Part shown: positions 1 through 64,000 of the stretch, in pieces
Layout: every line of letters starts with the position of its first letter
Numbering within the stretch: position 1 is the stretch's first letter
Source of the DNA: Larkinella terrae
GTDB taxonomy: Bacteria; Bacteroidota; Bacteroidia; Cytophagales; Spirosomataceae
DNA: 64,000 nt
Assembly (NCBI RefSeq): GCF_009668025.1
Contig: NZ_WJXZ01000014.1
Span: forward strand, 1,769,097-1,833,096
Reading direction: 5' to 3'
Notes under the pieces: generated by a model
What the model was told of the DNA's origin: nothing
Database searches by the model: none
Seen by the model: the letters and a program-made list of their open reading frames with translations, nothing else
Translations under genes and position numbers: made by a program

Positions 1-87
1 TTGTCAAATTTTACAAGTCGTTTATGGCGCTGATTCCAACTTCAAAAGCGACTCATTAACCAGATCTTACCAACAACAAATAGACTC

Positions 88-3000
88 ATGAAATCAATTC
101 TATCCACGCTGTTCGTAGCCCTTTCGGTCGGTGCGCTGGCGCAGGCTCCGCAGCCCGGTTTTGGCCGCAAGCTCAAAACGCAGTCCCCAACGCCCGGTTT
201 GGCGCAAAGGCTAAACGCCGAAATCGCCACGGGTTCAACCCGGAAAGGTGGTTTTCGGATGGCGGCCGGAGCCACGACCACGCAGTTCGATGCCCAGACG
301 CTCAGGCTGCGGATCGTGCGCGATACGGCAACCAACCTGCCGGTTTATATTGAAAACCACTCGCCTGTTTCGGCCAATAAAGGAGCCCGGATGAGCGCCC
401 GCGCGTCGGCGTTTTCGTTCATGAGCCAGATCAAGGGGCTGTTGAAAATTGAAAAACCGGAAGAGCAGTTTGTGGTAACGACCACCGAAACCGACCAGCT
501 CGGGCAGACGCACATCCGGATGTCGCAGCAATTTCAGGGAATCCCGGTTTACGGCAGCGAACTGGTCGCGCACCTGACCAACGGTACGGTTACCTTGCTG
601 AATGGCCAGTTCCGGCCTGCCCAGAATGTTTCGACCACACCTCGTTTATCGCTCAGGGAAGCGACCGACCGGGCGTTTCAGGATGTGGGCAAGGAGTCGA
701 TCGTGCGGTCGTTCGGACAGAATATTTTCAATATGAAACCCTCGGAAGGGGCGTTGTGCCTGTATCCGGAAGGCGAAAAAGTGACGCTGGCCTATCAATT
801 GACGATCCGGCCGAATATGATCGAACGCTGGCAATACGTGATCGATGCGCAAACCGGTGCGGTTTTGAACAAATACAACCACACCTGTGGCGTCGACGGA
901 CCCGTGAAGGCGTCGGGCAAGGACCTGAACGGCGTCATGCAGAATTTTCAGACTTACCAGTCGGGATCGACGTATTACCTGCTCGATGCGTCACGGTCGA
1001 TGTTTGACGCCAAGAAGTCGACCATCCAGAAACCGGTTGGCGCCATTGTCACTTACGATGCCCGCAACAAGCAGAATGATGACGGAAGTTTCGCTATCTA
1101 TGATCTGACGTCGAAGGACAACAAAAGCTGGACGGCGAACGCCATTTCGGCGCACAACAACGCCGGGCTGGCGTATGAATACTACGAAAAAACGCACAAA
1201 CGGACGTCGCTTGACGGCAAAGGCGGAACGATGGTTTCCATTGTCAATGTGCTGGAAGACGGCGAACAGATGGATAATGCCTACTGGTCGGGCGAATTCA
1301 TGGCGTACGGCAATGGCAACAAAGTTTGCAAACCGCTGGCGGGAGGGCTGGATGTTGCGGGCCACGAAATGACCCACGGCGTGATTGAAAAAACCGCGAA
1401 TCTCATTTACCAGGATCAGTCGGGCGCCATTAACGAGTCGATGGCGGATGTGTTTGGCGCGATGGTCGATCGGGATGACTGGCTGATTGGCGACGATGTG
1501 GTGCTGAAAACCGCTTACCCAACCGGTGCCATGCGTAGCATGTCGAACCCGAATCAGAATGGGAAAGGAACGCGCGGGTATCAGCCCAAAACGATGGCTG
1601 AATTTCTGGTGACCAAATCGGATAATGGCGGGGTGCACGGCAACAGCGGCATTACGAACTACGCGTTTTACCTGTTCGCCACCAAAATCGGCAAGGAAAA
1701 GGCCGAGCAGGTGTATTACCGCACCCTGACGAAATACCTGACGCTGAAATCCCAGTTTCTGGATTTGCGGCTGGGCGTTATTCGCGCGGCAACGGATCTG
1801 TACGGCGAAAACAGCGCGGAAACGAAAGCGGCTAAAGATGCCTTTGATGCCGTCGGGATTGTCGAAAACACCCCCAAACCGGAAGAACCGAAGGATGTGC
1901 CGGCCAACAACGGTCAGGATATGATTCTGCTCTACAGCATTGGCGACCAGAAACTGTATACGGCGCCGGTGAGCACCGGCAACCTGACGGCCCGCATCAA
2001 GGCGGAGGTGAAACACAAACCGAGCATTACGGACGACGGGAAAGGCGCTTATTATGTGACGTCGGACGGCCGGATTCGGGCAGTAACGCTGACCGGTGCG
2101 GCTCAGGAAGTGGTCATTTCCGACGAGCCCATCTGGGACAATGTGGCGATTTCGCGCGACGGAACCAAAATTGCCGCCCTGACCAAAGAGAAAGACAAAT
2201 CAATTTGGGTCTACAGTTACGACCTGAAAAAATGGAAGCAATTTCCGCTGAGCAACCCGACGACCGCCGAGGGTATTTCGACGGGCGAGGTCGAATATGC
2301 GGATTCATTCGAGTGGGATTTTGCCGGTGAGGTGCTTATTTACGACGCCTTTAATAAACTGAAAAGTGGCGATGGCGCTGATATTGAATTCTGGGATGTG
2401 GGCATTCTGGATGCCTGGAGCAATGACGACAAAGGCTTTGGCAGCGGCCAGATTATCAAACTGTTCAAGAATCTGGAAGAAGGTGAGAGCGTTGGCAATC
2501 CGAGTTTCTCCCGCAACTCGCCGAACATCATTGCGTTCGATTATTATAATTCCATCGACGATAGCTACAAAGTCTGGATCGGCGATCTGAAAACCGGTAC
2601 GTTGAATACGGTTTTGACCAACACAACGCTGAGCTTTCCGGGCTATTCCCGGCTTGATGATCGCCTTATTTTCAATACGTTGAACGCAAACGGCGACAAG
2701 GAACTGGTGGCCACGCTGGAGCTTCAGGCGGATAAAAAAACGTCGAAAGGAGATGTGAAATCGTTGTACGAAAACGCCAAATGGGCGGTTTGGTATGCCG
2801 CCGGAACGCGGGTGGAAACCAGCCCTGGAAAAACCGCCCAGACGATTACGTTCAATGCCATTCCCGACCGGTACGACGGTGACGGCTCGTTTACCTTGTC
2901 GGCCACGGCATCGTCCAAACTGGCGGTTAGTTTCGAGATTGTTTCCGGGCCCGCCACGCTTTCGGGAACTCGCGTGACGCCGACCAAACCGGGTGTCGTG

Positions 3001-3345
3001 ACTGTAAGGGCCATTCAGACCGGGAATAACGAGTTTGCGGCCGCCACGCCGGTGGAACGGAAATTCAACGTGCTGGCCGTTACGGGCACCGAACCGACCT
3101 GGTCCGATGCGCTGAAATCGTACCCCAATCCGGTTACCACCTCGCTGACCGTTGAACTGCCATCTGGCGAGTATTTCGAAAATCTGACGCTAACTACGGT
3201 TTCGGGAGCGACCCTGATTCAGCAGCCCGTTAAAAACCGCACGAACCTTTCGACGCTGGATACGAGCCAGTTGCCCTCCGGTTTTTACATCCTGAAAGTA
3301 CAAACCCCGAAAGGTGTTGTACACCGGAAAGTAATCAAACCCTGA
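88..3345 (+). CDS. Secreted M4 (thermolysin-like) metalloprotease with T9SS C-terminal sorting tail
   Basis: This is a zinc endopeptidase exported to the periplasm and then sent to the surface or medium by type IX secretion. Residues 1-19 form a signal peptide, followed by an FTP/PepSY-like propeptide to about residue 270. The catalytic domain carries HEMTH at 426-430, with the third zinc ligand Glu450 in NESMAD and a likely acid His517 in GGVHGNSG. Residues about 650-920 look like a TolB-type beta-propeller, which is unusual for the family. A short Ig-like stretch follows, then a type A sorting domain from about 1010 (YPNPV) to the end. At 1085 residues it is far longer than thermolysin precursors. 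Its stop codon lies inside the first unit of the hairpin array downstream. Family assignment is firm; substrates are unknown. Confidence 0.95.
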   Translation: MKSILSTLFVALSVGALAQAPQPGFGRKLKTQSPTPGLAQRLNAEIATGSTRKGGFRMAAGATTTQFDAQTLRLRIVRDTATNLPVYIENHSPVSANKGARMSARASAFSFMSQIKGLLKIEKPEEQFVVTTTETDQLGQTHIRMSQQFQGIPVYGSELVAHLTNGTVTLLNGQFRPAQNVSTTPRLSLREATDRAFQDVGKESIVRSFGQNIFNMKPSEGALCLYPEGEKVTLAYQLTIRPNMIERWQYVIDAQTGAVLNKYNHTCGVDGPVKASGKDLNGVMQNFQTYQSGSTYYLLDASRSMFDAKKSTIQKPVGAIVTYDARNKQNDDGSFAIYDLTSKDNKSWTANAISAHNNAGLAYEYYEKTHKRTSLDGKGGTMVSIVNVLEDGEQMDNAYWSGEFMAYGNGNKVCKPLAGGLDVAGHEMTHGVIEKTANLIYQDQSGAINESMADVFGAMVDRDDWLIGDDVVLKTAYPTGAMRSMSNPNQNGKGTRGYQPKTMAEFLVTKSDNGGVHGNSGITNYAFYLFATKIGKEKAEQVYYRTLTKYLTLKSQFLDLRLGVIRAATDLYGENSAETKAAKDAFDAVGIVENTPKPEEPKDVPANNGQDMILLYSIGDQKLYTAPVSTGNLTARIKAEVKHKPSITDDGKGAYYVTSDGRIRAVTLTGAAQEVVISDEPIWDNVAISRDGTKIAALTKEKDKSIWVYSYDLKKWKQFPLSNPTTAEGISTGEVEYADSFEWDFAGEVLIYDAFNKLKSGDGADIEFWDVGILDAWSNDDKGFGSGQIIKLFKNLEEGESVGNPSFSRNSPNIIAFDYYNSIDDSYKVWIGDLKTGTLNTVLTNTTLSFPGYSRLDDRLIFNTLNANGDKELVATLELQADKKTSKGDVKSLYENAKWAVWYAAGTRVETSPGKTAQTITFNAIPDRYDGDGSFTLSATASSKLAVSFEIVSGPATLSGTRVTPTKPGVVTVRAIQTGNNEFAAATPVERKFNVLAVTGTEPTWSDALKSYPNPVTTSLTVELPSGEYFENLTLTTVSGATLIQQPVKNRTNLSTLDTSQLPSGFYILKVQTPKGVVHRKVIKP

Positions 3346-3583
3346 CAGCGGTCGATAGACCCTGTCAGCGGTTGAAAAAATCGGAATTAGATAAACGGCG
3401 GAGGTTTAGCCGCTGACAGTGGTTGATAGACCTTGTCAGCGGTTGAAAAAATCGGAATTAGATAAACAGCGGAGGTTTAGCCGCTGACAGGGTTTGATAG
3501 ACCTTGTCAGCGGTTGAAAAAATCGGAATTAAACAAACGGCGGAGGTTTAGCCGCTGACAGGGTCTGTCGACCGCTGTCAGGG
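3340..3583. repeat. Four-hairpin tandem array filling the gap between two convergent stop codons
   Basis: Four 32-33 bp hairpin modules, each containing CTGACAG and CTGTCAG as inverted arms, alternate with three nearly identical 38-bp spacers, giving a 71-bp period. The first module (3340-3371) and the last (3552-3583) are reverse complements of each other with one mismatch, so the whole array is framed by an inverted repeat. The array begins within the last codons of the protease gene and ends at the base next to the rnz stop. It probably acts as a two-way transcription terminator or mRNA 3' end protector; that role is inferred. Confidence 0.9.
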
Positions 3584-4495
3584 CTAGACTTCCGTCGTTT
3601 GGCCTTCGATGGCCAGGTACGTTTCCGGGAAAACCGACCGCGCCTGAACCAGAAACTCGTCGGTGACTTTGTAGCGGGACGAAAAATGACCGATCATCAA
3701 CCGCCCCGCTGCCACTTGCCTGGCCGTCAGAGCCGCCTGGCGGGCGGTGGAATGAAAATACTTTTCACTCAGCGATTCCATATCATCCAGAAACGAGGCT
3801 TCGTGGTAAAGCAAATCGACCCCGCGAATCTGGTCGAACATGGCTTCGTTGTAGCGCGTGTCGGAGCAAAAGGCGTAGACACGGGGCTGGGGTGCGGGCA
3901 GCGTGTATTCTTCGGCGCTGTACAAAACCTGGCCCATGTCATCCAGAATATCCTGTCCGTCTTTTAGTTGCCGGTAAAAAGTGACCGGTAAATCGGCGGG
4001 TAACTTATCCGCAATGAGCTTCCGCTTGCGGTTTTTCTCCCGAAACAGAAAACCGGTGCAGTCGATGCGGTGTTGCAGCGGAATGGTTTCGACCGTGACG
4101 TTTGGATGGTCGAGGATCTGGGCTGGCTGGTGCGGATCGGTTTCCTGAAAATGGATCGCATAATTCAGCTTCGTGTCGGAATAGCGGAACTGCACCGTGA
4201 TAATTTCCCACAATCCGCGCGGCCCGAACAGCCAGAGATCGTCGGTGCGACCGGCCAGATTCAGGCTCGACAGCAGGGGGACGAGCCCAAAATAATGGTC
4301 GCCGTGGAGGTGGCTGATAAAAATATATTTGAGCCGACCGGGCCGCAGGTGGTTTTCGATCAGGCGGTATTGCGTACCTTCTCCGCAGTCAATCAGGAAG
4401 TAATCTCCCTCAATGGAAAGCATCTGGGCGGTCGTATGGCGATCCGGCACCGGCGTGGCCGAACCGCTGCCAAGTATGGTCAGGTTGAATGTCAT
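3584..4495 (-). CDS. rnz: Ribonuclease Z
   Basis: This metallo-beta-lactamase-fold endoribonuclease matures tRNA 3' ends in the cytoplasm. The start chosen is the ATG at 4495 (MTFNLTILGSGSATP), because the family begins just before the LGSGSA motif; a longer frame upstream adds 13 unlikely residues. The zinc motif HLHGDH lies at about residues 62-67 and the rest of the fold follows: a conserved Asp in CSDTRY, an HEASF motif and a late GHFSSRY. The length of 303 residues is normal. It is divergent from deoC, 57 bp away, and convergent with the protease, from which it is separated only by the hairpin array. Confidence 0.95.
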   Translation of the reverse strand: MTFNLTILGSGSATPVPDRHTTAQMLSIEGDYFLIDCGEGTQYRLIENHLRPGRLKYIFISHLHGDHYFGLVPLLSSLNLAGRTDDLWLFGPRGLWEIITVQFRYSDTKLNYAIHFQETDPHQPAQILDHPNVTVETIPLQHRIDCTGFLFREKNRKRKLIADKLPADLPVTFYRQLKDGQDILDDMGQVLYSAEEYTLPAPQPRVYAFCSDTRYNEAMFDQIRGVDLLYHEASFLDDMESLSEKYFHSTARQAALTARQVAAGRLMIGHFSSRYKVTDEFLVQARSVFPETYLAIEGQTTEV

Positions 4496-4552
4496 ATTTT
4501 TTGTAAACTTGCCGGTAATCCATTCAGTTTCCAAATCTCAACTTATTCTTTC

Positions 4553-5320
4553 ATGGATACCATTTTGATTCGCGACCTGGCCAAAATGATCGATCATTCG
4601 CTGCTCCACCCGACGCTGACGGATGACGAACTGCGGGAAGGCTGCGAGTTAGCCAAAAAATACGACGTGGCTTCCGTGTGCATCAAACCGTACGCGGTCA
4701 AACAGTCGGTTGAACTGCTGGCCGGGAGCGATGTGCTGGTCGGAACGGTGATCGGTTTTCCGCACGGAAACAGTGCGACTGCGATCAAAGTGGCTGAAAC
4801 CGAGCAGGCTTGCCGCGATGGAGCCGTTGAAATTGACATGGTCGTAAATATCGGGAAAGTGTTGTGCAACGATTGGCCGTATGTAACCGGGGAAATTCGG
4901 GCGGTTCATGATGCCTGCGTCCGTCACGGAGCTATTTTGAAAGTCATTTTTGAGAATGATTTCCTGCCCGACGATTCCTGCAAAATCCGCTTGTGCGAAA
5001 TCTGCACGGAAGTGGGAGCGGAGTTCGTCAAAACCTCAACAGGCTACGGTTTTGTGAAAGGGGCTGACGGAAACTATTCGTACGAAGGCGCCACCGAACA
5101 CGACCTGAAACTGATGCTCGACCACGTCGGACCGGGCGTCAAAGTAAAAGCCGCCGGTGGGGTCCGCACGCTCGACGGTTTGCTGAAAGTCCGGGAATTG
5201 GGCGTCGCCCGACTGGGAGCCAGCGCCACGGCCGCCATCCTGGAAGACGCTTACCGCCGGTTCGATCCCGCAAATTCGGACCGGCCGACTGAAACTAGTA
5301 AAGAATCTAAAGGATATTAA
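4553..5320 (+). CDS. deoC: Deoxyribose-phosphate aldolase
   Basis: This class I aldolase splits 2-deoxyribose-5-phosphate into glyceraldehyde-3-phosphate and acetaldehyde in deoxynucleoside catabolism. The Schiff-base lysine is Lys160 in FVKTSTGYG. Lys199 in VKVKAAGG and Asp95 in EIDMVVN complete the usual active site. The ATG at 4553 gives 255 residues, close to other family members; the open frame extends further upstream but there it only mirrors rnz. It is followed after 34 bp by a TIM-barrel isomerase, so the two probably share a transcript. The downstream spacer holds a single run of heptad words. Confidence 0.95.
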   Translation: MDTILIRDLAKMIDHSLLHPTLTDDELREGCELAKKYDVASVCIKPYAVKQSVELLAGSDVLVGTVIGFPHGNSATAIKVAETEQACRDGAVEIDMVVNIGKVLCNDWPYVTGEIRAVHDACVRHGAILKVIFENDFLPDDSCKIRLCEICTEVGAEFVKTSTGYGFVKGADGNYSYEGATEHDLKLMLDHVGPGVKVKAAGGVRTLDGLLKVRELGVARLGASATAAILEDAYRRFDPANSDRPTETSKESKGY

Positions 5321-5354
5321 TTAAACCGTAAACGATAAACCATCCAACTATCTA
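5321..5354. repeat. Single-arm heptad run
   Basis: The short spacer reads as successive 7-base words (AACCGTA, AACGATA, AACCATC) starting right after the deoC stop. The same vocabulary recurs at 40331-40420. It lacks a mirrored arm and may be a decayed or nascent member of the phased palindrome family described in the findings. Confidence 0.5.
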
Positions 5355-6272
5355 ATGCTGTATCTCGGTTTTGTAAGTGCAATTCTGGCGGATCACGATC
5401 TGGAATATGTGTTGAAATTTGCGTCGGAACAACGATTTAAATGTGTGGAAGTCATGTGCTGGCCCACGGATAACGCCGATGCGCGACGGTATGCGGGGGT
5501 TTCGCACATTGATGTAGACAACCTGGATGAGAAGCACATTCAGCAATTGACGCAGCAATACGGGGTTTACATTTCCGGTTTGGGGTATTATCCCAATCCG
5601 CTCGACCCCGATCCGGTCAAGGCTGAATATTATCGGGAGCACATCAAAAAAGTCATTCGGGCGGCTGCGAAGCTGGGTATCCCGGTCGTCAACACCTTTA
5701 TTGGGCGAAATCCGGGACTCAACATCACGGAGAATTTGAAGCTATTCGCGGCTCACTGGCCCGAAATTGTGAAAGTGGCCGAGGAAAATAACGTCAAAAT
5801 CGGCATCGAAAACTGCCCGATGTGGTTTACCGACGACGAGTGGCCGGGTGGCAAAAATCTGGCAACGACGCCCGCCATCTGGGACCGGATGTTCGAGATC
5901 ATTCCGTCACCGATTCTAGGGTTGAACTACGATCCGTCGCACCTGATTTTCCAGATCATGGACGAAGTTCGGCCAATTTACGATTACAAAAACCGGTTGC
6001 ACCACATTCACTTAAAAGATGTCAAACTGTACCGGGAAAAGCTGAACCGGGTCGGAATCATGGCCAATCCGCTGGAATACCATTCACCGAAACTGCCCGG
6101 TTTGGGTGATGTGCGCTGGCGGGATTTCTTCGCGGCCCTGACCGACGTTCGCTACCGGGGTCCGGTTTGCATTGAGGTGGAGGACAAAGCCTACGAAGGC
6201 AGCGCCGAGGACGTCCAAACCGCTATTCTGACCGCCCGGAATTACCTGAGCCAGTTTCTGGTGCTTCAGTGA
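5355..6272 (+). CDS. Sugar phosphate isomerase/epimerase (xylose isomerase-like TIM barrel)
   Basis: The protein is 305 residues with the signature of AP-endonuclease family 2 TIM barrels: IGIENCPMWF in the middle, HIHLKDVK further on, and CIEVEDKAYEG near the C-terminus, which supply the usual metal-binding Glu/His/Asp residues. Such enzymes isomerise or epimerise sugars or inositol derivatives in the cytoplasm; the substrate here cannot be read from sequence. It lies 34 bp after deoC and upstream of a Gfo/Idh/MocA oxidoreductase, a pairing common in sugar or polyol catabolic clusters. The family is clear, the reaction is not. Confidence 0.88.
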   Translation: MLYLGFVSAILADHDLEYVLKFASEQRFKCVEVMCWPTDNADARRYAGVSHIDVDNLDEKHIQQLTQQYGVYISGLGYYPNPLDPDPVKAEYYREHIKKVIRAAAKLGIPVVNTFIGRNPGLNITENLKLFAAHWPEIVKVAEENNVKIGIENCPMWFTDDEWPGGKNLATTPAIWDRMFEIIPSPILGLNYDPSHLIFQIMDEVRPIYDYKNRLHHIHLKDVKLYREKLNRVGIMANPLEYHSPKLPGLGDVRWRDFFAALTDVRYRGPVCIEVEDKAYEGSAEDVQTAILTARNYLSQFLVLQ

Positions 6273-6277
6273 AATTG

Positions 6278-6361
6278 TTTCGCAGAGTTAAGCAGAGAAT
6301 ACCAGAACTAAGCGGAGAAAAACTCTGTGTAACTCTTCTTTCCTCCGCTTAACTCCGCGAA
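6278..6361. repeat. Phased 10-mer palindrome
   Basis: The left side reads in 10-base words (GCAGAGTTAA, GCAGAGAATA, CCAGAACTAA, GCGGAGAAAA) and the right side in complementary 10-base words (CTCTGTGTAA, CTCTTCTTTC, CTCCGCTTAA, CTCCGCGAAC). Together they form a long imperfect hairpin between two genes on the same strand. It starts six bases after the isomerase stop and may terminate or attenuate transcription. Confidence 0.75.
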
Positions 6362-6394
6362 CCAATCATTCCCCAACTATTCTCTGTAACTCAT

Positions 6395-7417
6395 ATGCCC
6401 AAATTTAAAGCCGCCATTATTGGTGGAGGAAGTATCGCCGGTAAAAACCACATTCCGGCGCTGAAACAACTCCCGGAGCAGGTTGAAATAGTTGCTGTTT
6501 GCAGTCGGGATGCTGGAAAAGCCCGGGCGCTGGCCGATCAGCATAGTATTCCGTTTGCATATGCGGATGCCACCGAAATGTACCGGGAATGCCGCCTGAA
6601 TATGGTGGTGATCTGCACGCCCAACAATCTGCATTATCCTTTCGCGATGCAGGCACTCGAACAGGGCTGCCACGTATTCTGCGAAAAACCACCCGCCATT
6701 CGGGCCAGTGAAGCGCGTGAAATGGCGGACCTGGCGACCCAGAAAGGCGTGGTGCTGGCCTATAACCTGCAACTCCGGCAAACCAGCGAATGGGAACTGC
6801 TGATGCGCTGTAAAGCCGAGGGGCAACTGGGTGAGATATACCACATTAAAGCCCATTTCCTGCGTCGGAGAGGCATTCCGGGCTGGGGTTATTTTACGAA
6901 TAAAGCCATGCAGGGTGGGGGAGCGCTGATCGATTTGGGCGTCCACGTGCTAGATCTGGCCTTGTGCGCGGTCGATTACGCCGTTCCCGCGAACGTCTTG
7001 GCTAATACCTACGATTTTATCGGAAAAACCGGTGGCAAAGGCTTAATGGGTTCGTGGGACCCGCAGCAGTTTGAAGTGGAAGATGCGGCAATGGCGTATT
7101 TGTCATTTCCCAATAACGCGTCGATTATGCTATCGGCTTCGTTTGCGCTGAACACCCAAACGGATGTAGATCGAAATCTGGAGGTGTTTGGCAGCAAAGG
7201 CGGGGCAAAACTGTTTCCGTTTTCCCTGTATACAAGCGTGGCCGGTGAACTGGCGGATGTCAACTTTCCCTATCTGGAAGATGTTGATATTCAGCTGAAA
7301 AACACGGCGGCTTTTGTCGATGCCTGCCTCGGAAAACCGTCGAATGTTTGTACGGCGGAGCAGGGAGCGGTTTTGCAGGCAGTGGTCGAGCGGATTTATG
7401 AATCGGCAAAGAAATAG
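6395..7417 (+). CDS. Gfo/Idh/MocA family oxidoreductase
   Basis: This is a 340-residue NAD(P)-dependent sugar or polyol dehydrogenase. An N-terminal Rossmann fold opens with IIGGGSIAGKNHI at about residues 8-20, the family EKPPA motif follows near residue 92, and the C-terminal domain holds GGGALIDLGVHVLDL with the catalytic-type Asp and His. These enzymes oxidise or rearrange glycosides and inositols in the cytoplasm. It is co-oriented with the isomerase but separated by a strong hairpin, so expression may be partly independent. The substrate is unknown. Confidence 0.9.
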   Translation: MPKFKAAIIGGGSIAGKNHIPALKQLPEQVEIVAVCSRDAGKARALADQHSIPFAYADATEMYRECRLNMVVICTPNNLHYPFAMQALEQGCHVFCEKPPAIRASEAREMADLATQKGVVLAYNLQLRQTSEWELLMRCKAEGQLGEIYHIKAHFLRRRGIPGWGYFTNKAMQGGGALIDLGVHVLDLALCAVDYAVPANVLANTYDFIGKTGGKGLMGSWDPQQFEVEDAAMAYLSFPNNASIMLSASFALNTQTDVDRNLEVFGSKGGAKLFPFSLYTSVAGELADVNFPYLEDVDIQLKNTAAFVDACLGKPSNVCTAEQGAVLQAVVERIYESAKK

Positions 7418-7437
7418 AAGTTCAGCATTTTAGGAAT

Positions 7438-7499
7438 CCCCCACCCCTCTAAAGGGGGCTTTTGTCGGCTTGCTGAAAGCCCATTTTCTGGGGTGGGGG
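7438..7499. terminator. C-rich palindrome, copy 1 (likely two-way terminator)
   Basis: An inverted repeat with arms of about 25 bp starts CCCCCACCCC, contains AAAGGGGGCTTT, and ends GGGGTGGGGG. It separates the convergent oxidoreductase and STAS genes. The same core occurs again inside the palindrome at 10308-10427, so this is a dispersed repeat as well as a probable terminator. Confidence 0.75.
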
Positions 7500-7509
7500 T
7501 AGAAAAGTT

Positions 7510-7917
7510 TTAATCGTCCGCGCTGCCGCCAAATTCGTAGCTGTCGTCGTCTTCACTGCGGAAATCATTCTCCAGTTCGTTCATGAAAACCGCATCGATG
7601 GCTTCTTCCACGGTTGGCAAAATGGTCAGGTCGGGGATTTTTGAGCTATCCAGAAAACCGATGATGGGTTCACTTTTTGTAACCAGAATCAATAGACCGG
7701 ACTCGTTGCTGCACTGCCGGTTGATTTTCCGAATGGTCGGGACGCCTTCCGCTTCAACGTTCTGAACCGCGCTAAAATCGACGATAATATTGCTGTAACC
7801 TTCCCGGAACAGGTTTCGACTCAGCGTTTCGAATGCGGCTGTTACGTCACCGCCGAATACCGGTTCATTCAGTGTAACGAGCGAATATTGCTCGTTTTTT
7901 TCAATGGCGTAATTCAT
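7510..7917 (-). CDS. STAS-domain protein with degenerate phosphorylation site
   Basis: The protein has 135 residues. Positions 1-105 fit a STAS (anti-anti-sigma) fold: beta strands, NIIVDFSAV, then a helix. In typical members the loop reads (I/M)DSSG with a phosphorylatable serine; here it reads VEAEG, so both serines are replaced (Ala, Glu). The last 25 residues are very acidic and probably disordered. It starts 28 bp after purC and is probably co-transcribed with it. The family is likely; a role in partner switching without phosphorylation is inference. Confidence 0.75.
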   Translation of the reverse strand: MNYAIEKNEQYSLVTLNEPVFGGDVTAAFETLSRNLFREGYSNIIVDFSAVQNVEAEGVPTIRKINRQCSNESGLLILVTKSEPIIGFLDSSKIPDLTILPTVEEAIDAVFMNELENDFRSEDDDSYEFGGSADD

Positions 7918-7945
7918 GATAAGGTAAACTGTTTCCGTTTCAAAA

Positions 7946-8899
7946 TTAACGAACTGCTAGTGAATGACGGATGTTTTCTTCAATCCGGTTGTAAATATTC
8001 TCCGTTTTGGAACGAACAAAGGGTTGTCCGGTTACGGTTTCGTACAATTCGATGTAACGATTTGAAATCTGGTCAATCCATTCGTCTGTCATTTCCGGAA
8101 TGGTTTGTCCTTCTTTCCCCTGGAAGTTGTTGGCAATGAGCCATTCCCGAACAAATTCTTTCGATAATTGCTTCTGTTGAAGCCCTTTCTCCTGATTTTC
8201 GACGTAGGAATTCGAATAAAAATACCGGGACGAATCGGGCGTATGAATCTCGTCGATCAGGTAAATCTTCCCGTTAAGGATTCCGAATTCATACTTCGTA
8301 TCGACCAGAATCAATCCTCGTTCGGCGGCCATTTCGGTCCCGCGATTGAACAGCGCCAGGGCGTATTTCTCCAGTTGAACATACTCATCCTCAGGCACAA
8401 TGCCCTGCTTCAGAATCTCCTCCCGCGAAATATCTTCGTCGTGGCCTTCCTGCGCTTTGGTCGATGGCGTAATGATCGGATCCGGCAGTTTGTCGGCTTC
8501 CTTCAAACCGTCGGGTAACGCAACTCCGCAGAGCGTCCGGCGTCCGGCCCGGTATTCGCGCCAGGCATGACCCGCCAGGTAACCGCGCACAACCATCTCG
8601 ACCGGATACGATTGACATTTCAGGCCGACACTCACATTCGGATCGGGAACGCCCAGCAGCCAGTTCGGAACGATGTCGGCGGTGGCTTGCAGAAAATGAG
8701 CCGCGGTCTGGTTCAAAACCTGCCCTTTGAACGGGATCGGAACGGGTAAAACCACGTCGAAAGCCGAAATCCGGTCGCTGGCGACCATCACCAGCCGGTC
8801 GTCAAAATGATAAACATCCCGGACTTTCCCCCGGTAAAAACCGGTTTGCCCGTCGAAATGAAAATGGGTTTCTTTTATGGCCTGTTTTGGGTTGCTCAT
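7946..8899 (-). CDS. purC: Phosphoribosylaminoimidazole-succinocarboxamide synthase (SAICAR synthase)
   Basis: This ATP-dependent enzyme joins CAIR and aspartate in de novo purine synthesis. The 317-residue form is the longer bacterial/eukaryote-like type. It begins with [13 protein letters not shown] and includes [25 protein letters not shown] and the late [14 protein letters not shown], which are the nucleotide and substrate motifs of the family. The start ATG at 8899 is the only sensible one. It lies downstream of the thiolase on the same strand, separated by a perfect 30-bp hairpin, and upstream of the STAS gene. Confidence 0.96.
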
Positions 8900-8924
8900 T
8901 TTCGAAAAAAAAATGAATTATAAA

Positions 8925-9001
8925 TGGTAAATGAGTAATGATAAATGTAAAAGTTGAAAACCGGGACATGCACTTTTACATTTATCATTACTCATTTACC
9001 A
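8925..9001. repeat. Perfect 30-bp inverted repeat made of heptad words
   Basis: Arms 8925-8954 and 8972-9001 are exact reverse complements with a 17-base loop. The left arm reads in 7-base words around AAATGGT, AAATGAG, TAATGAT, AAATGTA. It lies between the thiolase stop and the purC start, both on the minus strand, so it would form in the intercistronic mRNA. It has no terminal T-run. Confidence 0.92.
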
Positions 9002-9015
9002 TTTTACATTTAAAA

Positions 9016-10191
9016 TTAAATCTTTTCAATCACCAACGCTGACGCACCTCCTCCGCCGTTGCAGATGCCGACGGCCCCGATCTGCCCGTTTTGCTGCTGT
9101 AAAATGCTCGTCAGCGTCGTCACGATCCGCGCCCCGGAAGCTCCCAGCGGGTGGCCCAGCGAAACCGCTCCGCCGTAAACATTCAGTTTCTCCTGCGGTA
9201 TTTCCAGCAATTGACTGCAGGCCAGCGAAACAACGGAAAATGCCTCATTGATTTCGTAAAAATCGACCTCATCCGGTTTCACGCCCGCCCGTTTCAAAGC
9301 CGCCGGAATCGCCAAAACCGGAGCCGTAGTAAATTCGGCGGGCTCCCGTTCCGCGTCGGCGTAGCCCAGGATGCGGGCGATCGGTTTTAGCCCCAGTTCA
9401 TCGGCTTTTTTCCGACTCATGATGACCAGCGCCGAAGCGCCGTCGTTGATCGTCGAAGCGTTGGCGGCCGTCACGGTGCCGTCGGGCGAAAAAGCCGGTT
9501 TCAGTTTCGGAATCTTGTCAAAATATACATTTTTGAACTCCTCATCCTCCGTGACGGTCTGGGTACCTTTGTTGAAAGGGACGTCGACCGGAATGAGCTC
9601 GGTGCCAAATTTACCATTTTTCGTCGCATCTGCGGCCCGTTGGTACGATTGAATGGCAAAAGCATCCTGGGTTTCGCGGCTGATGTTGTATTTTTTTGCC
9701 GTCAAATCGGCAAAAACGCCCATCGGATGCCGCTCGAACGGATCGACCAACCCATCTTTGGCCAGGCCGTCGATTAGTTGTCCATCGCCGTATTTGTAAC
9801 CAAAGCGCGCTTTCGGAATATAATAAGGAGCGTTCGACATGCTTTCCATGCCTCCGGCGATGATGACATCGGCCTGACCCAATTGAATGGTTTGGGCCGC
9901 CATCATAATGGCCTTCGTTCCCGACGCACAGACTTTATTGACAGTGGTACAGCGAACGGGAATTGGCAAACCGGCCTTCAAAGCCGCCTGACGGGCCGGA
10001 GCCTGGCCGAGATTGGCCGAAACGACATTGCCCATAATCACCTCCTCAACCTGATCGGGCGAAATACCGGCTTTTTCAACGGCTCCCCGGATGGCCAGCG
10101 CGCCCAGATCAATCGCCGACAGCGGGGATAAAATTCCGCCAAAACTGCCGATGGGCGTACGAACCGCCGAGACAATGACTACTTCATTCAT
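9016..10191 (-). CDS. Acetyl-CoA acetyltransferase (thiolase)
   Basis: This 391-residue thiolase condenses two acetyl-CoA to acetoacetyl-CoA or runs the reverse cleavage. The nucleophile is Cys88 in NKVCASG. NEAF lies in the second half, [10 protein letters not shown] precedes the C-terminus, and the second catalytic Cys is in CNGGGGASA. The sequence starts [15 protein letters not shown] as in biosynthetic thiolases. No hydroxybutyryl-CoA dehydrogenase or other beta-oxidation gene is near, so the pathway is open. It is flanked on both sides by long hairpins. Confidence 0.93.
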
Positions 10192-10212
10192 GTTTAGCGC
10201 CTAACTTTTTCG

Positions 10213-10299
10213 TTTAGGGTTTATGATTTTGGGTTTATAGTTTATTGATTCAAAGTTGAACGGTTAATTAACAATAAACTTTAAACCAACAACCTTAAA
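10213..10299. repeat. Heptad-word palindrome
   Basis: Seven-base words GTTTAGG, GTTTATG, ATTTTGG, GTTTATA, GTTTATT are mirrored by AATAAAC, TTTAAAC, CAACAAC, CTTAAAG. The best-paired arms are 16 bp (10232-10247 and 10272-10287) with one mismatch. It is located just upstream of the thiolase start. Confidence 0.7.
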
Positions 10300-10307
10300 G
10301 ACTTTCA

Positions 10308-10427
10308 AAAATTCAGATTTTCCTTTTTCACTTTTGCCTCCAACCCCCTAAAGGGGGCTTTGGAATGCCGATTAAAGCCCCCTTTAGGGGGTTGGGGGCA
10401 AAAGTGGAAAAGGAAAATCTGAATTTT
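10308..10427. repeat. 54-bp-arm inverted repeat with C-rich core (copy 2)
   Basis: Arms 10308-10361 and 10374-10427 pair over 54 bp with two mismatches around a 12-base loop. The inner part repeats the C-rich core seen at 7438-7499 (CAACCCCCTAAAGGGGGCTT). It ends 20 bases from the stop of the TPR gene and lies upstream of the thiolase, so it is likely a terminator. The arms are far longer than termination needs. Confidence 0.9.
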
Positions 10428-10447
10428 AAATGGTCTCTTAGACTACA

Positions 10448-11155
10448 TTAATACGTATTGAATCGTTGCCGGTTTTTCGACGTCGCCGATTGTTTTCGCT
10501 GGTGAATATACTGGACCTCGTTGTCCTGCATGGCGTTCAGGATGGATAACGCCTGTTCTTCCGATAAATTCAGTGAGCGCAGCCGACGCAGCAATTCATC
10601 CTTATTGTCACCCTGTTCGACTTCCGTGCCTTTATCCCGTCCGCTTTCCATTGCCACTTCCGTTTCTTCCGTGCTTTGCCGGGGTTTGGGTTTGGGCCGT
10701 TGAGAACCGTTGGGATTCGGTTTTCCGGAATAGGTTTTCTTGATCAGTTCGTAATTGAATTGGGCCGGTTCGAGGGCCGGAACCGTGTTCATCGCTTTGC
10801 GAAAGTACGCCAGCGCGGAACTAGAATCGCCCTGGAGGGCCGAAATGACGCCGAGCTGAACTTCGGCAGCCGCGGCCAGTTCGGGCTGGCTGACCTGCGC
10901 GACCAGGCGGTAATGTTTCTGAGCCTGAGCATATTGCCGAAGCTGAAAATAGGAGTGCGCCAGGTTGAGCCGGGCCGACGGTTCTACGAATAAAGTGGAG
11001 TTGACCAGCGCAACGTATTGTTCAGCCGCGCGTTTGTAGTTACCGGCCTGGTAGGCGCGTAACCCTTCAATCCGCGCGATGTTATCATGCGAGATTTTAT
11101 CGAACGAACGATTGTCATACAACCAGAGCAATATCGATAAAATAAGGTAGGTCAT
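10448..11155 (-). CDS. Tetratricopeptide repeat protein, BatC-like
   Basis: The protein has 235 residues. An N-terminal hydrophobic segment (about 1-14) suggests a membrane anchor. Residues about 30-130 hold TPR helices (AYQAGNYKRAAEQYVALV, ARLNLAHSYFQLRQYAQAQ). The C-terminal third is charged and probably disordered. It follows the VWA gene by 58 bp on the same strand, the arrangement of batB-batC in Bacteroidota aerotolerance operons. The role in envelope stress tolerance is from family knowledge; nothing in the sequence proves it. Confidence 0.8.
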   Translation of the reverse strand: MTYLILSILLWLYDNRSFDKISHDNIARIEGLRAYQAGNYKRAAEQYVALVNSTLFVEPSARLNLAHSYFQLRQYAQAQKHYRLVAQVSQPELAAAAEVQLGVISALQGDSSSALAYFRKAMNTVPALEPAQFNYELIKKTYSGKPNPNGSQRPKPKPRQSTEETEVAMESGRDKGTEVEQGDNKDELLRRLRSLNLSEEQALSILNAMQDNEVQYIHQRKQSATSKNRQRFNTY

Positions 11156-11213
11156 GCTTAAAATTAAAAACGATCCGCGAAAATACGAACTCTTTCGCAG
11201 AAAGGAACGCGGT

Positions 11214-12176
11214 TTACAGCCTAAACGTGCGAACCGTTATGAGAATATCAACGGCAATGAACACCAACGCAGCGATAAGAAAGTAGTAGTATTTATTTGT
11301 TGTTACTTCCAGTTTCCGTTGATCGACCAGGCGGTTTTCCAGATTTTGAATGGCCGATACGAGGGTCGTCAAATCGCCGGACGACGACGCCAACTCCAGG
11401 TACGAACCCCGCGTATCCTTCACAAACTGGCGCAGGTAGGTGCGGTTGAGCTGCGATCGGACAATATTTCCGTCTTTATCGCGCAGGTTGCCTTTGGGAG
11501 TTGAAATCGTCGTACCCGCTTCCGTGCCGACGCCCACCACAAAATTAGCAATACCGTATCGGCGCAATTGCCCCGCGAGCGCCGGGTCGCACTCCCCGAA
11601 ATCTTCTCCGTCGGTCAGGAGCACCAGCACTTTCGTCTGATTTAGATCCGAGGTTTCGGCCAGTTGTTTCCGCAGGGCCAGCTCGATTGCCGAGCAGATA
11701 TTGGTGCCGGATTCGGGGACCAATCGGGTGTTTAACGACTGAATAAAAAGCGCCAGCGCACCCTGATCGGACGTGAGCGGGGCGTGAACGTAGGCTTCCG
11801 TGGAGAAAACCAGCAGTCCGAAGCGGTTTCCGGGTAAGGCTTCAATGAGCCGCTTTAATTCATATTTTACTTTTTCCAGGCGCGTCGGCGGAATGTCGGT
11901 CGCATCCATCGACTTCGACAAATCGACGGCGATGTAAATGTCTTTCCCTTCCGAAACCAGTTCTTTTTCGACCACTCCGAACGAAGGACCCAGTAAGGCG
12001 ACAACCAAAAGAGTTAGATAGGCCGTTCGGAGAAAAAATTTTGGAATGGTCGCCCAGGCCGTGGTGCCCAGCAGTCGGGCGACCCGAAATATGCGGAAAA
12101 AAAAGTAGCCGTAGAGCAGTACAAAAACTGCAATGAACAGATATTCAGTTTGAGTCAGACTATAATTCCAGTTCAT
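11214..12176 (-). CDS. VWA-domain membrane protein, BatA/BatB type
   Basis: The protein has 320 residues: a membrane segment near residues 12-30, another at about 50-66, a von Willebrand A domain from about 83 to 280, and a C-terminal membrane segment near 295-315. The metal-binding MIDAS motif is DLSKSMD, with the later TDGEDFG. Such proteins are part of the Bat system linked to aerotolerance. Only one VWA gene and one TPR gene are present; MoxR, the DUF58 protein and a second VWA gene normally found upstream are absent, and a tRNA-Ser follows instead. The start ATG is at 12176. Confidence 0.88.
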   Translation of the reverse strand: MNWNYSLTQTEYLFIAVFVLLYGYFFFRIFRVARLLGTTAWATIPKFFLRTAYLTLLVVALLGPSFGVVEKELVSEGKDIYIAVDLSKSMDATDIPPTRLEKVKYELKRLIEALPGNRFGLLVFSTEAYVHAPLTSDQGALALFIQSLNTRLVPESGTNICSAIELALRKQLAETSDLNQTKVLVLLTDGEDFGECDPALAGQLRRYGIANFVVGVGTEAGTTISTPKGNLRDKDGNIVRSQLNRTYLRQFVKDTRGSYLELASSSGDLTTLVSAIQNLENRLVDQRKLEVTTNKYYYFLIAALVFIAVDILITVRTFRL

Positions 12177-12311
12177 GCAAACTCCGCAGGATCAGGATAT
12201 CAACGAACCGACGACCGCCGGGTTGAATCCGTGCAGCCGCGAAATTAGGAGGAAAAGACCGGATGCCATACCGGCAGTCGTAAATTCCGCTGAAAGTTTT
12301 TGCCCGAAATC

Positions 12312-12343
12312 TTGGCGAAAAGAGTGGAATACATCTATATTTG
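12312..12343 (+). promoter_or_regulatory. Bacteroidota-type promoter of tRNA-Ser
   Basis: TATATTTG at 12336-12343 fits the TAnnTTTG -7 box exactly. TTGG at 12312-12315 stands about 20 bases upstream as a -33 box. The predicted transcript would start near 12350, some 30 bases before the tRNA. Confidence 0.65.
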
Positions 12344-12381
12344 TGACCCCAATCACCGCAAAGTGGGTTTGGGGTTCTTTC

Positions 12382-12468
12382 GGAGAGATGCCTGAGTGGC
12401 CGAAAGGAACAGTTTGCTAAACTGTCGTACTGGTAACGGTACCGAGGGTTCGAATCCCTCTCTCTCCG
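12382..12468 (+). tRNA. tRNA-Ser (GCT)
   Basis: An 87-base class II tRNA with acceptor arms GGAGAGA and TCTCTCC, discriminator G, anticodon loop TTGCTAA giving anticodon GCT, a long variable arm, and T arm GAGGG-TTCGAAT-CCCTC. It reads AGC/AGT serine codons. CCA is not encoded. A promoter precedes it and a T-rich hairpin follows. Confidence 0.97.
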
Positions 12469-12471
12469 CTT

Positions 12472-12502
12472 AAAAGGATGTCGATAACGGCATCCTTTTT
12501 TT
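12472..12502 (+). terminator. Rho-independent terminator of tRNA-Ser
   Basis: AAAAGGATG and CATCCTTTT pair around a short loop and are followed by a run of seven T residues, four bases after the tRNA. Confidence 0.85.
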
Positions 12503-12655
12503 GTTTGCGTAGGTAGCGCGCGCAGAAGCTGCCATATTTTCCGGTTTCTCCATCCTGAAAGGCTTCAATAGCCGCGCTCTTCACTACTACAGTTTCTGCC
12601 GAGCTCCGGTTTGCTCAGCCGGCCTTTCAACTGCTGTAAATTTTATCAAGAATTC

Positions 12656-12702
12656 TTTGGTCGAACTAAAAAGCTATTATTATCTTTGTAGATAAGATAT
12701 TT
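12656..12702 (+). promoter_or_regulatory. Promoter and candidate MarR operator of the rph operon
   Basis: TTTG at 12656-12659 and TATCTTTG at 12681-12688 match the -33 and -7 boxes with a 21-base spacer. The -7 box overlaps an inverted repeat, TATCTT and AAGATA (12681-12699), followed by a second small dyad (TTAG and CTAA). A repressor bound here would block the polymerase, which suits autoregulation by the MarR protein encoded next. Confidence 0.6.
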
Positions 12703-12719
12703 AGTTGCTAAGATTTAAG

Positions 12720-15804
<3,085 letters not shown>

Positions 15805-15811
15805 CCTGAAA

Positions 15812-15839
15812 GGGGAGTTTGACCCTGGCCAGACTCCCC
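15812..15839 (+). terminator. Hairpin after rph
   Basis: GGGGAGT and ACTCCCC pair around a 14-base loop just after the rph stop. It lacks a T-run, so it is a weak terminator or an mRNA 3' stabiliser. Confidence 0.5.
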
Positions 15840-15874
15840 AAAACCACAAATAAATGGAAATATTCAGGTGTCGA

Positions 15875-15905
15875 TTTTCTTTTCCGAATTAAAATCGTAC
15901 ATTTG
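15875..15905 (+). promoter_or_regulatory. Bacteroidota-type promoter of tRNA-Pro
   Basis: TACATTTG at 15898-15905 is an exact TAnnTTTG -7 box. A TTTTC at 15875 sits at the right distance for a -33 box. The tRNA starts 17 bases downstream. Confidence 0.65.
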
Positions 15906-15921
15906 TGCTCTCGAAAGTAAT

Positions 15922-15995
15922 CGGGGTGTAGCGTAGCCCGGTATCGCGCCTGGTTTGGGACCAGGAGGTCGTAGGTTCGAATCCTGCCACCCCGA
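15922..15995 (+). tRNA. tRNA-Pro (TGG)
   Basis: A 74-base cloverleaf with acceptor arms CGGGGTG and CACCCCG, discriminator A, anticodon loop TTTGGGA giving TGG, and T loop TTCGAAT. It reads CCA and, by wobble, other proline codons. CCA is not encoded. Confidence 0.97.
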
Positions 15996-16000
15996 CGTCA

Positions 16001-16040
16001 AAAGGACAAAATGGAGTCAAATCCGGTTTGTCCTTTTTTT
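16001..16040 (+). terminator. Rho-independent terminator of tRNA-Pro
   Basis: AAAGGACAAA pairs with TTTGTCCTTT and is followed by further T residues. It stands between the tRNA and the insertion sequence relic. Confidence 0.85.
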
Positions 16041-16064
16041 GTTTTTCAGCAGGTTGTTCCGGCG

Positions 16065-16072
16065 GTCGCTGA
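16065..16072. repeat. Target site duplication, left copy
   Basis: GTCGCTGA directly abuts the left terminal repeat of the IS relic and is repeated exactly at 16684-16691. Eight-base duplications are typical of ISL3-family insertion. Confidence 0.88.
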
Positions 16073-16118
16073 GGATCAAATCCAAAAGTTGTGGAGTGCG
16101 TAGGATTTTTCTAGGTTT

Positions 16119-16358
16119 GTGCTTTCATCAAACCGATTTGTTTTGGAGAGTTTCTTACCTATCATTCAGTTCCTGCTGCCTGAGTTCATTCTGGAAAATT
16201 TCGAATTGACGTCCATCGATCGTGCAGAGGGCGTCTTTCATGTGCATATCGAAGAGAAAAATGCTGACGAGAATGACCCGGACCGGAAAAACCTACTCTC
16301 CAAAGGCTTCTTTCCGACGATAACGGTGCAGGATTTTCCTATTCGGGGCCATTTATGA
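16119..16358 (+). pseudogene. ISAon1-type transposase N-region fragment
   Basis: A GTG-initiated frame of 79 codons contains FLLPEFILENFELTSI and an acidic stretch up to KNLLSKGFFPTITVQDFPIRG, the typical small N-region protein that accompanies ISL3-like transposases in Bacteroidota. It is truncated at the deletion junction, where the frame runs into a TGA at 16356-16358. The original start is uncertain. Confidence 0.75.
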
Positions 16359-16650
16359 ACTGAGTCAGTCCCTTAGTTACATTTTTGAAACTACCACCGA
16401 AAAGCTCTACGGTTTAGCGCGCCTGGCTAAATGGCATGAAAAAGTCCGGCAAGCCGGATTCAAGTCTTTCAACACGGTAGCCCGTTCGATTCAGAACCAT
16501 TATGAGACGATCTTGAACTACTTTGACAATCGCAGTACAAATGCTTCTGCCGAGTCATTCAATGCCAAGATCAAAGCCTTCCGGGCCCAGTTCAGAGGGG
16601 TAAGAAATGTGGACTTTTTCCTTTACCGATTAACGCAGCTATATGCTTAA
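16351..16650 (+). pseudogene. ISL3-type transposase, C-terminal fragment
   Basis: Starting without its own initiation codon, this frame reads YELSQSLSYIF, then LARLAKWHEKVRQAGFKSF, and ends with NASAESFNAKIKAFRAQF, whose Glu belongs to the DDE catalytic set, and FFLYRLTQLYA. It is shifted by one frame relative to the N-region fragment, which it joins at about 16350. The N-terminal two thirds of the transposase, with both catalytic Asp residues, are missing. Confidence 0.85.
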
Positions 16651-16683
16651 TCCAAGATGATCCACAACTTTTGAACTTGATCC

Positions 16684-16691
16684 GTCGCTGA
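16684..16691. repeat. Target site duplication, right copy
   Basis: GTCGCTGA follows the right terminal repeat directly and matches the left copy at 16065-16072. Confidence 0.88.
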
Positions 16692-16744
16692 TCCTAAAAA
16701 GGGTAGGATAGAAGCCGCTAACCCGAAATAGGCAATGCGTTTTC

Positions 16745-16775
16745 TTGTGGAATTGTCGGCATTGCCGTACTTTTA
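16745..16775 (+). promoter_or_regulatory. Promoter of tRNA-Arg
   Basis: TACTTTTA at 16768-16775 differs from TAnnTTTG only in the last base. TTGTGG at 16745 stands where the -33 box should be. The tRNA begins 28 bases further on. Confidence 0.5.
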
Positions 16776-16803
16776 GGGCCTGAATTCACGCATTCTTTTT
16801 TGC

Positions 16804-16877
16804 GGTCCCGTAGCTCAGTTGGATAGAGCATCTGATTTCTAATCAGACGGTCTTTGGTTCGAATCCAAACGGGATCA
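16804..16877 (+). tRNA. tRNA-Arg (TCT)
   Basis: A 74-base cloverleaf with acceptor arms GGTCCCG and CGGGATC (one G-U pair), anticodon loop TTTCTAA giving TCT, and T loop TTCGAAT. It reads AGA and AGG arginine codons. CCA is not encoded. Confidence 0.96.
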
Positions 16878-16889
16878 CATTTTTACTGA

Positions 16890-16937
16890 CGCGACTAGCT
16901 AATAATCAGGTGATTAGCTAGCCGCGTTTTAGTTTTA
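16890..16937 (+). terminator. Terminator of tRNA-Arg
   Basis: Arms CGCGACTAGCTAAT and ATTAGCTAGCCGCG pair with one mismatch around a short loop and are followed by a T-rich tail. Confidence 0.8.
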
Positions 16938-16981
16938 TAGAATAATCAGCACTTCTGCGTGCCCAATCAAAGGAGCCCCCG

Positions 16982-18106
16982 TCAAAGTACATTTGACAGG
17001 CTTACGGATAATCGGCTGATCGACCGGTATTTCAAGAACTCAATTTCGGGGGTAACATAACCCGGTTTGATGGGCTCCTGCCGAACCAGGTCGGTGCTCA
17101 GGTATTTTTTATTGCTGTCGCACAGAATGGTCACCACCCTGGATTCGGGACCCATTTCCCGCTGTAAATTAATGGCACCGATCAGATTCGCTCCCGACGA
17201 AATCCCCACCGCCACGCCCAACTGCTGCGCCAGTTTCTGGGCCATTAAGATGGAGTCGCCGTCACTGGCCTGCACAACATGGTCTAGTTCGTCTAATCGG
17301 AGAATTTCGGGGATGAACTCATCAAAAAAGCCCTGAATCCGGTGCGTACCGGTTTTGTGACCTACCGTTAGCGTCGGTGATTCGGCGGGCTCGAGCGGAT
17401 GAATCCGGATGTCGGGTTTGCGAAACTTAAGATAACGGCCAACGCCCATCACCGTCCCGCCCGTGCCGACTCCGGCCACGAAGGCATCCGGTGTCACATC
17501 GACACTCTGGAGTTGCAGCCAAATTTCTTTGCCCGTGGTCAACCGGTGCGCATCAGCGTTATACTGATTGGCGAACTGGTGGGGCAGAAAAACACAGGGG
17601 TCGCTGATGGCCATTTCTTCCGCGCGTTGAAGAGCGCCCAAAAAACCGCCTTCCTCTTTGGTAACCAGCAGGACATCGGCGCCCAGACTCTGAATGATCG
17701 CGATGCGTTCCAGGCTTACACCGGCGGGCATGATTATCGTAACGGGATGTCCCAGCGCCCGGCCCACCGCCGAAAAGGCAATCCCCGTGCAGCCACTGGT
17801 GGCCTCCACAATTCGGTCGCCCGGTCGGATATTCCCTTCACGATAGGCCTCGTGCAGAATGTGGAGCGCCATACGATCTTTCATGCTGCCGGTCAGGTTG
17901 TAATGCTCACACTTCACATACAGCGAACGCGGTTTTCCCTGATCCGTATAGAATAATTCCAGCATGGGCGTGTTGCCAACCAGATTCCAGAGCTGTTCAA
18001 ATTTTTCTTCAATACCGGGTGTCAGGGTGGTTTCAGGTGATAAAATCATGGGAGTTGAAAGTTTTTCAGATGCGTCAAAGAGAAACGGAACAAGTAATTG
18101 GGGCAC
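16982..18106 (-). CDS. PLP-dependent cysteine synthase family protein
   Basis: This is a fold-type II PLP enzyme. The Schiff-base lysine is Lys76 in NLTGSMKDR, the substrate loop is EATSGCTGIAFSA, the phosphate-binding glycines are in GVGTGGTVMGVGRYL, and GISSGANL lies near the end. It resembles O-acetylserine sulfhydrylase or SbnA-like enzymes, but the Asn-Leu-Thr-Gly context and long C-terminus differ from CysK, so the substrate is open. A GTG at 18106 abuts the stop of the preceding small gene. An internal ATG at 18049 (MILSPETT) is an equally plausible start and closer to the family length. Confidence 0.85.
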   Translation of the reverse strand: MPQLLVPFLFDASEKLSTPMILSPETTLTPGIEEKFEQLWNLVGNTPMLELFYTDQGKPRSLYVKCEHYNLTGSMKDRMALHILHEAYREGNIRPGDRIVEATSGCTGIAFSAVGRALGHPVTIIMPAGVSLERIAIIQSLGADVLLVTKEEGGFLGALQRAEEMAISDPCVFLPHQFANQYNADAHRLTTGKEIWLQLQSVDVTPDAFVAGVGTGGTVMGVGRYLKFRKPDIRIHPLEPAESPTLTVGHKTGTHRIQGFFDEFIPEILRLDELDHVVQASDGDSILMAQKLAQQLGVAVGISSGANLIGAINLQREMGPESRVVTILCDSNKKYLSTDLVRQEPIKPGYVTPEIEFLKYRSISRLSVSLSNVL

Positions 18107-18358
18107 TTAAGCCCTGCTTTTCATGCTGAGCAGGTGTTGATACTCTTTTGTCAAATTCTGCACGCCAACGGCTGCGGGTAATCCATCAAAAGCCGCAACG
18201 GGGAGGTCAATGCGCGTGCCATCATCATCGAGCAGGAAAGCAGAAAAGAGAACGTTACCGACGGCTACAAAGCTGTTCAGAACGTCCATAAGGGTTTCAA
18301 ATTCCGCACTACAAACGCAGGGGCTATCCGAGGCTCCAAGAGAGAAATAAAGAGTCAT
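18107..18358 (-). CDS. Small protein of unknown function coupled to the PLP enzyme
   Basis: An 83-residue protein that I do not recognise. It has CVC at about residues 14-16, a hydrophobic middle (LNSFVAVGNVLFSAFLL), an acidic turn DDDGTRID and a basic end KSRA. Its TAA stop touches the possible GTG start of the PLP enzyme, so translation is probably coupled. A promoter-like box and a direct repeat stand upstream, which supports a real gene. It could be a carrier or regulatory subunit; this is speculation. Confidence 0.6.
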   Translation of the reverse strand: MTLYFSLGASDSPCVCSAEFETLMDVLNSFVAVGNVLFSAFLLDDDGTRIDLPVAAFDGLPAAVGVQNLTKEYQHLLSMKSRA

Positions 18359-18390
18359 GGAATTGAAAAGTTAGGGTAGAAGATCGGTTA

Positions 18391-18458
18391 CAAACCTACA
18401 GGATGAAAGACAGACCGACGATAACGCCTGTTCCAAATACCATAACGCCTGTTCCAAA
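18391..18458 (-). promoter_or_regulatory. Promoter with upstream 21-bp-spaced direct repeat
   Basis: On the minus strand TAGGTTTG (18391-18398) is an exact -7 box, 33 bases before the small-protein start. No clear -33 box follows. Instead a 17-base direct repeat (ATAACGCCTGTTCCAAA, at 18421 and 18442) lies upstream at a two-helical-turn period, the placement expected for an activator site. The rest of the spacer to 18678 shows nothing else clear. Confidence 0.5.
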
Positions 18459-18678
18459 CCGCTCCGATGGTCAAAAAACGGGTTGAAAAGAAGGGGTAGT
18501 CAGGAGGGTAGGTAAGAATGAGCGGTTTTTAAGGCCGGACCATTCCCTCATTACGGAGAAATTTCCCAACCAAGTGTTGCGTCTTCAGTTCAATGGACAC
18601 CTGTCAAACACCAAAGCCCAGCGACCAAAACCGCTGAAATCAGTCCTTCACCACACAATGTTTACCTCAATTGTTCAA

Positions 18679-19899
18679 ATGAAAAATAGAAATCAGACGA
18701 CGATTCTGATGGGAATCGTGTTATTATCCGCACTGACAGCCTGCGACAAGGATCACCTGATTGGTTCACAAATTCCCGAAACCAACAAGGAACCCACCTC
18801 GGCCAGCATTCAGGGAAACGTATTTGAACCGGCGCTGGTCGACGCGACGGACGAGCGCATTGCCCAGTTACGAGTCCCTGCGGGTTTTCGCATTGCCAAA
18901 TTCGCCGATCAGCTCGGAAAGCCCCGGATGCTGACTGTGAGCGCTGCGGGCGATGTGTATGTCACCAGCCGGGAAGCTGGGACTGTCACCTTGCTGCGTG
19001 ACACGAACGCCGATGGAAAAGCCGACTTCAAGCAGGAGGTCGCTAAAATAAAGGCGGTTCACGGACTCACGATCCACGACGGAAAGATGTATCTGGTGTC
19101 GGTCAAGGAAGTCTACCGGGCCGACATCAAGTCGGATGGCTCGTTGGACACTCCGCAACTGCTCATCAATAACCTGCCCGATGGCGGTCAGCACCCCAAC
19201 CGCACCCTGGGCTTCGGTCCCGATGGTTTGCTGTACATTACCGTGGGCAGCACCTGCAACGCCTGTGCCGAACCGAATGCCGAGAACGCGACGATTCTGC
19301 GGGCGAATCCGGACGGTTCCGGGCGCATGATTTTTGCCAGCGGTTTGCGTAACACCATCGGTTTTGGCTGGCATCCGCAAACCAAAGAACTCTACGGACT
19401 CGATCACGGCATCGACTGGCTCGGCGACGAACAGCAGAAAGAAGAGCTGAATGTGATCAAACCGGGCGGTTTTTACGGCTGGCCTTACATCTATGGCGAC
19501 GGAAACTACAATCCTCACCCGCGACCGATGGGCGACACGACCTATGCCGAAATTCTGGCCAAAACCACGCTGCCCGTTTTCTCCTACGAAGCCCATGCCG
19601 CCCCGATGGGCCTGATTTTTTATACTGGCAGCAAGTTTCCGGCGGAGTTTCAGAACGACGCATTCGCCACCCTACGCGGGTCGTGGAACCGCACCCAACC
19701 CTCCGGTTATAAGGTGGTACGGATTCATTTTGAAAACGGAAAACCGACCCGTTTTGAGGATTTTGTAACCGGTTTTCTGGTCAACAACAACCAGGCTCAA
19801 TTTGGACGGCCCGTCGGCATTGCGACCATGCCCGACGGTTCGCTGCTGTTTACCGATGATAACAATGGCGTTATTTACCGGGTGAATTACGGCCAGTAA
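18679..19899 (+). CDS. PQQ-dependent sugar (sorbosone-type) dehydrogenase lipoprotein
   Basis: The protein has 406 residues from the ATG at 18679, chosen because it directly precedes a lipoprotein signal (lipobox LTAC, Cys about residue 19). The rest is a six-bladed propeller of the soluble glucose/sorbosone dehydrogenase type: LTIHDGKMYL, HPNRTLGFGPDGLLYITVGS, FASGLRNTIGFGWHP, YGLDHGIDWLGD, and a late MPDGSLLFTDD. Such enzymes oxidise aldoses in the periplasm with PQQ. No pqq synthesis genes are in the window. A second member lies at 25108-26316. Confidence 0.85.
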   Translation: MKNRNQTTILMGIVLLSALTACDKDHLIGSQIPETNKEPTSASIQGNVFEPALVDATDERIAQLRVPAGFRIAKFADQLGKPRMLTVSAAGDVYVTSREAGTVTLLRDTNADGKADFKQEVAKIKAVHGLTIHDGKMYLVSVKEVYRADIKSDGSLDTPQLLINNLPDGGQHPNRTLGFGPDGLLYITVGSTCNACAEPNAENATILRANPDGSGRMIFASGLRNTIGFGWHPQTKELYGLDHGIDWLGDEQQKEELNVIKPGGFYGWPYIYGDGNYNPHPRPMGDTTYAEILAKTTLPVFSYEAHAAPMGLIFYTGSKFPAEFQNDAFATLRGSWNRTQPSGYKVVRIHFENGKPTRFEDFVTGFLVNNNQAQFGRPVGIATMPDGSLLFTDDNNGVIYRVNYGQ

Positions 19900-19958
19900 A
19901 ACCGGTCGTTCACCAATGAACCAAAGCGTAATAACAATACTGACGTCCTATTTTTCAG

Positions 19959-19987
19959 ACCGGCTGCTTTGTGGCCGGTTTGATTTT
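19959..19987 (+). terminator. Terminator after the sugar dehydrogenase
   Basis: ACCGGC and GCCGGT pair around a short loop and are followed by TTGATTTT. Confidence 0.6.
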
Positions 19988-20077
19988 GTAGTCGGACCGA
20001 CGTCCGGCGGTTTTAGCTTTTTAAGGGCATAATGGATAAAAAAAACAACATTCGATCTTCTTACTGGTTACGTTCGT

Positions 20078-20548
20078 ATGGCAAATCGAAACAATGCAAT
20101 TTTGGAATCCCTGGGTAGCGGTTTGATCGGCGCAGGTGTGCTGACGGCTCTCCACGAAACTGCCCGGCACCTTATTGACGAAGCTCCCAGAGCCGATCTC
20201 CTGGGAATGCGGGCTATTCAGAAAGTAATGGAGAAAACAGATGCCGAACCGCCTGATGACCGGGAACTTCATACCTGGGCATTAGGGGGCGACCTGGTTT
20301 CCAATGCGCTTTATTACAGCCTGATCGGGCTGACAAAACCCCGGCACGCGCTGCTGGCGGGCGCAGCGCTGGGACTTGCCGCCGGAGCGGGCGCTGTTGG
20401 GTTACCCGGCCCGCTGGGATTGGGAACCGAGCCTACCCGTCGCACGACCGCAACGGCTGCGATGACTGTCGGCTGGTACCTCATCGGTGGGTTGGCAGCT
20501 GCGGGCGCTTACGCCTTCTTTAAGAAACGGCGAAAGAATGCTGAATAA
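20078..20548 (+). CDS. Membrane protein of unknown function
   Basis: A 156-residue protein not matched to a named family by eye. The N-terminus has a Gly-rich helix (LGSGLIGAGVLTALHETAR), an acidic middle (TDAEPPDDRE), then an Ala/Gly-rich membrane helix (LAGAALGLAAGAGAVGL) and another near the C-terminus (WYLIGGLAAAGAYAFF) ending in KKRRKN, which suggests a cytoplasmic tail. Coding character is good and it has its own terminator. Confidence 0.7.
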   Translation: MANRNNAILESLGSGLIGAGVLTALHETARHLIDEAPRADLLGMRAIQKVMEKTDAEPPDDRELHTWALGGDLVSNALYYSLIGLTKPRHALLAGAALGLAAGAGAVGLPGPLGLGTEPTRRTTATAAMTVGWYLIGGLAAAGAYAFFKKRRKNAE

Positions 20549-20586
20549 TCCCGGTTTTTATAAGAGAAGCTTACTTTGACTACCTA

Positions 20587-20621
20587 AGCCATTCCAATTC
20601 AATCGGGATGGCTATTTTTTT
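20587..20621 (+). terminator. Rho-independent terminator
   Basis: AGCCATTCC and GGGATGGCT pair with one mismatch and are followed by ATTTTTTTG. Confidence 0.8.
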
Positions 20622-20710
20622 GTTAACCAGGGACGATCTTGGAAATTTCTTATTGGATTGCCTTTTATTTTAAACAGTTAATCCTGTGGATGGTTAAACT
20701 CCCAATGAAC

Positions 20711-20734
20711 CGATTAACCGGAACTAGTTAATCG
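20711..20734. promoter_or_regulatory. Perfect 8-bp dyad upstream of the receiver gene
   Basis: CGATTAAC and GTTAATCG face each other across eight bases, 30 bases before the receiver gene start. Related GTTAA words occur just upstream (AGTTAATCC, GGTTAAACT). It could be a regulator binding site; no regulator is identified. Confidence 0.4.
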
Positions 20735-20763
20735 TTCATACCTATGAATATAACCTTCAGACT

Positions 20764-21198
20764 ATGGCCTTGGCAACGTTGACGAATGGTCCTCTGGTGT
20801 ACATTGACGATGACGAAGACAATCATTTTATTTTTGAACGAATCATCAATGAGTTGAATTTGACCAATCAACTCCGTTTATTTCAAGAGGGAGAAGAATT
20901 TCTTTCCTATTTGCAAGCTACCCGGGAAAAACCCCTTTTGATTTTGTGTGACCTGAATATGGGTGGCATGAGCGGCCTGGAGCTAAAGCATCGCATTGAC
21001 ACGGACGAGTTTTTAAGGATGAAGGCAATACCCTTCATTTTTTATACGGCACTGGCGAGTCCTCAGCAGGTTACGGAAGCTTATAAGGCCACCATCCAGG
21101 GTTTTCATCTCCGACCGACCACCTTTACGGAAACCAAAGAGCAAATCAATTTAATCGTCCGATATTGGCAGAATTGTTTACACCCGAACAGTTTCTAA
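20764..21198 (+). CDS. Stand-alone response regulator receiver domain
   Basis: The protein has 144 residues and consists of a single receiver domain without an output domain. The acidic pocket is IDDDEDN near residue 14, the phospho-acceptor Asp is in LCDLNMGGMSG, and the switch Thr is in FIFYTALAS. The conserved Lys before the cis-Pro is replaced by Arg (QGFHLRP instead of QGYFxKP). Such proteins relay phosphoryl groups or act by protein contact. It is convergent with the ECF sigma factor and no cognate kinase is adjacent. Confidence 0.88.
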   Translation: MALATLTNGPLVYIDDDEDNHFIFERIINELNLTNQLRLFQEGEEFLSYLQATREKPLLILCDLNMGGMSGLELKHRIDTDEFLRMKAIPFIFYTALASPQQVTEAYKATIQGFHLRPTTFTETKEQINLIVRYWQNCLHPNSF

Positions 21199-21269
21199 TT
21201 CGCTTTCTCACCAGAAAACCTTGTTTTGAACTCTCAGACAGGATTTTACGCTATTGCGTGAACCGGAAC

Positions 21270-21806
21270 TTACCGCTCGGAAGAAAACCGGTTTTTAAGT
21301 TCAATCAAGGCCATCCGAACCCTGGTTTTGACTGTTCCCAGGGGCAAGGCCAATTCGTCGGCCGCCTGTTGCTGCGTGTAACCCTGAAAGTAAATCAATT
21401 CAATAACCGCCTGATGGTCCGGCGATAAAGCCGACAGAACCGTTTCCCGCAGTCCAACCAGGTTTTCGTTCGTTAGGATGGTTTCGCCCATCTTCCATTG
21501 AAATTCCACGGAGTTAGTATAATCGGGACTGCGCAGGTAATCCAGCGTTGTGTTGCGGGCAATTTTTAATAACCAGGTGAACAAACGCCCTTTTGCCGGA
21601 TCGTAACGGTGAATCTGCTGCCAGACTTTGATGAATGTCTCCTGCAATAAATCTTCCGCCTGAACCTGGTCATTCACCATGCGGTTGATGAATCCCAGAA
21701 GCGTAGAACCATAATAATCGTATAACTCACTGTACGCCTTGCGACTATATTGAATCAACCCTTCCAGTAATAAGGCTTCCTGGTCGGCAGTTAAATACTT
21801 TTTCAA
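21270..21806 (-). CDS. RNA polymerase ECF-type sigma factor
   Basis: Region 2 is seen in DLLQETFIKVWQQIHRYD and RLFTWLLKIARNTTLDYL, and region 4 in LSPDHQAVIELIYFQGYTQQQA and LPLGTVKTRVRMAL. The start is unclear: no ATG is in a suitable place. A TTG at 21806 gives 178 residues, normal for the group; the frame stays open to another TTG at 21920. No anti-sigma gene follows, unlike many SigK-type loci, because the next gene is convergent. It is divergent from a secreted-protein gene it might control. Confidence 0.88.
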   Translation of the reverse strand: MKKYLTADQEALLLEGLIQYSRKAYSELYDYYGSTLLGFINRMVNDQVQAEDLLQETFIKVWQQIHRYDPAKGRLFTWLLKIARNTTLDYLRSPDYTNSVEFQWKMGETILTNENLVGLRETVLSALSPDHQAVIELIYFQGYTQQQAADELALPLGTVKTRVRMALIELKNRFSSER

Positions 21807-22139
21807 TGCAATTCCTTCGATGTTGAGCGGAGTAGAGTGACTGTGCCAGGCGGAAGCGGTTTTAGGTTGAGCGTATTCATACGTACGAAAAAGCCGCCGA
21901 TTGCGATTCGTACAAATCAATTTATTTACATTTTAACCTCTTCGATTTCAACCGTTACGATCCGAAGAATGGCTTGATTTCGTTCACACTCGTCCCTCAA
22001 TGCGCCACACTCATCGGCCTCATTTACACGCTCGTCGCCTTTGATTTTCAGGCCTGACCATCCCGTCGCAACTTTGTTTCATCGGATCGCCGATGGATCG
22101 AATCGGCCGAACGGATACAGAAACTAAACTTTAAAAGCC

Positions 22140-22493
22140 ATGAAAAAAATAGGAATGCTAATGCTGGGACTGCTAGCCGGTACCGTATCATTCGCTCATC
22201 AACCGCTCACTTCGACTACACCGGCGCGGCTGGTAATGAACACCGAAAATAAAATCAGACTCTACGTACAGCCGCTTCAGAGCAAGGGGCAACTGGCCAT
22301 CTGGGATGCCAACGGTCGACCGGTTTACTTCTCAACGGTTGCGCTTCAGAAAGGATTAAGCCGGCAATTCGACTTCTCAAGTCTTAGCGCGGGTACCTAC
22401 CGGTTAACGCTCCAGACAAACGCGGAAACGGTTACAAAGCGGTTTGTGGTGCAGGCTAATCCGAATGAAAGCTTTGTCGTTCAGGAACCGTAA
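22140..22493 (+). CDS. Small secreted protein resembling a free T9SS sorting domain
   Basis: The protein has 117 residues with a signal peptide at 1-19 (cleavage near SFA-HQ). The mature part is a single beta-sandwich like a type A sorting tail: RLYVQPLQSKGQLAIWDANG, then SSLSAGTYRLTLQT and a closing KRFVVQ, which can be lined up with the tail of the M4 protease in this window. Here the domain stands alone without cargo. It might be a decoy, an adaptor or a periplasmic protein that reuses the fold. It is divergent from the ECF sigma factor. Confidence 0.75.
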   Translation: MKKIGMLMLGLLAGTVSFAHQPLTSTTPARLVMNTENKIRLYVQPLQSKGQLAIWDANGRPVYFSTVALQKGLSRQFDFSSLSAGTYRLTLQTNAETVTKRFVVQANPNESFVVQEP

Positions 22494-22572
22494 AAACCGC
22501 TTATTCCATAAGTAAACCACGTATTAGACCCATCTAATCATTATTAAATCACGCAGTTAACCAATTATCAAA

Positions 22573-22959
22573 ATGAAAAAAGTAAGCCTTTTCCTGTTTG
22601 TTTTTTTTCTGAGTATTGCCAGTAAGGGCATCTCGCAAACCACAAACCCGTCGGACTTTTTTGTCGGAAAATGGGAAATTACCATCAGCGGAACGCCAAC
22701 CGGTAATTCTGTGCTGGTGACCGAATTGAGCCGGAAAGACGGCAAGTTGACCGGTGAGTTGAAAGACCCGTCGGGAACGAATCCTCAGGCCGTTGCGATT
22801 ACAAAAATCGAGGAAGAAGAAGGGAAAAAACTGACCATTTACTTTAATACCGAGCAGGCTGGCGAGATTGCCCTGGCACTGGAGAAAGTCGATGACGATC
22901 ATTTAAAGGGAATGTTGATGAGTATGCTGGAGTCGACGGCAGTACGAATTAAAAAATAA
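22573..22959 (+). CDS. Secreted lipocalin-like protein of unknown function
   Basis: The protein has 128 residues with a signal peptide (about 1-21, SKGIS-QT). The mature part begins FFVGKWEITISG, the GxW pattern of lipocalin-like barrels, followed by alternating strands (KLTGELKDPSG, KKLTIYFNT, EIALALEKVDDDHLKGML). No exact family is recognised. It is 79 bp after the preceding secreted gene and may share its transcript. A perfect 12-bp hairpin follows. Confidence 0.7.
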   Translation: MKKVSLFLFVFFLSIASKGISQTTNPSDFFVGKWEITISGTPTGNSVLVTELSRKDGKLTGELKDPSGTNPQAVAITKIEEEEGKKLTIYFNTEQAGEIALALEKVDDDHLKGMLMSMLESTAVRIKK

Positions 22960-22989
22960 CCACCATTAGTGTGGATCAACCGGGATTTT

Positions 22990-23023
22990 GCGCCCTGAGG
23001 ACAATCCAAGCTCCTCAGGGCGC
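22990..23023 (+). terminator. Perfect 12-bp hairpin after the lipocalin-like gene
   Basis: GCGCCCTGAGGA and TCCTCAGGGCGC pair exactly around ten bases. A T-run is missing, so termination efficiency is unclear. Confidence 0.65.
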
Positions 23024-23134
23024 TGTTACTGAGACCGGTTTCCTTGTTCCGTGAGGAGAAAGAAACGATTAACTCCTTTTCGATTCGCGGACCGGGCGCC
23101 CGTTACCCCTTTTACTTTCGCACCTTGATATTGT

Positions 23135-24235
23135 ATGGCCGCATTACTGACATACCGACAAAAATGGCAGTTGGCAATCCGGCTTCTTCTCCTGTATTCG
23201 CCCCTGTTGTTGTACATCAACCTGCCCGAACCGGTCCGCAATCCGGCCAAGCTCGTTGAGATTTTTCCAATTATCGGCGTGGTGATTCTGATTGCGCTGG
23301 TTCTGTATTTTATCTGGATTGTGGTAACGGACTGGATTCAGAATCAGCTATTTCGCTGGTTTGGGGAGGATTTTTTACTGGACTTTAACTGGGGAGCGAT
23401 GATTCTGACCATGCTGATTTCGCTGGGGCTGGCCTTATCCTACGCCCAGGTTTACCAGTGGCTCACGTCAGCGGTTTTCTCCCTGATCTTTCAGATCGAT
23501 ACAGTCCAGCAGCGAGCTCCGCTGTTTGGACCGGAAGTAGCCGCTTATTTGCAGCGCGTGAACACGGTTTTCAATATGGTGGTGATGCTGTCGGCCTTTT
23601 ACCTGACCATTCTTTCGCGCTCGTTTCAGCAACTGAAAGATGTTCAGCTCCGCGCCGAACGGTCGGAGAAAGAAGCCGCCCTGAGTCAGGTGGAAGCCCT
23701 AAAAAACCAATTGAGTCCCCATTTTCTCTTCAACAGCCTGAGTATTCTGACCTCGATGGTGCATGAAGATGCCGATTTGTCCGAACAATACATCAAACAA
23801 CTTTCCAGGGTGTATCGCTACATTCTCGAGCAGCGCGATCAGCAGTTGGTAACTCTTAAAACGGAAATTGAATTCATTGAATCGTATACTTTTTTGCTGC
23901 AAATCCGCTTTGAAAACAAGTTTGATGTCCGGATTGAGCTAAGCCCGGCCCAGCAAAATCAGTATCGAATTGCTCCGTTATCGCTCCAGCTTCTGGTCGA
24001 AAATGCGGTTAAGCACAACCGGATGTCGGTCCAGGAGCCCCTTCACATCCGGATTTACGGTCAGGATGAGGAGTTGGTGATCGAAAATCCCTGGTTGCCC
24101 CGCGACCAGCCGGAAGTTTCGACCGGCCTGGGATTGCAGAATATCGTGAACCGGTATGTTCTGTTAACGCGTCGGCCGGTTTGGTATGGCCATCTGAATG
24201 AGTTTTTTATCGTTAAAATTCCCCTCCTGACATGA
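23135..24235 (+). CDS. LytS-type sensor histidine kinase
   Basis: The protein has 366 residues. About four membrane helices occupy residues 13-165 (IRLLLLYSPLLLYI, VVILIALVLYFIWIVV, MILTMLISLGLAL, MVVMLSAFYLTIL). They are followed by a short coiled coil and the His_kinase motif with the phospho-accepting His in LSPHFLFNSL. The N-box is in LLVENAVKHN and the glycine loop in TGLGLQNI. It overlaps the LytTR regulator by four bases (ATGA), so the pair forms a two-component system. No extracellular sensor domain is present; the signal is likely sensed in the membrane. Confidence 0.93.
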   Translation: MAALLTYRQKWQLAIRLLLLYSPLLLYINLPEPVRNPAKLVEIFPIIGVVILIALVLYFIWIVVTDWIQNQLFRWFGEDFLLDFNWGAMILTMLISLGLALSYAQVYQWLTSAVFSLIFQIDTVQQRAPLFGPEVAAYLQRVNTVFNMVVMLSAFYLTILSRSFQQLKDVQLRAERSEKEAALSQVEALKNQLSPHFLFNSLSILTSMVHEDADLSEQYIKQLSRVYRYILEQRDQQLVTLKTEIEFIESYTFLLQIRFENKFDVRIELSPAQQNQYRIAPLSLQLLVENAVKHNRMSVQEPLHIRIYGQDEELVIENPWLPRDQPEVSTGLGLQNIVNRYVLLTRRPVWYGHLNEFFIVKIPLLT

Positions 24236-24999
24236 ACGTGGTCATTATTGAAGATGAAGATCGCAACGCCCGGCAACTGGAGCGGTTATTGAAAAAATAT
24301 GACCCGACGATTCATATCATGGCGCAGTTGCCCTCGGTAAAGGAAGCGGTGGAATGGTTTGGGCAACGCAGCCAGTCGTCTCTGCCCGACCTGGCTTTTA
24401 TGGATATTCACCTCGAGGATGGGCTCTCTTTCCGCATTTTTGAACACCTGCACCTGACCCTGCCCATCATTTTCACGACGGCCTATGATGAATACATGCA
24501 GAAGGCATTCAAGGTCAACAGCATCGATTACCTGCTAAAACCGGTTGCTTTTGAAGAACTGGTGGCGGCAATGGAAAAATTCAAAACCATCCGAAACCAA
24601 CCGGTTTTACCCGATCTGAGTGCGCTGCTTCAGTTGATTCAAAAACCGCAGCCAGCCGGTTTCAGGGAACGGTTCATGGTCACGATTGGAACCAAAATAT
24701 TCAGTGTGGAAGTGTCCGATATTGCGTATTTCTATTCCGAAGAAAAAGCGACTTTCCTGCTTTCCAAAAGCGGGCAAATGCTGCCGCTGGAGTACAGCCT
24801 GGACCAACTGTCGGCTCAATTAAATCCGACTCATTTTTTTCGCGTAAGCCGCCAGTTTATCGTGGCCCGGACCGCCATTCAGGCCGTTCACGCATATTCG
24901 GCGGGGCGGCTCAAACTGGATTTGCAACCAATCGCTCGTCAGGAGGTATTTGTCAGCATCAGTCGCCTGTCGGATTTTAAGGACTGGCTGGGCCGCTAA
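24232..24999 (+). CDS. LytTR family response regulator
   Basis: The protein has 255 residues: a receiver domain with EDEDRN, the phospho-acceptor Asp in LAFMDIHLEDG, and Lys in YLLKPV, then a LytTR DNA-binding domain from about 150 (FMVTIGTKIFSVEVSDIAYF, THFFRVSRQFIV). Such regulators bind pairs of short direct repeats upstream of cell-surface or export genes. Partner kinase: the gene just upstream, overlapping by four bases. Confidence 0.94.
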   Translation: MNVVIIEDEDRNARQLERLLKKYDPTIHIMAQLPSVKEAVEWFGQRSQSSLPDLAFMDIHLEDGLSFRIFEHLHLTLPIIFTTAYDEYMQKAFKVNSIDYLLKPVAFEELVAAMEKFKTIRNQPVLPDLSALLQLIQKPQPAGFRERFMVTIGTKIFSVEVSDIAYFYSEEKATFLLSKSGQMLPLEYSLDQLSAQLNPTHFFRVSRQFIVARTAIQAVHAYSAGRLKLDLQPIARQEVFVSISRLSDFKDWLGR

Positions 25000-25039
25000 A
25001 AAAGTGGATTTGCGCCACCTGATCCTATTTTCCGTAAAA

Positions 25040-25071
25040 AAACCGTAGTCGTGTGCCACACGCTACGGTTT
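25040..25071. terminator. Two-way terminator between convergent genes
   Basis: AAACCGTAG-T-CGTGTG pairs with CACACG-CTACGGTTT almost without loop. A-rich and T-containing flanks on either side suit termination of both the LytTR gene and the sugar dehydrogenase gene. Confidence 0.8.
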
Positions 25072-25107
25072 CTACAACTATTACAGCCAGTTTGAAGCTG
25101 ACAATCG

Positions 25108-26316
25108 TTATTTTTTATCGACTTTGTACAGTCGGCCCTGGTCGGTGACAGCGTACAAGGCGCCGTCCTTGCCCTGGGTTACATCCCGAAACCGCTGCAT
25201 CTCGCCCGCAAGCAGTCGCTCTTCACCCACCACTTTATTTTTCTCTATCACGAGCCGCACGATGTGCATGCCGCTCAGCGAGCCAATAAAGAGGTTGTTT
25301 TTCCATTCGGGAATGCGGTCACCGCTGTAGAACGTCATTCCACTCGGCGAAACGGAAGGATCCCAGTAATAAACCGGTTGCTGAAGTCCTTCTTTTTGCT
25401 GAATGCCGTCACCCACTTTTTTTCCGCTGTACTCAATGCCGTAGGTAATGGTCGGCCAGCCGTAATTTTTTCCCGGCTCGATGCGGTTTACCTCATCACC
25501 ACCCCGGGGGCCAAATTCTGCCTCCCACAAATCGCCGGTAACTGGGTGGAACGCCAGGCCCTGTACGTTCCGGTGGCCGTAGGAGTACAGTTCCGGCCGG
25601 GCGTCGGCCTGTCCGGCAAATGGATTGCCTGCTGCCGGTTTTCCGTCTTTCGTAATCCGAATGACTTTGCCCAGACCCGAATTGATCGACTGCGCCTGGG
25701 GCCGGGTTTCCAGATCCGAACGCTCTCCGGTGCTGATCACCAGATTACCGGTTTTATCAATTAAAATCCGGCCGCCGTAATGCAGCGTTCCTTTGTAAGC
25801 GGGAGTCGCCTGGTAAATAACCGTCGCACCTTCAATGGTTTTTTCATCGGCCGACAGTTTTCCTTTTGCCACGGCGGTCAGATTGCCGTCCGCAGTTGGG
25901 TCAGAAAAAACCCAGTAGATCATCCGGTTAGTCGCAAAAGCGGGATCGACCCGGACCCCGAGAAGACCGCCCTGACCGGCCGAATTTACCTTCGGAATGC
26001 CCGTTATAGGCTCGCTTACCTTTCCATCCGTTGTGGCAATGCGCATGGTTCCGGCTTTTTCCGTTATAAGCAGACGCCCATCCGGCAGGCTGGTAATACC
26101 CCAGGGGTTTTTCAGGCCTTCCGCCAGTACTTTGCCTTCGTAGTTCGTTGCGGATTTAACACCGGCTACCCGGGTTTGACCGGCAAAAGCAGGCTTATAA
26201 GCTGAATTTGGCTCTTTGGTCTCCACCGGAGCACCGGTTTGTGTTGACGCACTCTGACCACAGGCGTTGAACGCCAGCGTAGCCCCCGCTAAGAACATGA
26301 TAATTCTGTTGCTCAT
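25108..26316 (-). CDS. PQQ-dependent aldose sugar dehydrogenase lipoprotein
   Basis: The protein has 402 residues. A lipoprotein signal ends at Cys19 (FNAC). The propeller of soluble aldose dehydrogenases follows: LKNPWGITSLPDGRLLITEK, GQGGLLGVRVDP, catalytic-type His in GTLHYGGRILID, GHRNVQGLAFHP, EFGPRGGDEVNRI, and GKNYGWP. These features match YliI/Asd-type enzymes that oxidise aldoses with PQQ outside the cytoplasmic membrane. It is a distant paralogue of the gene at 18679-19899. Confidence 0.92.
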   Translation of the reverse strand: MSNRIIMFLAGATLAFNACGQSASTQTGAPVETKEPNSAYKPAFAGQTRVAGVKSATNYEGKVLAEGLKNPWGITSLPDGRLLITEKAGTMRIATTDGKVSEPITGIPKVNSAGQGGLLGVRVDPAFATNRMIYWVFSDPTADGNLTAVAKGKLSADEKTIEGATVIYQATPAYKGTLHYGGRILIDKTGNLVISTGERSDLETRPQAQSINSGLGKVIRITKDGKPAAGNPFAGQADARPELYSYGHRNVQGLAFHPVTGDLWEAEFGPRGGDEVNRIEPGKNYGWPTITYGIEYSGKKVGDGIQQKEGLQQPVYYWDPSVSPSGMTFYSGDRIPEWKNNLFIGSLSGMHIVRLVIEKNKVVGEERLLAGEMQRFRDVTQGKDGALYAVTDQGRLYKVDKK

Positions 26317-27805
<1,489 letters not shown>

Positions 27806-27845
27806 AACTGACGGATGCATGGTATTAGGCGTGCATCCGTCAGTT
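27806..27845. terminator. Perfect 14-bp two-way terminator
   Basis: AACTGACGGATGCA and TGCATCCGTCAGTT pair exactly around 12 bases, starting one base after the reductase stop codon. The next gene is convergent. Confidence 0.8.
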
Positions 27846-27898
27846 CCTTTCTAACCTGAATCCAATTGGCGGCAGGCTAGTATCGATGAAACTCAAGA

Positions 27899-28669
27899 TC
27901 AGTCGCCAAAGGTATCAACCGTAATCGCTAAATCGTACAAGGTCGAACCAACAATCTGATCCTTTTCAAATAAGGTCGTCAGAGAGGACTCGTGGGCTTT
28001 TGATGAGCCAAGAATGGCTACGCCCAATTTTTGTCCGCTCACTTTATCACGAGCCGAAATTTTGTACATTCCAACAGGAATGTCTTCAATGTAATCGCTC
28101 CGTTGCGGCATCATTGCAACCAGTTTCTTGCCAGTACTTCCGTCGACCAGCGGGCCAACGGGCTCGAGTGTGATTTCCAGATTTTCGCTATCGATTTTAT
28201 TGAAATTGGGGTGCACCTCCAGCCGGGCACCAAGCGGACGACTCGTCTCGTCGTCATCGGCCGCCCGTTTTCCCGTCAGGCGAAACACGAAATTGCGAAC
28301 GGCCCCATCGTAGGCGGAAAAGACCCGCGTATCTTCCTGGTACAGCCCCATTTCAAAATTCTTATTGTGGTACTTGAGAGTTACTGTTCCGCTAACCGTG
28401 TAGGAGCCTTCGGCAATGCCGGTGGGCAATTTGAAGCGGTAATTTCCGGACGCATCGGTATACCCCGTGGAGGTTTTGTTGTAATAGTCGGTGTTGCTGG
28501 CCACAATAACGGCATTGGCAACGGGTTTGCCCTGACTGTCGACTACGCGCCCACTGACAATCCCTTCCTGAGGCTTACCCCCGGTGGAAGGGCCGTCGAT
28601 ACCGGGTTTGGTACAGGCTGCCGAACTCAGGAGGGCAACCAGGAGCAGAAGATAATAAACCGTTTTCAT
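27899..28669 (-). CDS. Lipoprotein with carboxypeptidase-regulatory-like (Ig-type) domain
   Basis: The protein has 256 residues from the ATG at 28669, chosen because it begins the lipoprotein signal MKTVYYLLLLVALLSSAAC (Cys19). Residues about 40-100 form a CarboxypepD_reg-like beta domain (GRVVDSQGKPVANAVIVASN, GYTDASGNYRFKLPTG). The remainder is beta-rich and unassigned. It is likely anchored in the outer membrane. A possible -7 box (TATTTTTG on the minus strand, 28703-28710) precedes it. Function unknown. Confidence 0.8.
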   Translation of the reverse strand: MKTVYYLLLLVALLSSAACTKPGIDGPSTGGKPQEGIVSGRVVDSQGKPVANAVIVASNTDYYNKTSTGYTDASGNYRFKLPTGIAEGSYTVSGTVTLKYHNKNFEMGLYQEDTRVFSAYDGAVRNFVFRLTGKRAADDDETSRPLGARLEVHPNFNKIDSENLEITLEPVGPLVDGSTGKKLVAMMPQRSDYIEDIPVGMYKISARDKVSGQKLGVAILGSSKAHESSLTTLFEKDQIVGSTLYDLAITVDTFGD

Positions 28670-28920
28670 AAAAGTGTGGATTTGGATGTTTGATAGATGG
28701 GTCAAAAATAGAACCTTCAACACCCGGTTTGGAAACGGTTGTTTACCCAATTGTGGGATATGTATACTGAGTTGCTACCTGTAACGGATGGACTGTCAAT
28801 GGCGAATTCGATGAATTTGTCATGGAGAAAATCCAATTTATCTTCTGATGAGTATATTATTGGGCAGCCTGAACGGCGCTTCCTCAGAATTTGTTAAAAT
28901 GGTATAAACCAATCTTTTCT

Positions 28921-29577
28921 ATGAAATCTATTAAAACCGCTGTGTTGGGCTTGTTACTCCTGATTGGTTGTACGCCCGCTCAGACCCAGGATACCAATCC
29001 CGCAAAATTGCCCACACTAAAACCGGGCGAAGCGGTTGCCACGTTTGCCGGGGGCTGTTTCTGGGCGCAGGAAGAAGGATTTGATCAATTAAAGGGCGTT
29101 CGGGAAGTCATTTCGGGCTATGCGGGCGGAAATGTCAAAAATCCGACATACCGGCAGGTTGGAACGGATGAAACCGGTCATGCCGAATCGGTGCAGGTGT
29201 ATTACGATCCGGCGGTCATCAGTTACAATGAACTTCTCGATGCGTTTTTTGCCGGTCACGATCCCACAACGCTCAATCGGCAGGGCCCCGATGTCGGGCG
29301 AGATTACCGCTCGGTAGCCTTTTACCGCACACCAGCCGAAAAACAGGCCATTGAAGCCGCCATTCAGCGGACGAACGCGTCAAAGCATTACAAAAATCCG
29401 GTGGTGACGGAAGTGCTGCCGTTCACGGCATTTTACCCCGCCGAAAACTACCATCAGAATTACTGCAAACTGCATCCCAACCAGCCGTATATTCAGAGCG
29501 TATCAATCCCCAAAGTGGAAAAGCTCCGGAAAGCGATGAAAGGGAAGTTGAAAAAAGAAGGTGATTACGCCATTTAA
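28921..29577 (+). CDS. msrA: Peptide-methionine (S)-S-oxide reductase, lipoprotein form
   Basis: The protein has 218 residues from the ATG at 28921. A lipobox LIGC (Cys17) shows export and lipidation, unlike the common cytoplasmic MsrA. The catalytic Cys46 lies in GGCFWAQEEGF. The substrate-binding residues are in ISGYAGG, GHAESVQVYYDP and a late FYPAENYHQNY. It would repair oxidised methionines of envelope proteins. No MsrB is adjacent. A 13-bp hairpin follows. Confidence 0.94.
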   Translation: MKSIKTAVLGLLLLIGCTPAQTQDTNPAKLPTLKPGEAVATFAGGCFWAQEEGFDQLKGVREVISGYAGGNVKNPTYRQVGTDETGHAESVQVYYDPAVISYNELLDAFFAGHDPTTLNRQGPDVGRDYRSVAFYRTPAEKQAIEAAIQRTNASKHYKNPVVTEVLPFTAFYPAENYHQNYCKLHPNQPYIQSVSIPKVEKLRKAMKGKLKKEGDYAI

Positions 29578-29617
29578 TGGCGCGAAACCGCTTGTTTAAT
29601 CCCCGTTATAGGGCAGG

Positions 29618-29657
29618 TTTTGGTAGCTGACGTAGTTAATTTTAGGTCAGCTACCAA
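29618..29657. terminator. Hairpin terminator between convergent genes
   Basis: TTTGGTAGCTGAC and GTCAGCTACCAAA pair exactly around 14 bases between msrA and the small acidic gene. Confidence 0.75.
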
Positions 29658-29662
29658 AGCTG

Positions 29663-29968
29663 TTACTCGTTTTCCGGATCAATATCGATTGTCAAATCAT
29701 CGATATCGCCTTCATAGGCCAACGAATTAGAGCGGTTTTCGGCCGTATTGATGGCTGTATGGGTATCGCTGTAAAGCATCGTGTCGAGTGCTTCATCACT
29801 TCCCTTATTGTAGTTATCCTCAGCACCCAGACCCAGATCCGTGTACATCGGAGCCGTATCGGCTGCTGAAAGCGGTGGAAGCTCATCCTCTTCGTAAGGT
29901 TCTGAAGAGCGATTGGTGTCGGGTTTTGGAGCGTCTGAATCCAGTTCTCCTTTCTTCTGATTTTCCAT
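29663..29968 (-). CDS. Small acidic, probably disordered protein
   Basis: The protein has 101 residues, rich in Asp, Glu, Ser and Thr, with no hydrophobic core (ENQKKGELDSDAPKPDTNRS at the start, DIDDLTIDIDPENE at the end). No family recognised. It has an ATG start, its own flanking hairpin and a normal gap to the next gene, which supports coding, but its function cannot be guessed. Confidence 0.6.
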   Translation of the reverse strand: MENQKKGELDSDAPKPDTNRSSEPYEEDELPPLSAADTAPMYTDLGLGAEDNYNKGSDEALDTMLYSDTHTAINTAENRSNSLAYEGDIDDLTIDIDPENE

Positions 29969-30045
29969 AATTCGTCATTTCTGATTATGGAAGTATAACA
30001 TCCAGCCGATCCAATTGTTGGAAACTCCGACCGATTGGGCGGGTT

Positions 30046-31254
30046 TTACAAATACCTCAGAATGTTTTTTCCGGAAAAGGCATTGGCTACCTGACTGAGA
30101 TAGAGACCTTTCCGACGCGGTTTGTCAATGGCCTGTACGCGCGCCCGCATCTTCAGAAATACACCAGCTGTCATGTACAGAAAGAACATCCCGACCAGAA
30201 TGAACAGCGATTCGGTGTTGGTGATGTCGCGGTGAAAAAGAAAAAATAAAACCGTATTGATCAGTGAGATCGAGCAAAGCACCGCCGTGGCGGCTGCGTG
30301 CGACAATCCGTTGTCGACAATGATGTGGTGCATGTGATTCCGGTCGGCGGAGAAAGGCGAACGGCCCGCCATAATCCGAACCAGGAAAACCCGCAGGGTG
30401 TCGAAAATCGGGACAATCAGAATCACAATGGCAATAATCGGGGCGTTGAAAAACGAAGTGGGATCGAACCGGAACGAGTTGTTCAGGTTAATAAACCGTA
30501 CCGCAAAAAACGACAGCAAAAAGCCCAGGATCAGTGAGCCGGTATTGCCCATAAAAATTTTGCTGGTGTGCGAGAAATTAAACCGCAGAAAGCCCACCAG
30601 CGCGCCCGACAGCGTAAAGGCCAGACACGCCATGGCGAAGTGATTCGTGAGCAGAAACCAGCCGCCAAACGTCAGGCTGGCCAGCGTCGAAATCGCGCCT
30701 GCCAATCCGTCGATGCCGTCGATCAGGTTAATGGCGTTGATAATGGTAATGAAAATGAGGCAGGTAATCAGGATGGAAAACACATCGTTGATGTGATACA
30801 TGCCAAAAATGCCGTATAAATAATCGATGCGCAGTTTTCCGAAGAAAATCAGAATCAACGAAGGCAGTACCTGAAAGAAAATCTTTTTATTCGGGTCAAT
30901 ACCCACCATATCGTCTTTGATGCCGATAAAAAACAGAATCGACATGCCTACAATCGACAGGTTCGTCCGGTAAATATCGGTTTGGTCGATGGCGGGCCAG
31001 AGGAAATAACTGATCAGGATGGCGGCAAAGATGGCAATACCACCAAATGTCGGTGTGGCGGTTTTGTGTGAACTCCGGGAACCGGGCTTCTCCATGAGAA
31101 ACTTCAGTTCCGAAATTTTAATGACTACCGGAATAGAAACGACTGCCACAAAACAGGCAACCAGAAAGGATAAAAGACACTGGTAAAGACCCAGCTGAAA
31201 AAGATCGTCGGTTAGCTTATTTTGGATATAAGACAGAAGCAATTCAAGATTCAT
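30046..31254 (-). CDS. WecA/MraY-family undecaprenyl-phosphate sugar-1-phosphate transferase
   Basis: A multi-pass inner membrane enzyme of 402 residues (ATG at 31254; a longer start at 31278 is possible). It transfers a sugar-1-phosphate, probably GlcNAc type, to undecaprenyl phosphate and so starts assembly of the glycan. Family motifs: KPGSRSSHKTATPTFGG near residue 55, IKDDMVGIDPNKK, NLIDGIDGLAG, and the late SADRNHMHHI. It is the last gene of the polysaccharide cluster in transcription order. Confidence 0.93.
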   Translation of the reverse strand: MNLELLLSYIQNKLTDDLFQLGLYQCLLSFLVACFVAVVSIPVVIKISELKFLMEKPGSRSSHKTATPTFGGIAIFAAILISYFLWPAIDQTDIYRTNLSIVGMSILFFIGIKDDMVGIDPNKKIFFQVLPSLILIFFGKLRIDYLYGIFGMYHINDVFSILITCLIFITIINAINLIDGIDGLAGAISTLASLTFGGWFLLTNHFAMACLAFTLSGALVGFLRFNFSHTSKIFMGNTGSLILGFLLSFFAVRFINLNNSFRFDPTSFFNAPIIAIVILIVPIFDTLRVFLVRIMAGRSPFSADRNHMHHIIVDNGLSHAAATAVLCSISLINTVLFFLFHRDITNTESLFILVGMFFLYMTAGVFLKMRARVQAIDKPRRKGLYLSQVANAFSGKNILRYL

Positions 31255-31391
31255 AGCGGTAGGTGTGATGATACTCAAGGATAAAAATCACCATGACAGA
31301 GTGTAAATGTTACCGTTTTGTGCTTTTAGTACAATTAAAAATGACTATTCGGTACATATATTTATCTTGCGGTGCAAAAAAACGCTATTTT

Positions 31392-32144
31392 TTACAACTT
31401 TGGTAAGAGTTGGTTCAATTTTCTCAACGGTTTCAGAAAAAGTGTAAAAAAGTAAGGACGCAACCCGTTGATTTTCCAGGCCTGTCGATCTTCCCGATTG
31501 GCCCGAAACCGGTGTTTCAGGGTCGCATTACTCATCCCGCCCGACCGCATCGCCACCAGCACCTCCGGCAGGTAACTGATCTTGATTTTGTATTTGTGAA
31601 TGAATCGCAGCAGCAGTTCATAATCCGATGAACTTTTCAACTCCAGTGTATAATTGCCGAGTTTTTCGTAGACCGACCGTCGGATGAAGCAGGTAGGGTG
31701 GGGAGGCATCCAGCCCCATAAGAAATCCCCCTCTTTGTATTCTCCAACTTTCCAGTTCCGGTCGATTTTTTCAACGTTGGTTGCATTGACATAAATGATA
31801 TCTCCGTAAACCGCATCACAGCCCGTTTGGTTGAAAAGATTCACGACTTTTTCAACCACCTGATCGTGTTTGTAAAAATCGTCGGCATTGATTAGTCCAA
31901 TCACCTCTCCCGTGGCCAACCGCAGACCCTTGTTGATGGCATCGTACAGCCCCTTGTCCGGTTCTGAAACGAAGCGGGTGATCCGCGACCCGTAGGACCG
32001 GATAACGTCGGCACTATTATCGGTCGAGTTGCCGTCGATGACGATGTATTCGATGTCCGGATAAGTCTGACTCAGTACCGAATCAATGGTATCTCCGATG
32101 GTTTTTCCGCCGTTATAGACGACAGTTATGATGGTTATCTTCAT
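31392..32144 (-). CDS. Glycosyltransferase family 2
   Basis: The protein has 250 residues with a GT-A fold. It opens KITIITVVYNGGKTIGDTI, the nucleotide-sugar Asp is in YIVIDGNSTDNSADVI, and the metal-binding DxD-like site is NADD in VIGLINADDFY. GWMPPHPTCFIRRSVYEKLG is typical of WcaA/WcaE-like transferases of exopolysaccharide clusters. It starts four bases inside the end of the WcaF gene (ATGA-type overlap). Sugar specificity is unknown. Confidence 0.92.
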   Translation of the reverse strand: MKITIITVVYNGGKTIGDTIDSVLSQTYPDIEYIVIDGNSTDNSADVIRSYGSRITRFVSEPDKGLYDAINKGLRLATGEVIGLINADDFYKHDQVVEKVVNLFNQTGCDAVYGDIIYVNATNVEKIDRNWKVGEYKEGDFLWGWMPPHPTCFIRRSVYEKLGNYTLELKSSSDYELLLRFIHKYKIKISYLPEVLVAMRSGGMSNATLKHRFRANREDRQAWKINGLRPYFFTLFLKPLRKLNQLLPKL

Positions 32145-32716
32145 TCAACTTCACGATTTTTGACCCGGATTGCCGGATTTCCCTGATAAATACCGTAGGC
32201 TTCCAGCGATTGAGTGGCCACCGATCCAACCGTCAGAATGGAATGCGAGTGACAGGTGACGCCGGGGCAAACGATGGACCTGGCGCCGATCCAGACGCCG
32301 TTTTCGAGGTGGATGGGTTTAACGAACAAATCGAATGTCCGTCGGCGGTAGTTGTGATTACCGGTTTCGAACATGGCGCCTTGCGAAATGCACACATGGT
32401 TTCCGATGGTAACCGGCGCCAGATTGTCGATCCAGACTTCCTCACCCACCCAGACGTAATCGCCGATGGTCAGAAACCAGGGAAATTTGATGTTCACCTT
32501 GGGCTTAATTGCAAAGCCTGCGCCAATTTTGGCACCAAAAAGGGTTAAAATCCATTTTTTGAAGCTGATTGGCAGTGGTAAATACGAATTGACAGTAACC
32601 GAACTGACCAAAAACCAAAGGATAATTTTCCACTTTGGTCCCGGATTCCACCAGCTATTGTCATACACCGACAGGTCAGTGCTGGCCCGGCCGCTGAGCC
32701 AGGAGGTCTTTTCCAT
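32141..32716 (-). CDS. WcaF-like sugar O-acetyltransferase
   Basis: The protein has 191 residues from the ATG at 32716; an upstream TTG is possible. It is a left-handed beta-helix acetyltransferase: LSVYDNSWWNPGPKWKIILW is the typical WcaF N-terminus, and hexapeptide turns run through VTIGNHVCISQGAMFETGNH and VWIGARSIVCPGVTCHSHS. It would acetylate a sugar of the repeating unit from acetyl-CoA. It overlaps the upstream glycosyltransferase by 41 bases and the next by four, so it is tightly operonic. Confidence 0.9.
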   Translation of the reverse strand: MEKTSWLSGRASTDLSVYDNSWWNPGPKWKIILWFLVSSVTVNSYLPLPISFKKWILTLFGAKIGAGFAIKPKVNIKFPWFLTIGDYVWVGEEVWIDNLAPVTIGNHVCISQGAMFETGNHNYRRRTFDLFVKPIHLENGVWIGARSIVCPGVTCHSHSILTVGSVATQSLEAYGIYQGNPAIRVKNREVE

Positions 32717-33599
32717 ATTCTGTTCGGAAAAAATCAATAATTGCTTGTCTATCAGTGCCTACGCGGTGGTACACTTCGTACAGTTTGGCATCGACCAGAA
32801 ACCGGTACCAGAGCCCCTGCAAAAAATGCCACATCAGGCCCGGCCGTCCGTCGATCAGTCCCAGCCGCACAAAGTACCGATAGAAAAAGTACAGAAAAGG
32901 TCGCGTAAACAGCGGCAACGATGCATACCGCAATTTCAAATACCGCTTGCGCTGCTCCTGCGTACCAAACAAGTTGGGCTCAACCCGGATCGATTTATCA
33001 AAGTTAAAGCGAATGTTTAGAATATCGATCACTTCGCGGATGGCGTACAAATTATGTTTTTGTGTCCACCACGTTAGATTGTTCAGGTTGTGATCCACAA
33101 TGTCGTGCTCAAACTGGATCGACCGGCCGGTCGACAGCTTGATGTGTTCGTCCATCCAGGTTTCTTCGCAAACGCCCTGACCGCTGCGCCAGAGCCGGAG
33201 TAACCAGGTCGGATAATAGTCGCCGTGGCGCATCCAGCGGTTCATGAACATCACCCGGCGCTTGACGTAAATACCGCTAACATCTTCCGGCAAACCGCTC
33301 AGACGGTTATTAATTTCTGCGGCCAGTTCGGGCAGCACGTATTCGTCGGCGTCCATCCGCATCAGCCAGGTAGTCTGAAAGGGGATATGACGGATTCCGT
33401 AATTAAATTGCGATGCGTAGTTGACCCAGGCGTTCTGAACCACAACGGCCCCCATGGCCCGGGCGATTTCAACGGTTTGATCGCTCGAAAATGAATCGAC
33501 GATAAAAATCTGGCGGGTGAATGGCAGCAGACTGGCGATGCAGCGACCGATGTGTTTTTCTTCGTTGTGCGTCAGAATAATAACTGAAATGCTGCTCAT
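32676..33599 (-). CDS. Glycosyltransferase family 2 (WaaE/KdtX-like)
   Basis: The protein has 307 residues. It opens ISVIILTHNEEKHIGRCI, then IVDSFSSDQTVEIARAM, and the DxD motif is MRMDADEYV. WTQKHNLYAIREV in the middle and a C-terminal membrane-associated part (RPFLYFFYRYFVRLGLIDG, PGLMWHFLQG) match the WaaE-like group. The start ATG at 33599 overlaps the stop of the upstream gene by four bases. Substrate unknown. Confidence 0.93.
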   Translation of the reverse strand: MSSISVIILTHNEEKHIGRCIASLLPFTRQIFIVDSFSSDQTVEIARAMGAVVVQNAWVNYASQFNYGIRHIPFQTTWLMRMDADEYVLPELAAEINNRLSGLPEDVSGIYVKRRVMFMNRWMRHGDYYPTWLLRLWRSGQGVCEETWMDEHIKLSTGRSIQFEHDIVDHNLNNLTWWTQKHNLYAIREVIDILNIRFNFDKSIRVEPNLFGTQEQRKRYLKLRYASLPLFTRPFLYFFYRYFVRLGLIDGRPGLMWHFLQGLWYRFLVDAKLYEVYHRVGTDRQAIIDFFRTEYGKDLLAQRPGQH

Positions 33600-34747
33600 A
33601 CCTGTTGGGGAACAAGTTGATAATAGGCATCGAGAACCCGGTTGGCCACGACGTTGATGTCACATACTTCGCTGATCATGCGCTGGGCATTTCGGGCCAT
33701 CCGGGCAGCTTCATCGGGATGATCAAGCATATAGGCCAGCCCGTCGCGCACCGATTCAACGGTGGTATCGCTGATGTTGGCGGCTTCGTAGGAACGCAAA
33801 TAATCGCTGAAACCGACGTGGTCCGTAAGAACCGAAGGAACACCGCAGGTCAGGGCTTCCATGGCGGCCACCGAAAACCCTTCGGAATAAGACGGCAAGG
33901 TAAAGACGTCGGCGTCGGCAAAGGCGGCCAGCTTATCGGTCTTGATGAGCATTCCCGGCAAAATGATACTTTTCTGGAGCTGATGCGTTTCGATAAACTG
34001 CTGAATTTCCGGTAGATAGCCGTCGTCAGGACCCGCCAAAACCAAAACCGCATGGGGGTGGGATTGACGAAGCAATTGGAAAGCCGGAAGTAGAATGTCG
34101 AGTCCTTTTTTAATGTGAAGCCGGCTCAGAAACAGCACCAACTGCTGATGGTCGCCGATCTGGTGTTGCCGACGGAACGTTCCTTTGGCGGGAAGATTCT
34201 GGTATTCCGAAATCCGCAGCCCATTCGGAATGATCTGAACATTCGGATGCTGATAGCCCAGATACCGTTTCACATCTTCGTATTCCCGCTGATTGTTGAT
34301 CAGAATCAGGGGCGTTTTTTTGAGCAAACGTTTTTGAATGAGCCACGTCATGACCTTCTTTTTCCAGTACCCGTGTTTAAGGGTCCAACGGTCGAGCAAG
34401 CCGTGAATCGTAATGACTTTTTTCGCCCGTAGTTTGACGAAAAATGGAGCGACGGACCCAAAATGCCAGATGCCGTGAATGTGAATAACGTCGTATTCGT
34501 TACCGTGTTCGCGCAGATATTGATAGAGACCGGGCGAAAATTCCGGGAAATATTTGGCAAACCAGTGGCGTTTTACCTGAACGACCCGAACGCCCGGCGC
34601 GGTGGTATAGAGCACATCCCCTTCGGACATTGGGGTTAAAATCGTTATTTTTTCACCTTGAGGAGCCTGTACGCTGGTGTAATCATAGATAATCCGGGGT
34701 GGCCCGCCAATGTCCCAGGAATAGGCGCAGATGTGGAGAATGTTCAT
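33596..34747 (-). CDS. Glycosyltransferase family 4
   Basis: The protein has 383 residues with a GT-B fold. The N-terminal domain opens NILHICAYSWDIGGPPRIIY. The C-terminal domain has LFLSRLHIKKGLDILLPAF, a nucleotide-binding stretch, and the EX7E motif as EGFSVAAMEALTCGVPSVLT. It transfers a sugar from a nucleotide donor to the lipid-linked chain in the cytoplasm. It overlaps by four bases at both ends with neighbouring glycosyltransferases. Confidence 0.94.
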   Translation of the reverse strand: MNILHICAYSWDIGGPPRIIYDYTSVQAPQGEKITILTPMSEGDVLYTTAPGVRVVQVKRHWFAKYFPEFSPGLYQYLREHGNEYDVIHIHGIWHFGSVAPFFVKLRAKKVITIHGLLDRWTLKHGYWKKKVMTWLIQKRLLKKTPLILINNQREYEDVKRYLGYQHPNVQIIPNGLRISEYQNLPAKGTFRRQHQIGDHQQLVLFLSRLHIKKGLDILLPAFQLLRQSHPHAVLVLAGPDDGYLPEIQQFIETHQLQKSIILPGMLIKTDKLAAFADADVFTLPSYSEGFSVAAMEALTCGVPSVLTDHVGFSDYLRSYEAANISDTTVESVRDGLAYMLDHPDEAARMARNAQRMISEVCDINVVANRVLDAYYQLVPQQV

Positions 34748-35925
34748 AGAGAAGGTTGAAATAACGACCCGCGGCCCACTTTTACAAATCCTTCCATCAT
34801 TTTCTGTCCAACGACGCGCGGATCATATTCCGCGATGATTTGTTCCGACCGAATGCCCATCGCCCGTCGGTCGGCCGGGCCGTCGATAAATTTGAGCAGA
34901 GCCTTCACCAGTTCGGTCGGCTGCAGCGGGTCAAAACCGTACCCATTTTGCCCATCCTGCACCAGATCCCGGGCGCATCCGCAGCGTTCGGAAACCACTA
35001 CCGGCATCCCGCAGGCCATCGCTTCGTTAACAACCAGTCCCCAGGGTTCCGACAGGCTGGGCAGCACCAGCACATCGGCCAATGCCAGCGTTTCCGGAAC
35101 CCGGTACCAGGGCTGATTGGGTAAAATTTTGATAAAAGACTGGAGGTTAAGTCGTTCGATCTGAACCTGAATCGTTGCTTTCTGGTCGCCATCGCCGAGC
35201 AGAATCAGGCCCCACCCACCGGGTTTGGTTGCCTGCTGTAGCGCCTGATGGAAGGCATCGACCAAAACCGTAAGATTTTTTTCGGAGGCCAGGCGACCCA
35301 CGTAAACAAAGTTGGCTGGTTGTAGCCCTAATTCACCCTGTCTTAAAAACCGGTCCGGAAGGGCGCGATCATATACCTGGCGTAGTTTCGTGTTGTCGAC
35401 CACGGCATTGCTCCGAACCAGAATTTTATCGGGAGAAACACCCAGTTGAGTCAGGTAATCGGCCTGGGGCGTTCCGAAACAGAAGAAACCGGTCGCCATC
35501 GAAATGATGCGGCTTTTCACCCATTCTTTCACCGGGCTGCGGACCAGATCGACGGGTGTCGATTCGGTTTGAATGATGACTTTGATGCCGCTCAGCCGGG
35601 CAATCGCCATCAAAAGGACCTGAGCAGGATCGTAATAACCGGTTATTAATAGCACATCGGGCTGGTACGCGCGCATTCGGCGGACCAGTGCCTGAAGTTT
35701 GGCTCTGGTGCCGACCTGCTCGACATACGTGTCAAAAAGCAGTTCGTAGCTGTACTGATCCGGCAGTTGATCTGGTTTTCCGAACGAAGCCCGGGATTGT
35801 TCGCTGCGGGCAATCTGCAACACGTGGACCTCGCAATCGTAGGCCGACGCCAGCCGATTGAGTTCACTGAAAACCGTTGCTTTATAGTGTGCCCACAAAA
35901 TGTTGTGAACAATCAATATTTTCAT
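34744..35925 (-). CDS. Glycosyltransferase family 4
   Basis: The protein has 393 residues from the ATG at 35925 (MKILIVHNILWAHYKATVF), which is typical of the group; the frame extends further upstream into the end of the Wzy-like gene but is not needed. GT-B fold with FVYVGRLASEKNLTVLVDAF and EPWGLVVNEAMACGMPVVVS as the EX7E region. It begins 13 bases after the membrane protein gene and overlaps the next gene by four bases. Confidence 0.93.
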   Translation of the reverse strand: MKILIVHNILWAHYKATVFSELNRLASAYDCEVHVLQIARSEQSRASFGKPDQLPDQYSYELLFDTYVEQVGTRAKLQALVRRMRAYQPDVLLITGYYDPAQVLLMAIARLSGIKVIIQTESTPVDLVRSPVKEWVKSRIISMATGFFCFGTPQADYLTQLGVSPDKILVRSNAVVDNTKLRQVYDRALPDRFLRQGELGLQPANFVYVGRLASEKNLTVLVDAFHQALQQATKPGGWGLILLGDGDQKATIQVQIERLNLQSFIKILPNQPWYRVPETLALADVLVLPSLSEPWGLVVNEAMACGMPVVVSERCGCARDLVQDGQNGYGFDPLQPTELVKALLKFIDGPADRRAMGIRSEQIIAEYDPRVVGQKMMEGFVKVGRGSLFQPSL

Positions 35926-35938
35926 AGAGATAGGTAGA

Positions 35939-37297
35939 TCAGCCGGATACGGCCGGTGCGACCGTCGGATGATTGAGCAGATTGGGCGGATAGAGGTGAC
36001 TAATGCCAACGAATCGAATCATCAGACAGAAGGGGTGCCAGAACGAAATTTCGTACGGACGCCCGTTTGTAAACAACTGGACGAACAGCATGATGTAGAA
36101 GTACGCCAGAAAAGTCGATAGCGAGTCGGGATTGTCGCGAATGGTTTTGATGCTATAAAACAGGGCCGAAAAACAGAAGGCGGTAAAGGTCACAAAACCG
36201 GCAATCCCGTGGTTGATCAGCGCTTCCATAAGCGGAACGTCCAGATACGCCGATTTATAACCCTGCCCAATCAGTACGACGTGTAGGTGACCTTCAAAAA
36301 TGTTTCGGAGGTACTGAAAGCTGGTCGCCCGGTTTCCGGCCGAGGCATCGAACGAAGCCGTAAACTGATTCTGGACTTTCATACCTAATAACGCGTACAC
36401 GTTTTCCATGTTTCGCTCGATAAAAGCCACGGCATATCCGTACAGAATGGCGATCAGATCCCCGTTTTTACGCATGAAGAAACTGATTCCCATAAAAACG
36501 ACAAGCATCAAAGCGAGCGATGCGGGCCGGAAAAGTCCCCGAATGGCATCTTTGATCTGCCGTGGGCGGATGTTGAACATGAAAAACAGCCCGATAATCA
36601 AGATCAGGGCCACGATACTCGAACGGGTTTGGGTCAACACCAGAATCCCCATACCGAACACGCTAGCAAATAATGACAGAATCCGCGGAACAAAGGTGGT
36701 TTGGGGCCGGAACGCCCAAATTCCGCAGGCAATCACGCTCATGAGTGCATTCCGGGAGAACACGTGCGGATTACCGGTACGGTATTCTCCTTCGCCAAAT
36801 TGAATGGCCGCGCGTTGCCCGATGCTCCAGGTCGGGTCGGTCAATAGGGCGTAAACCAGCGCGATATTGGAAACGACCGTAAACGCAATGGTGATCGGGA
36901 TAAAAACTTCAATGATATCGTTGGGAATATTGATCAGAAAAATCAGGAATAACAGGACGTAGACGTAGTAAACCGCATCCATTGTGCCGTCCCGAAACCA
37001 CTGATCGCGGTAAAACGCCATGTAAAACAGGATCACCGCAAAAAACAGCAGCGCCATTTTCAGCAGGGTCGTGTTGATCCGATAAAGTTTATGGAGAAAA
37101 TGGAACGGGATCATTAAAATGAAACCCAACGCCATGAACGCGGCCGTGAAAGCCGTGCTGCCCGGTGCTAGGCGAAGTGTTTCCTTGAAAAAGAAAACCA
37201 GTGGGTAGCCATCAATAACCATTAGAATACCGACAACATACCGCATTAAATGCAGTTTTCGCCAGGTAAACAGTTCCGATAATGAAAGGGACAGCAT
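35939..37297 (-). CDS. O-antigen polymerase/ligase-like membrane protein (Wzy/WaaL type)
   Basis: The protein has 452 residues with about ten to twelve membrane helices and a large periplasmic loop near residues 270-360 (FIERNMENVYALLGMKVQ, GNRATSFQYLRNIFEGHLHV). Arg-containing ILVLTQTRSSIVALILI is typical of Wzy_C/ligase proteins. It would polymerise or ligate the glycan on the periplasmic side. Its own promoter is seen 86-93 bases upstream of the start codon. Wzy and ligase cannot be told apart by eye. Confidence 0.82.
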   Translation of the reverse strand: MLSLSLSELFTWRKLHLMRYVVGILMVIDGYPLVFFFKETLRLAPGSTAFTAAFMALGFILMIPFHFLHKLYRINTTLLKMALLFFAVILFYMAFYRDQWFRDGTMDAVYYVYVLLFLIFLINIPNDIIEVFIPITIAFTVVSNIALVYALLTDPTWSIGQRAAIQFGEGEYRTGNPHVFSRNALMSVIACGIWAFRPQTTFVPRILSLFASVFGMGILVLTQTRSSIVALILIIGLFFMFNIRPRQIKDAIRGLFRPASLALMLVVFMGISFFMRKNGDLIAILYGYAVAFIERNMENVYALLGMKVQNQFTASFDASAGNRATSFQYLRNIFEGHLHVVLIGQGYKSAYLDVPLMEALINHGIAGFVTFTAFCFSALFYSIKTIRDNPDSLSTFLAYFYIMLFVQLFTNGRPYEISFWHPFCLMIRFVGISHLYPPNLLNHPTVAPAVSG

Positions 37298-37382
37298 ATA
37301 AATTAAGATTTAAGCGACGTTAAAAAACCTCATTTTGCCCGAATTGACCACGTTGGCAATTGTATTTTTTTAATATCACTAC

Positions 37383-37390
37383 AAAGATAA
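37383..37390 (-). promoter_or_regulatory. Internal promoter of the polysaccharide cluster
   Basis: On the minus strand TATCTTTG is an exact TAnnTTTG -7 box, with T-rich sequence upstream but only a weak -33 box. It would start a transcript near 37377 covering the Wzy-like gene to the WecA-type gene, separating this half from the upstream half of the cluster. Confidence 0.6.
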
Positions 37391-37415
37391 CGAAAAGAAT
37401 AGTGAACATTTACTA

Positions 37416-37504
37416 ATGAACAATGAACAATGAATAATTAACGGGGAAGTTCCGATTTACTGCAATCGGGTAATAATTCATTGTTCATTTTTAATTGTTC
37501 ATTT
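37416..37504. repeat. Heptad-word palindrome
   Basis: Words AATGAAC, AATGAAC, AATGAAT, AATTAAC (37416-37443) are mirrored by ATTCATT, GTTCATT, TTTAATT, GTTCATT (37477-37504). The right arm runs into the upstream glycosyltransferase gene and supplies its last codons (KMNN) and stop. Confidence 0.88.
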
Positions 37505-38474
37505 TCCTCGGTACGTCGACGGTTTCGATGAATTTGACGGTTTGGTGAAGTTTCTCGACGGTTTTTTTGCGCCAGCCCCGCAGGGGCGGTTTAAAAGCTT
37601 GCTTACCATAAGCCGGTATAAAGGCGCTTAGTGAACTGGAGAGGTCTTTCCGGTCGAAATAATGTACCCGGTTTTGGTAGGCTAGCAGGCGTTTTTTGAT
37701 GGCCGGATAAGCCGAAATCCGGACCCGGTTTTGCGCCTGGAAATACCCTTCCTGATCGATTATGCCTTTGTAATTCAGGAAAATAACGGGCGCGTTTTCG
37801 ATGCTGGCCCGTTCGTGCAAATTCCACAGGCCGAGGTGCCAGGCGGGATTTTTGACAATCACCACACCATCGAATAAGCCTGGCGTCAGCACCAGCCAGA
37901 TCTGATCGGTGTACATGCCTTCGCAGGGGCAGGCAAACGCGCGCTCCGGCACCCGGCTGCTCCACCAGTCCAGAAACCGGGCCGCTTCGGCAGTGCGTTT
38001 GAGCGCGAGAAAACCGGAGCTGTACAAGCCCACATTCTGCAGGAATTTTTCGTCCGGAAAAGCCGTGTCCGTCACCGGCTTCAGCAGGTGTGGCGTCAGC
38101 AAAAGTGTCGCGTTGGCATACTGGCTCGGCAAATCCGCCAGGGGCTGGTACAAATAAACCGACGGATCGAGGTAGATCACCCAATCGGTTTGCGAACGGT
38201 GGCGGTAAATGTGCTTGATAAACAGCGGTTTGCAGGCAGCGACAAATTCGGCTGGCGTGTACTGCTGCGAAAGCTGGTCCAGATCCGGAATCGTTAATTC
38301 ATTGATCGAAACCAGCGGAAATGGAATCTGAAAACCGGTCGGAAGGTTGAGCAAATCGTCGCAAAGCCCGACGATAAACGCATCTTTCGGATGGTGCTGC
38401 TGCAAACTTTCGCCCAGGGCGAGCGCCTGCGGCAGTTGACGAATGGTACAAACGGTTAAAAATGTAATCATCAT
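37491..38474 (-). CDS. GT8-like glycosyltransferase with altered DxD
   Basis: The protein has 327 residues of the same family as the gene at 40428-41411: opening FLTVCTIRQLPQALALGESL, a mid-region WVIYLDPSVYLYQPL, and NLHERASIENAPVIFLNYKG near the end. At the metal-binding position it has DPS where the paralogue has DPD, so the second Asp is lost. The last four codons and stop come from the heptad palindrome. It may be catalytically altered or use another acidic residue. It starts four bases after the end of the GT2 gene. Confidence 0.8.
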   Translation of the reverse strand: MMITFLTVCTIRQLPQALALGESLQQHHPKDAFIVGLCDDLLNLPTGFQIPFPLVSINELTIPDLDQLSQQYTPAEFVAACKPLFIKHIYRHRSQTDWVIYLDPSVYLYQPLADLPSQYANATLLLTPHLLKPVTDTAFPDEKFLQNVGLYSSGFLALKRTAEAARFLDWWSSRVPERAFACPCEGMYTDQIWLVLTPGLFDGVVIVKNPAWHLGLWNLHERASIENAPVIFLNYKGIIDQEGYFQAQNRVRISAYPAIKKRLLAYQNRVHYFDRKDLSSSLSAFIPAYGKQAFKPPLRGWRKKTVEKLHQTVKFIETVDVPRKMNN

Positions 38475-38478
38475 AGTG

Positions 38479-39507
38479 TCACTCTAATAAATCACCCAAA
38501 GCTGCCAGATAAGGTGCATAGCCGTTGGCTTCCTGATCGGCGTAGCGATGATAATTCCCGGCCAGCAACTCCCGAACCACCGATCCAATTCGGAAAAACC
38601 GCCCGTCGGGCAATGTGCTTCGTCGATTGTAATGGTCCAGCCGCCGTTCAAACTGCTCGATTCCCGGCGTTTTGGTTGGCATTCGTTGCGTAACCAATTG
38701 GTATAATTCCTTCAGTTCCTGATGCTTATGAATCAGCGGTTCCAGTTTCTCGCTGTGCGGCCGTGAAAACCGCTCTGTAAACCGCACCGGTTTTCCGGCC
38801 GCCGGAGGGCGCGTGCCCACCTGCTGTTTGTCGTGGGTGCGGTACCAGATTAACGGTTTTTCGTAGAAATCGATTGTCCCTTTGGCGGCAGTCACCAACC
38901 CCATCCAGCCGTCATAAATGTAATTCGGCAGATTCGGAATCGGTAAAAAAGATGCCAGCAGCCGTCGGCGCAACGCCGAGGTGCAGCCCATCACGCGGTT
39001 ACCGTCCAGCAAAACCTCCGTTGCTTCGCCCCGGCGCCATTTTTCCCGAATCGGTTTCGTAAACCGTACCGTGTCCCAGAACAGCCGACCGGTATCGTTC
39101 AGGTTGGTATCGGCAATGACGGCATTGGAAAAAACCAGATCGACAGCCGGGTTTTGTATCAGATAGTCGGCCAGCGTCTCGATTTTTTCGGGCAGCCAGT
39201 AATCGTCCTGATCGCAGATAAAAATCAGTTCGCCGGAACAGAGCGAAAGTGCTTTTTCAAAATTTTTGTTGAATCCCAGCCGCGTCGTATTCCGAATGAT
39301 CCGGACGGAAAATGGCGCATTGGCGGTCAGCCGCTCGAGCAGCGTCCGGGTCTGATCGGTCGAATCGTCGTCACAAACAATCAATTCGTCCGGCAACCGG
39401 CTCTGTTTCAGCAGACTTTGCAACTGCGTTTCCAGGTAGGCTTCGCCGTTGTAGGTGCAAAGCGCCACCGAGATCGTCGGGCGGTTCGGGTCAGATGGTG
39501 TAGCCAT
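38479..39507 (-). CDS. Glycosyltransferase family 2 (rhamnosyltransferase-like)
   Basis: The protein has 342 residues from the ATG at 39507 (MATPSDPNRPTISVALCTYN); the frame runs further upstream inside the DUF5672 gene. It has LIVCDDDSTDQTRTLLERL, the DxD-type motif FICDQDDYWLPEKIE, and GCTSALRRRLLASFLPIP, features of the rhamnosyltransferase-like group. It overlaps the preceding gene by 17 bases, so translation is coupled. Confidence 0.92.
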   Translation of the reverse strand: MATPSDPNRPTISVALCTYNGEAYLETQLQSLLKQSRLPDELIVCDDDSTDQTRTLLERLTANAPFSVRIIRNTTRLGFNKNFEKALSLCSGELIFICDQDDYWLPEKIETLADYLIQNPAVDLVFSNAVIADTNLNDTGRLFWDTVRFTKPIREKWRRGEATEVLLDGNRVMGCTSALRRRLLASFLPIPNLPNYIYDGWMGLVTAAKGTIDFYEKPLIWYRTHDKQQVGTRPPAAGKPVRFTERFSRPHSEKLEPLIHKHQELKELYQLVTQRMPTKTPGIEQFERRLDHYNRRSTLPDGRFFRIGSVVRELLAGNYHRYADQEANGYAPYLAALGDLLE

Positions 39508-40324
39508 AGGTTGCAAAAATGGGTCGCCAATAATCGGTTCCGTGAATGTTCCAGGCGTGGCAGCCGAAGGGCAACTGACCCTGATTATAGGTTCGAATGG
39601 CGCGTTCGGGGTAAAATTCGACCGCAAACCGCATCGCCGTCCGGAAATCCGGGACGCTGATCAGCGGAAAATACCGGTTGAGTTCAATGCCCCAGAAAAC
39701 GTCTTCGTTGTATTGGTGGGCGTGAATCTGCTCGTAACGGACGATCTTTTTTCGAAAAAAACGGATCCAGCGCAGCAGCGACGAAACTTTCCGGAGCGAA
39801 AAACCGCCATTGCCAACCCCGTTCAACGACGTGATTTCGCGGGGCGTAATGCCATCATCTTTCTTCAAATCGAAAAGTATCGCAATTCTTTTCTTGAAGT
39901 TGAAAACGGTTTCATCCGCCCAGCCGGTGAAATCACGGTCGCGGAGCCAGGGTGCCCCGATATATTCGTAACCACTTCGGCACCAATTGGTTAGCTCATC
40001 GCTGAAAACAAACGCGTCCAACTGGTAGATCAACATGAACTCAAAATCCGTGAACGCCTGATAAAACGCTTCCGACAACATGAGCCGGTTATACGACTGA
40101 ACATTCTTGAAGTAGGCATCGTCGAACGTCCGGACCTGAAGCTCCGGATGCGGCTGGGTCAGGTACGACACATCGAGCGAGTGCGGTTTTACCAGAATAA
40201 TCGGGTATTTTCCCAGCACGCGCAGGCATTGCGTGAGCGAAATGCGTTCATAATCCGTCAGCGACGATTGATAAACCGGAATGACAACACAGGCCAACTG
40301 CGGATTCTTACGTTGTTTGTTCAT
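39491..40324 (-). CDS. DUF5672 family protein, probable glycosyltransferase
   Basis: The protein has 277 residues. It opens with LACVVIPVYQSSLTDYERI and has FEFMLIYQLDAFVFSDEL, YEYIGAPWL and GNGGFSLRK, the conserved blocks of DUF5672. The domain is found in glycan clusters and resembles GT-A transferases; no activity has been shown to my knowledge. It overlaps the next gene by 17 bases. Confidence 0.85.
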   Translation of the reverse strand: MNKQRKNPQLACVVIPVYQSSLTDYERISLTQCLRVLGKYPIILVKPHSLDVSYLTQPHPELQVRTFDDAYFKNVQSYNRLMLSEAFYQAFTDFEFMLIYQLDAFVFSDELTNWCRSGYEYIGAPWLRDRDFTGWADETVFNFKKRIAILFDLKKDDGITPREITSLNGVGNGGFSLRKVSSLLRWIRFFRKKIVRYEQIHAHQYNEDVFWGIELNRYFPLISVPDFRTAMRFAVEFYPERAIRTYNQGQLPFGCHAWNIHGTDYWRPIFATYGYTI

Positions 40325-40330
40325 GTGGCG

Positions 40331-40420
40331 GTTTACGGTTTACGGTTTTCAGGTTACGGTGGATGGCGCAAGTCTCAACCTGGATACGTCAGCCTCCATA
40401 AATGATAAACCATGAACCGT
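40331..40420. repeat. Heptad-word element with weak mirror
   Basis: GTTTACG, GTTTACG, GTTTTCA, GGTTACG (40331-40358) are followed, after a spacer, by AAATGAT, AAACCAT, GAACCGT (40400-40420). The words are in 7-base phase, but the arms pair less well than at other loci. Located between two glycosyltransferase genes of the same strand. Confidence 0.65.
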
Positions 40421-40427
40421 ATACTTT

Positions 40428-41411
40428 TCATCTGTTTTCCAGCGTCGAAATTAACGCATTGATGGGTGATTTCAGTGACTTCCGGACTTGCTGGTAGTAC
40501 AAAACTTTGGGCGGTTTTATGTAAAAACACGGGTAATTTCGGTACGTTTCATTCTGATTATCAAGCAGTCGCTGCCGGTACAGTTCAAAAAGTGGAACAA
40601 CATCCGGGCGATCTTCAAACGTAAACCGGTTTTGATACTTGGATATTTCCTGCGGTTTGTGAACGCCGTAGCCGCTGTAATGAAAGAACTGCAAATCCGA
40701 GGTTTCATTCACTTTCCATATCCCGTTCTGTTCCGAAAAATGCCGTTCGTGCAGGTTCCAGTAGGCGGTGTTGTAACCGGGATGTTTCTCAATCCAGACC
40801 TTGTCATAGTAAATCGGCGCAAAATTGACCCAGTGCTGATCGACGAACAAACCGTTGCAGAGATCGATGCGGCATTCGTTGACCAACCGTTTTTTCCACC
40901 ATTGAACAAACCGGTTGGACTCTTCCGTTTTTTGCAAACCGATGAAACCCAGATTGAACGTCCCGGTATTCAGGTGATTCAACTCATTGGGAATCAGCCA
41001 GTCGTTGATGGGTTGACAAATGTGGGGCGTTACCACCAGGTTGTATTCGCCCAGATGCTGTTTCAGGCGCGTCAACGGCTGAAAAACGATAATGTCCGGG
41101 TCAAAATAAATAACTTCAGTCGCTTCGGGTCGGTGTTTGAAAAAATAGTCGATGTAAAACGGTTTGACGGCGGTGTTCAACTCCGTAATGTCGTACCGGT
41201 TGCACATGCCGGCAAAATCCTCGATCTCGATCTGATCGACTTCCAGCATTGGATAGTCGGGCAGGAGCGAGGCTGGCAGGTTGGCCTGATCCAATTTATC
41301 GACCAGACCGATCACGTAGTGCCAGTCGGGGTTGGTTTGCCGCAGCGAATCACCCAGTGTTCGGGCCTGCGCCAGGTAATTGATCGAGCAAATGGTGAAT
41401 GCTAAGGTCAT
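40428..41411 (-). CDS. GT8-like glycosyltransferase
   Basis: The protein has 327 residues from the ATG at 41411 (MTLAFTICSINYLAQARTLG), which overlaps the stop of the acyltransferase gene (ATGA). The frame is open upstream but there it only shadows that gene. The DxD motif is in VIYFDPDIIVFQPL. HLNTGTFNLGFIGL and CNGLFVDQHWVNFAP, plus a conserved NLHERHF, are shared with the paralogue at 37491-38474. A GT-A transferase of unknown donor. Confidence 0.85.
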   Translation of the reverse strand: MTLAFTICSINYLAQARTLGDSLRQTNPDWHYVIGLVDKLDQANLPASLLPDYPMLEVDQIEIEDFAGMCNRYDITELNTAVKPFYIDYFFKHRPEATEVIYFDPDIIVFQPLTRLKQHLGEYNLVVTPHICQPINDWLIPNELNHLNTGTFNLGFIGLQKTEESNRFVQWWKKRLVNECRIDLCNGLFVDQHWVNFAPIYYDKVWIEKHPGYNTAYWNLHERHFSEQNGIWKVNETSDLQFFHYSGYGVHKPQEISKYQNRFTFEDRPDVVPLFELYRQRLLDNQNETYRNYPCFYIKPPKVLYYQQVRKSLKSPINALISTLENR

Positions 41412-42502
41412 GCCGCTGATTTTGAATAAGTAAAATACCGTTTTAACTGGTTGATCGGTTTTTCGATCAAAAACCAGGACAACGAAGAAAGAAGAATCAG
41501 CAGGATAAAACTGGCAATCCGGTGAATCCAGGGGTCTTGGAGGGAAATGGGCGAAAACCGGCTCAGTTTGTTGAGAACCGGCCCGGTGATGTACCCCGAA
41601 ACCACCATGTGGTAAAGGTAAATACCGTAGCTTATTTTGCCCATAAAAATCAAGGCCGGGTTTGTCAGAATCCGTCCGGCCATACCGCGAAAACCCAGGG
41701 TCGCGTGCACGATAAAATACAGGGATAAAACGGACAAAATGGTTCGCTGGTAAATACGGAAAAAGCTGGTGTACGGCTGCGTGATCAGGTAAGCAAAGCA
41801 AACGAGCGCGAGCAGCGTGGCCCACAGCAGTTGCTTCCTGAAAACCGGGATGGTTTCGGGCTGCTCCTCCACAATGTAGCTCCAGAGCGCGCCGATGCCA
41901 AATGAATCGAGGCAGGTGAGGGTCATCACGCCCTGCGAATTGCCGTTCAGCGCCCACCAGATGCGCGTTCCCAATCCCAGAATAATCGTAAAAATGATGA
42001 CCGAGCGCAACTGCGTACGGGGTGTCAGTAAAATAACCGTCGGCCAGAAGAGGTAGAATTGTTCTTCAACCGACAGCGACCACAGGGGCGAAAGCAGGTC
42101 ACCCCAGTTGCCGGTTTGGTGCAGCAGAATGTTGTAGCCGTAGAGGTAATAATACAGCGGAAACTTGCTGATGTCGGACGTTTCGGGCAGCGTGAAATAA
42201 ATAACCGTCAGAAACAGGTAGTAGATCGGGAAGATGCGAAGGGCGCGTCGGACGATGAAGTTTTTGTAAACCGCAGTCTGCGTGTTCTTTCCGGCCAGAA
42301 TCTGGTTGCGGTTTTTAATCAGAATTTGGGTGATCAGAAAACCGCTGAGGACAAAAAAAAGGGTGACGCCGATGGACCCGTTCGGTAATTTATTGATCAG
42401 GGCTTCCTGCGGAAACCAGTGGAAAATCAACACGAACGTGACGGCAAACGCCCGTAACGCATCCAATTGGGGCAAATGACCGGCGGGTTTACTCAAACTC
42501 AT
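41408..42502 (-). CDS. OafA-like membrane acyltransferase (family 3)
   Basis: The protein has 364 residues with about ten membrane helices. The catalytic-type His is in VLIFHWFPQEAL, followed by GSIGVTLFFVLSGFLITQIL and RRALRIFPIYYLF, all hallmarks of acyltransferase family 3, which O-acetylates surface sugars. LWSLSVEEQFYLFWP is also diagnostic. It starts one base after the upstream glycosyltransferase stop. Confidence 0.95.
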   Translation of the reverse strand: MSLSKPAGHLPQLDALRAFAVTFVLIFHWFPQEALINKLPNGSIGVTLFFVLSGFLITQILIKNRNQILAGKNTQTAVYKNFIVRRALRIFPIYYLFLTVIYFTLPETSDISKFPLYYYLYGYNILLHQTGNWGDLLSPLWSLSVEEQFYLFWPTVILLTPRTQLRSVIIFTIILGLGTRIWWALNGNSQGVMTLTCLDSFGIGALWSYIVEEQPETIPVFRKQLLWATLLALVCFAYLITQPYTSFFRIYQRTILSVLSLYFIVHATLGFRGMAGRILTNPALIFMGKISYGIYLYHMVVSGYITGPVLNKLSRFSPISLQDPWIHRIASFILLILLSSLSWFLIEKPINQLKRYFTYSKSAA

Positions 42503-42503
42503 A

Positions 42504-43703
42504 TCAGGTTGTTGTTGCGGTCAATTGGTCGACAATTGACAGAAAAGAGTCCATGCTTTGTTCGGAAGAATGCCGTTGGATGACTTTCCGCCGAAGTTCC
42601 TGCCCCATAGCCCGGCGCATTGCTTTGTCGTCGATCAGCGTGGCGATTCGGTCGGCCATCGCCACCGTATCGAGGTAAGGAACCACAAAACCGCCATCCG
42701 TTTCCACCAGTTCCGGGGCTCCTCCGGCGCGTTCGAAACACACCACGGGCGTTTCGCTCAGGGCCGCTTCCAGCACCACCAGCGGATAGGGATCTTCGCG
42801 TGAACAGAGTGCAAATATATCAAAACGAGTCGTATACCGGAACACTTCGGGCGTGGGTTCGATCAGCAGCACCCGATCACTCAGCCCGGCTTTTTTCAAA
42901 TCCAGTTCAAGGTCTTCGGACAAACTGTTGTGGGGCATGCCAACCCAGACAAAATAAACCGGCAAATCCGAAAACCGGTCGATTACCTGCCGGGCGATGA
43001 CGTTGAACAGATCGTTGCCCTTGCGCCACTCGGCATTTCCGCAGCCCCCGACGATGATGGCATTTTCGGGAATACCATGTTTCGCCAGCACATCCGGCAG
43101 CTGCCTGGCGTGTTCGATTTTCTGAAGAAGACTCGGAATATCAATGAGTTGGAAGGTGCTGATCTGCGACGCGTCAAAACCAAAGGTTTCCTCATAATAC
43201 CGGGCCACGGCTTTTGAAACCGCGATCAGATGGTCGGTATGCTCCATCATAAACCGCAGCGTGTCGGGCCGGGTGTACATCCGGACGGCCATTTCCAGTT
43301 CGTGAACAAACAGAATAACCGGTAACGTCCTGACCAGTTCATAAATCGGGCGGTAGCCTTTGGAACTCGTGACGGTGTTGACCATTACCAGGCCGATGTC
43401 CTGCGACCGGAGCTCGTCTTCGAACGCCTGCCAGCGCCGTTGTTCTTCGCGCCGGTGCAGCCATTGACCAATCCGCAGCAGGTACAGCAGTTTGTCGATC
43501 CGGCGGCCAAACAGGCGGTTGACGGGCTGGGGCCACAGGGAAACGGAAGTTAGTTGGCGGTATTCATTCTCCAGCGGACCACTGTCGCAGAGCAGCAAAT
43601 GCGCGGGAATGTTCCGCTGCTTCAGCATCTGGAGCATCTGCAACAACACCAACTGAGCACCCGCGCGGTTGGCGTCGTGGCCGATGAGCAATATCTTTTT
43701 CAA
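42504..43703 (-). CDS. Glycosyltransferase family 4 with TTG start
   Basis: The protein has 399 residues with a GT-B fold. It opens KKILLIGHDANRAGAQLVLL. The C-terminal half has VGGCGNAEWRKGNDLFNVIA and the EX7E region EDPYPLVVLEAALSETPVVC. The start is read as TTG at 43703 because no ATG fits and TTG overlaps the stop of the upstream gene as TTGA, a coupled start. Sugar specificity unknown. Confidence 0.92.
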   Translation of the reverse strand: MKKILLIGHDANRAGAQLVLLQMLQMLKQRNIPAHLLLCDSGPLENEYRQLTSVSLWPQPVNRLFGRRIDKLLYLLRIGQWLHRREEQRRWQAFEDELRSQDIGLVMVNTVTSSKGYRPIYELVRTLPVILFVHELEMAVRMYTRPDTLRFMMEHTDHLIAVSKAVARYYEETFGFDASQISTFQLIDIPSLLQKIEHARQLPDVLAKHGIPENAIIVGGCGNAEWRKGNDLFNVIARQVIDRFSDLPVYFVWVGMPHNSLSEDLELDLKKAGLSDRVLLIEPTPEVFRYTTRFDIFALCSREDPYPLVVLEAALSETPVVCFERAGGAPELVETDGGFVVPYLDTVAMADRIATLIDDKAMRRAMGQELRRKVIQRHSSEQSMDSFLSIVDQLTATTT

Positions 43704-44353
43704 TACACTTTATGGCTTGGAATCGGTCTTTTTTCGGCGGGGTTGCCCATGTAAACGCCCCAAGGTTCGGTGGCTTTGGTGACGGATGCCGACATGGCCA
43801 CCAGCGTTCCCTCGGCAATGTGCAGGTAATCCCGGATGGTGCTGTTTACCCCGAAAAAGCAATAGGATTCGATGACGCAATGGCCGGACAGGACGACGTG
43901 GGACGTAAAAAAGACGTGGTCTTTGATCTGCCCGTGGTGACCGATGTGGTTCCCGCTCCACAAAACGACGTTGTTGCCGATGGTGGTAAAGGGCTGGATG
44001 GTGTTATCTTCCAGAATGAAGCAGTTTTCGCCGATCTGGTTGTTGAATAGGGTCGCTTTGGAGCTGATGTAGGAGATAAACCCGTAGCCTTTGGCTTTGG
44101 CTTCCAGGTAGATTTTCTCCCGGTTTTTGTTCATTTTCCGGCCGGTCATGGGCGCGAAGAATTTGAATTCCTGCGGAGGGAAAATCGTTTCCACGTCTTC
44201 GAACGCAACCACTGGCAAACCTTTGAATTCCGTTTCTTTCAGAAATTCGCGGTTGACGGTAAAAGCCACCACCTCGTCGGCGGAGTCGTGAGTGAGGTAG
44301 TAATGAGCCAGTTCGGCGGTGTCCAGCACGCCAAAAATGATAACTTTTGCCAT
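43700..44353 (-). CDS. NeuD-like sugar acyltransferase (left-handed beta helix)
   Basis: The protein has 217 residues. An N-terminal Rossmann-like part (KVIIFGVLDTAELAHYYLTH) is followed by hexapeptide repeats (IGENCFILEDNTIQPFTTIG, NVVLWSGNHIGHHGQIKDHV) and the catalytic-type His in HIGHHG. This matches PglD/NeuD-type acetyltransferases acting on nucleotide-linked or free sugars. It lies between WbqC and a glycosyltransferase and is coupled to the latter. Confidence 0.9.
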   Translation of the reverse strand: MAKVIIFGVLDTAELAHYYLTHDSADEVVAFTVNREFLKETEFKGLPVVAFEDVETIFPPQEFKFFAPMTGRKMNKNREKIYLEAKAKGYGFISYISSKATLFNNQIGENCFILEDNTIQPFTTIGNNVVLWSGNHIGHHGQIKDHVFFTSHVVLSGHCVIESYCFFGVNSTIRDYLHIAEGTLVAMSASVTKATEPWGVYMGNPAEKRPIPSHKVY

Positions 44354-44361
44354 AGAAAGAG

Positions 44362-44471
44362 TTAATTTTGAATGAGTGAATGAGCGATTGAGTGAATAAC
44401 CTGACGGGAGCCATTTTTTGCGGAGCTATTCACTCATTCGCTCATTCACTCATTCACTCATTCAAAATTAA
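44362..44471. repeat. Octad-word palindrome overlapping the WbqC stop
   Basis: Left words GAATGAGT, GAATGAGC, GATTGAGT are mirrored by ACTCATTC, GCTCATTC, ACTCATTC, ACTCATTC; the right arm has one extra octad. Outer ends TTAATTTT and AAAATTAA complete the match, and the latter contains the WbqC stop codon (44468-44470). Confidence 0.9.
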
Positions 44472-45166
44472 ACCAATTCAAATTCGTCCAGCATTTTTTG
44501 AACGTCTGGAACATCGTTGAACATCAGCACGTCGGCGATGGAAAGCCAGGGCACGAATTCATTCTGAAACTGTGGATAGTCCACACGCCTGGATTGAATA
44601 AAAAACAGCTCGATGCCTTCGTCTGCAAACCGCTGGCGATCATACAGTTCCTGACCGCCGATGGGATTGATGTACCGGTTGGCTTTCTCGCGATGGCAAA
44701 TGTCCAGAATGCGTTCCTGTGCTTTTAAGCTGTCGTTTCCGTACACCGTTGACGATGGAATAATCTCGGTCTGAATGTCAAGGTAGGCATTCAGCAACGT
44801 CAAACTTCCGCCAATCAATTCGGCAATCGTCCGGGCCTCCAAGTTTACAATTTTTTCCAGCAATGGATAGACCGTTGTATAAAAAGGCGCTTTTCGGTAC
44901 GATTGTTCAATTGTTTTCAGCAATTTCTGCCGCCATTTCGGATCATCGCCCAATTCAACGTCGCAGATGCGCTTGTTCTGGCTGGCGTCTTTCAGCGGAA
45001 TCGTAAATAAATGCTCCTTTCCGTTCACCAAAAGCCGGTTTCGGTTGATCCAGCCGCGGTTGATGAAGGCAACGTCGTCGTAAATAATAAACTTATCGAC
45101 CGCCTTCACCAGTTGTAAATAACCAATGTAAGGCAGGAAATAAGGCTGCATGATGGCAATGGTCAT
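44468..45166 (-). CDS. WbqC family protein
   Basis: The protein has 232 residues. It begins IAIMQPYFLPYIGYLQLVKA and continues FIIYDDVAFINRGWINRNRL, the signature of the WbqC-like family found in O-antigen and glycan clusters. A conserved role in sugar modification or transfer is assumed but not defined. It begins 12 bases after the membrane glycosyltransferase gene. Confidence 0.93.
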   Translation of the reverse strand: MTIAIMQPYFLPYIGYLQLVKAVDKFIIYDDVAFINRGWINRNRLLVNGKEHLFTIPLKDASQNKRICDVELGDDPKWRQKLLKTIEQSYRKAPFYTTVYPLLEKIVNLEARTIAELIGGSLTLLNAYLDIQTEIIPSSTVYGNDSLKAQERILDICHREKANRYINPIGGQELYDRQRFADEGIELFFIQSRRVDYPQFQNEFVPWLSIADVLMFNDVPDVQKMLDEFELV

Positions 45167-45178
45167 AGCGAAACCGTC

Positions 45179-47206
45179 CTACTTCAATTTGCGTAAATAA
45201 TAATCCTCTCCGCGCACGATCACTTCCTTCATGGTCGTGTCGGTCCCCAGCCGGATGTCGCCCGGTTGCGGTTTGATAACATTTTTCGAGAAAAAGAGAT
45301 AATCCGTTCCTTTCGGGATGGGCTGAACGCCTTTTTCGAACGGATTGATCGGAATGAGTCGGCGGCTCAGGTTTTTCCCGTACAACGGATACTCAAAATC
45401 GTCGTTGATGGTGCCTAAAGCAACCGTTGCGTTTTCCGGTACCAACTTGTCGAATCGCTCGTAAGGCACGTAACTGTCGGGCCGGAACATCATCTGGAAA
45501 TACATCCGTTCCGTATTGAATGCCGACGGACGACCGTAGGCTGGAAAGGGCAGACAGCGCTCGTTCAGAAAAACCGCAAACAAGGCTGATAGACAGCCGA
45601 CTCCGACGACAACTCCCACGTAGGCTTTCAGAATGACCCGCCCCGGTTTGGCTAAATTCAGCCAGCGGTTTGTAAACAGCAGGGACAAAAACAGCGAACC
45701 CATCAACCCGGTTTCGATGAAATACCGCCCTTTGAACGGATCGTATGGCGCGGAATAGGAGAGGGCAAGAAAGTGTAAAGCGAAGGCCAGTGCCAGAAAG
45801 AAATGCGCGCGTGACTGTAAAACCCCAATCAACGTCAGAAAAACCAGCGGTAAAATCAGGGCAAAACCAATGGCGCCCCAATACGGATTCGCGTTGTAAA
45901 AGACGAACTTCCGGCTGAATTCGAAGGGCAAAATGGAAAAATCAGTTTCCTCGTCCAGCCGCAGTTTGGCGACTTCTTCCAGTTTGACCAGCGGTTTTCG
46001 CATGATTTGATTCAGGTCGAGGCCCCACTGCGTGTTGCGCAATCCGTCCAGATTGATGTGGTCATACCCGTACCGGATGACGTTGCGCGTGCCCTGCTCC
46101 AGCAGGTTGGGTAATGAACCTGCCCGCTCGACCGACTGGTGTTTGAGAGCGGTTGGCGGCCCAATCGGGTGGCCAAACACCTGAATGTTTCTCAAGTAAC
46201 CGGTGGGCAGCATGAACAGGCAGACGCCAACGATGATGGCGGGCGTCAGGTGCTTCAGGCGATTGAAAAAGACCGGCAGGCTCGGCGACCAGAAAACCGT
46301 GTAGACCATCACCATAAAAACCGATGGCAGCAACAGCGTAAAAGTGACTTTATGGCCGTAGGCAATGCCGAACGCCATGCCGGTCAGGTACAGATACCGG
46401 ACGTCGCGGGTTTCGGAATAGGCAAACAGAAAGTAAAGGACGCTGCCCAGATAAGCCGTCAGGACAATATCGGTTTCGGTCGAAATGGCCTGCATTAAAA
46501 AATCAGGAAGTAGTGCATAACACAAAGCCGCAAAAAAACCGGCTGTCAGGCTCTTGCTCAGGAACCGCGAAATGCCAAAAACCGCTACGATTGCCATCCA
46601 GTACGACAGATGGTGAATCAGTTTGAAGGCGCTTTCGAAGCGGCCGGAGATCAGAAACGAATAAATCTGGATGGTGCAGACACTTTTGGGATAGGTGTCC
46701 ATGTTCCAGTTGGTGCCGCCAAAATGCCGCATGGTGCCGCGCTGGATGTACTGCATGACGCGGTTCAGGTGGCCGGTCATGCTGTCCCACTCGTTCGGTG
46801 GCGTAAATAAAATCAGCAGCAGATTGGTGACGGCAATGACGCCCAGGGTTGCCAGCAGGATGGTAAAAAGAAGTCGGAAATACGTGGTGAGCGACTTGTA
46901 CCAATCGCCAAATTCAAGCCGTTTTTCCCAAATCAGGCGGTTGACCGACCAATGCCGCTGATCCACCAGTTTTCCGAAAACCAGTCGGAAGAGGGTTGCC
47001 GTGACAAAAACCGAAACCGCCCAGGTCGGGGTGCTGGCCGTCAGCCGGAAATATGAAAGGCAAAAACCGGTCAGAATGATGCTGCCCGCAAATAGAATGA
47101 AGGAAACCAAAAGCCATTCGGGCAACGACCGCCGACTGATACCGGTTGCCGTATTGCCGATGTATAACACGAACAGGACAAACGTAAGCAGGTAGAAGAA
47201 AGTCAT
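45179..47206 (-). CDS. Large membrane glycosyltransferase (GT39/ArnT-like)
   Basis: The protein has 675 residues with at least ten membrane helices and a soluble C-terminal end. An early periplasmic loop holds PPNEWDSMTGHLNRVMQY, whose acidic residues resemble the catalytic site of polyprenyl-phosphate-sugar-using transferases. AISTETDIVLTAYLGSVLYF follows. Such proteins move sugars from lipid carriers in the periplasm. The exact family is uncertain. Confidence 0.75.
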   Translation of the reverse strand: MTFFYLLTFVLFVLYIGNTATGISRRSLPEWLLVSFILFAGSIILTGFCLSYFRLTASTPTWAVSVFVTATLFRLVFGKLVDQRHWSVNRLIWEKRLEFGDWYKSLTTYFRLLFTILLATLGVIAVTNLLLILFTPPNEWDSMTGHLNRVMQYIQRGTMRHFGGTNWNMDTYPKSVCTIQIYSFLISGRFESAFKLIHHLSYWMAIVAVFGISRFLSKSLTAGFFAALCYALLPDFLMQAISTETDIVLTAYLGSVLYFLFAYSETRDVRYLYLTGMAFGIAYGHKVTFTLLLPSVFMVMVYTVFWSPSLPVFFNRLKHLTPAIIVGVCLFMLPTGYLRNIQVFGHPIGPPTALKHQSVERAGSLPNLLEQGTRNVIRYGYDHINLDGLRNTQWGLDLNQIMRKPLVKLEEVAKLRLDEETDFSILPFEFSRKFVFYNANPYWGAIGFALILPLVFLTLIGVLQSRAHFFLALAFALHFLALSYSAPYDPFKGRYFIETGLMGSLFLSLLFTNRWLNLAKPGRVILKAYVGVVVGVGCLSALFAVFLNERCLPFPAYGRPSAFNTERMYFQMMFRPDSYVPYERFDKLVPENATVALGTINDDFEYPLYGKNLSRRLIPINPFEKGVQPIPKGTDYLFFSKNVIKPQPGDIRLGTDTTMKEVIVRGEDYYLRKLK

Positions 47207-47231
47207 TGGTTGTGGATGGCGTTGATTTTTA

Positions 47232-47306
47232 AATGATGAATGATGGACGATGAATGATGAAGCAAGAGTTATTTAATTTATCATTCATCGTCCATCATTC
47301 ATCATT
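47232..47306. repeat. Perfect 27-bp heptad-word palindrome
   Basis: Arms 47232-47258 and 47280-47306 are exact reverse complements, built of AATGATG, AATGATG, GACGATG, AATGATG. The last base is the first base of the aminotransferase stop codon on the minus strand. The loop is 21 bases. Confidence 0.93.
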
Positions 47307-48382
47307 CAGTTTACGTGTTGATTGACGACCTTACAGATAGTGTCAATGATTTCAATTTCCAGATCGGGATACATCGGCAGGCAGAGCACGCGGAGCGCAA
47401 TGTCTTCCGAAACCGGGCAGGGCTGGTAATTTTTCAGAAAGGGCAGTTTGTTCAGGGACGGGTAAAAATACCGCCGGGGGAAAATATCCAGGGTTTCCAG
47501 TTCGGCTTTAACAGCCAGCAGCTTTTCTTCCGTTTCAAAAACGACCGGATAATAGGCGTAGTTATAATCCACCCCCGGCCGCAGGTTTGGGCGTTCGAGT
47601 TTCGACAGATCGAGTTGGGTATCATACAGGCCAAACCGGTATTTCCGGGCCGCGATCAGATCCGGAACGCGGGGCAGGTTGCAGAGCCCCATAGCTGCGT
47701 GGATTTCCGAATTTTTACCATTGATGCCAAAGTCGAAATATTCATCGAACCGGTGGCCAAAGCTCCGGTACTGGCTCAGCTTTTCGGCTACCACCGGGTC
47801 TTTACAGGTCACCAGACCACCTTCGACGGTGTGAAAAACCTTAGTCGCATGGAAACTACAGGTGCTGATGTCGCCGTACGAAAGCGCCGACTGCCCGTTG
47901 TAAACCGTGCCGAACGTATGCGCACCGTCGTAGATCACTTTCAGCTTGTGTTTCTGGGCGATGGCTTCGATTTCTTCCACCCGACACATGTTGCCGTATA
48001 CGTGCGTAGCCAGAATGGCTTCGGTGTCTTCCGTGATCAGCCGTTCGATTTTGGCCGGATCGATGGTGAAATCATCGGGCAGAATATCGGCAAAAACCGG
48101 GGTACAGCTTTCCCAGAGAATGACGTTGGAACTGGCGCAGTAGGAGAAGGGCGTGGTGATGATCTCTTTGGTCAGCCCCAATGCCTTGATCGCCATCTGC
48201 AAAACAATGGTTCCATTGCTGCAATACAGCAGATTTTCAATTCCCAGGTAGTTTTTCAGGTCCTTTTCAAGTTGTCGAACGAGCGGACCGTTGTTGGTCA
48301 GGTAGACGCGTTCCCAGATTCCCTCCAGATACTTGACGTATTCTTCGAGGGGAGGCAGGTACGATTTTGTGATGTTAATCAT
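47306..48382 (-). CDS. DegT/DnrJ/EryC1/StrS family sugar aminotransferase
   Basis: A 358-residue PLP enzyme that makes amino-sugar nucleotides for the glycan. Recognisable are LLYCSNGTIVLQMAIKALGL, the Asp in VIYDGAHTFG, and the PLP lysine in CSFHATKVFHTVEGG. GFGHRFDEYFDFGINGK-type sequence follows (SFGHRFDEYFDFGINGKNSE), with EIHAAMGLCNL, as in the family. It overlaps the ABC ATPase by eight bases. Confidence 0.93.
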   Translation of the reverse strand: MINITKSYLPPLEEYVKYLEGIWERVYLTNNGPLVRQLEKDLKNYLGIENLLYCSNGTIVLQMAIKALGLTKEIITTPFSYCASSNVILWESCTPVFADILPDDFTIDPAKIERLITEDTEAILATHVYGNMCRVEEIEAIAQKHKLKVIYDGAHTFGTVYNGQSALSYGDISTCSFHATKVFHTVEGGLVTCKDPVVAEKLSQYRSFGHRFDEYFDFGINGKNSEIHAAMGLCNLPRVPDLIAARKYRFGLYDTQLDLSKLERPNLRPGVDYNYAYYPVVFETEEKLLAVKAELETLDIFPRRYFYPSLNKLPFLKNYQPCPVSEDIALRVLCLPMYPDLEIEIIDTICKVVNQHVN

Positions 48383-49646
48383 TCAGAATGTTTTCTTCCA
48401 TCATTTCGGTATGGAACGTGAGTTGCGGCCGAACAAAACCCGGCCATTTGCCATACCAGGCCACACCATCGCGGTAATCGGCAACGTCAAAGATAACCCC
48501 TTCTTCCATATTGTACAGGACAGTCACGGTATCTTTTACAATCATCATGGAAACATTGTAGGTACCATCGTTCAGGAAGTGGCCCGGAATCAGGCATTCA
48601 CCCGAAATCAAGCCTTTCGCAAAGGGTTGGGAGAGCGTGCCGACGTTGAAAATACATTCGCCGGTCATCGAATACAGGTGCAGACTCAGATTCAGGTTCG
48701 CCCGATCCATCATGTTCCAGTACTCAAACCGGATGCGGAACGGTGTGCGAACGTCAATAAAAATCTGATTGTCGACGTATTCGGGGATAATTTCGATCTT
48801 TTTGACCCGAACCAGATCATTCCCGGGCGCTTCCTCGGGCGTACTCCATTCGCGGAGGAGCTTGGTTTTGGAAATCTTGCTCAGGTACGAAGCCACCACC
48901 TGATTGGTTTCGCCCTGTTCAATCAACCGACCGCGTTCGAAGAACAACGTCCGGTTGCAGAGCGCCTGAACGGCGGTCATGTTGTGGCTAACGAACAAAA
49001 TGGTCCGACCGCTGGTCGAAACATCCCGCATTTTGCCCAGGCTTTTTTTCTGGAATTCGGCGTCACCAACGGCCAGAACCTCATCGATAATCAGAATTTC
49101 GGGATCGAGGTGGGCGGCAATGGCGAAACCGAGCCGCACGTACATTCCGGAAGAATACCGCTTCACGGGCGTGTCCAGAAACTTTTCGATGCCGCCAAAG
49201 TCGACGATCGCATCGAACTGCCGACGGACTTCTTCGCGCGTCATTCCGAGAATGGCACCATTCAGATAGATATTCTCGCGACCGGTCAGTTCCGGGTGAA
49301 AACCGGTTCCTACTTCCAGCAAACTGGCAATCCGACCCTTGATATGAATCCGTCCGGTGGTTGGCTCGGTAATTTTGCTGAGAACCTTCAGCAAGGTTGA
49401 TTTACCGGCTCCATTGTGCCCGACAATACCGATCCGGTCACCCTGTTCAACGGAAAAATTGACATCCTTCAGCGCCCAGAAATCCTCATGTTCGATATGT
49501 TCGTGCTCCGGGTTGGAGCCCTTTTTGCCGTTAAAAACCTTTCTTAGCTGCTCGGACAATGCATCCTTGATGGAGCTTTTACCCTTGCCTTTTTTATGGT
49601 CGATGATGTATCGTTTGCTAATATCTTCTGCTGTGATGACCGCCAT
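48375..49646 (-). CDS. Polysaccharide ABC transporter ATP-binding protein (Wzt type)
   Basis: The protein has 423 residues. The nucleotide-binding domain (about 1-250) has Walker A GHNGAGKST, signature YSSGMYVRLGFA, Walker B ILIIDEVLAVGD and a switch His in SHNMTAV. It has a lysine-rich insertion near residues 17-45. Residues about 275-423 form a beta-sandwich like the Wzt C-terminal domain that recognises the finished glycan end. Together with the permease it would export the chain across the inner membrane. Confidence 0.94.
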   Translation of the reverse strand: MAVITAEDISKRYIIDHKKGKGKSSIKDALSEQLRKVFNGKKGSNPEHEHIEHEDFWALKDVNFSVEQGDRIGIVGHNGAGKSTLLKVLSKITEPTTGRIHIKGRIASLLEVGTGFHPELTGRENIYLNGAILGMTREEVRRQFDAIVDFGGIEKFLDTPVKRYSSGMYVRLGFAIAAHLDPEILIIDEVLAVGDAEFQKKSLGKMRDVSTSGRTILFVSHNMTAVQALCNRTLFFERGRLIEQGETNQVVASYLSKISKTKLLREWSTPEEAPGNDLVRVKKIEIIPEYVDNQIFIDVRTPFRIRFEYWNMMDRANLNLSLHLYSMTGECIFNVGTLSQPFAKGLISGECLIPGHFLNDGTYNVSMMIVKDTVTVLYNMEEGVIFDVADYRDGVAWYGKWPGFVRPQLTFHTEMMEENILND

Positions 49647-49745
49647 AGTTTACTGAGTTGCCAGTTGTAAGTTGGTTGCTTTCAGTGTACTGTAAAGTAA
49701 AGTAATATTTTCTGCCCGTAACTAACCGCTACCCAACAACTTATT

Positions 49746-50585
49746 TTATATATCATCTACAAAAGAGTTTTCCCGTTTCCGGAAAAAAGCGAGTGAGATA
49801 AAAAGAAACAAGCCAATGATCACGACGGAATTGATCACGCTTTTGGGATTAAAAAAAGCGTTTTCGCCCAGTAATGACCACTTAAAGCCATCAATTATTC
49901 CCACCATCGGGTTGATGTAGTAAATGGGGTGCCACCATTCGCCTGCGTTTTCTTCAACCAGCCGACTGCTGTAGGCAATCGGGCAGGCGTAAAAACCGAT
50001 CTGAACGATAAACGGAATGAGTTGACCAATGTCCCGAAACCGGACGTTCAACACTGCAAAGATAAGACCAAATGCAAAGGAAGCCAGCAGTGCCAGTATT
50101 ATAAAGAACGGCAGAAACAGAATGTGCCAATCGGGCCAGAACTGGTACCAGATGGTTAAAACAAAAAACAGTCCCAGGGCCACCAGAAAGTCAATAAAAC
50201 TGACGATGGAGGAACTGAGCGGCATAATAAGCCGTGGGAAATAGACCTTCGTGACCAGGTTGGAGTTGGCCGTAATGCTGGTGCTGATCTGGGTGAAAGC
50301 GTTCGCAAAAAAGGTCCAGATGGTCAAACCCGCCAGAATCATCAGCGGATACGGAATGCCGGGATCACCCTTAAGTTTGGCTACCTTGCTGAATACAAAG
50401 AACATAATCAGCATCGTAATCAGCGGACGGATCAGGCTCCACGACGTACCCAGTACGGTCTGTTTGTAGCGTACTGAGATGTCGCGCATCGATAAAATAT
50501 ACAGCAACTCCCGATTTCTCCACAGATCACGCCAGTAATTCTTTTCAGACCGGCCTGGTTCAATAACCACCTCGTGTGTTTTCAC
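49746..50585 (-). CDS. Polysaccharide ABC transporter permease (Wzm type)
   Basis: The protein has 279 residues with six membrane helices of the ABC-2 type. LLYILSMRDISVRYKQTVLG and SWSLIRPLITMLIMFFVFS form the typical start, and IPFIVQIGFYACPIAYSS the late re-entrant region. The start codon is GTG at 50585. It lies 99 bp upstream of the ATPase gene on the same strand and follows the Wzz-like gene after a palindrome. Confidence 0.93.
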   Translation of the reverse strand: MKTHEVVIEPGRSEKNYWRDLWRNRELLYILSMRDISVRYKQTVLGTSWSLIRPLITMLIMFFVFSKVAKLKGDPGIPYPLMILAGLTIWTFFANAFTQISTSITANSNLVTKVYFPRLIMPLSSSIVSFIDFLVALGLFFVLTIWYQFWPDWHILFLPFFIILALLASFAFGLIFAVLNVRFRDIGQLIPFIVQIGFYACPIAYSSRLVEENAGEWWHPIYYINPMVGIIDGFKWSLLGENAFFNPKSVINSVVIIGLFLFISLAFFRKRENSFVDDI

Positions 50586-50609
50586 AAACTTTCTCTAGTA
50601 TTTACGTTT

Positions 50610-50687
50610 AATTAATAATTAACAATGAATAATGAACGGGAAGCGTAAGCTTGTCTATTGTTCATTATTCATTGCTAATTGTTCATT
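50610..50687. repeat. Heptad-word palindrome
   Basis: AATTAAT, AATTAAC, AATGAAT, AATGAAC (50610-50637) are mirrored by GTTCATT, ATTCATT, GCTAATT, GTTCATT (50660-50687). The best pairing is 19 bp with one mismatch. It starts four bases beyond the stop of the Wzz-like gene and lies before the permease gene. Confidence 0.88.
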
Positions 50688-50690
50688 AAT

Positions 50691-51788
50691 CTAGCTCTGC
50701 ATGATGCTTTGGTACGTCTGTTTCAGGAAGACGAACACCAGCCCGAGCATCAGTCCGAGAACAATTCCGGCCTGCATGGCGTACGGCTCGTGCGATTCCT
50801 TGTACAGGGGAAGCGATACCGGTTCTACAATCGTAAACAGCGGAGCTTCTTTGATCAGGCTCAGCCGCAGGTTATCGACGCTCTGAACCGCCGAGTAGTA
50901 CAACTGCTGGAGGAACGTGGAATTTCGCGTTAATTTTGACTGCTGCAATTGCCCTTCTGCCACCACAATTTGCTGGTTCTGGTCAATGTAGCGGGCCAGA
51001 TTGGCGTCGTTTTGTCCCAGCAGGCGTCCCAGTGAATCCCGACGGGCTTTCATCAGCGTATACATCTCGCTGGTTTTCTGGGTTTGCTTTTCCGTGTAAT
51101 CTTCCTGTACGGTTTCGAGCAGGATATTCACCCAGGCAGCCGCCAGCGGCTCCGAGTGTAAACCGGTTTTCAGGGTCAGGAACGATGATTTCCGGTCGAG
51201 CTGGGCGATCGTCGTTTCGCTCTTGATCCGCGTAAAAACACCGTCCAGGGCTTTCATTTCCAGTCGGGTAAAATCTTTCATCTTTTTCCCCCGAACAAAC
51301 CGGAAGTTCCGGAGTGTGTCGTCTTTTTCCCACTCATCTTCCTGAATACCACTGTGGTTAATGTAGTAGTTGATCATCAGGTCTTTGTGGTTGGCCGTTG
51401 TATCGACTTCCCTCAGCAAAGAACGGGTGATGATGGGCTTGGACACCACGTAATACAGGAAGTTTTCGCCCGTAAAAATGTTGGCATCCGGGGCGCCACC
51501 GCCCATCCCGAACATGCTGGCAATGTTGCCCAGCTCGCCCATGCCGCTCTGGCCCGAACTACCGCCGAGGTTGAACGTGATCCAGGCCGTATAGGTGGGG
51601 CGCTTATCCAGATTTAAATCGATGAAAAAGCCGACAACTGCACCAATCACCATGAAAGCCGCAATCAGTTTCCAACTCCGGATTAACTGGTTTTTGAACA
51701 GAATGGCCCGGTTAACCACTTCCTTCGGCGATATCTGATCGGGTGGAAGCTGATTTTTGTCTGTGTTTCTTGAATCGATAGTTTCCAT
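50691..51788 (-). CDS. Wzz/GNVR-type chain-length determinant protein
   Basis: The protein has 365 residues with two membrane helices (about 37-53 WKLIAAFMVIGAVVGFFID, and a C-terminal AMQAGIVLGLMLGLVFVFL) around a long periplasmic helical domain with coiled-coil character, ending with the proline-containing PVSLPLYKESHEPY region near the second helix. This is the layout of Wzz proteins that set glycan chain length and link to the outer-membrane exporter. No tyrosine kinase domain is fused. It is adjacent to the SLBB exporter. Confidence 0.9.
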   Translation of the reverse strand: METIDSRNTDKNQLPPDQISPKEVVNRAILFKNQLIRSWKLIAAFMVIGAVVGFFIDLNLDKRPTYTAWITFNLGGSSGQSGMGELGNIASMFGMGGGAPDANIFTGENFLYYVVSKPIITRSLLREVDTTANHKDLMINYYINHSGIQEDEWEKDDTLRNFRFVRGKKMKDFTRLEMKALDGVFTRIKSETTIAQLDRKSSFLTLKTGLHSEPLAAAWVNILLETVQEDYTEKQTQKTSEMYTLMKARRDSLGRLLGQNDANLARYIDQNQQIVVAEGQLQQSKLTRNSTFLQQLYYSAVQSVDNLRLSLIKEAPLFTIVEPVSLPLYKESHEPYAMQAGIVLGLMLGLVFVFLKQTYQSIMQS

Positions 51789-51806
51789 ACTAACAAATTA
51801 CCGTGA

Positions 51807-54386
51807 TTATCTGGCTAAGGCCCGTAGAGCTACCAGAGTGGTTACTAAACCAATAATTGAGCCAGCGATACCGGTGGTACTCTGAATGACTTGCAGCGGA
51901 GTAAGCTCTCCACGGGTTTGTTGAGGCACAATAACCTCGGAACCCGGTTCTACGCGCGGGTAAATGTTGAAGAACGCAAACCGGCGGGTCCGGTCAGCCG
52001 AACCGTTGGCGTAAACCACGTAAGCTCTTTTCCGGGCCGAACGGCTGGTGAAACCTCCGGCCTGTGAAATATAATCCTGGAAAGACTGCCCTTTCCGGAA
52101 TTTCGCCGTTGTCGGCAGCAGAACTTCGCCACTCACACGCACCGTTTCGAGTTGCTTCGGAATCCGCAAAATGTCACCTTCCTGCAAAATCATATCTTCT
52201 GACGAGCCCGGATTGTTAATGATTTTCCGCAGGCTGATTCCGATGAGCTGCTGCGTATCCTGCGACGTAGCGTCCTGTTTTACAACGGCTTTCGGGCTAT
52301 CGTCGGCCAGCTCGGTAATGGTTTGCTGACGCATTTTCATTTCAGCTTCGCTGATCTGGATTGTTCTCACCAGGGTTGCTCCCTCCACATAGGCGTAGGG
52401 AGATAAACCGCCCGCCATTTTGACCAGGTCTGAAATGCGCTGATCTTTGGTGATGATGGGGTATTCGCCCGGAATCAATACCTCGCCGTCTACATTAACG
52501 AAGGTCTGCTCCTGATAATTGGGTGACCGGCGTACAATAACCTGATCGTAGGGAAACAACGCAAACTTGCTATCGGTTGCTTTGATGCTCAGATCACGGT
52601 CGACGTTGAATCGGTAGATCTCCGAAACCTGTGCCGATTTGGAGGTAACATCCACGTCTTTTTTCCGACGTACCACCTCGATTTGCGCGGCTGCGGCCGA
52701 TTCTTTCAGACCACCCGCCCGCAAAATCAGGTCTTCGAGCGTCATATTGGACACGTACGGCGTTGCCGGAATGGGCGTGATCACTTCACCAACAATGCTG
52801 ATTTCGGCAAATTCGGCCATGTCGAACCGGGAAGGAATAATCACCTGGTCTTCGCGTTTCAACTCGATATCCGGTGCCTTTCCGTTGAGAATGTCGGCCA
52901 AATTTAAGGAGATATTTTCGATTGCCATGTCCTCGCGGGTGCGGACGATCTGAATCCGGCCCGTGAAAGCTTCGCCTTTGATACCTTCGGCGCTGGTAAT
53001 CAGTTGCTTCAGGGTTTTATTCTGATCGAGCGAATAAACACCCGGCCGGAAAACCGCCCCCTGAATACCAACCTGGTTTTCGTAACGGGCCAGTACGGAT
53101 TCCACCACAACCTGATCACCGTCCTCGGTGGCAAAGGTCGGGAAATCGGCCTGAAGCACGTCGATTACTTTCAATTCCCGATTTGTAAACCGGGTCACTT
53201 TGATCCGGGCTTTGTAGGCATTGCTCGTAAAACCGCCCGCCAGTTCCAGCAGTCGGCTCATCGGCTCACCTGGCAACATTTCGAAGATGTTATTCCGCCG
53301 GGTTGCTCCGTTAATTTCGACGTGCGACTTGAAGGTAGTAAAACGGATGTTGTCGTTATCCTGCAGGCGAATGTCATTCCGTTGAATCCCGGTCGTCAGG
53401 AAGTCGTATAAGTCAATGGATGCGACCACCCGGTTACTGCGGATGACCTGTACATTCCGGAACGAACCGATCTCGCTCGGACCACCCGCCTGATAAATGA
53501 CGTTCATGGCCGTTGAAAGCGACGAAACGGTGAAGGTTCCGGGGCGGATAGCCTCGCCGGTAACCGTTACCCGAATGCTCCGAATGTCGCCCAGCGTAAT
53601 TACCATGTACGTATTGGCGGCACCGTATGGTCCACTCTTTAATCCGACGTAAATTTTAGCCAGTCGGTCCTGAATCCGGGTTTTAGCCTGTTCGATCGTC
53701 AAGCCAGATACGTGGATCGGCCCCACGCGGGGGATGTAAATAAAACCGTCGGGGTTAACCGTGGTCGGGTAAGTGGCTTCTGAAAAACCGTAGATGTTGA
53801 TATTCAGCTCATCGTTCGGCCCAACCACGTAGCCTTTCGGCGTCGCAATATTGACATTGGGTTGAAAAGCTCCGCCGTTGGCCGGATCGTTAAACAATTG
53901 GTAGCCGAACAATTTCCGGCGCTGGGCCGCCAGTTCACGCTCCCGCAGAAGTTCCTGTTCGGTTTTTTCCTGACCGCTGTCCAGTTCTTCCAGAGGCTGA
54001 TCGGCAGCATTGGCACTTTTGCCGTCGGCTCCGGTGGTCTGGCCCTGTTGATTCGTGGTTCCGGTTCCCTGCCCGGTCTGACCGGCTTGGGTCCGGCCGC
54101 CCTGCTGGGTCGTGTTTCCGGTTCCCTGACCGGTTTGTCCGTTCTGGGAGCGTGTTCCCTGTTGTTGTGGTGTGGTGGTCGTGCCCGGCTGTTGGGTGCG
54201 GGGCGCATTGGTTTGACCCGGTACCTGACCGGCCGGTGCCTGGCTCTGGGTAGGTCGGGGCACTCCGGCAGGAAGGGTTGCGGGGGCCGAGGTAGGCGCC
54301 GAAGGTGCCTGAATGACCTGAGCAGCGGCATTTATGCCGGTAGAAACCAGCAATACACCGAGAATACTTTTACGAAAAAACCGCAT
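51807..54386 (-). CDS. SLBB-domain outer-membrane polysaccharide exporter (Wza-like)
   Basis: The protein has 859 residues from the ATG at 54386, chosen because MRFFRKSILGVLLVSTGINA forms a signal peptide. Residues about 25-135 are a low-complexity linker of Gln, Thr, Gly and Pro with repeats such as GQTGQGTG. The Poly_export domain begins GYVVGPNDELNINIYGFSEA and is followed by several SLBB domains (GAVFRPGVYSLDQNKTLKQL, VDGEVLIPGEYPIITKDQ, VSGEVLLPTTAKFRKGQ). The C-terminus has a hydrophobic helix. It is the first gene of the cluster and would form the outer-membrane channel. Confidence 0.93.
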   Translation of the reverse strand: MRFFRKSILGVLLVSTGINAAAQVIQAPSAPTSAPATLPAGVPRPTQSQAPAGQVPGQTNAPRTQQPGTTTTPQQQGTRSQNGQTGQGTGNTTQQGGRTQAGQTGQGTGTTNQQGQTTGADGKSANAADQPLEELDSGQEKTEQELLRERELAAQRRKLFGYQLFNDPANGGAFQPNVNIATPKGYVVGPNDELNINIYGFSEATYPTTVNPDGFIYIPRVGPIHVSGLTIEQAKTRIQDRLAKIYVGLKSGPYGAANTYMVITLGDIRSIRVTVTGEAIRPGTFTVSSLSTAMNVIYQAGGPSEIGSFRNVQVIRSNRVVASIDLYDFLTTGIQRNDIRLQDNDNIRFTTFKSHVEINGATRRNNIFEMLPGEPMSRLLELAGGFTSNAYKARIKVTRFTNRELKVIDVLQADFPTFATEDGDQVVVESVLARYENQVGIQGAVFRPGVYSLDQNKTLKQLITSAEGIKGEAFTGRIQIVRTREDMAIENISLNLADILNGKAPDIELKREDQVIIPSRFDMAEFAEISIVGEVITPIPATPYVSNMTLEDLILRAGGLKESAAAAQIEVVRRKKDVDVTSKSAQVSEIYRFNVDRDLSIKATDSKFALFPYDQVIVRRSPNYQEQTFVNVDGEVLIPGEYPIITKDQRISDLVKMAGGLSPYAYVEGATLVRTIQISEAEMKMRQQTITELADDSPKAVVKQDATSQDTQQLIGISLRKIINNPGSSEDMILQEGDILRIPKQLETVRVSGEVLLPTTAKFRKGQSFQDYISQAGGFTSRSARKRAYVVYANGSADRTRRFAFFNIYPRVEPGSEVIVPQQTRGELTPLQVIQSTTGIAGSIIGLVTTLVALRALAR

Positions 54387-54706
54387 CGAAGAGTAGGCGA
54401 AAAAATTTGAGGAAAAAGAGTGTAAATGTGGAGTTTTTTGCATATTTTTAAGAAAGTATACGGCCGTACTCCGGCATTCGATCTCATTTGTTTTTGATTA
54501 CCTTTCGTAGTAAATCGTGTATTGCCGTAATTTGACGCACTTTGCGCTACAAAGTAAACGAACTTTTGCTACATTCTAAACATTTTCTTTTTAAAGAGTA
54601 AAATTTCATATTTTGCGAACATTCGACGACCGGCCAAAGGCAGATTTATGCTTAAAAAACCGCTTCTTCCGATGTTTTTCCGACCGAAAACCAGTTAATA
54701 AATTAT

Positions 54707-56599
54707 ATGGCAGATAGTAATGACGTTCAATACACGGAGGACAGCATCCGTTCGCTCGACTGGCGGGAGCACATCCGCCTGCGCCCCGGAATGTATATCG
54801 GAAAACTGGGCGATGGATCGGCGGCTGATGATGGCATCTATGTATTGATCAAGGAAGTAGTAGACAACTGTATTGATGAACACGTGATGGGCAACGGGAA
54901 GCTCATCGATATTAAAGTGTCCGACCACCGCGTGGAAGTGCGCGACTACGGCCGGGGCATTCCCCTCGGAAAAGTGGTCGATGTAGTTTCCAAAATCAAC
55001 ACTGGCGGTAAGTATGATTCGGGTGCGTTTCAGAAATCCGTCGGTCTGAATGGTGTCGGTACGAAAGCCGTCAACGCCTTGTCCACGCTGTTTCGGGTTC
55101 AGTCTTTCCGGGAAGGAAAAACCGTCTGGGCCGAATTTGAGCGGGGAATTCTGATCCGTCAGGGTGAAGATACCACCAATCAGCGCAACGGGACCCTCGT
55201 GGTTTTCGAACCGGATAATACGGTTTTCAAGAATTTCCACTTCATTCCGCAGTTTCTGGAGAATATGATCTGGAATTACTGCTACCTCAATGCAGGTCTA
55301 ACCATTAATTTCAACGGCCAGAAGTTTGTCTCCCAAAACGGTCTGCTCGATCTGCTGCGGAACAAAACCGACGAAGAAGCGCTGCGGTACCCCATTATTC
55401 ACCTTAAGGGTCCGGATATTGAAATTGCGCTGACCCACGGCAACCAGTACGGCGAAGAATATTATTCCTTTGTCAATGGTCAGTACACCACGCAGGGCGG
55501 TACTCACCTGGCAGCTCTGCGCGAAGCCTTTGTGAAAACCATTCGCGAATATTTCAAGAAGGAGTACGACGCTTCGGATATTCGGGCGTCGATTATTGCC
55601 GCCATCAGCATCCGGGTTCAGGAACCGGTTTTTGAATCCCAGACCAAAACCAAGCTGGGGTCGATCAATATGGCTCCCGATTCCAACAGCACGACGGTTC
55701 GCTCGTTTGTGATTGACTTTGTCAAAAACCAGTTGGACGACTTCCTGCACATGAACACCGAAACCCGGGAAGCCCTCAAGAAGCGGATTGAACAATCGGA
55801 ACGGGAACGGAAGGAACTGGCCGGGATTAAAAAGCTGGCGAACGAACGGGCAAAAAAAGCCAATCTTCATAATAAAAAGCTGCGCGATTGCCGGGCGCAC
55901 CTGCCCGACCTCAAATCCGACGACCGCTACAGCACGACCCTGTTCATTACGGAAGGCGACTCGGCCAGCGGTTCGATCACCAAGTCCCGGAATGTGCAAA
56001 ACCAGGCGGTTTTCAGTCTGCGCGGAAAACCGCTGAACTGTTTCGGTCTGACCAAGAAAGTCGTGTACGAAAACGAAGAGTTCAATTTGCTGCAACATGC
56101 CCTCGATATTGAAGACGGTCTGGAGGGCCTTCGGTATAACCGCATCGTGGTAGCAACCGACGCCGATGTCGACGGCATGCACATCCGGCTGTTGCTGATG
56201 ACTTTTTTTCTGCAATTTTTTCCGGATTTGGTCCGAAATGGGCACCTTTACATCCTCGAAACCCCGCTGTTCCGTGTCCGCAATCCGAAAAACCACAAGG
56301 AAACGACGTATTGTTACTCGGAAGAGGAAAAACAGCAGGCTACGAATAAATTTCTCAAGAGCGGTAAAAAAGTAGAAATAACGCGCTTTAAAGGATTGGG
56401 CGAGATTTCACCGGATGAGTTCGGTTTGTTCATTGGCGATAACATGCGACTGGAGCCGGTCATCATGGAGAAAGAAACCTCCGTTCCGAAATTGCTCAGT
56501 TATTACATGGGAAAAAATACGCCCGACCGCCAGCGTTTTATCATCGACAACCTCCGCATCGAAAAAGACATGGAGGAAGTCGCATTGGTTCTGGATTAA
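54707..56599 (+). CDS. parE: DNA topoisomerase IV subunit B (type IIA)
   Basis: The protein has 630 residues. The ATPase domain has [28 protein letters not shown] and the glycine loop [13 protein letters not shown]. The Toprim domain has [19 protein letters not shown] and [20 protein letters not shown] with catalytic Asp residues. The C-terminus has [13 protein letters not shown]. Length and the opening [15 protein letters not shown] fit Bacteroidota ParE better than GyrB. The usual parC partner is not downstream; pheA follows instead after a palindrome. It is divergent from the exporter gene. Confidence 0.92.
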
Positions 56600-56600
56600 G

Positions 56601-56686
56601 AATGAATAATTAACAATGAACAATGAACAATGAATAGTGAAAGCATCGGTCCTTCATTATTCATTGCTCATTGTTCATTATTCATT
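56601..56686. repeat. Heptad-word palindrome between parE and pheA
   Basis: AATGAAT, AATTAAC, AATGAAC, AATGAAC, AATGAAT, AGTGAAA (56601-56642) are mirrored by CTTCATT, ATTCATT, GCTCATT, GTTCATT, ATTCATT (56652-56686). It begins one base after the parE stop codon and ends five bases before the pheA start. It has the longest word run in the window. Confidence 0.92.
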
Positions 56687-56691
56687 AAAGT

Positions 56692-57768
56692 ATGACCCTC
56701 GAATCCCTCCGTACCCAAATCGATTCCATCGACAATCAGATGCTGACTTTGCTGAACCAACGCATGGAAGTGGTGCGGCAAGTTGGCGAATTAAAGAAAT
56801 CCAGTAAATCGGTCATTTACCGGCCCGAGCGCGAAAAGCAGATTCTGGATCGGTTGCACGAACTCAATAGCGGTTTGATGACACCGGCCGCCATCGATGC
56901 GATTTACCTGGAAATTTTTGCGGTTTCCCGCAATCTGGAAATGCCGGAACGCGTGGCGTATCTGGGGCCGGAAGGTAGTTTTACCCACCAGGCTGCCGAA
57001 AGCCGGTTTGGGGCCATGAGCGACTACATTGCGTTGCCCAACATTCGCTCGGTTTTCGAAAGTGTGGAAACCGGTCGGTCGCGGTTTGGCGTCGTGCCGA
57101 TTGAAAACAATCAGGAGGGCGTTGTCAATGAGACAATTGACCTGCTTTACGAGAAAGACCTGCTCATTGCGGCCGAAGCCCAGATTCCGGTTCATTTCAC
57201 GTTTGCCACCCAAACGGATGTGTTGAGCGAGATTACGCACATTTATTCCAAAGACATTGCTTTTGGGCAGTGCAGCAAGTTTTTACGGGATTATTTCGAC
57301 GGTTTGTCCGCGGAACTGGTGCCGGTTGAATCCACTTCGAAAGCGGCAAAAATGGCGGCACAACAACCCAAGTCGGCGGCCATTTGCTCCAATATTGCCT
57401 CTAAATTATTCGGCGTCCCGGTTTTATTCGATAACATCGAAGACACCGACCTGAACCGGACCCGGTTTTTGGTTCTGGCCAAAGATTTCGAAAATCAGAA
57501 AAGCGGTCAGGACAAAACCACTATTGTTGCCCGGCTGCCAGACACGAACAAACCGGGCGTACTGGCGCAGTTTCTGCAGGAGTTCGACGCCCGAAACATC
57601 AACTTGACCAAAATCGAAAGTCGACCTCTCCGCGATGGGGCGACTTTCCGATACTGGTTTCTTATCGAATTTGAAGGCCACGCCAACGATCCCGGCGTTC
57701 AGGAAATCCTGCAACACCATGCTGCCGACGTCAAATGGCTGGGAAGTTACGTAAGGTCGCTGGGGTGA
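56692..57768 (+). CDS. pheA: Bifunctional chorismate mutase / prephenate dehydratase
   Basis: A 358-residue enzyme of phenylalanine synthesis. Residues 1-85 form the AroQ chorismate mutase (LRTQIDSIDNQMLTLLNQRM, YRPEREKQIL). Residues about 92-270 form prephenate dehydratase (VAYLGPEGSFTHQAAESRFG, VVPIENNQEGVVNETIDLL, and DLNRTRFLVLA with the catalytic Thr-Arg-Phe). An ACT domain follows (GVLAQFLQEFDARNINLTKI, ESRPL), giving feedback control by phenylalanine. The order of domains and length are normal. Confidence 0.96.
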   Translation: MTLESLRTQIDSIDNQMLTLLNQRMEVVRQVGELKKSSKSVIYRPEREKQILDRLHELNSGLMTPAAIDAIYLEIFAVSRNLEMPERVAYLGPEGSFTHQAAESRFGAMSDYIALPNIRSVFESVETGRSRFGVVPIENNQEGVVNETIDLLYEKDLLIAAEAQIPVHFTFATQTDVLSEITHIYSKDIAFGQCSKFLRDYFDGLSAELVPVESTSKAAKMAAQQPKSAAICSNIASKLFGVPVLFDNIEDTDLNRTRFLVLAKDFENQKSGQDKTTIVARLPDTNKPGVLAQFLQEFDARNINLTKIESRPLRDGATFRYWFLIEFEGHANDPGVQEILQHHAADVKWLGSYVRSLG

Positions 57769-57774
57769 TTTTAT

Positions 57775-57866
57775 GAAAAGAATGATGAATCATGGATGAT
57801 GAGCGATGAATTAAGACCATTCAATTTTAATTCATCGTCCATCATCCATAATTCATCATTCTTTTC
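57775..57866. repeat. 40-bp-arm heptad palindrome between convergent genes
   Basis: Arms 57775-57814 and 57827-57866 pair over 40 bp with three mismatches around a 12-base loop. The words are AATGATG, AATCATG, GATGATG, AGCGATG, AATTAAG. The right arm contains the first two bases of the ribF stop codon. It separates pheA and ribF. Confidence 0.92.
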
Positions 57867-58809
57867 ACATCTTCAGGATTTCCCGGCACCGTTCGACATC
57901 CAGTTGCATCTGATCGACCAGGGTCGCCAGCCCTTCAAACTTCAGTTCCGGGCGGAGGTATTCGATAAACCGCACCGTCAGATGTTCGCCGTAGATTTCC
58001 TGGTTGAAGTCAAAAATATAAACTTCGATGGTCCGGTGTGTACCGCCCACGGTTGGCCGCGTGCCGATGCTCATGGCGCCCCCCAGTTTCTGCCCCTTGT
58101 AAATGACTTCCGTGGCATAAATACCGTTGGAAGGAACGAGTTTAACCGGATCATCGACCTGAATGTTGGCAGTCGGAAAACCGATGGTTCGGCCCAGTTG
58201 CTGACCTTTCACGATGGTCCCACTTAGGCTGTAGGGGCGACCCAGAAATTTGGTAGCGGTTTTTAAGTCACCCTCCAGCAAGGCCGTCCGGATTTTGGAC
58301 GAACTTACTCCGACGTCTTCCACATCCTGACGCGGAATTTCTTCAATCTCAAAACCGTATTCGTGCGCGTGCTGCTGCAAATAGTCGAAACTGCCTTCCC
58401 GGTTTCGGCCAAAATGATGATCGTAGCCAATGACAAGTTTTTTGGTGCCGATTTTATCGACCAGAATTTGCTGAATAAATTCTGCCGACGACAGTTCCGA
58501 AAACGATCGGGTGAATGGGATCACCACCAGGTTGTCGACGCCCGCAGCGGCCAGTAACTCAGTTTTTTCCTCCAGCGTCGAGAGCAGTTTCAGATCCTGA
58601 CTGTCGTTGGAAACCACCGTACGTGGGTGTGGCCAGAACGTGAGCACCACGGTTTCTCCGCCCGCATTTGAAGCGTCACCCCGGCGGGCGATTTCGGTCA
58701 GCCGGGTTAAAATTTTCTGGTGACCCAGGTGAACTCCGTCGAACGTGCCGCTGGTAACAACGGCGTAGGGAATGGATTGAAACGTATCGGTTCCGTGGTA
58801 AATCTTCAT
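57865..58809 (-). CDS. ribF: Bifunctional riboflavin kinase / FAD synthetase
   Basis: A 314-residue enzyme that makes FMN and FAD. The N-terminal nucleotidyltransferase domain has VTSGTFDGVHLGHQKIL and LVIGYDHHFGRNREGS, with ISSSKIR-type motif as VSSSKIRTALLEGD. The C-terminal flavokinase domain has GRTIGFPTANIQ, NGIYATEV and VYIFDFNQEIYG. The start ATG at 58809 overlaps the truB stop by four bases, so it is co-transcribed with truB and uppP. Confidence 0.96.
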   Translation of the reverse strand: MKIYHGTDTFQSIPYAVVTSGTFDGVHLGHQKILTRLTEIARRGDASNAGGETVVLTFWPHPRTVVSNDSQDLKLLSTLEEKTELLAAAGVDNLVVIPFTRSFSELSSAEFIQQILVDKIGTKKLVIGYDHHFGRNREGSFDYLQQHAHEYGFEIEEIPRQDVEDVGVSSSKIRTALLEGDLKTATKFLGRPYSLSGTIVKGQQLGRTIGFPTANIQVDDPVKLVPSNGIYATEVIYKGQKLGGAMSIGTRPTVGGTHRTIEVYIFDFNQEIYGEHLTVRFIEYLRPELKFEGLATLVDQMQLDVERCREILKM

Positions 58810-59516
58810 GAATGTAATGGCTCAACAGGGCGGTTTTTGCTGATAAACCCGTCGATCGTTTCGGCATCTTCGATTCGAAAATCGCCAATGCGGGTTCGGC
58901 GAAGAGTTTTTAGGTAAGCCCCATTTTGCAACAATAGCCCTAAATCGCGCACTAAACTACGGATGTATGTTCCTTTTGAGCAAACAATCCGGAAATCAAT
59001 TTCAGGAAATCGTTCTGAATGGACCTCAAAGGTAGAAACCGTAATGGTACGCGATTTAATTCCCCCCTCCACTTTATCGGCGGTTTCGCCCCGGCGCGCT
59101 TTTTCATAAAGCCGCTCACCATTGACCCGAACGGCGGAGTAAATGGGCGGAATCTGGTCGATGACGCCGGTGAGTTGGGCTACCGCAGCCTGAATGGCGT
59201 CGGGCGTAATGGCGGAAATATCATATTCCGCATCGAATTCGGTTTCCAGATCGACCGAAGGCGTGGTTTTTCCGAGCACCAGTGTGCCGGTGTATTCTTT
59301 TTCCTGAGCCTGGTAACTGTCAATTTGCTTGGTCATTTTACCCGTGCAGAGAATCAGCAAACCCGTCGCCAGCGGATCGAGCGTTCCGGCATGACCGATT
59401 TTCTTGAACTTGCAGGCAAATTTGAGCTTTTTGACAACGTCGAACGACGTCCAGGTAAGCGGTTTATCAATGAGGATCAGTTGTCCCTCTTCCATGACTT
59501 TGATCACCGTAATCAT
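58806..59516 (-). CDS. truB: tRNA pseudouridine-55 synthase
   Basis: A 236-residue enzyme that modifies U55 in the T loop of tRNA. LILIDKPLTWTSFDVVKKL leads to the catalytic Asp in KIGHAGTLDPLATGLLI. YTGTLVLGKTTPSVD, PIYSAVRVNGERLYEKAR and SKGTYIRSLVRDLG are further family motifs. A second ATG at 59495 is also possible. The gene starts four bases after uppP and overlaps ribF. Confidence 0.96.
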   Translation of the reverse strand: MITVIKVMEEGQLILIDKPLTWTSFDVVKKLKFACKFKKIGHAGTLDPLATGLLILCTGKMTKQIDSYQAQEKEYTGTLVLGKTTPSVDLETEFDAEYDISAITPDAIQAAVAQLTGVIDQIPPIYSAVRVNGERLYEKARRGETADKVEGGIKSRTITVSTFEVHSERFPEIDFRIVCSKGTYIRSLVRDLGLLLQNGAYLKTLRRTRIGDFRIEDAETIDGFISKNRPVEPLHS

Positions 59517-59520
59517 AGTC

Positions 59521-60300
59521 TCAGACGATGTCCAGTTTCACGCCAGCCGCGATCAAACCCAGCAGCAGCAATCCGAGGGCTATGCGGTAATAGCCGAACA
59601 GTTTAAAACCGTATTTGGTCAGAAATCCGACGAAACTCCGGATGGCCAGCAAGCCGACGATGAACGCGATGAGGTTGCCCAGCAGCAGAATCTGGATGTC
59701 GTCGGATTGGATGGTTTTGTACGTTTTCAGCAGTTTGTAACCCGTAGCGGCCGCCATCGTGGGAACGGCGAGAAAAAACGAAAATTCAGCGGCCTGTTTG
59801 CGTGTAAGTCCTTGAGTCATACCGCCAATGATGGTTGCGGCTGACCGGGAAACGCCCGGAATCATGGCAATGCACTGAAAAAAACCAATTTTTAGCGCTT
59901 CAGGGAAGGTGACGTCGTAATCGCGGGGAATTTCCTTGAATGTCCGATCGATGTAAATCAGCAGAATACCGCCCAGCAGCAACGTAACGGCCACAACGGT
60001 TACGTTTTCCAGCAGCGAATCGATGAAATCATTCAGCAAAAAACCGATAACGGCGGCTGGCAGGAAGGCGACAAATAGCTTGAAATAGAAGTCGGTGGTT
60101 TGGAGAAACCGGCGCCGATAGAGCACCAGAACCGAAATAATACAGCCAAACTGAATATTTACAGTATAGAGTTTAGTAAACTCCGATTTACTAATTCCGA
60201 CCAGTGACGAATAGATAATCATGTGACCCGTCGACGAAACCGGCAAAAACTCAGTCAATCCTTCAATAATGGCAAGGATGATCGCGTGGAGAAAACTCAT
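59521..60300 (-). CDS. uppP: Undecaprenyl-diphosphatase
   Basis: A 259-residue inner membrane enzyme that recycles undecaprenyl diphosphate for cell wall and glycan synthesis. It has the BacA-type motifs [16 protein letters not shown] near the start and [15 protein letters not shown] in the middle. About eight membrane helices. The start overlaps the DUF3098 gene by four bases. By recycling the lipid carrier it also serves the large glycan cluster upstream. Confidence 0.95.
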
Positions 60301-60500
60301 TGATTCGTTGGTCGGCGCAAAATGGCAAAAAATTCAAGAACAAAACCGCCGATGACAATGAGCGGGCCAACGGTAAGCCCCAGCGCACCGAAGCCAAATT
60401 CTTCCGTATCGAGGCTCATCACAATGAAGCCAAGCAGAATGACGACTACGCCAATGGTCATCAGGGTATAGTTGGCGCGTCCGAAGGGTAATTTATTCAT
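60297..60500 (-). CDS. DUF3098 family small membrane protein
   Basis: A 67-residue protein with two membrane helices ([18 protein letters not shown] and [20 protein letters not shown]). A small membrane protein of this kind (DUF3098) commonly lies between ftsX and uppP in Bacteroidota, as here. Function unknown. It overlaps uppP by four bases and may act with the cell division or lipid recycling proteins beside it. Confidence 0.88.
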
Positions 60501-60578
60501 CTACTTTGTGAATGGTTGAGTGGTTAAAACAGGGTTGAAACAGGAAACGAGTGCGTGGCCGTTGGCCCTTTCAACCGA

Positions 60579-61457
60579 TTAATATAAGTCATCCAGTGAC
60601 AATCGTAAATACCGGTGTACGGCCTGAAACGTACTGATCAGTCCAATAATTATACCGAGAATGACGACCCCACCCAATAAATAAACAATTTTTTCGGGCT
60701 CCTGCAAGGCCGCCAGACCGTCGATATTGCGCAGGGCGAGCTGCAGCAAAATCATCAGGAGCGTTGCGGCAATCAAACCGCTCAGCAATCCCTGAATCAT
60801 CCCGCGACGCAGAAAAGGCAGTTGAATAAAACCGTTTGTTGCCCCGACCAGTTGCATACTCCGGATGAGCAGCCGCTGCGAATAGAGTGCCAGGCGGATG
60901 GTATTGTTCATTAAAACGATGATAATCACCAGCATGATGACGGCAAAAACCGACATGATGATGTAAATCTTGGTGATGTTTTTATTGATTTCGTCGACGA
61001 TATTTTCCTGATAAATGACTTCAAAAACGCCGTTGACGCTTTCCAGATCGGCTTTAACTTCCTGCAGACGGGCTTCCTGAAAATAATCTTCCTGTAACTT
61101 GATGCGGTAGCTGTCGCGGAGCGGATTTTCGTTCAGGAAATTGGAAAAATTCTCTTTGGTGTCAGCCATGAACTCCTTGGCAGCCACGTCTTTGCTGACA
61201 AAAGTAACCTGCGGAGTGGTGCCGTTGTAAAGCACGTACGGTTTTTTAGTGATTTCTGCTTGCAGTTTCCCGAGTTTGCCCGAATCCAGATCCTTGTCCA
61301 GAAAGACCCGAACTTCATTGTTTTCGCGAATGTACCGCACTAACTTTTTAGATTGGAGCACCAGCATTCCGCAAAATCCGATTAAAAACAAAGCCGAAGT
61401 CAGGCTGAAAAGAATCATCCCGCTCGGATAGGCACCCACTCTCTTTTTTGAAGCCAT
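60579..61457 (-). CDS. ftsX: Cell division protein FtsX (permease-like)
   Basis: The protein has 292 residues from the ATG at 61457 (MASKKRVGAYPSGMILFSLT); a longer frame adds 13 residues without support. There are four membrane helices: one at about 20-38, then a large periplasmic domain (about 45-160) with VNGVFEVIYQENIVDEINKN, and three C-terminal helices of the FtsX/MacB type (LYSQRLLIRSMQLVGATNGF). With FtsE, encoded elsewhere, it controls cell wall hydrolases at division. A promoter box is visible upstream. Confidence 0.93.
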   Translation of the reverse strand: MASKKRVGAYPSGMILFSLTSALFLIGFCGMLVLQSKKLVRYIRENNEVRVFLDKDLDSGKLGKLQAEITKKPYVLYNGTTPQVTFVSKDVAAKEFMADTKENFSNFLNENPLRDSYRIKLQEDYFQEARLQEVKADLESVNGVFEVIYQENIVDEINKNITKIYIIMSVFAVIMLVIIIVLMNNTIRLALYSQRLLIRSMQLVGATNGFIQLPFLRRGMIQGLLSGLIAATLLMILLQLALRNIDGLAALQEPEKIVYLLGGVVILGIIIGLISTFQAVHRYLRLSLDDLY

Positions 61458-61505
61458 ATAAAACTTGGGTTGGGTCGTGTTAGCTTCCCATTGCAACGTC
61501 GGTTA

Positions 61506-61513
61506 CAAAAATA
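61506..61513 (-). promoter_or_regulatory. Promoter -7 box of the ftsX operon
   Basis: On the minus strand TATTTTTG matches TAnnTTTG, about 50 bases before the ftsX ATG. GTTGG upstream at 17-18 bases is a weak -33 box. It would drive ftsX, DUF3098, uppP, truB and ribF. Confidence 0.55.
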
Positions 61514-61824
61514 CGGATTTTGCCCGAACACCAACCCTTTCCACTTGGTCGGTGCGGGAGATTTAGGAAAAATTAAGAGTTTGGCCGTAAATAAGTGGTT
61601 TTTACGGGGTATCGAGTCTGATAATTTCAGCCATCGATACGCAGGAACCGGAACGAACGAAGCGGTTCAATAAAAAACAAAACCGCAACCGCAGGTCTGT
61701 TCAAAATGGCCGGGCTTCTTTTTACGGATCTGACCAGGAGTTTCAAACAATCCTACCGGAAGCGGTTTGTAAGTTGACAATTATTCCAAGCGGTTTTGTA
61801 GAATAATCTCAACCTTATTGAAGT
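61514..61824. other. Spacer without recognised genes
   Basis: About 310 bases between the ftsX promoter and the DUF779 gene. It holds several AAGCGGTT words (near 61658, 61760 and 61789) and a run of AAAACCGC words, but no convincing coding frame, terminator or RNA gene. Confidence 0.5.
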
Positions 61825-62208
61825 TTAGATCTCAATCGGCCCCAAGTGAATGGGCGTCAGGTGATCGAGTTCTTCCAGCTCAAACAAGCGGGAGCGGATC
61901 AGAAAGCGCACGCCCAGCGGAATTTCCAGGGAAAAACTTGCACCCCGTCCGGGCGTTACATCAATGGTCAACTGCGTGTGCTTCCAGTACTCAAACTGAT
62001 CTTCGGACATAAAAAAGTCGCAGCCGTGAATCTGTCCCAACCAGACGTCGGAGGAGCCAACAATGAAGTCGCCTTTGGCAAAACACATCGGCGACGATCC
62101 ATCGCAGCAGCCTCCGCTCTGGTGGAACATCAATTCGCCGTTTTCTCTTTTGAGTTTGTCGATGATGATGACGGCGGCACCAGTAACCTCAACGCGAGAG
62201 ATAATCAT
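61825..62208 (-). CDS. DUF779 family protein
   Basis: The protein has 127 residues from the ATG at 62208 (MIISRVEVTGAAVIIIDKLK). It has a cysteine-rich metal-type site (HQSGGCCDGSSPMCFAKGDF) and a beta-rich C-terminal half. DUF779 proteins are regularly encoded beside acetaldehyde-type dehydrogenases, as here, which suggests a helper or sensor role. It follows the dehydrogenase gene on the same strand after an octad palindrome. Confidence 0.9.
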   Translation of the reverse strand: MIISRVEVTGAAVIIIDKLKRENGELMFHQSGGCCDGSSPMCFAKGDFIVGSSDVWLGQIHGCDFFMSEDQFEYWKHTQLTIDVTPGRGASFSLEIPLGVRFLIRSRLFELEELDHLTPIHLGPIEI

Positions 62209-62214
62209 TTCAAT

Positions 62215-62296
62215 TGCGATTGTGTGATTGAGCGAATGAGTGATTACCAGTGAACGCCATAAATCACTCAATCACTCATTTGCTCAATCACAATTG
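62215..62296. repeat. Octad-word palindrome between aldehyde dehydrogenase and DUF779 genes
   Basis: TGATTGAG, CGAATGAG, TGATTACC on the left are mirrored by AATCACTC, AATCACTC, ATTTGCTC on the right, with the right side one word longer. The outer ends CAATTG match. It begins within two bases of the dehydrogenase stop. Confidence 0.85.
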
Positions 62297-62297
62297 C

Positions 62298-63836
62298 TTA
62301 AAAGAATCCCAGTTTATTCTTGCTGTAGGAAATCAGCAGGTTTTTCGACTGGCGATAGTGGTTCAGCATTGAAAGGTGGTTTTCACGGCCAAAACCAGAT
62401 TTCTTATAACCGCCGAACGAAGCATGCGCGGGATAGTTGTGGTAACAATTGACCCAGACCCGACCCGCCTGGATGGCACGCGGAACCTGATACAGTTCGT
62501 GGGCATCGCGTGTCCAGACGCCCGCGCCCAAACCGTACAGCGTGTCGTTGGCCATTTCGATGGCTTCATCGACGGTTTTGTAAGTCGTGGCCGAAACCAC
62601 TGGGCCAAAGATTTCTTCCTGAAAAATCCGCATTTTGTTGTTGCCCCGGAAAATCGTCGGTTCAATGTAATAACCGTTTTCCAGACCGCTGTTCAATCGC
62701 GCCGGGCCACCGCCGGTCAGAATTTCGGCTCCTTCCTGTTTGCCAATGTCGATGTACGACAGAATTTTCTCGTACTGATCGTTGGAAGCCTGAGCACCCA
62801 TCATGGTCGTGGTATCGAGCGGATGGCCCAACTTGATCGCTTTGGTTCGTTCGATAACGCGTTCCATAAAACCGTCAAAGATGCTTTCGTGCACCAGCAA
62901 GCGGGAGGGACAGGTACAGATTTCGCCCTGGTTGAGCGCGAACATCACCGCACCCTCGATGCATTTATCAAAAAAGGCATCGTCGGCGTCCATGATCGAT
63001 GGCAGGAAAATATTGGGGGATTTACCGCCCAGTTCCATCGTCACCGGAATCAGATTTTCCGAGGCATATTGCATGATGAGTCGGCCAGTGGTGGTTTCGC
63101 CCGTGAATGCTACTTTCGCAACGCGCTTCGATTGCGCCAGCGGTTTTCCGGCTTCGGGGCCAAAACCGTTGATGATGTTGACTACTCCGGGAGGAATCAC
63201 ATTTTCGAGCAGCTCCATCAGCACCAGAATAGAGGTTGGGGTTTGTTCGGCGGGTTTCAACACCACGCAACAACCTGCGGCCAGGGCAGGCGCCAGTTTC
63301 CAGGTCGCCATCAACAAGGGGAAGTTCCAGGGAATAATCTGGGCCACCACCCCAATTGGTTCTTTGATAATCATTGAAACCGTATCCGCATCAAGTTCCG
63401 AAACGGAACCTTCTTCGGCGCGAATGACGCCCGCAAAATACCGGAAGTGATCGACCACCAACGGCAAATCGGCGGCCATCGTTTCGCGGACGGCTTTGCC
63501 ATTCTCCACGGTTTCGACCCGGGCCAGAAACTCGAGATTTTTCTCAATGATGTCGGCAATCTTGATCAGCATGTTGCTGCGTTCCGTTGCCGAGGTCCGC
63601 GACCAGGCTGGGAAGGCTTTATGAGCTGCATCGAGGGCCAGTTCAACATCCGCAGCTTTCGAGCGCGGCATTCTGGAGATCAGGCTATCGTCGATCGGTG
63701 AGTTATTTTCAAAGTATTCACCACCAACGGGTGGCACCCATTTGCCTCCGATAAAATTTTCATACTGATTCTTGAATTGCGGTCGTTCCAATTGGGTAGC
63801 CGAGCGGGTGGCCACGGGTGCTTCTAAGGTTTCCAT
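62298..63836 (-). CDS. NAD-dependent aldehyde dehydrogenase (ExaC/AldB-like)
   Basis: A 512-residue enzyme that oxidises aldehydes, probably acetaldehyde type, to acids. [20 protein letters not shown] binds cofactor, the general base Glu is in [11 protein letters not shown], and the nucleophile Cys lies in [14 protein letters not shown], the ExaC-like form. EEIFGPVVS and [19 protein letters not shown] are further family blocks. It is paired with DUF779. The start ATG at 63836 follows a region with a direct repeat that may bind an activator. Confidence 0.95.
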
Positions 63837-63890
63837 GGATTAAGAATGAGTTTAACTGATCATCTGGATTTGAATTGTGACAAATTTTGT

Positions 63891-63921
63891 CGAAATCGTG
63901 CAAGATTATTTTCGAAATCGT
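63891..63921. promoter_or_regulatory. 22-bp-spaced direct repeat upstream of the aldehyde dehydrogenase
   Basis: CGAAATCGT occurs at 63891-63899 and again at 63913-63921, in matching T-rich contexts (TTTTGT and ATTTT before the word). The 22-bp period, about two helical turns, suits AraC-type activators, which often control this gene pair. No regulator gene is inside the window. Confidence 0.45.
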
Positions 63922-64000
63922 CTCAAAAACTTGCGGAATTCTCTCTTTGTGCAGATGACAGATAAACGGTATTGAAAAAATGCTTTCTTCGTGATTGATT

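Follow-up and report, generated by a model that had tools for sequence, protein, structure and literature searches.

The phased palindromes of Larkinella are dispersed hairpins at gene ends, with arms of about 20-45 nt built of tandem 7-, 8-, 9- or 10-bp words. As judged from genome comparison, the two arms of one hairpin often change together between sister species, the loop is found flipped in place, and the words may differ entirely while position and period are kept. Template switching during replication probably rewrites these hairpins where they stand; a role at mRNA 3' ends is the weaker part of this proposal. The whole stretch of DNA that was analysed (the window) is 64 kb long. A sequence-only reading of it had described phased words, mostly mirrored, in 12 intergenic spacers, and its interpretation as a whole is partly supported by the results given below.

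An inverted repeat with the proposed period was found in 11 of these 12 spacers (Table 1). In nine of them (6278, 8925, 37416, 44362, 47232, 50610, 56601, 57775 and 62215) it was gapless with a score of at least 16, and weaker inverted repeats were present in spacers 10213 (arms 28 nt, 82%) and 40331 (arms 18 nt, 83%, loop 58 nt). Spacer 5321, already set apart in the earlier reading as the one without a second set of words, holds a few degenerate words in a short tandem; it forms no hairpin, with a fold energy of -0.1 kcal/mol (z 0.29). The period is 7 at most loci, 8 at 44362 and 62215, and 10 at 6278, as first assigned; the shuffle p was below 0.01 at ten inverted-repeat loci and marginal for period 7 at 10213 (0.047). 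When the spacers were folded as RNA, 10 of the 12 beat every one of 200 dinucleotide shuffles (z between -3.9 and -13.1), 40331 was better than 198 of 200, and 5321 was no better than its shuffles. In an Rfam scan of the window only three tRNAs reached the gathering score, and the palindromes matched no Rfam family.

Table 1. Phased-word loci in the 64-kb window.
Feature	Position	Strand	Remarks
Short degenerate TAAACCG-like tandem, unmirrored	5321..5354	+	
10-bp-word palindrome, GCAGAGTTAA type	6274..6366	+	start directly 3' of the stop of ORF 5355-6272
7-bp-word palindrome, AAATGTA type	8922..9004	.	thiolase|purC junction; arms 33 nt, 100% complementary; loop 17 nt
Weak 7-bp-word inverted repeat, GGTTTA type	10220..10299	.	
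7-bp-word palindrome, AATGAAC type	37396..37508	.	
Decayed 7-bp-word inverted repeat, CGGTTTA type	40331..40424	.	long loop
8-bp-word palindrome, TGAATGAG type	44362..44471	.	
7-bp-word palindrome, AATGATG type	47232..47306	.	
7-bp-word palindrome, AATGAAC type	50608..50689	.	
7-bp-word palindrome, AATGAAC type	56601..56686	+	between parE and pheA
7-bp-word palindrome, AATGATG type	57774..57867	.	convergent spacer 3' of pheA
8-bp-word palindrome, TGATTGAG type	62211..62296	.	

Twelve segments (2.02 Mb) from six Larkinella genomes were then surveyed. They contain 241 palindromes, while a single one appeared in 36 segment shuffles (the spacers of all 12 segments in three rounds). The excess over shuffled spacers, on which the earlier reading had staked the family, is therefore present. 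The phased palindromes number 107, nearly all with periods 7-10 (lag 7 in 79), and 105 of them are mostly non-coding; period 9 occurs, and periods 5 and 11 are missing. Median G+C of their arms is 32%. A CTGACGC core is central in 20 of the 107, where 0.35 would be expected; its complement contains CGTC. The AATGAAC, TTAAGAG and AAATGTA words are without GGG, and a minor GGGCATG type has it.

The 107 phased palindromes divide into 79 in tandem and 28 in convergent contexts, yet none lies at a divergent junction, a class making up 239 of 1434 junctions overall. The median distance from the stop codon is 3 nt (at most 15 nt in 96 of 107), and where a tandem spacer leaves more than 40 nt of slack, the palindrome is closer to the stop than to the next start in 23 of 25 cases (medians 3 vs 117 nt). 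All three frames are closed by stop codons in 48 of the 107 arms on the five-prime side (shuffled arms, 21%) and in 9 of the 107 on the three-prime side. Supplying such stops might be what a period not divisible by 3 is for; this idea is suggestive, but was dropped because neither 5 nor 11 is used as a period whereas 9 is.

Arm sequences were compared in a close trio (G002, G005 and G008) at 20 junctions, taking the most-changed pair at each, which gave 570 columns; some of the compared Larkinella species have proteins 97-98% identical. With arms delimited by an inverted-repeat search that is itself biased toward paired states, 34 paired double changes were counted where 5.9 were expected, and slightly different rules gave 33 vs 6.0 at 18 junctions. 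The remainder of the 81 changed columns comprised 34 one-sided pair-breaking changes, 12 G-U states and one unpaired double change, which indicates that copying would not be instant and that selection for pairing may contribute. Independent divergence of the arms, which would have spoken against a local copying process, was not seen between sister species, the one-sided breaks notwithstanding; the paired changes and the inverted loops described next both favour the proposal that such a process keeps the two arms at a locus alike.

The loop was inverted at 8 of 16 junctions with alignable loops (6 of the 8 within the trio), loops being not alignable in 106 of 134 pairs and the weakest accepted inversions scoring 0.39. 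When loops of separate junctions were paired, 7 of the 3,298 pairs scored as alignable in either sense. These inversions are evidence for copying and not just for selection on pairing. The loops concerned measure 13-28 nt and are flanked by arms of AAATGTA, TTAAGAG, TTTACGG and AATGGTT types. At 8922..9004, sister species differ by an inverted loop together with a mirrored arm change. At the parE-pheA junction all three trio genomes carry TTAAGAG-type words, and the loop of G008 is inverted relative to those of G002 and G005; at 57774..57867 the loops of G005 and G008 have opposite orientations. A core common to several loops recurs elsewhere, at other loci. Within the window's genome, the preference for the own arm is weak in the AATGAAC family: a left arm matches its own right arm (mean 21.3) only slightly better than those of other loci (19.2; permutation maximum 21.0), the own right arm being the best match for 5 of 20 left arms. 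Own-arm match also exceeded the permutation maximum in three other word families, but at the six period-8 loci it did not (25.4 vs 25.5); these weak matches count against the copying of one arm from the other.

The period is kept where words are not. It is common to 31 of 34 orthologous junctions, compared with a mean of 15.4 and a maximum of 23 in 2,000 permutations, which ignore shared descent. Four of 12 initially different-word junctions (62/63, 132/133 and 137/138 of the first set, 25/26 of the second) were excluded as arms of one family differing in length or register. With truly different words, the period was the same in 27 of 27 pairs and 8 of 8 junctions (permuted mean 2.7 junctions), and 8 junctions were reached in none of 5,000 permutations. 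These, too, ignore shared descent; if about 12 separate word changes are counted at these junctions and period 7 is given its share of 94 in 127 palindromes, chance agreement is near 0.005 by our own arithmetic. It should be added that just one of the 8 different-word junctions has a period other than 7. Among window loci, the 6274..6366 junction has period 10 with related words in G000, G002 and G008, the 62211..62296 junction has period 8 in G000, G004, G005 and G008, and the 44362..44471 junction keeps period 8 in G005 and G008, with a different word in G008. AAATGTA-type words occupy the 47232..47306 junction in all three trio genomes. At one junction, with words of AATGAAC type in G000 and TTAAGAG type in G008, the loops can still be recognised as similar, in inverted orientation; this is the only clear case of loop similarity across a word change among the junctions compared.

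The words had been taken to be private to each locus. This is contradicted by the existence of word families, each matched tens to hundreds of times in a genome, with several-fold shifts between species of the genus. The AATGAAC family has 248 + 231 matches in the window's genome vs 1 + 0 for the reversed control; the counts are 479 in G000, 311 in G006 and 5-43 in the other seven genus genomes. More than 100 matches with a control of at most 1 were found in 12 of 150 family genomes, one of which (G093) lists AATGAAG tandems. Among 198 phylum genomes, 90 have TTAAGAG matches, in most cases a small number that does not exceed the control.

Such numbers and shifts recall REP/MITE-like mobile palindromes, which a transposase might insert repeatedly behind stops, differing words then being independent insertions. 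Presence and absence between close species also fits (in the trio, 20 junction pairs have a palindrome in one species only and 40 in both, unphased palindromes included). However, independent insertions do not readily account for a period common to all the different-word pairs, or for the one loop that is similar across a word change. Moreover, Y1_Tnp (RAYT) matches number 1-7 per genome, and in 20 of the 28 regions, inspected in 8 of 9 genus genomes (none from G003), a RAYT flanked by the same palindrome was not found: nearby hairpins were mostly of other REP-like types, some regions had none, and one had TTTACGG-like words upstream. On the regions inspected, RAYT was thus rejected as the mover, and we regard mobile elements as a somewhat unlikely explanation. 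Alternatively, pairing of the arms may be due solely to selection for a hairpin in RNA (or for a cruciform), the double changes being compensatory mutations that pass through G-U or unpaired intermediates. The G-U and one-sided states seen among the changed columns, the strong RNA folds and the site directly 3' of stop codons would all agree with this. But pairing selection does not flip a loop, and entire word sets differ in both arms between related species; as the sole cause it is unlikely. Bacteroidota are known for invertible DNA, and a site-specific recombinase that uses the arms as its sites would produce loop inversion as such. Flips occur, however, within arms of several word families, and a normal synaptic loop needs more than 13-28 nt, so that this possibility is barely credible.

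Adjacency to stop codons, presence in convergent spacers and ordinary GC hairpins at some of the junctions in related species are what AT-rich intrinsic transcription terminators might give. Against them stand the low G+C of the arms and the scarcity of T-runs: the sequence-only reading held these to be absent, and they are instead rare, 6 T in 7 being found at the base on one strand, either one, in 18 of 107 phased palindromes (19 of 134 unphased). In addition, the hairpins begin about 3 nt past the stop, whereas inverted repeats in a bacterial survey peak 50-80 bp downstream in the part of it used here (PMC13155455). GC-rich stems with U-runs are thus not the rule in this set, and terminators are very unlikely to be the explanation. 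Template switching by itself does not explain why a single word should prevail at many loci within a genome. If the period is inherited by the junction and the word is not, a trans-acting template or reader might write lineage-dominant words, in register and in both arms, into arrays of the same period. Such a reader would be a word-binding factor or inter-locus copying that converts arrays genome-wide; this is distinctly doubtful, slightly more so since the different-word junctions fell from 12 to 8, and, if true, would mean that short words evolve in concert across a genome with no enzyme known to do it. RVT_1 matches were found in 3 of 9 genomes and none in the window's own genome, so a reverse transcriptase is unlikely to be the writer.

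For template switching, the preferred explanation, the following steps may be proposed. The nascent strand would fold back or jump strand at the hairpin and copy arm and loop from the complementary arm, whole-word slippage would keep adjacent words alike, and a mutant word could take over the array, in register, in both arms. As bidirectional structures at mRNA 3' ends, affecting stability or processing, the hairpins may be tolerated or retained; they would not act as U-tract terminators. This putative role would explain both adjacency to stop codons and absence from divergent, promoter-bearing spacers.

If this is right, DNA copying mainly shapes a large set of bacterial gene-end structures, of which arms, loops and words vary between congeners and position and period are common. 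Paired double changes, usually taken as proof of a selected RNA, could then arise by copying, and the hairpins would offer a natural many-locus system for measuring template switching in bacteria, with loop orientation as a ready marker. The surprising parts are that the period is kept under word change and that dominant words are lineage-specific.

Parts of this picture are already known. Mirrored heptamers had been thought to lack precedent, but the part of Rehm et al. 2015 (PMC4692102) compared here counts 70 mirrored heptamer pairs in one Xanthomonas genome and 75 in another. Their Xanthomonas and Nostoc heptamers (GGGAATC, GGGGA(C/T)T) are likewise tandem, at many mostly intergenic loci, closer to the end of the upstream ORF and fewer between divergent ORFs; most are reported as transcribed, and their neighbourhoods as more stable. 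In contrast to that single G-rich word type, read as a G-quadruplex, the Larkinella words are AT-rich, of several families and with periods 7-10, and, judging by arm G+C and the words (the minor GGGCATG type apart), they would lack G-tracts able to form quadruplexes. Arm co-evolution, loop inversion and the locus-kept period are not mentioned in the part compared and are seen in Larkinella. Since AT-rich words behave likewise, a G-quadruplex would be unlikely as the general cause of mirrored heptamer arrays in Xanthomonas and Nostoc.

Template-switch mutations are described as creating and maintaining RNA hairpins in rRNA and microRNA, marked by mirrored multi-base changes and loop inversions from copying of a stem half, with two bacterial rRNA inversions illustrated in the part considered (PMC8794818). 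Both marks are found here, in intergenic hairpins that recur across the genome and whose phased words turn over. Plastid hairpin loops also flip between related species, mostly in spacers, which is ascribed to stem flip-flop, the stem-loops being linked to mRNA stability (PMC6824564); that case concerns organelle genomes, and the portion of the account used gives one stem of 9 bp and does not mention tandem words. GTAG- and CGTC-tagged REPs, the CGTC type reported in Bacteroidetes among other phyla, are likewise dispersed, many-copy extragenic palindromes, but, in the part of the source used, short hairpins, one end of which bears an unpaired tag, unlike the central core and phased-word arms of Larkinella (PMC3733652). 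The TAACTGA repeats of Beggiatoaceae, present also in some Cyanobacteria and Bacteroidetes, are intergenic heptamer arrays with a patchy distribution over phyla; as far as the section used describes them, they are direct (one inverted case) and mostly just 5' of start codons, whereas those of Larkinella are mirrored and behind stops (PMC4679880). Around parE, phased palindromes were present in 8 of 80 named loci, one of the 8 being Larkinella.

Twelve segments from six genomes (2.02 Mb) were scanned for gapless inverted repeats with a score of at least 16 and a loop of at most 70. The scan yielded 241 palindromes, 232 of them mostly non-coding, against a single one from shuffled spacers in three rounds over all 12 segments. 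An arm periodicity beyond that of shuffles (p < 0.02, a level that about 5 of the 241 are expected to pass by chance) was found in 107, with lags of 7 (79), 8 (11), 9 (4), 10 (12) and 13 (1); lags of 5, 6, 11 and 12 were absent among these 107. This bears out the excess of mirrored phased words that the sequence-only reading had proposed to look for. Several word families coexist in one genome, built on words of 7 bp (AATGAAC, AATGATG, AAATGTA, TTAAGAG, GGGCATG), 8 bp (TGAATGAG and AATGGTT), 9 bp (GATTACGCT) and 10 bp (GCGGAGTTAA). As for the window, its genome (G000) measures 7.85 Mb, and its closest named parE relative, at 96% identity, is from Larkinella sp. C7, the basis for placing the host in Larkinella. 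Phased words had been described in twelve spacers; nine hold an inverted repeat that reaches the score of at least 16, those at 10213 and 40331 are weaker, and none is present at 5321. The claimed periods of 7, 8 and 10 bp were correct, only marginally so at 10213. Except at 5321, the RNA of every named spacer folds better than at least 198 of 200 shuffles.

Tandem spacers contain 79 of the phased palindromes and convergent spacers the other 28, with 0 in divergent spacers (all junctions: 951 tandem, 244 convergent and 239 divergent), counts for which simple ORF calls were made in this analysis, so that the type of single junctions may be wrong. They start a median of 3 nt after the stop codon, within 15 nt in 96 of 107 cases, and the purine-rich arm comes first in 93 of 107. 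In tandem spacers whose slack exceeds 40 nt, 23 of 25 palindromes start closer to the stop than to the next gene's start. Unphased palindromes are placed more loosely: 59% of 121 lie within 15 nt of a stop, and 13 of 134 occupy divergent spacers. Position and predicted fold suggest that the phased elements may serve as mRNA 3'-end structures. Intrinsic termination was examined and found unsupported. Individual loci with their particulars are collected in the table.

Particular loci carrying palindromes or related repeats
Feature	Location	Observation
Palindrome, CCCCCTAAAGGGGG type	window, 10294-10441	68-nt arms; outer arms of unphased sequence, likewise mirrored, as if the flank had been copied onto the opposite side; counterpart in G002, G005 and G008 is a spacer of only 24 bp
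Tandem repeat, CTGACAGGG type	window, 3342-3563	71 bp, about 3 copies, also forming inverted repeats
Three AATGAAC-type palindromes	G000, C6:320001-340000 (L037) and next stretches	about 2.7 kb apart, first two identical; spaced as if they were elements behind tandem gene copies
GGCTGACGCA core	L051 (parE locus of Larkinella sp. C7), around 9940	example of the core in a palindrome loop
REP-like hairpins, e.g. GTCGCGTTAGCGAC, CATCCCTACGGGA	L241-L260	other hairpin types, with several RAYT-like Y1 transposase genes among them

Words at a given junction differ between species. Between parE and pheA they are AATGAAC in G000 and TTAAGAG-type in the sister-species trio G002, G005 and G008; by visual inspection, those of Spirosoma terrae are CAGTTTT-like. 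Three regions were added, picked for AATGAAC palindromes in G000, which biases word and period in G000 alone; one of their junctions carries AATGAAC in G000 and G006, AATGATG in G004, G005 and G008, an AAATGTA type in G002 and a TTAAGAG type in G001. Over both sets, 34 junctions hold phased palindromes in at least two species, and 31 keep a single period, against an average of 15.4, and never more than 23, in 2,000 within-genome permutations; this count includes same-word pairs, for which agreement is expected. Mixed periods occur at three junctions, one being 7/8 and two of AATGGTT type, in which lags 8, 9 and 10 are hard to distinguish. At an arm identity threshold of 0.72, 31 different-word pairs at 12 junctions all have equal periods. 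On reading the arms, four of these junctions proved to hold one word family in another length or register; at the remaining eight the period is equal in 27 of 27 different-word pairs, where permutation gives a mean of 2.7 of 8 junctions agreeing and reached 8 in 0 of 5,000. These permutations ignore shared descent; about 12 separate word changes can be counted at the eight junctions, for which our own arithmetic from the observed period frequencies puts chance agreement near 0.005. The one non-7 period among the eight is the 8 at 44362. Period 10 is retained, with related words, at 6278.

The centre of the palindromes is also recurrent: CTGACGC lies there in 20 of 107 phased palindromes (0.35 expected), in several word families. 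The GGCTGACGCA core, found in loops of palindromes with differing words, is a candidate site of binding or nucleation.

Changes in arms were followed in the trio, whose orthologous proteins have a median identity of 97-98%. Twenty junctions had alignable phased palindromes in two trio genomes, and the most-changed pair of each gave 570 columns. Paired double changes numbered 34, compared with 5.9 predicted by independence, an excess to be taken as an upper reading because delimiting the arms by an inverted-repeat search is biased towards paired states. The other changed columns comprise 1 unpaired double, 34 one-sided pair-breaking and 12 G-U changes. Loops of at least 9 nt could be aligned at 16 junctions (28 of 134 pairs), whereas 7 of 3,298 pairs drawn from different junctions score as alignable. 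At eight of the 16 at least one species pair is inverted; at the other eight all are direct. Six of the eight inversions fall within the trio, the two weakest score 0.39, and the CTGACGC core is involved in two or three. Between thiolase and purC, G002 and G005 share identical compared 33-nt arms around a 17-nt loop that is inverted with two differences. At one junction the words differ between species while the loop is still similar and is inverted, which is not decisive since that loop contains the recurring core. At two junctions the hairpin tip is absent in G005 and the outer arms are partly present. Counting unphased palindromes too, presence in trio junction pairs was both 40, one only 20 and neither 183, and in other genome pairs 87, 122 and 373.

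Arms might be kept alike by selection on pairing or, as the sequence-only reading had it, by local copying. Template switching at hairpins has been described for rRNA and microRNA, bacterial examples included (PMC8794818), and the loop inversion resembles the plastid loop flips reported in PMC6824564. An inverted loop combined with mirrored changes is the signature of such switching; therefore, copying is preferred over selection alone. The double changes and inverted loops speak for the earlier proposal, and the weak own-arm matching in the AATGAAC family speaks against it; for 6 period-8 loci this matching was not above the permutation maximum. Copying, if it operates, is not immediate, because one-sided changes occur. 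RAYT transposases and reverse transcriptase were both examined as causes and found unsupported. The REP-like hairpins of L241-L260 are a second palindrome world of the genus.

Heptamer arrays in Xanthomonas and Nostoc are read as G-quadruplexes by Rehm et al. (PMC4692102), a study that also records 70 and 75 mirrored heptamer pairs in two Xanthomonas genomes and a gene-end preference like that of the Larkinella palindromes. The TAACTGA arrays described by MacGregor are in direct orientation (PMC4679880). The sequence-only reading, which compared the family with the cyanobacterial STRR repeats, tandem but not known to be mirrored in this way, had known no description of such a family in Cytophagales; a literature search covering few subscription papers found none either, nor any published account of such arrays in which arms co-evolve, loops flip or a locus keeps its period.

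Genomes also differ in their dominant words. Words were counted on both strands with up to 3 mismatches; loci are fewer than matches, because overlapping matches were counted separately. AATGAAC has 479 matches in G000, 311 in G006 and 5-43 in the other seven genomes of the genus. For TTAAGAG the counts are 391-473 in the trio (with a raised control, 98, in G008), 290 in G001, 226 in G004, 161 in G003, 96 in G000, 95 in G006 and 1 in G007; for AAATGTA, 146-163 in the trio, 57 in G000, 13 in G006 and 0-4 elsewhere. Such dominance may reflect either spreading of a word across loci or selection favouring one word. G007 is nearly free of AATGAAC, TTAAGAG and AAATGTA (5, 1 and 2 matches) and offers a natural negative for finding the factor behind the words. 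In another genus of the family (G020, G075, G085, G093), head-to-tail AATGAAG/AATGTAG arrays occur at the places listed for these genomes; they would be a plain tandem relative of the Larkinella words.
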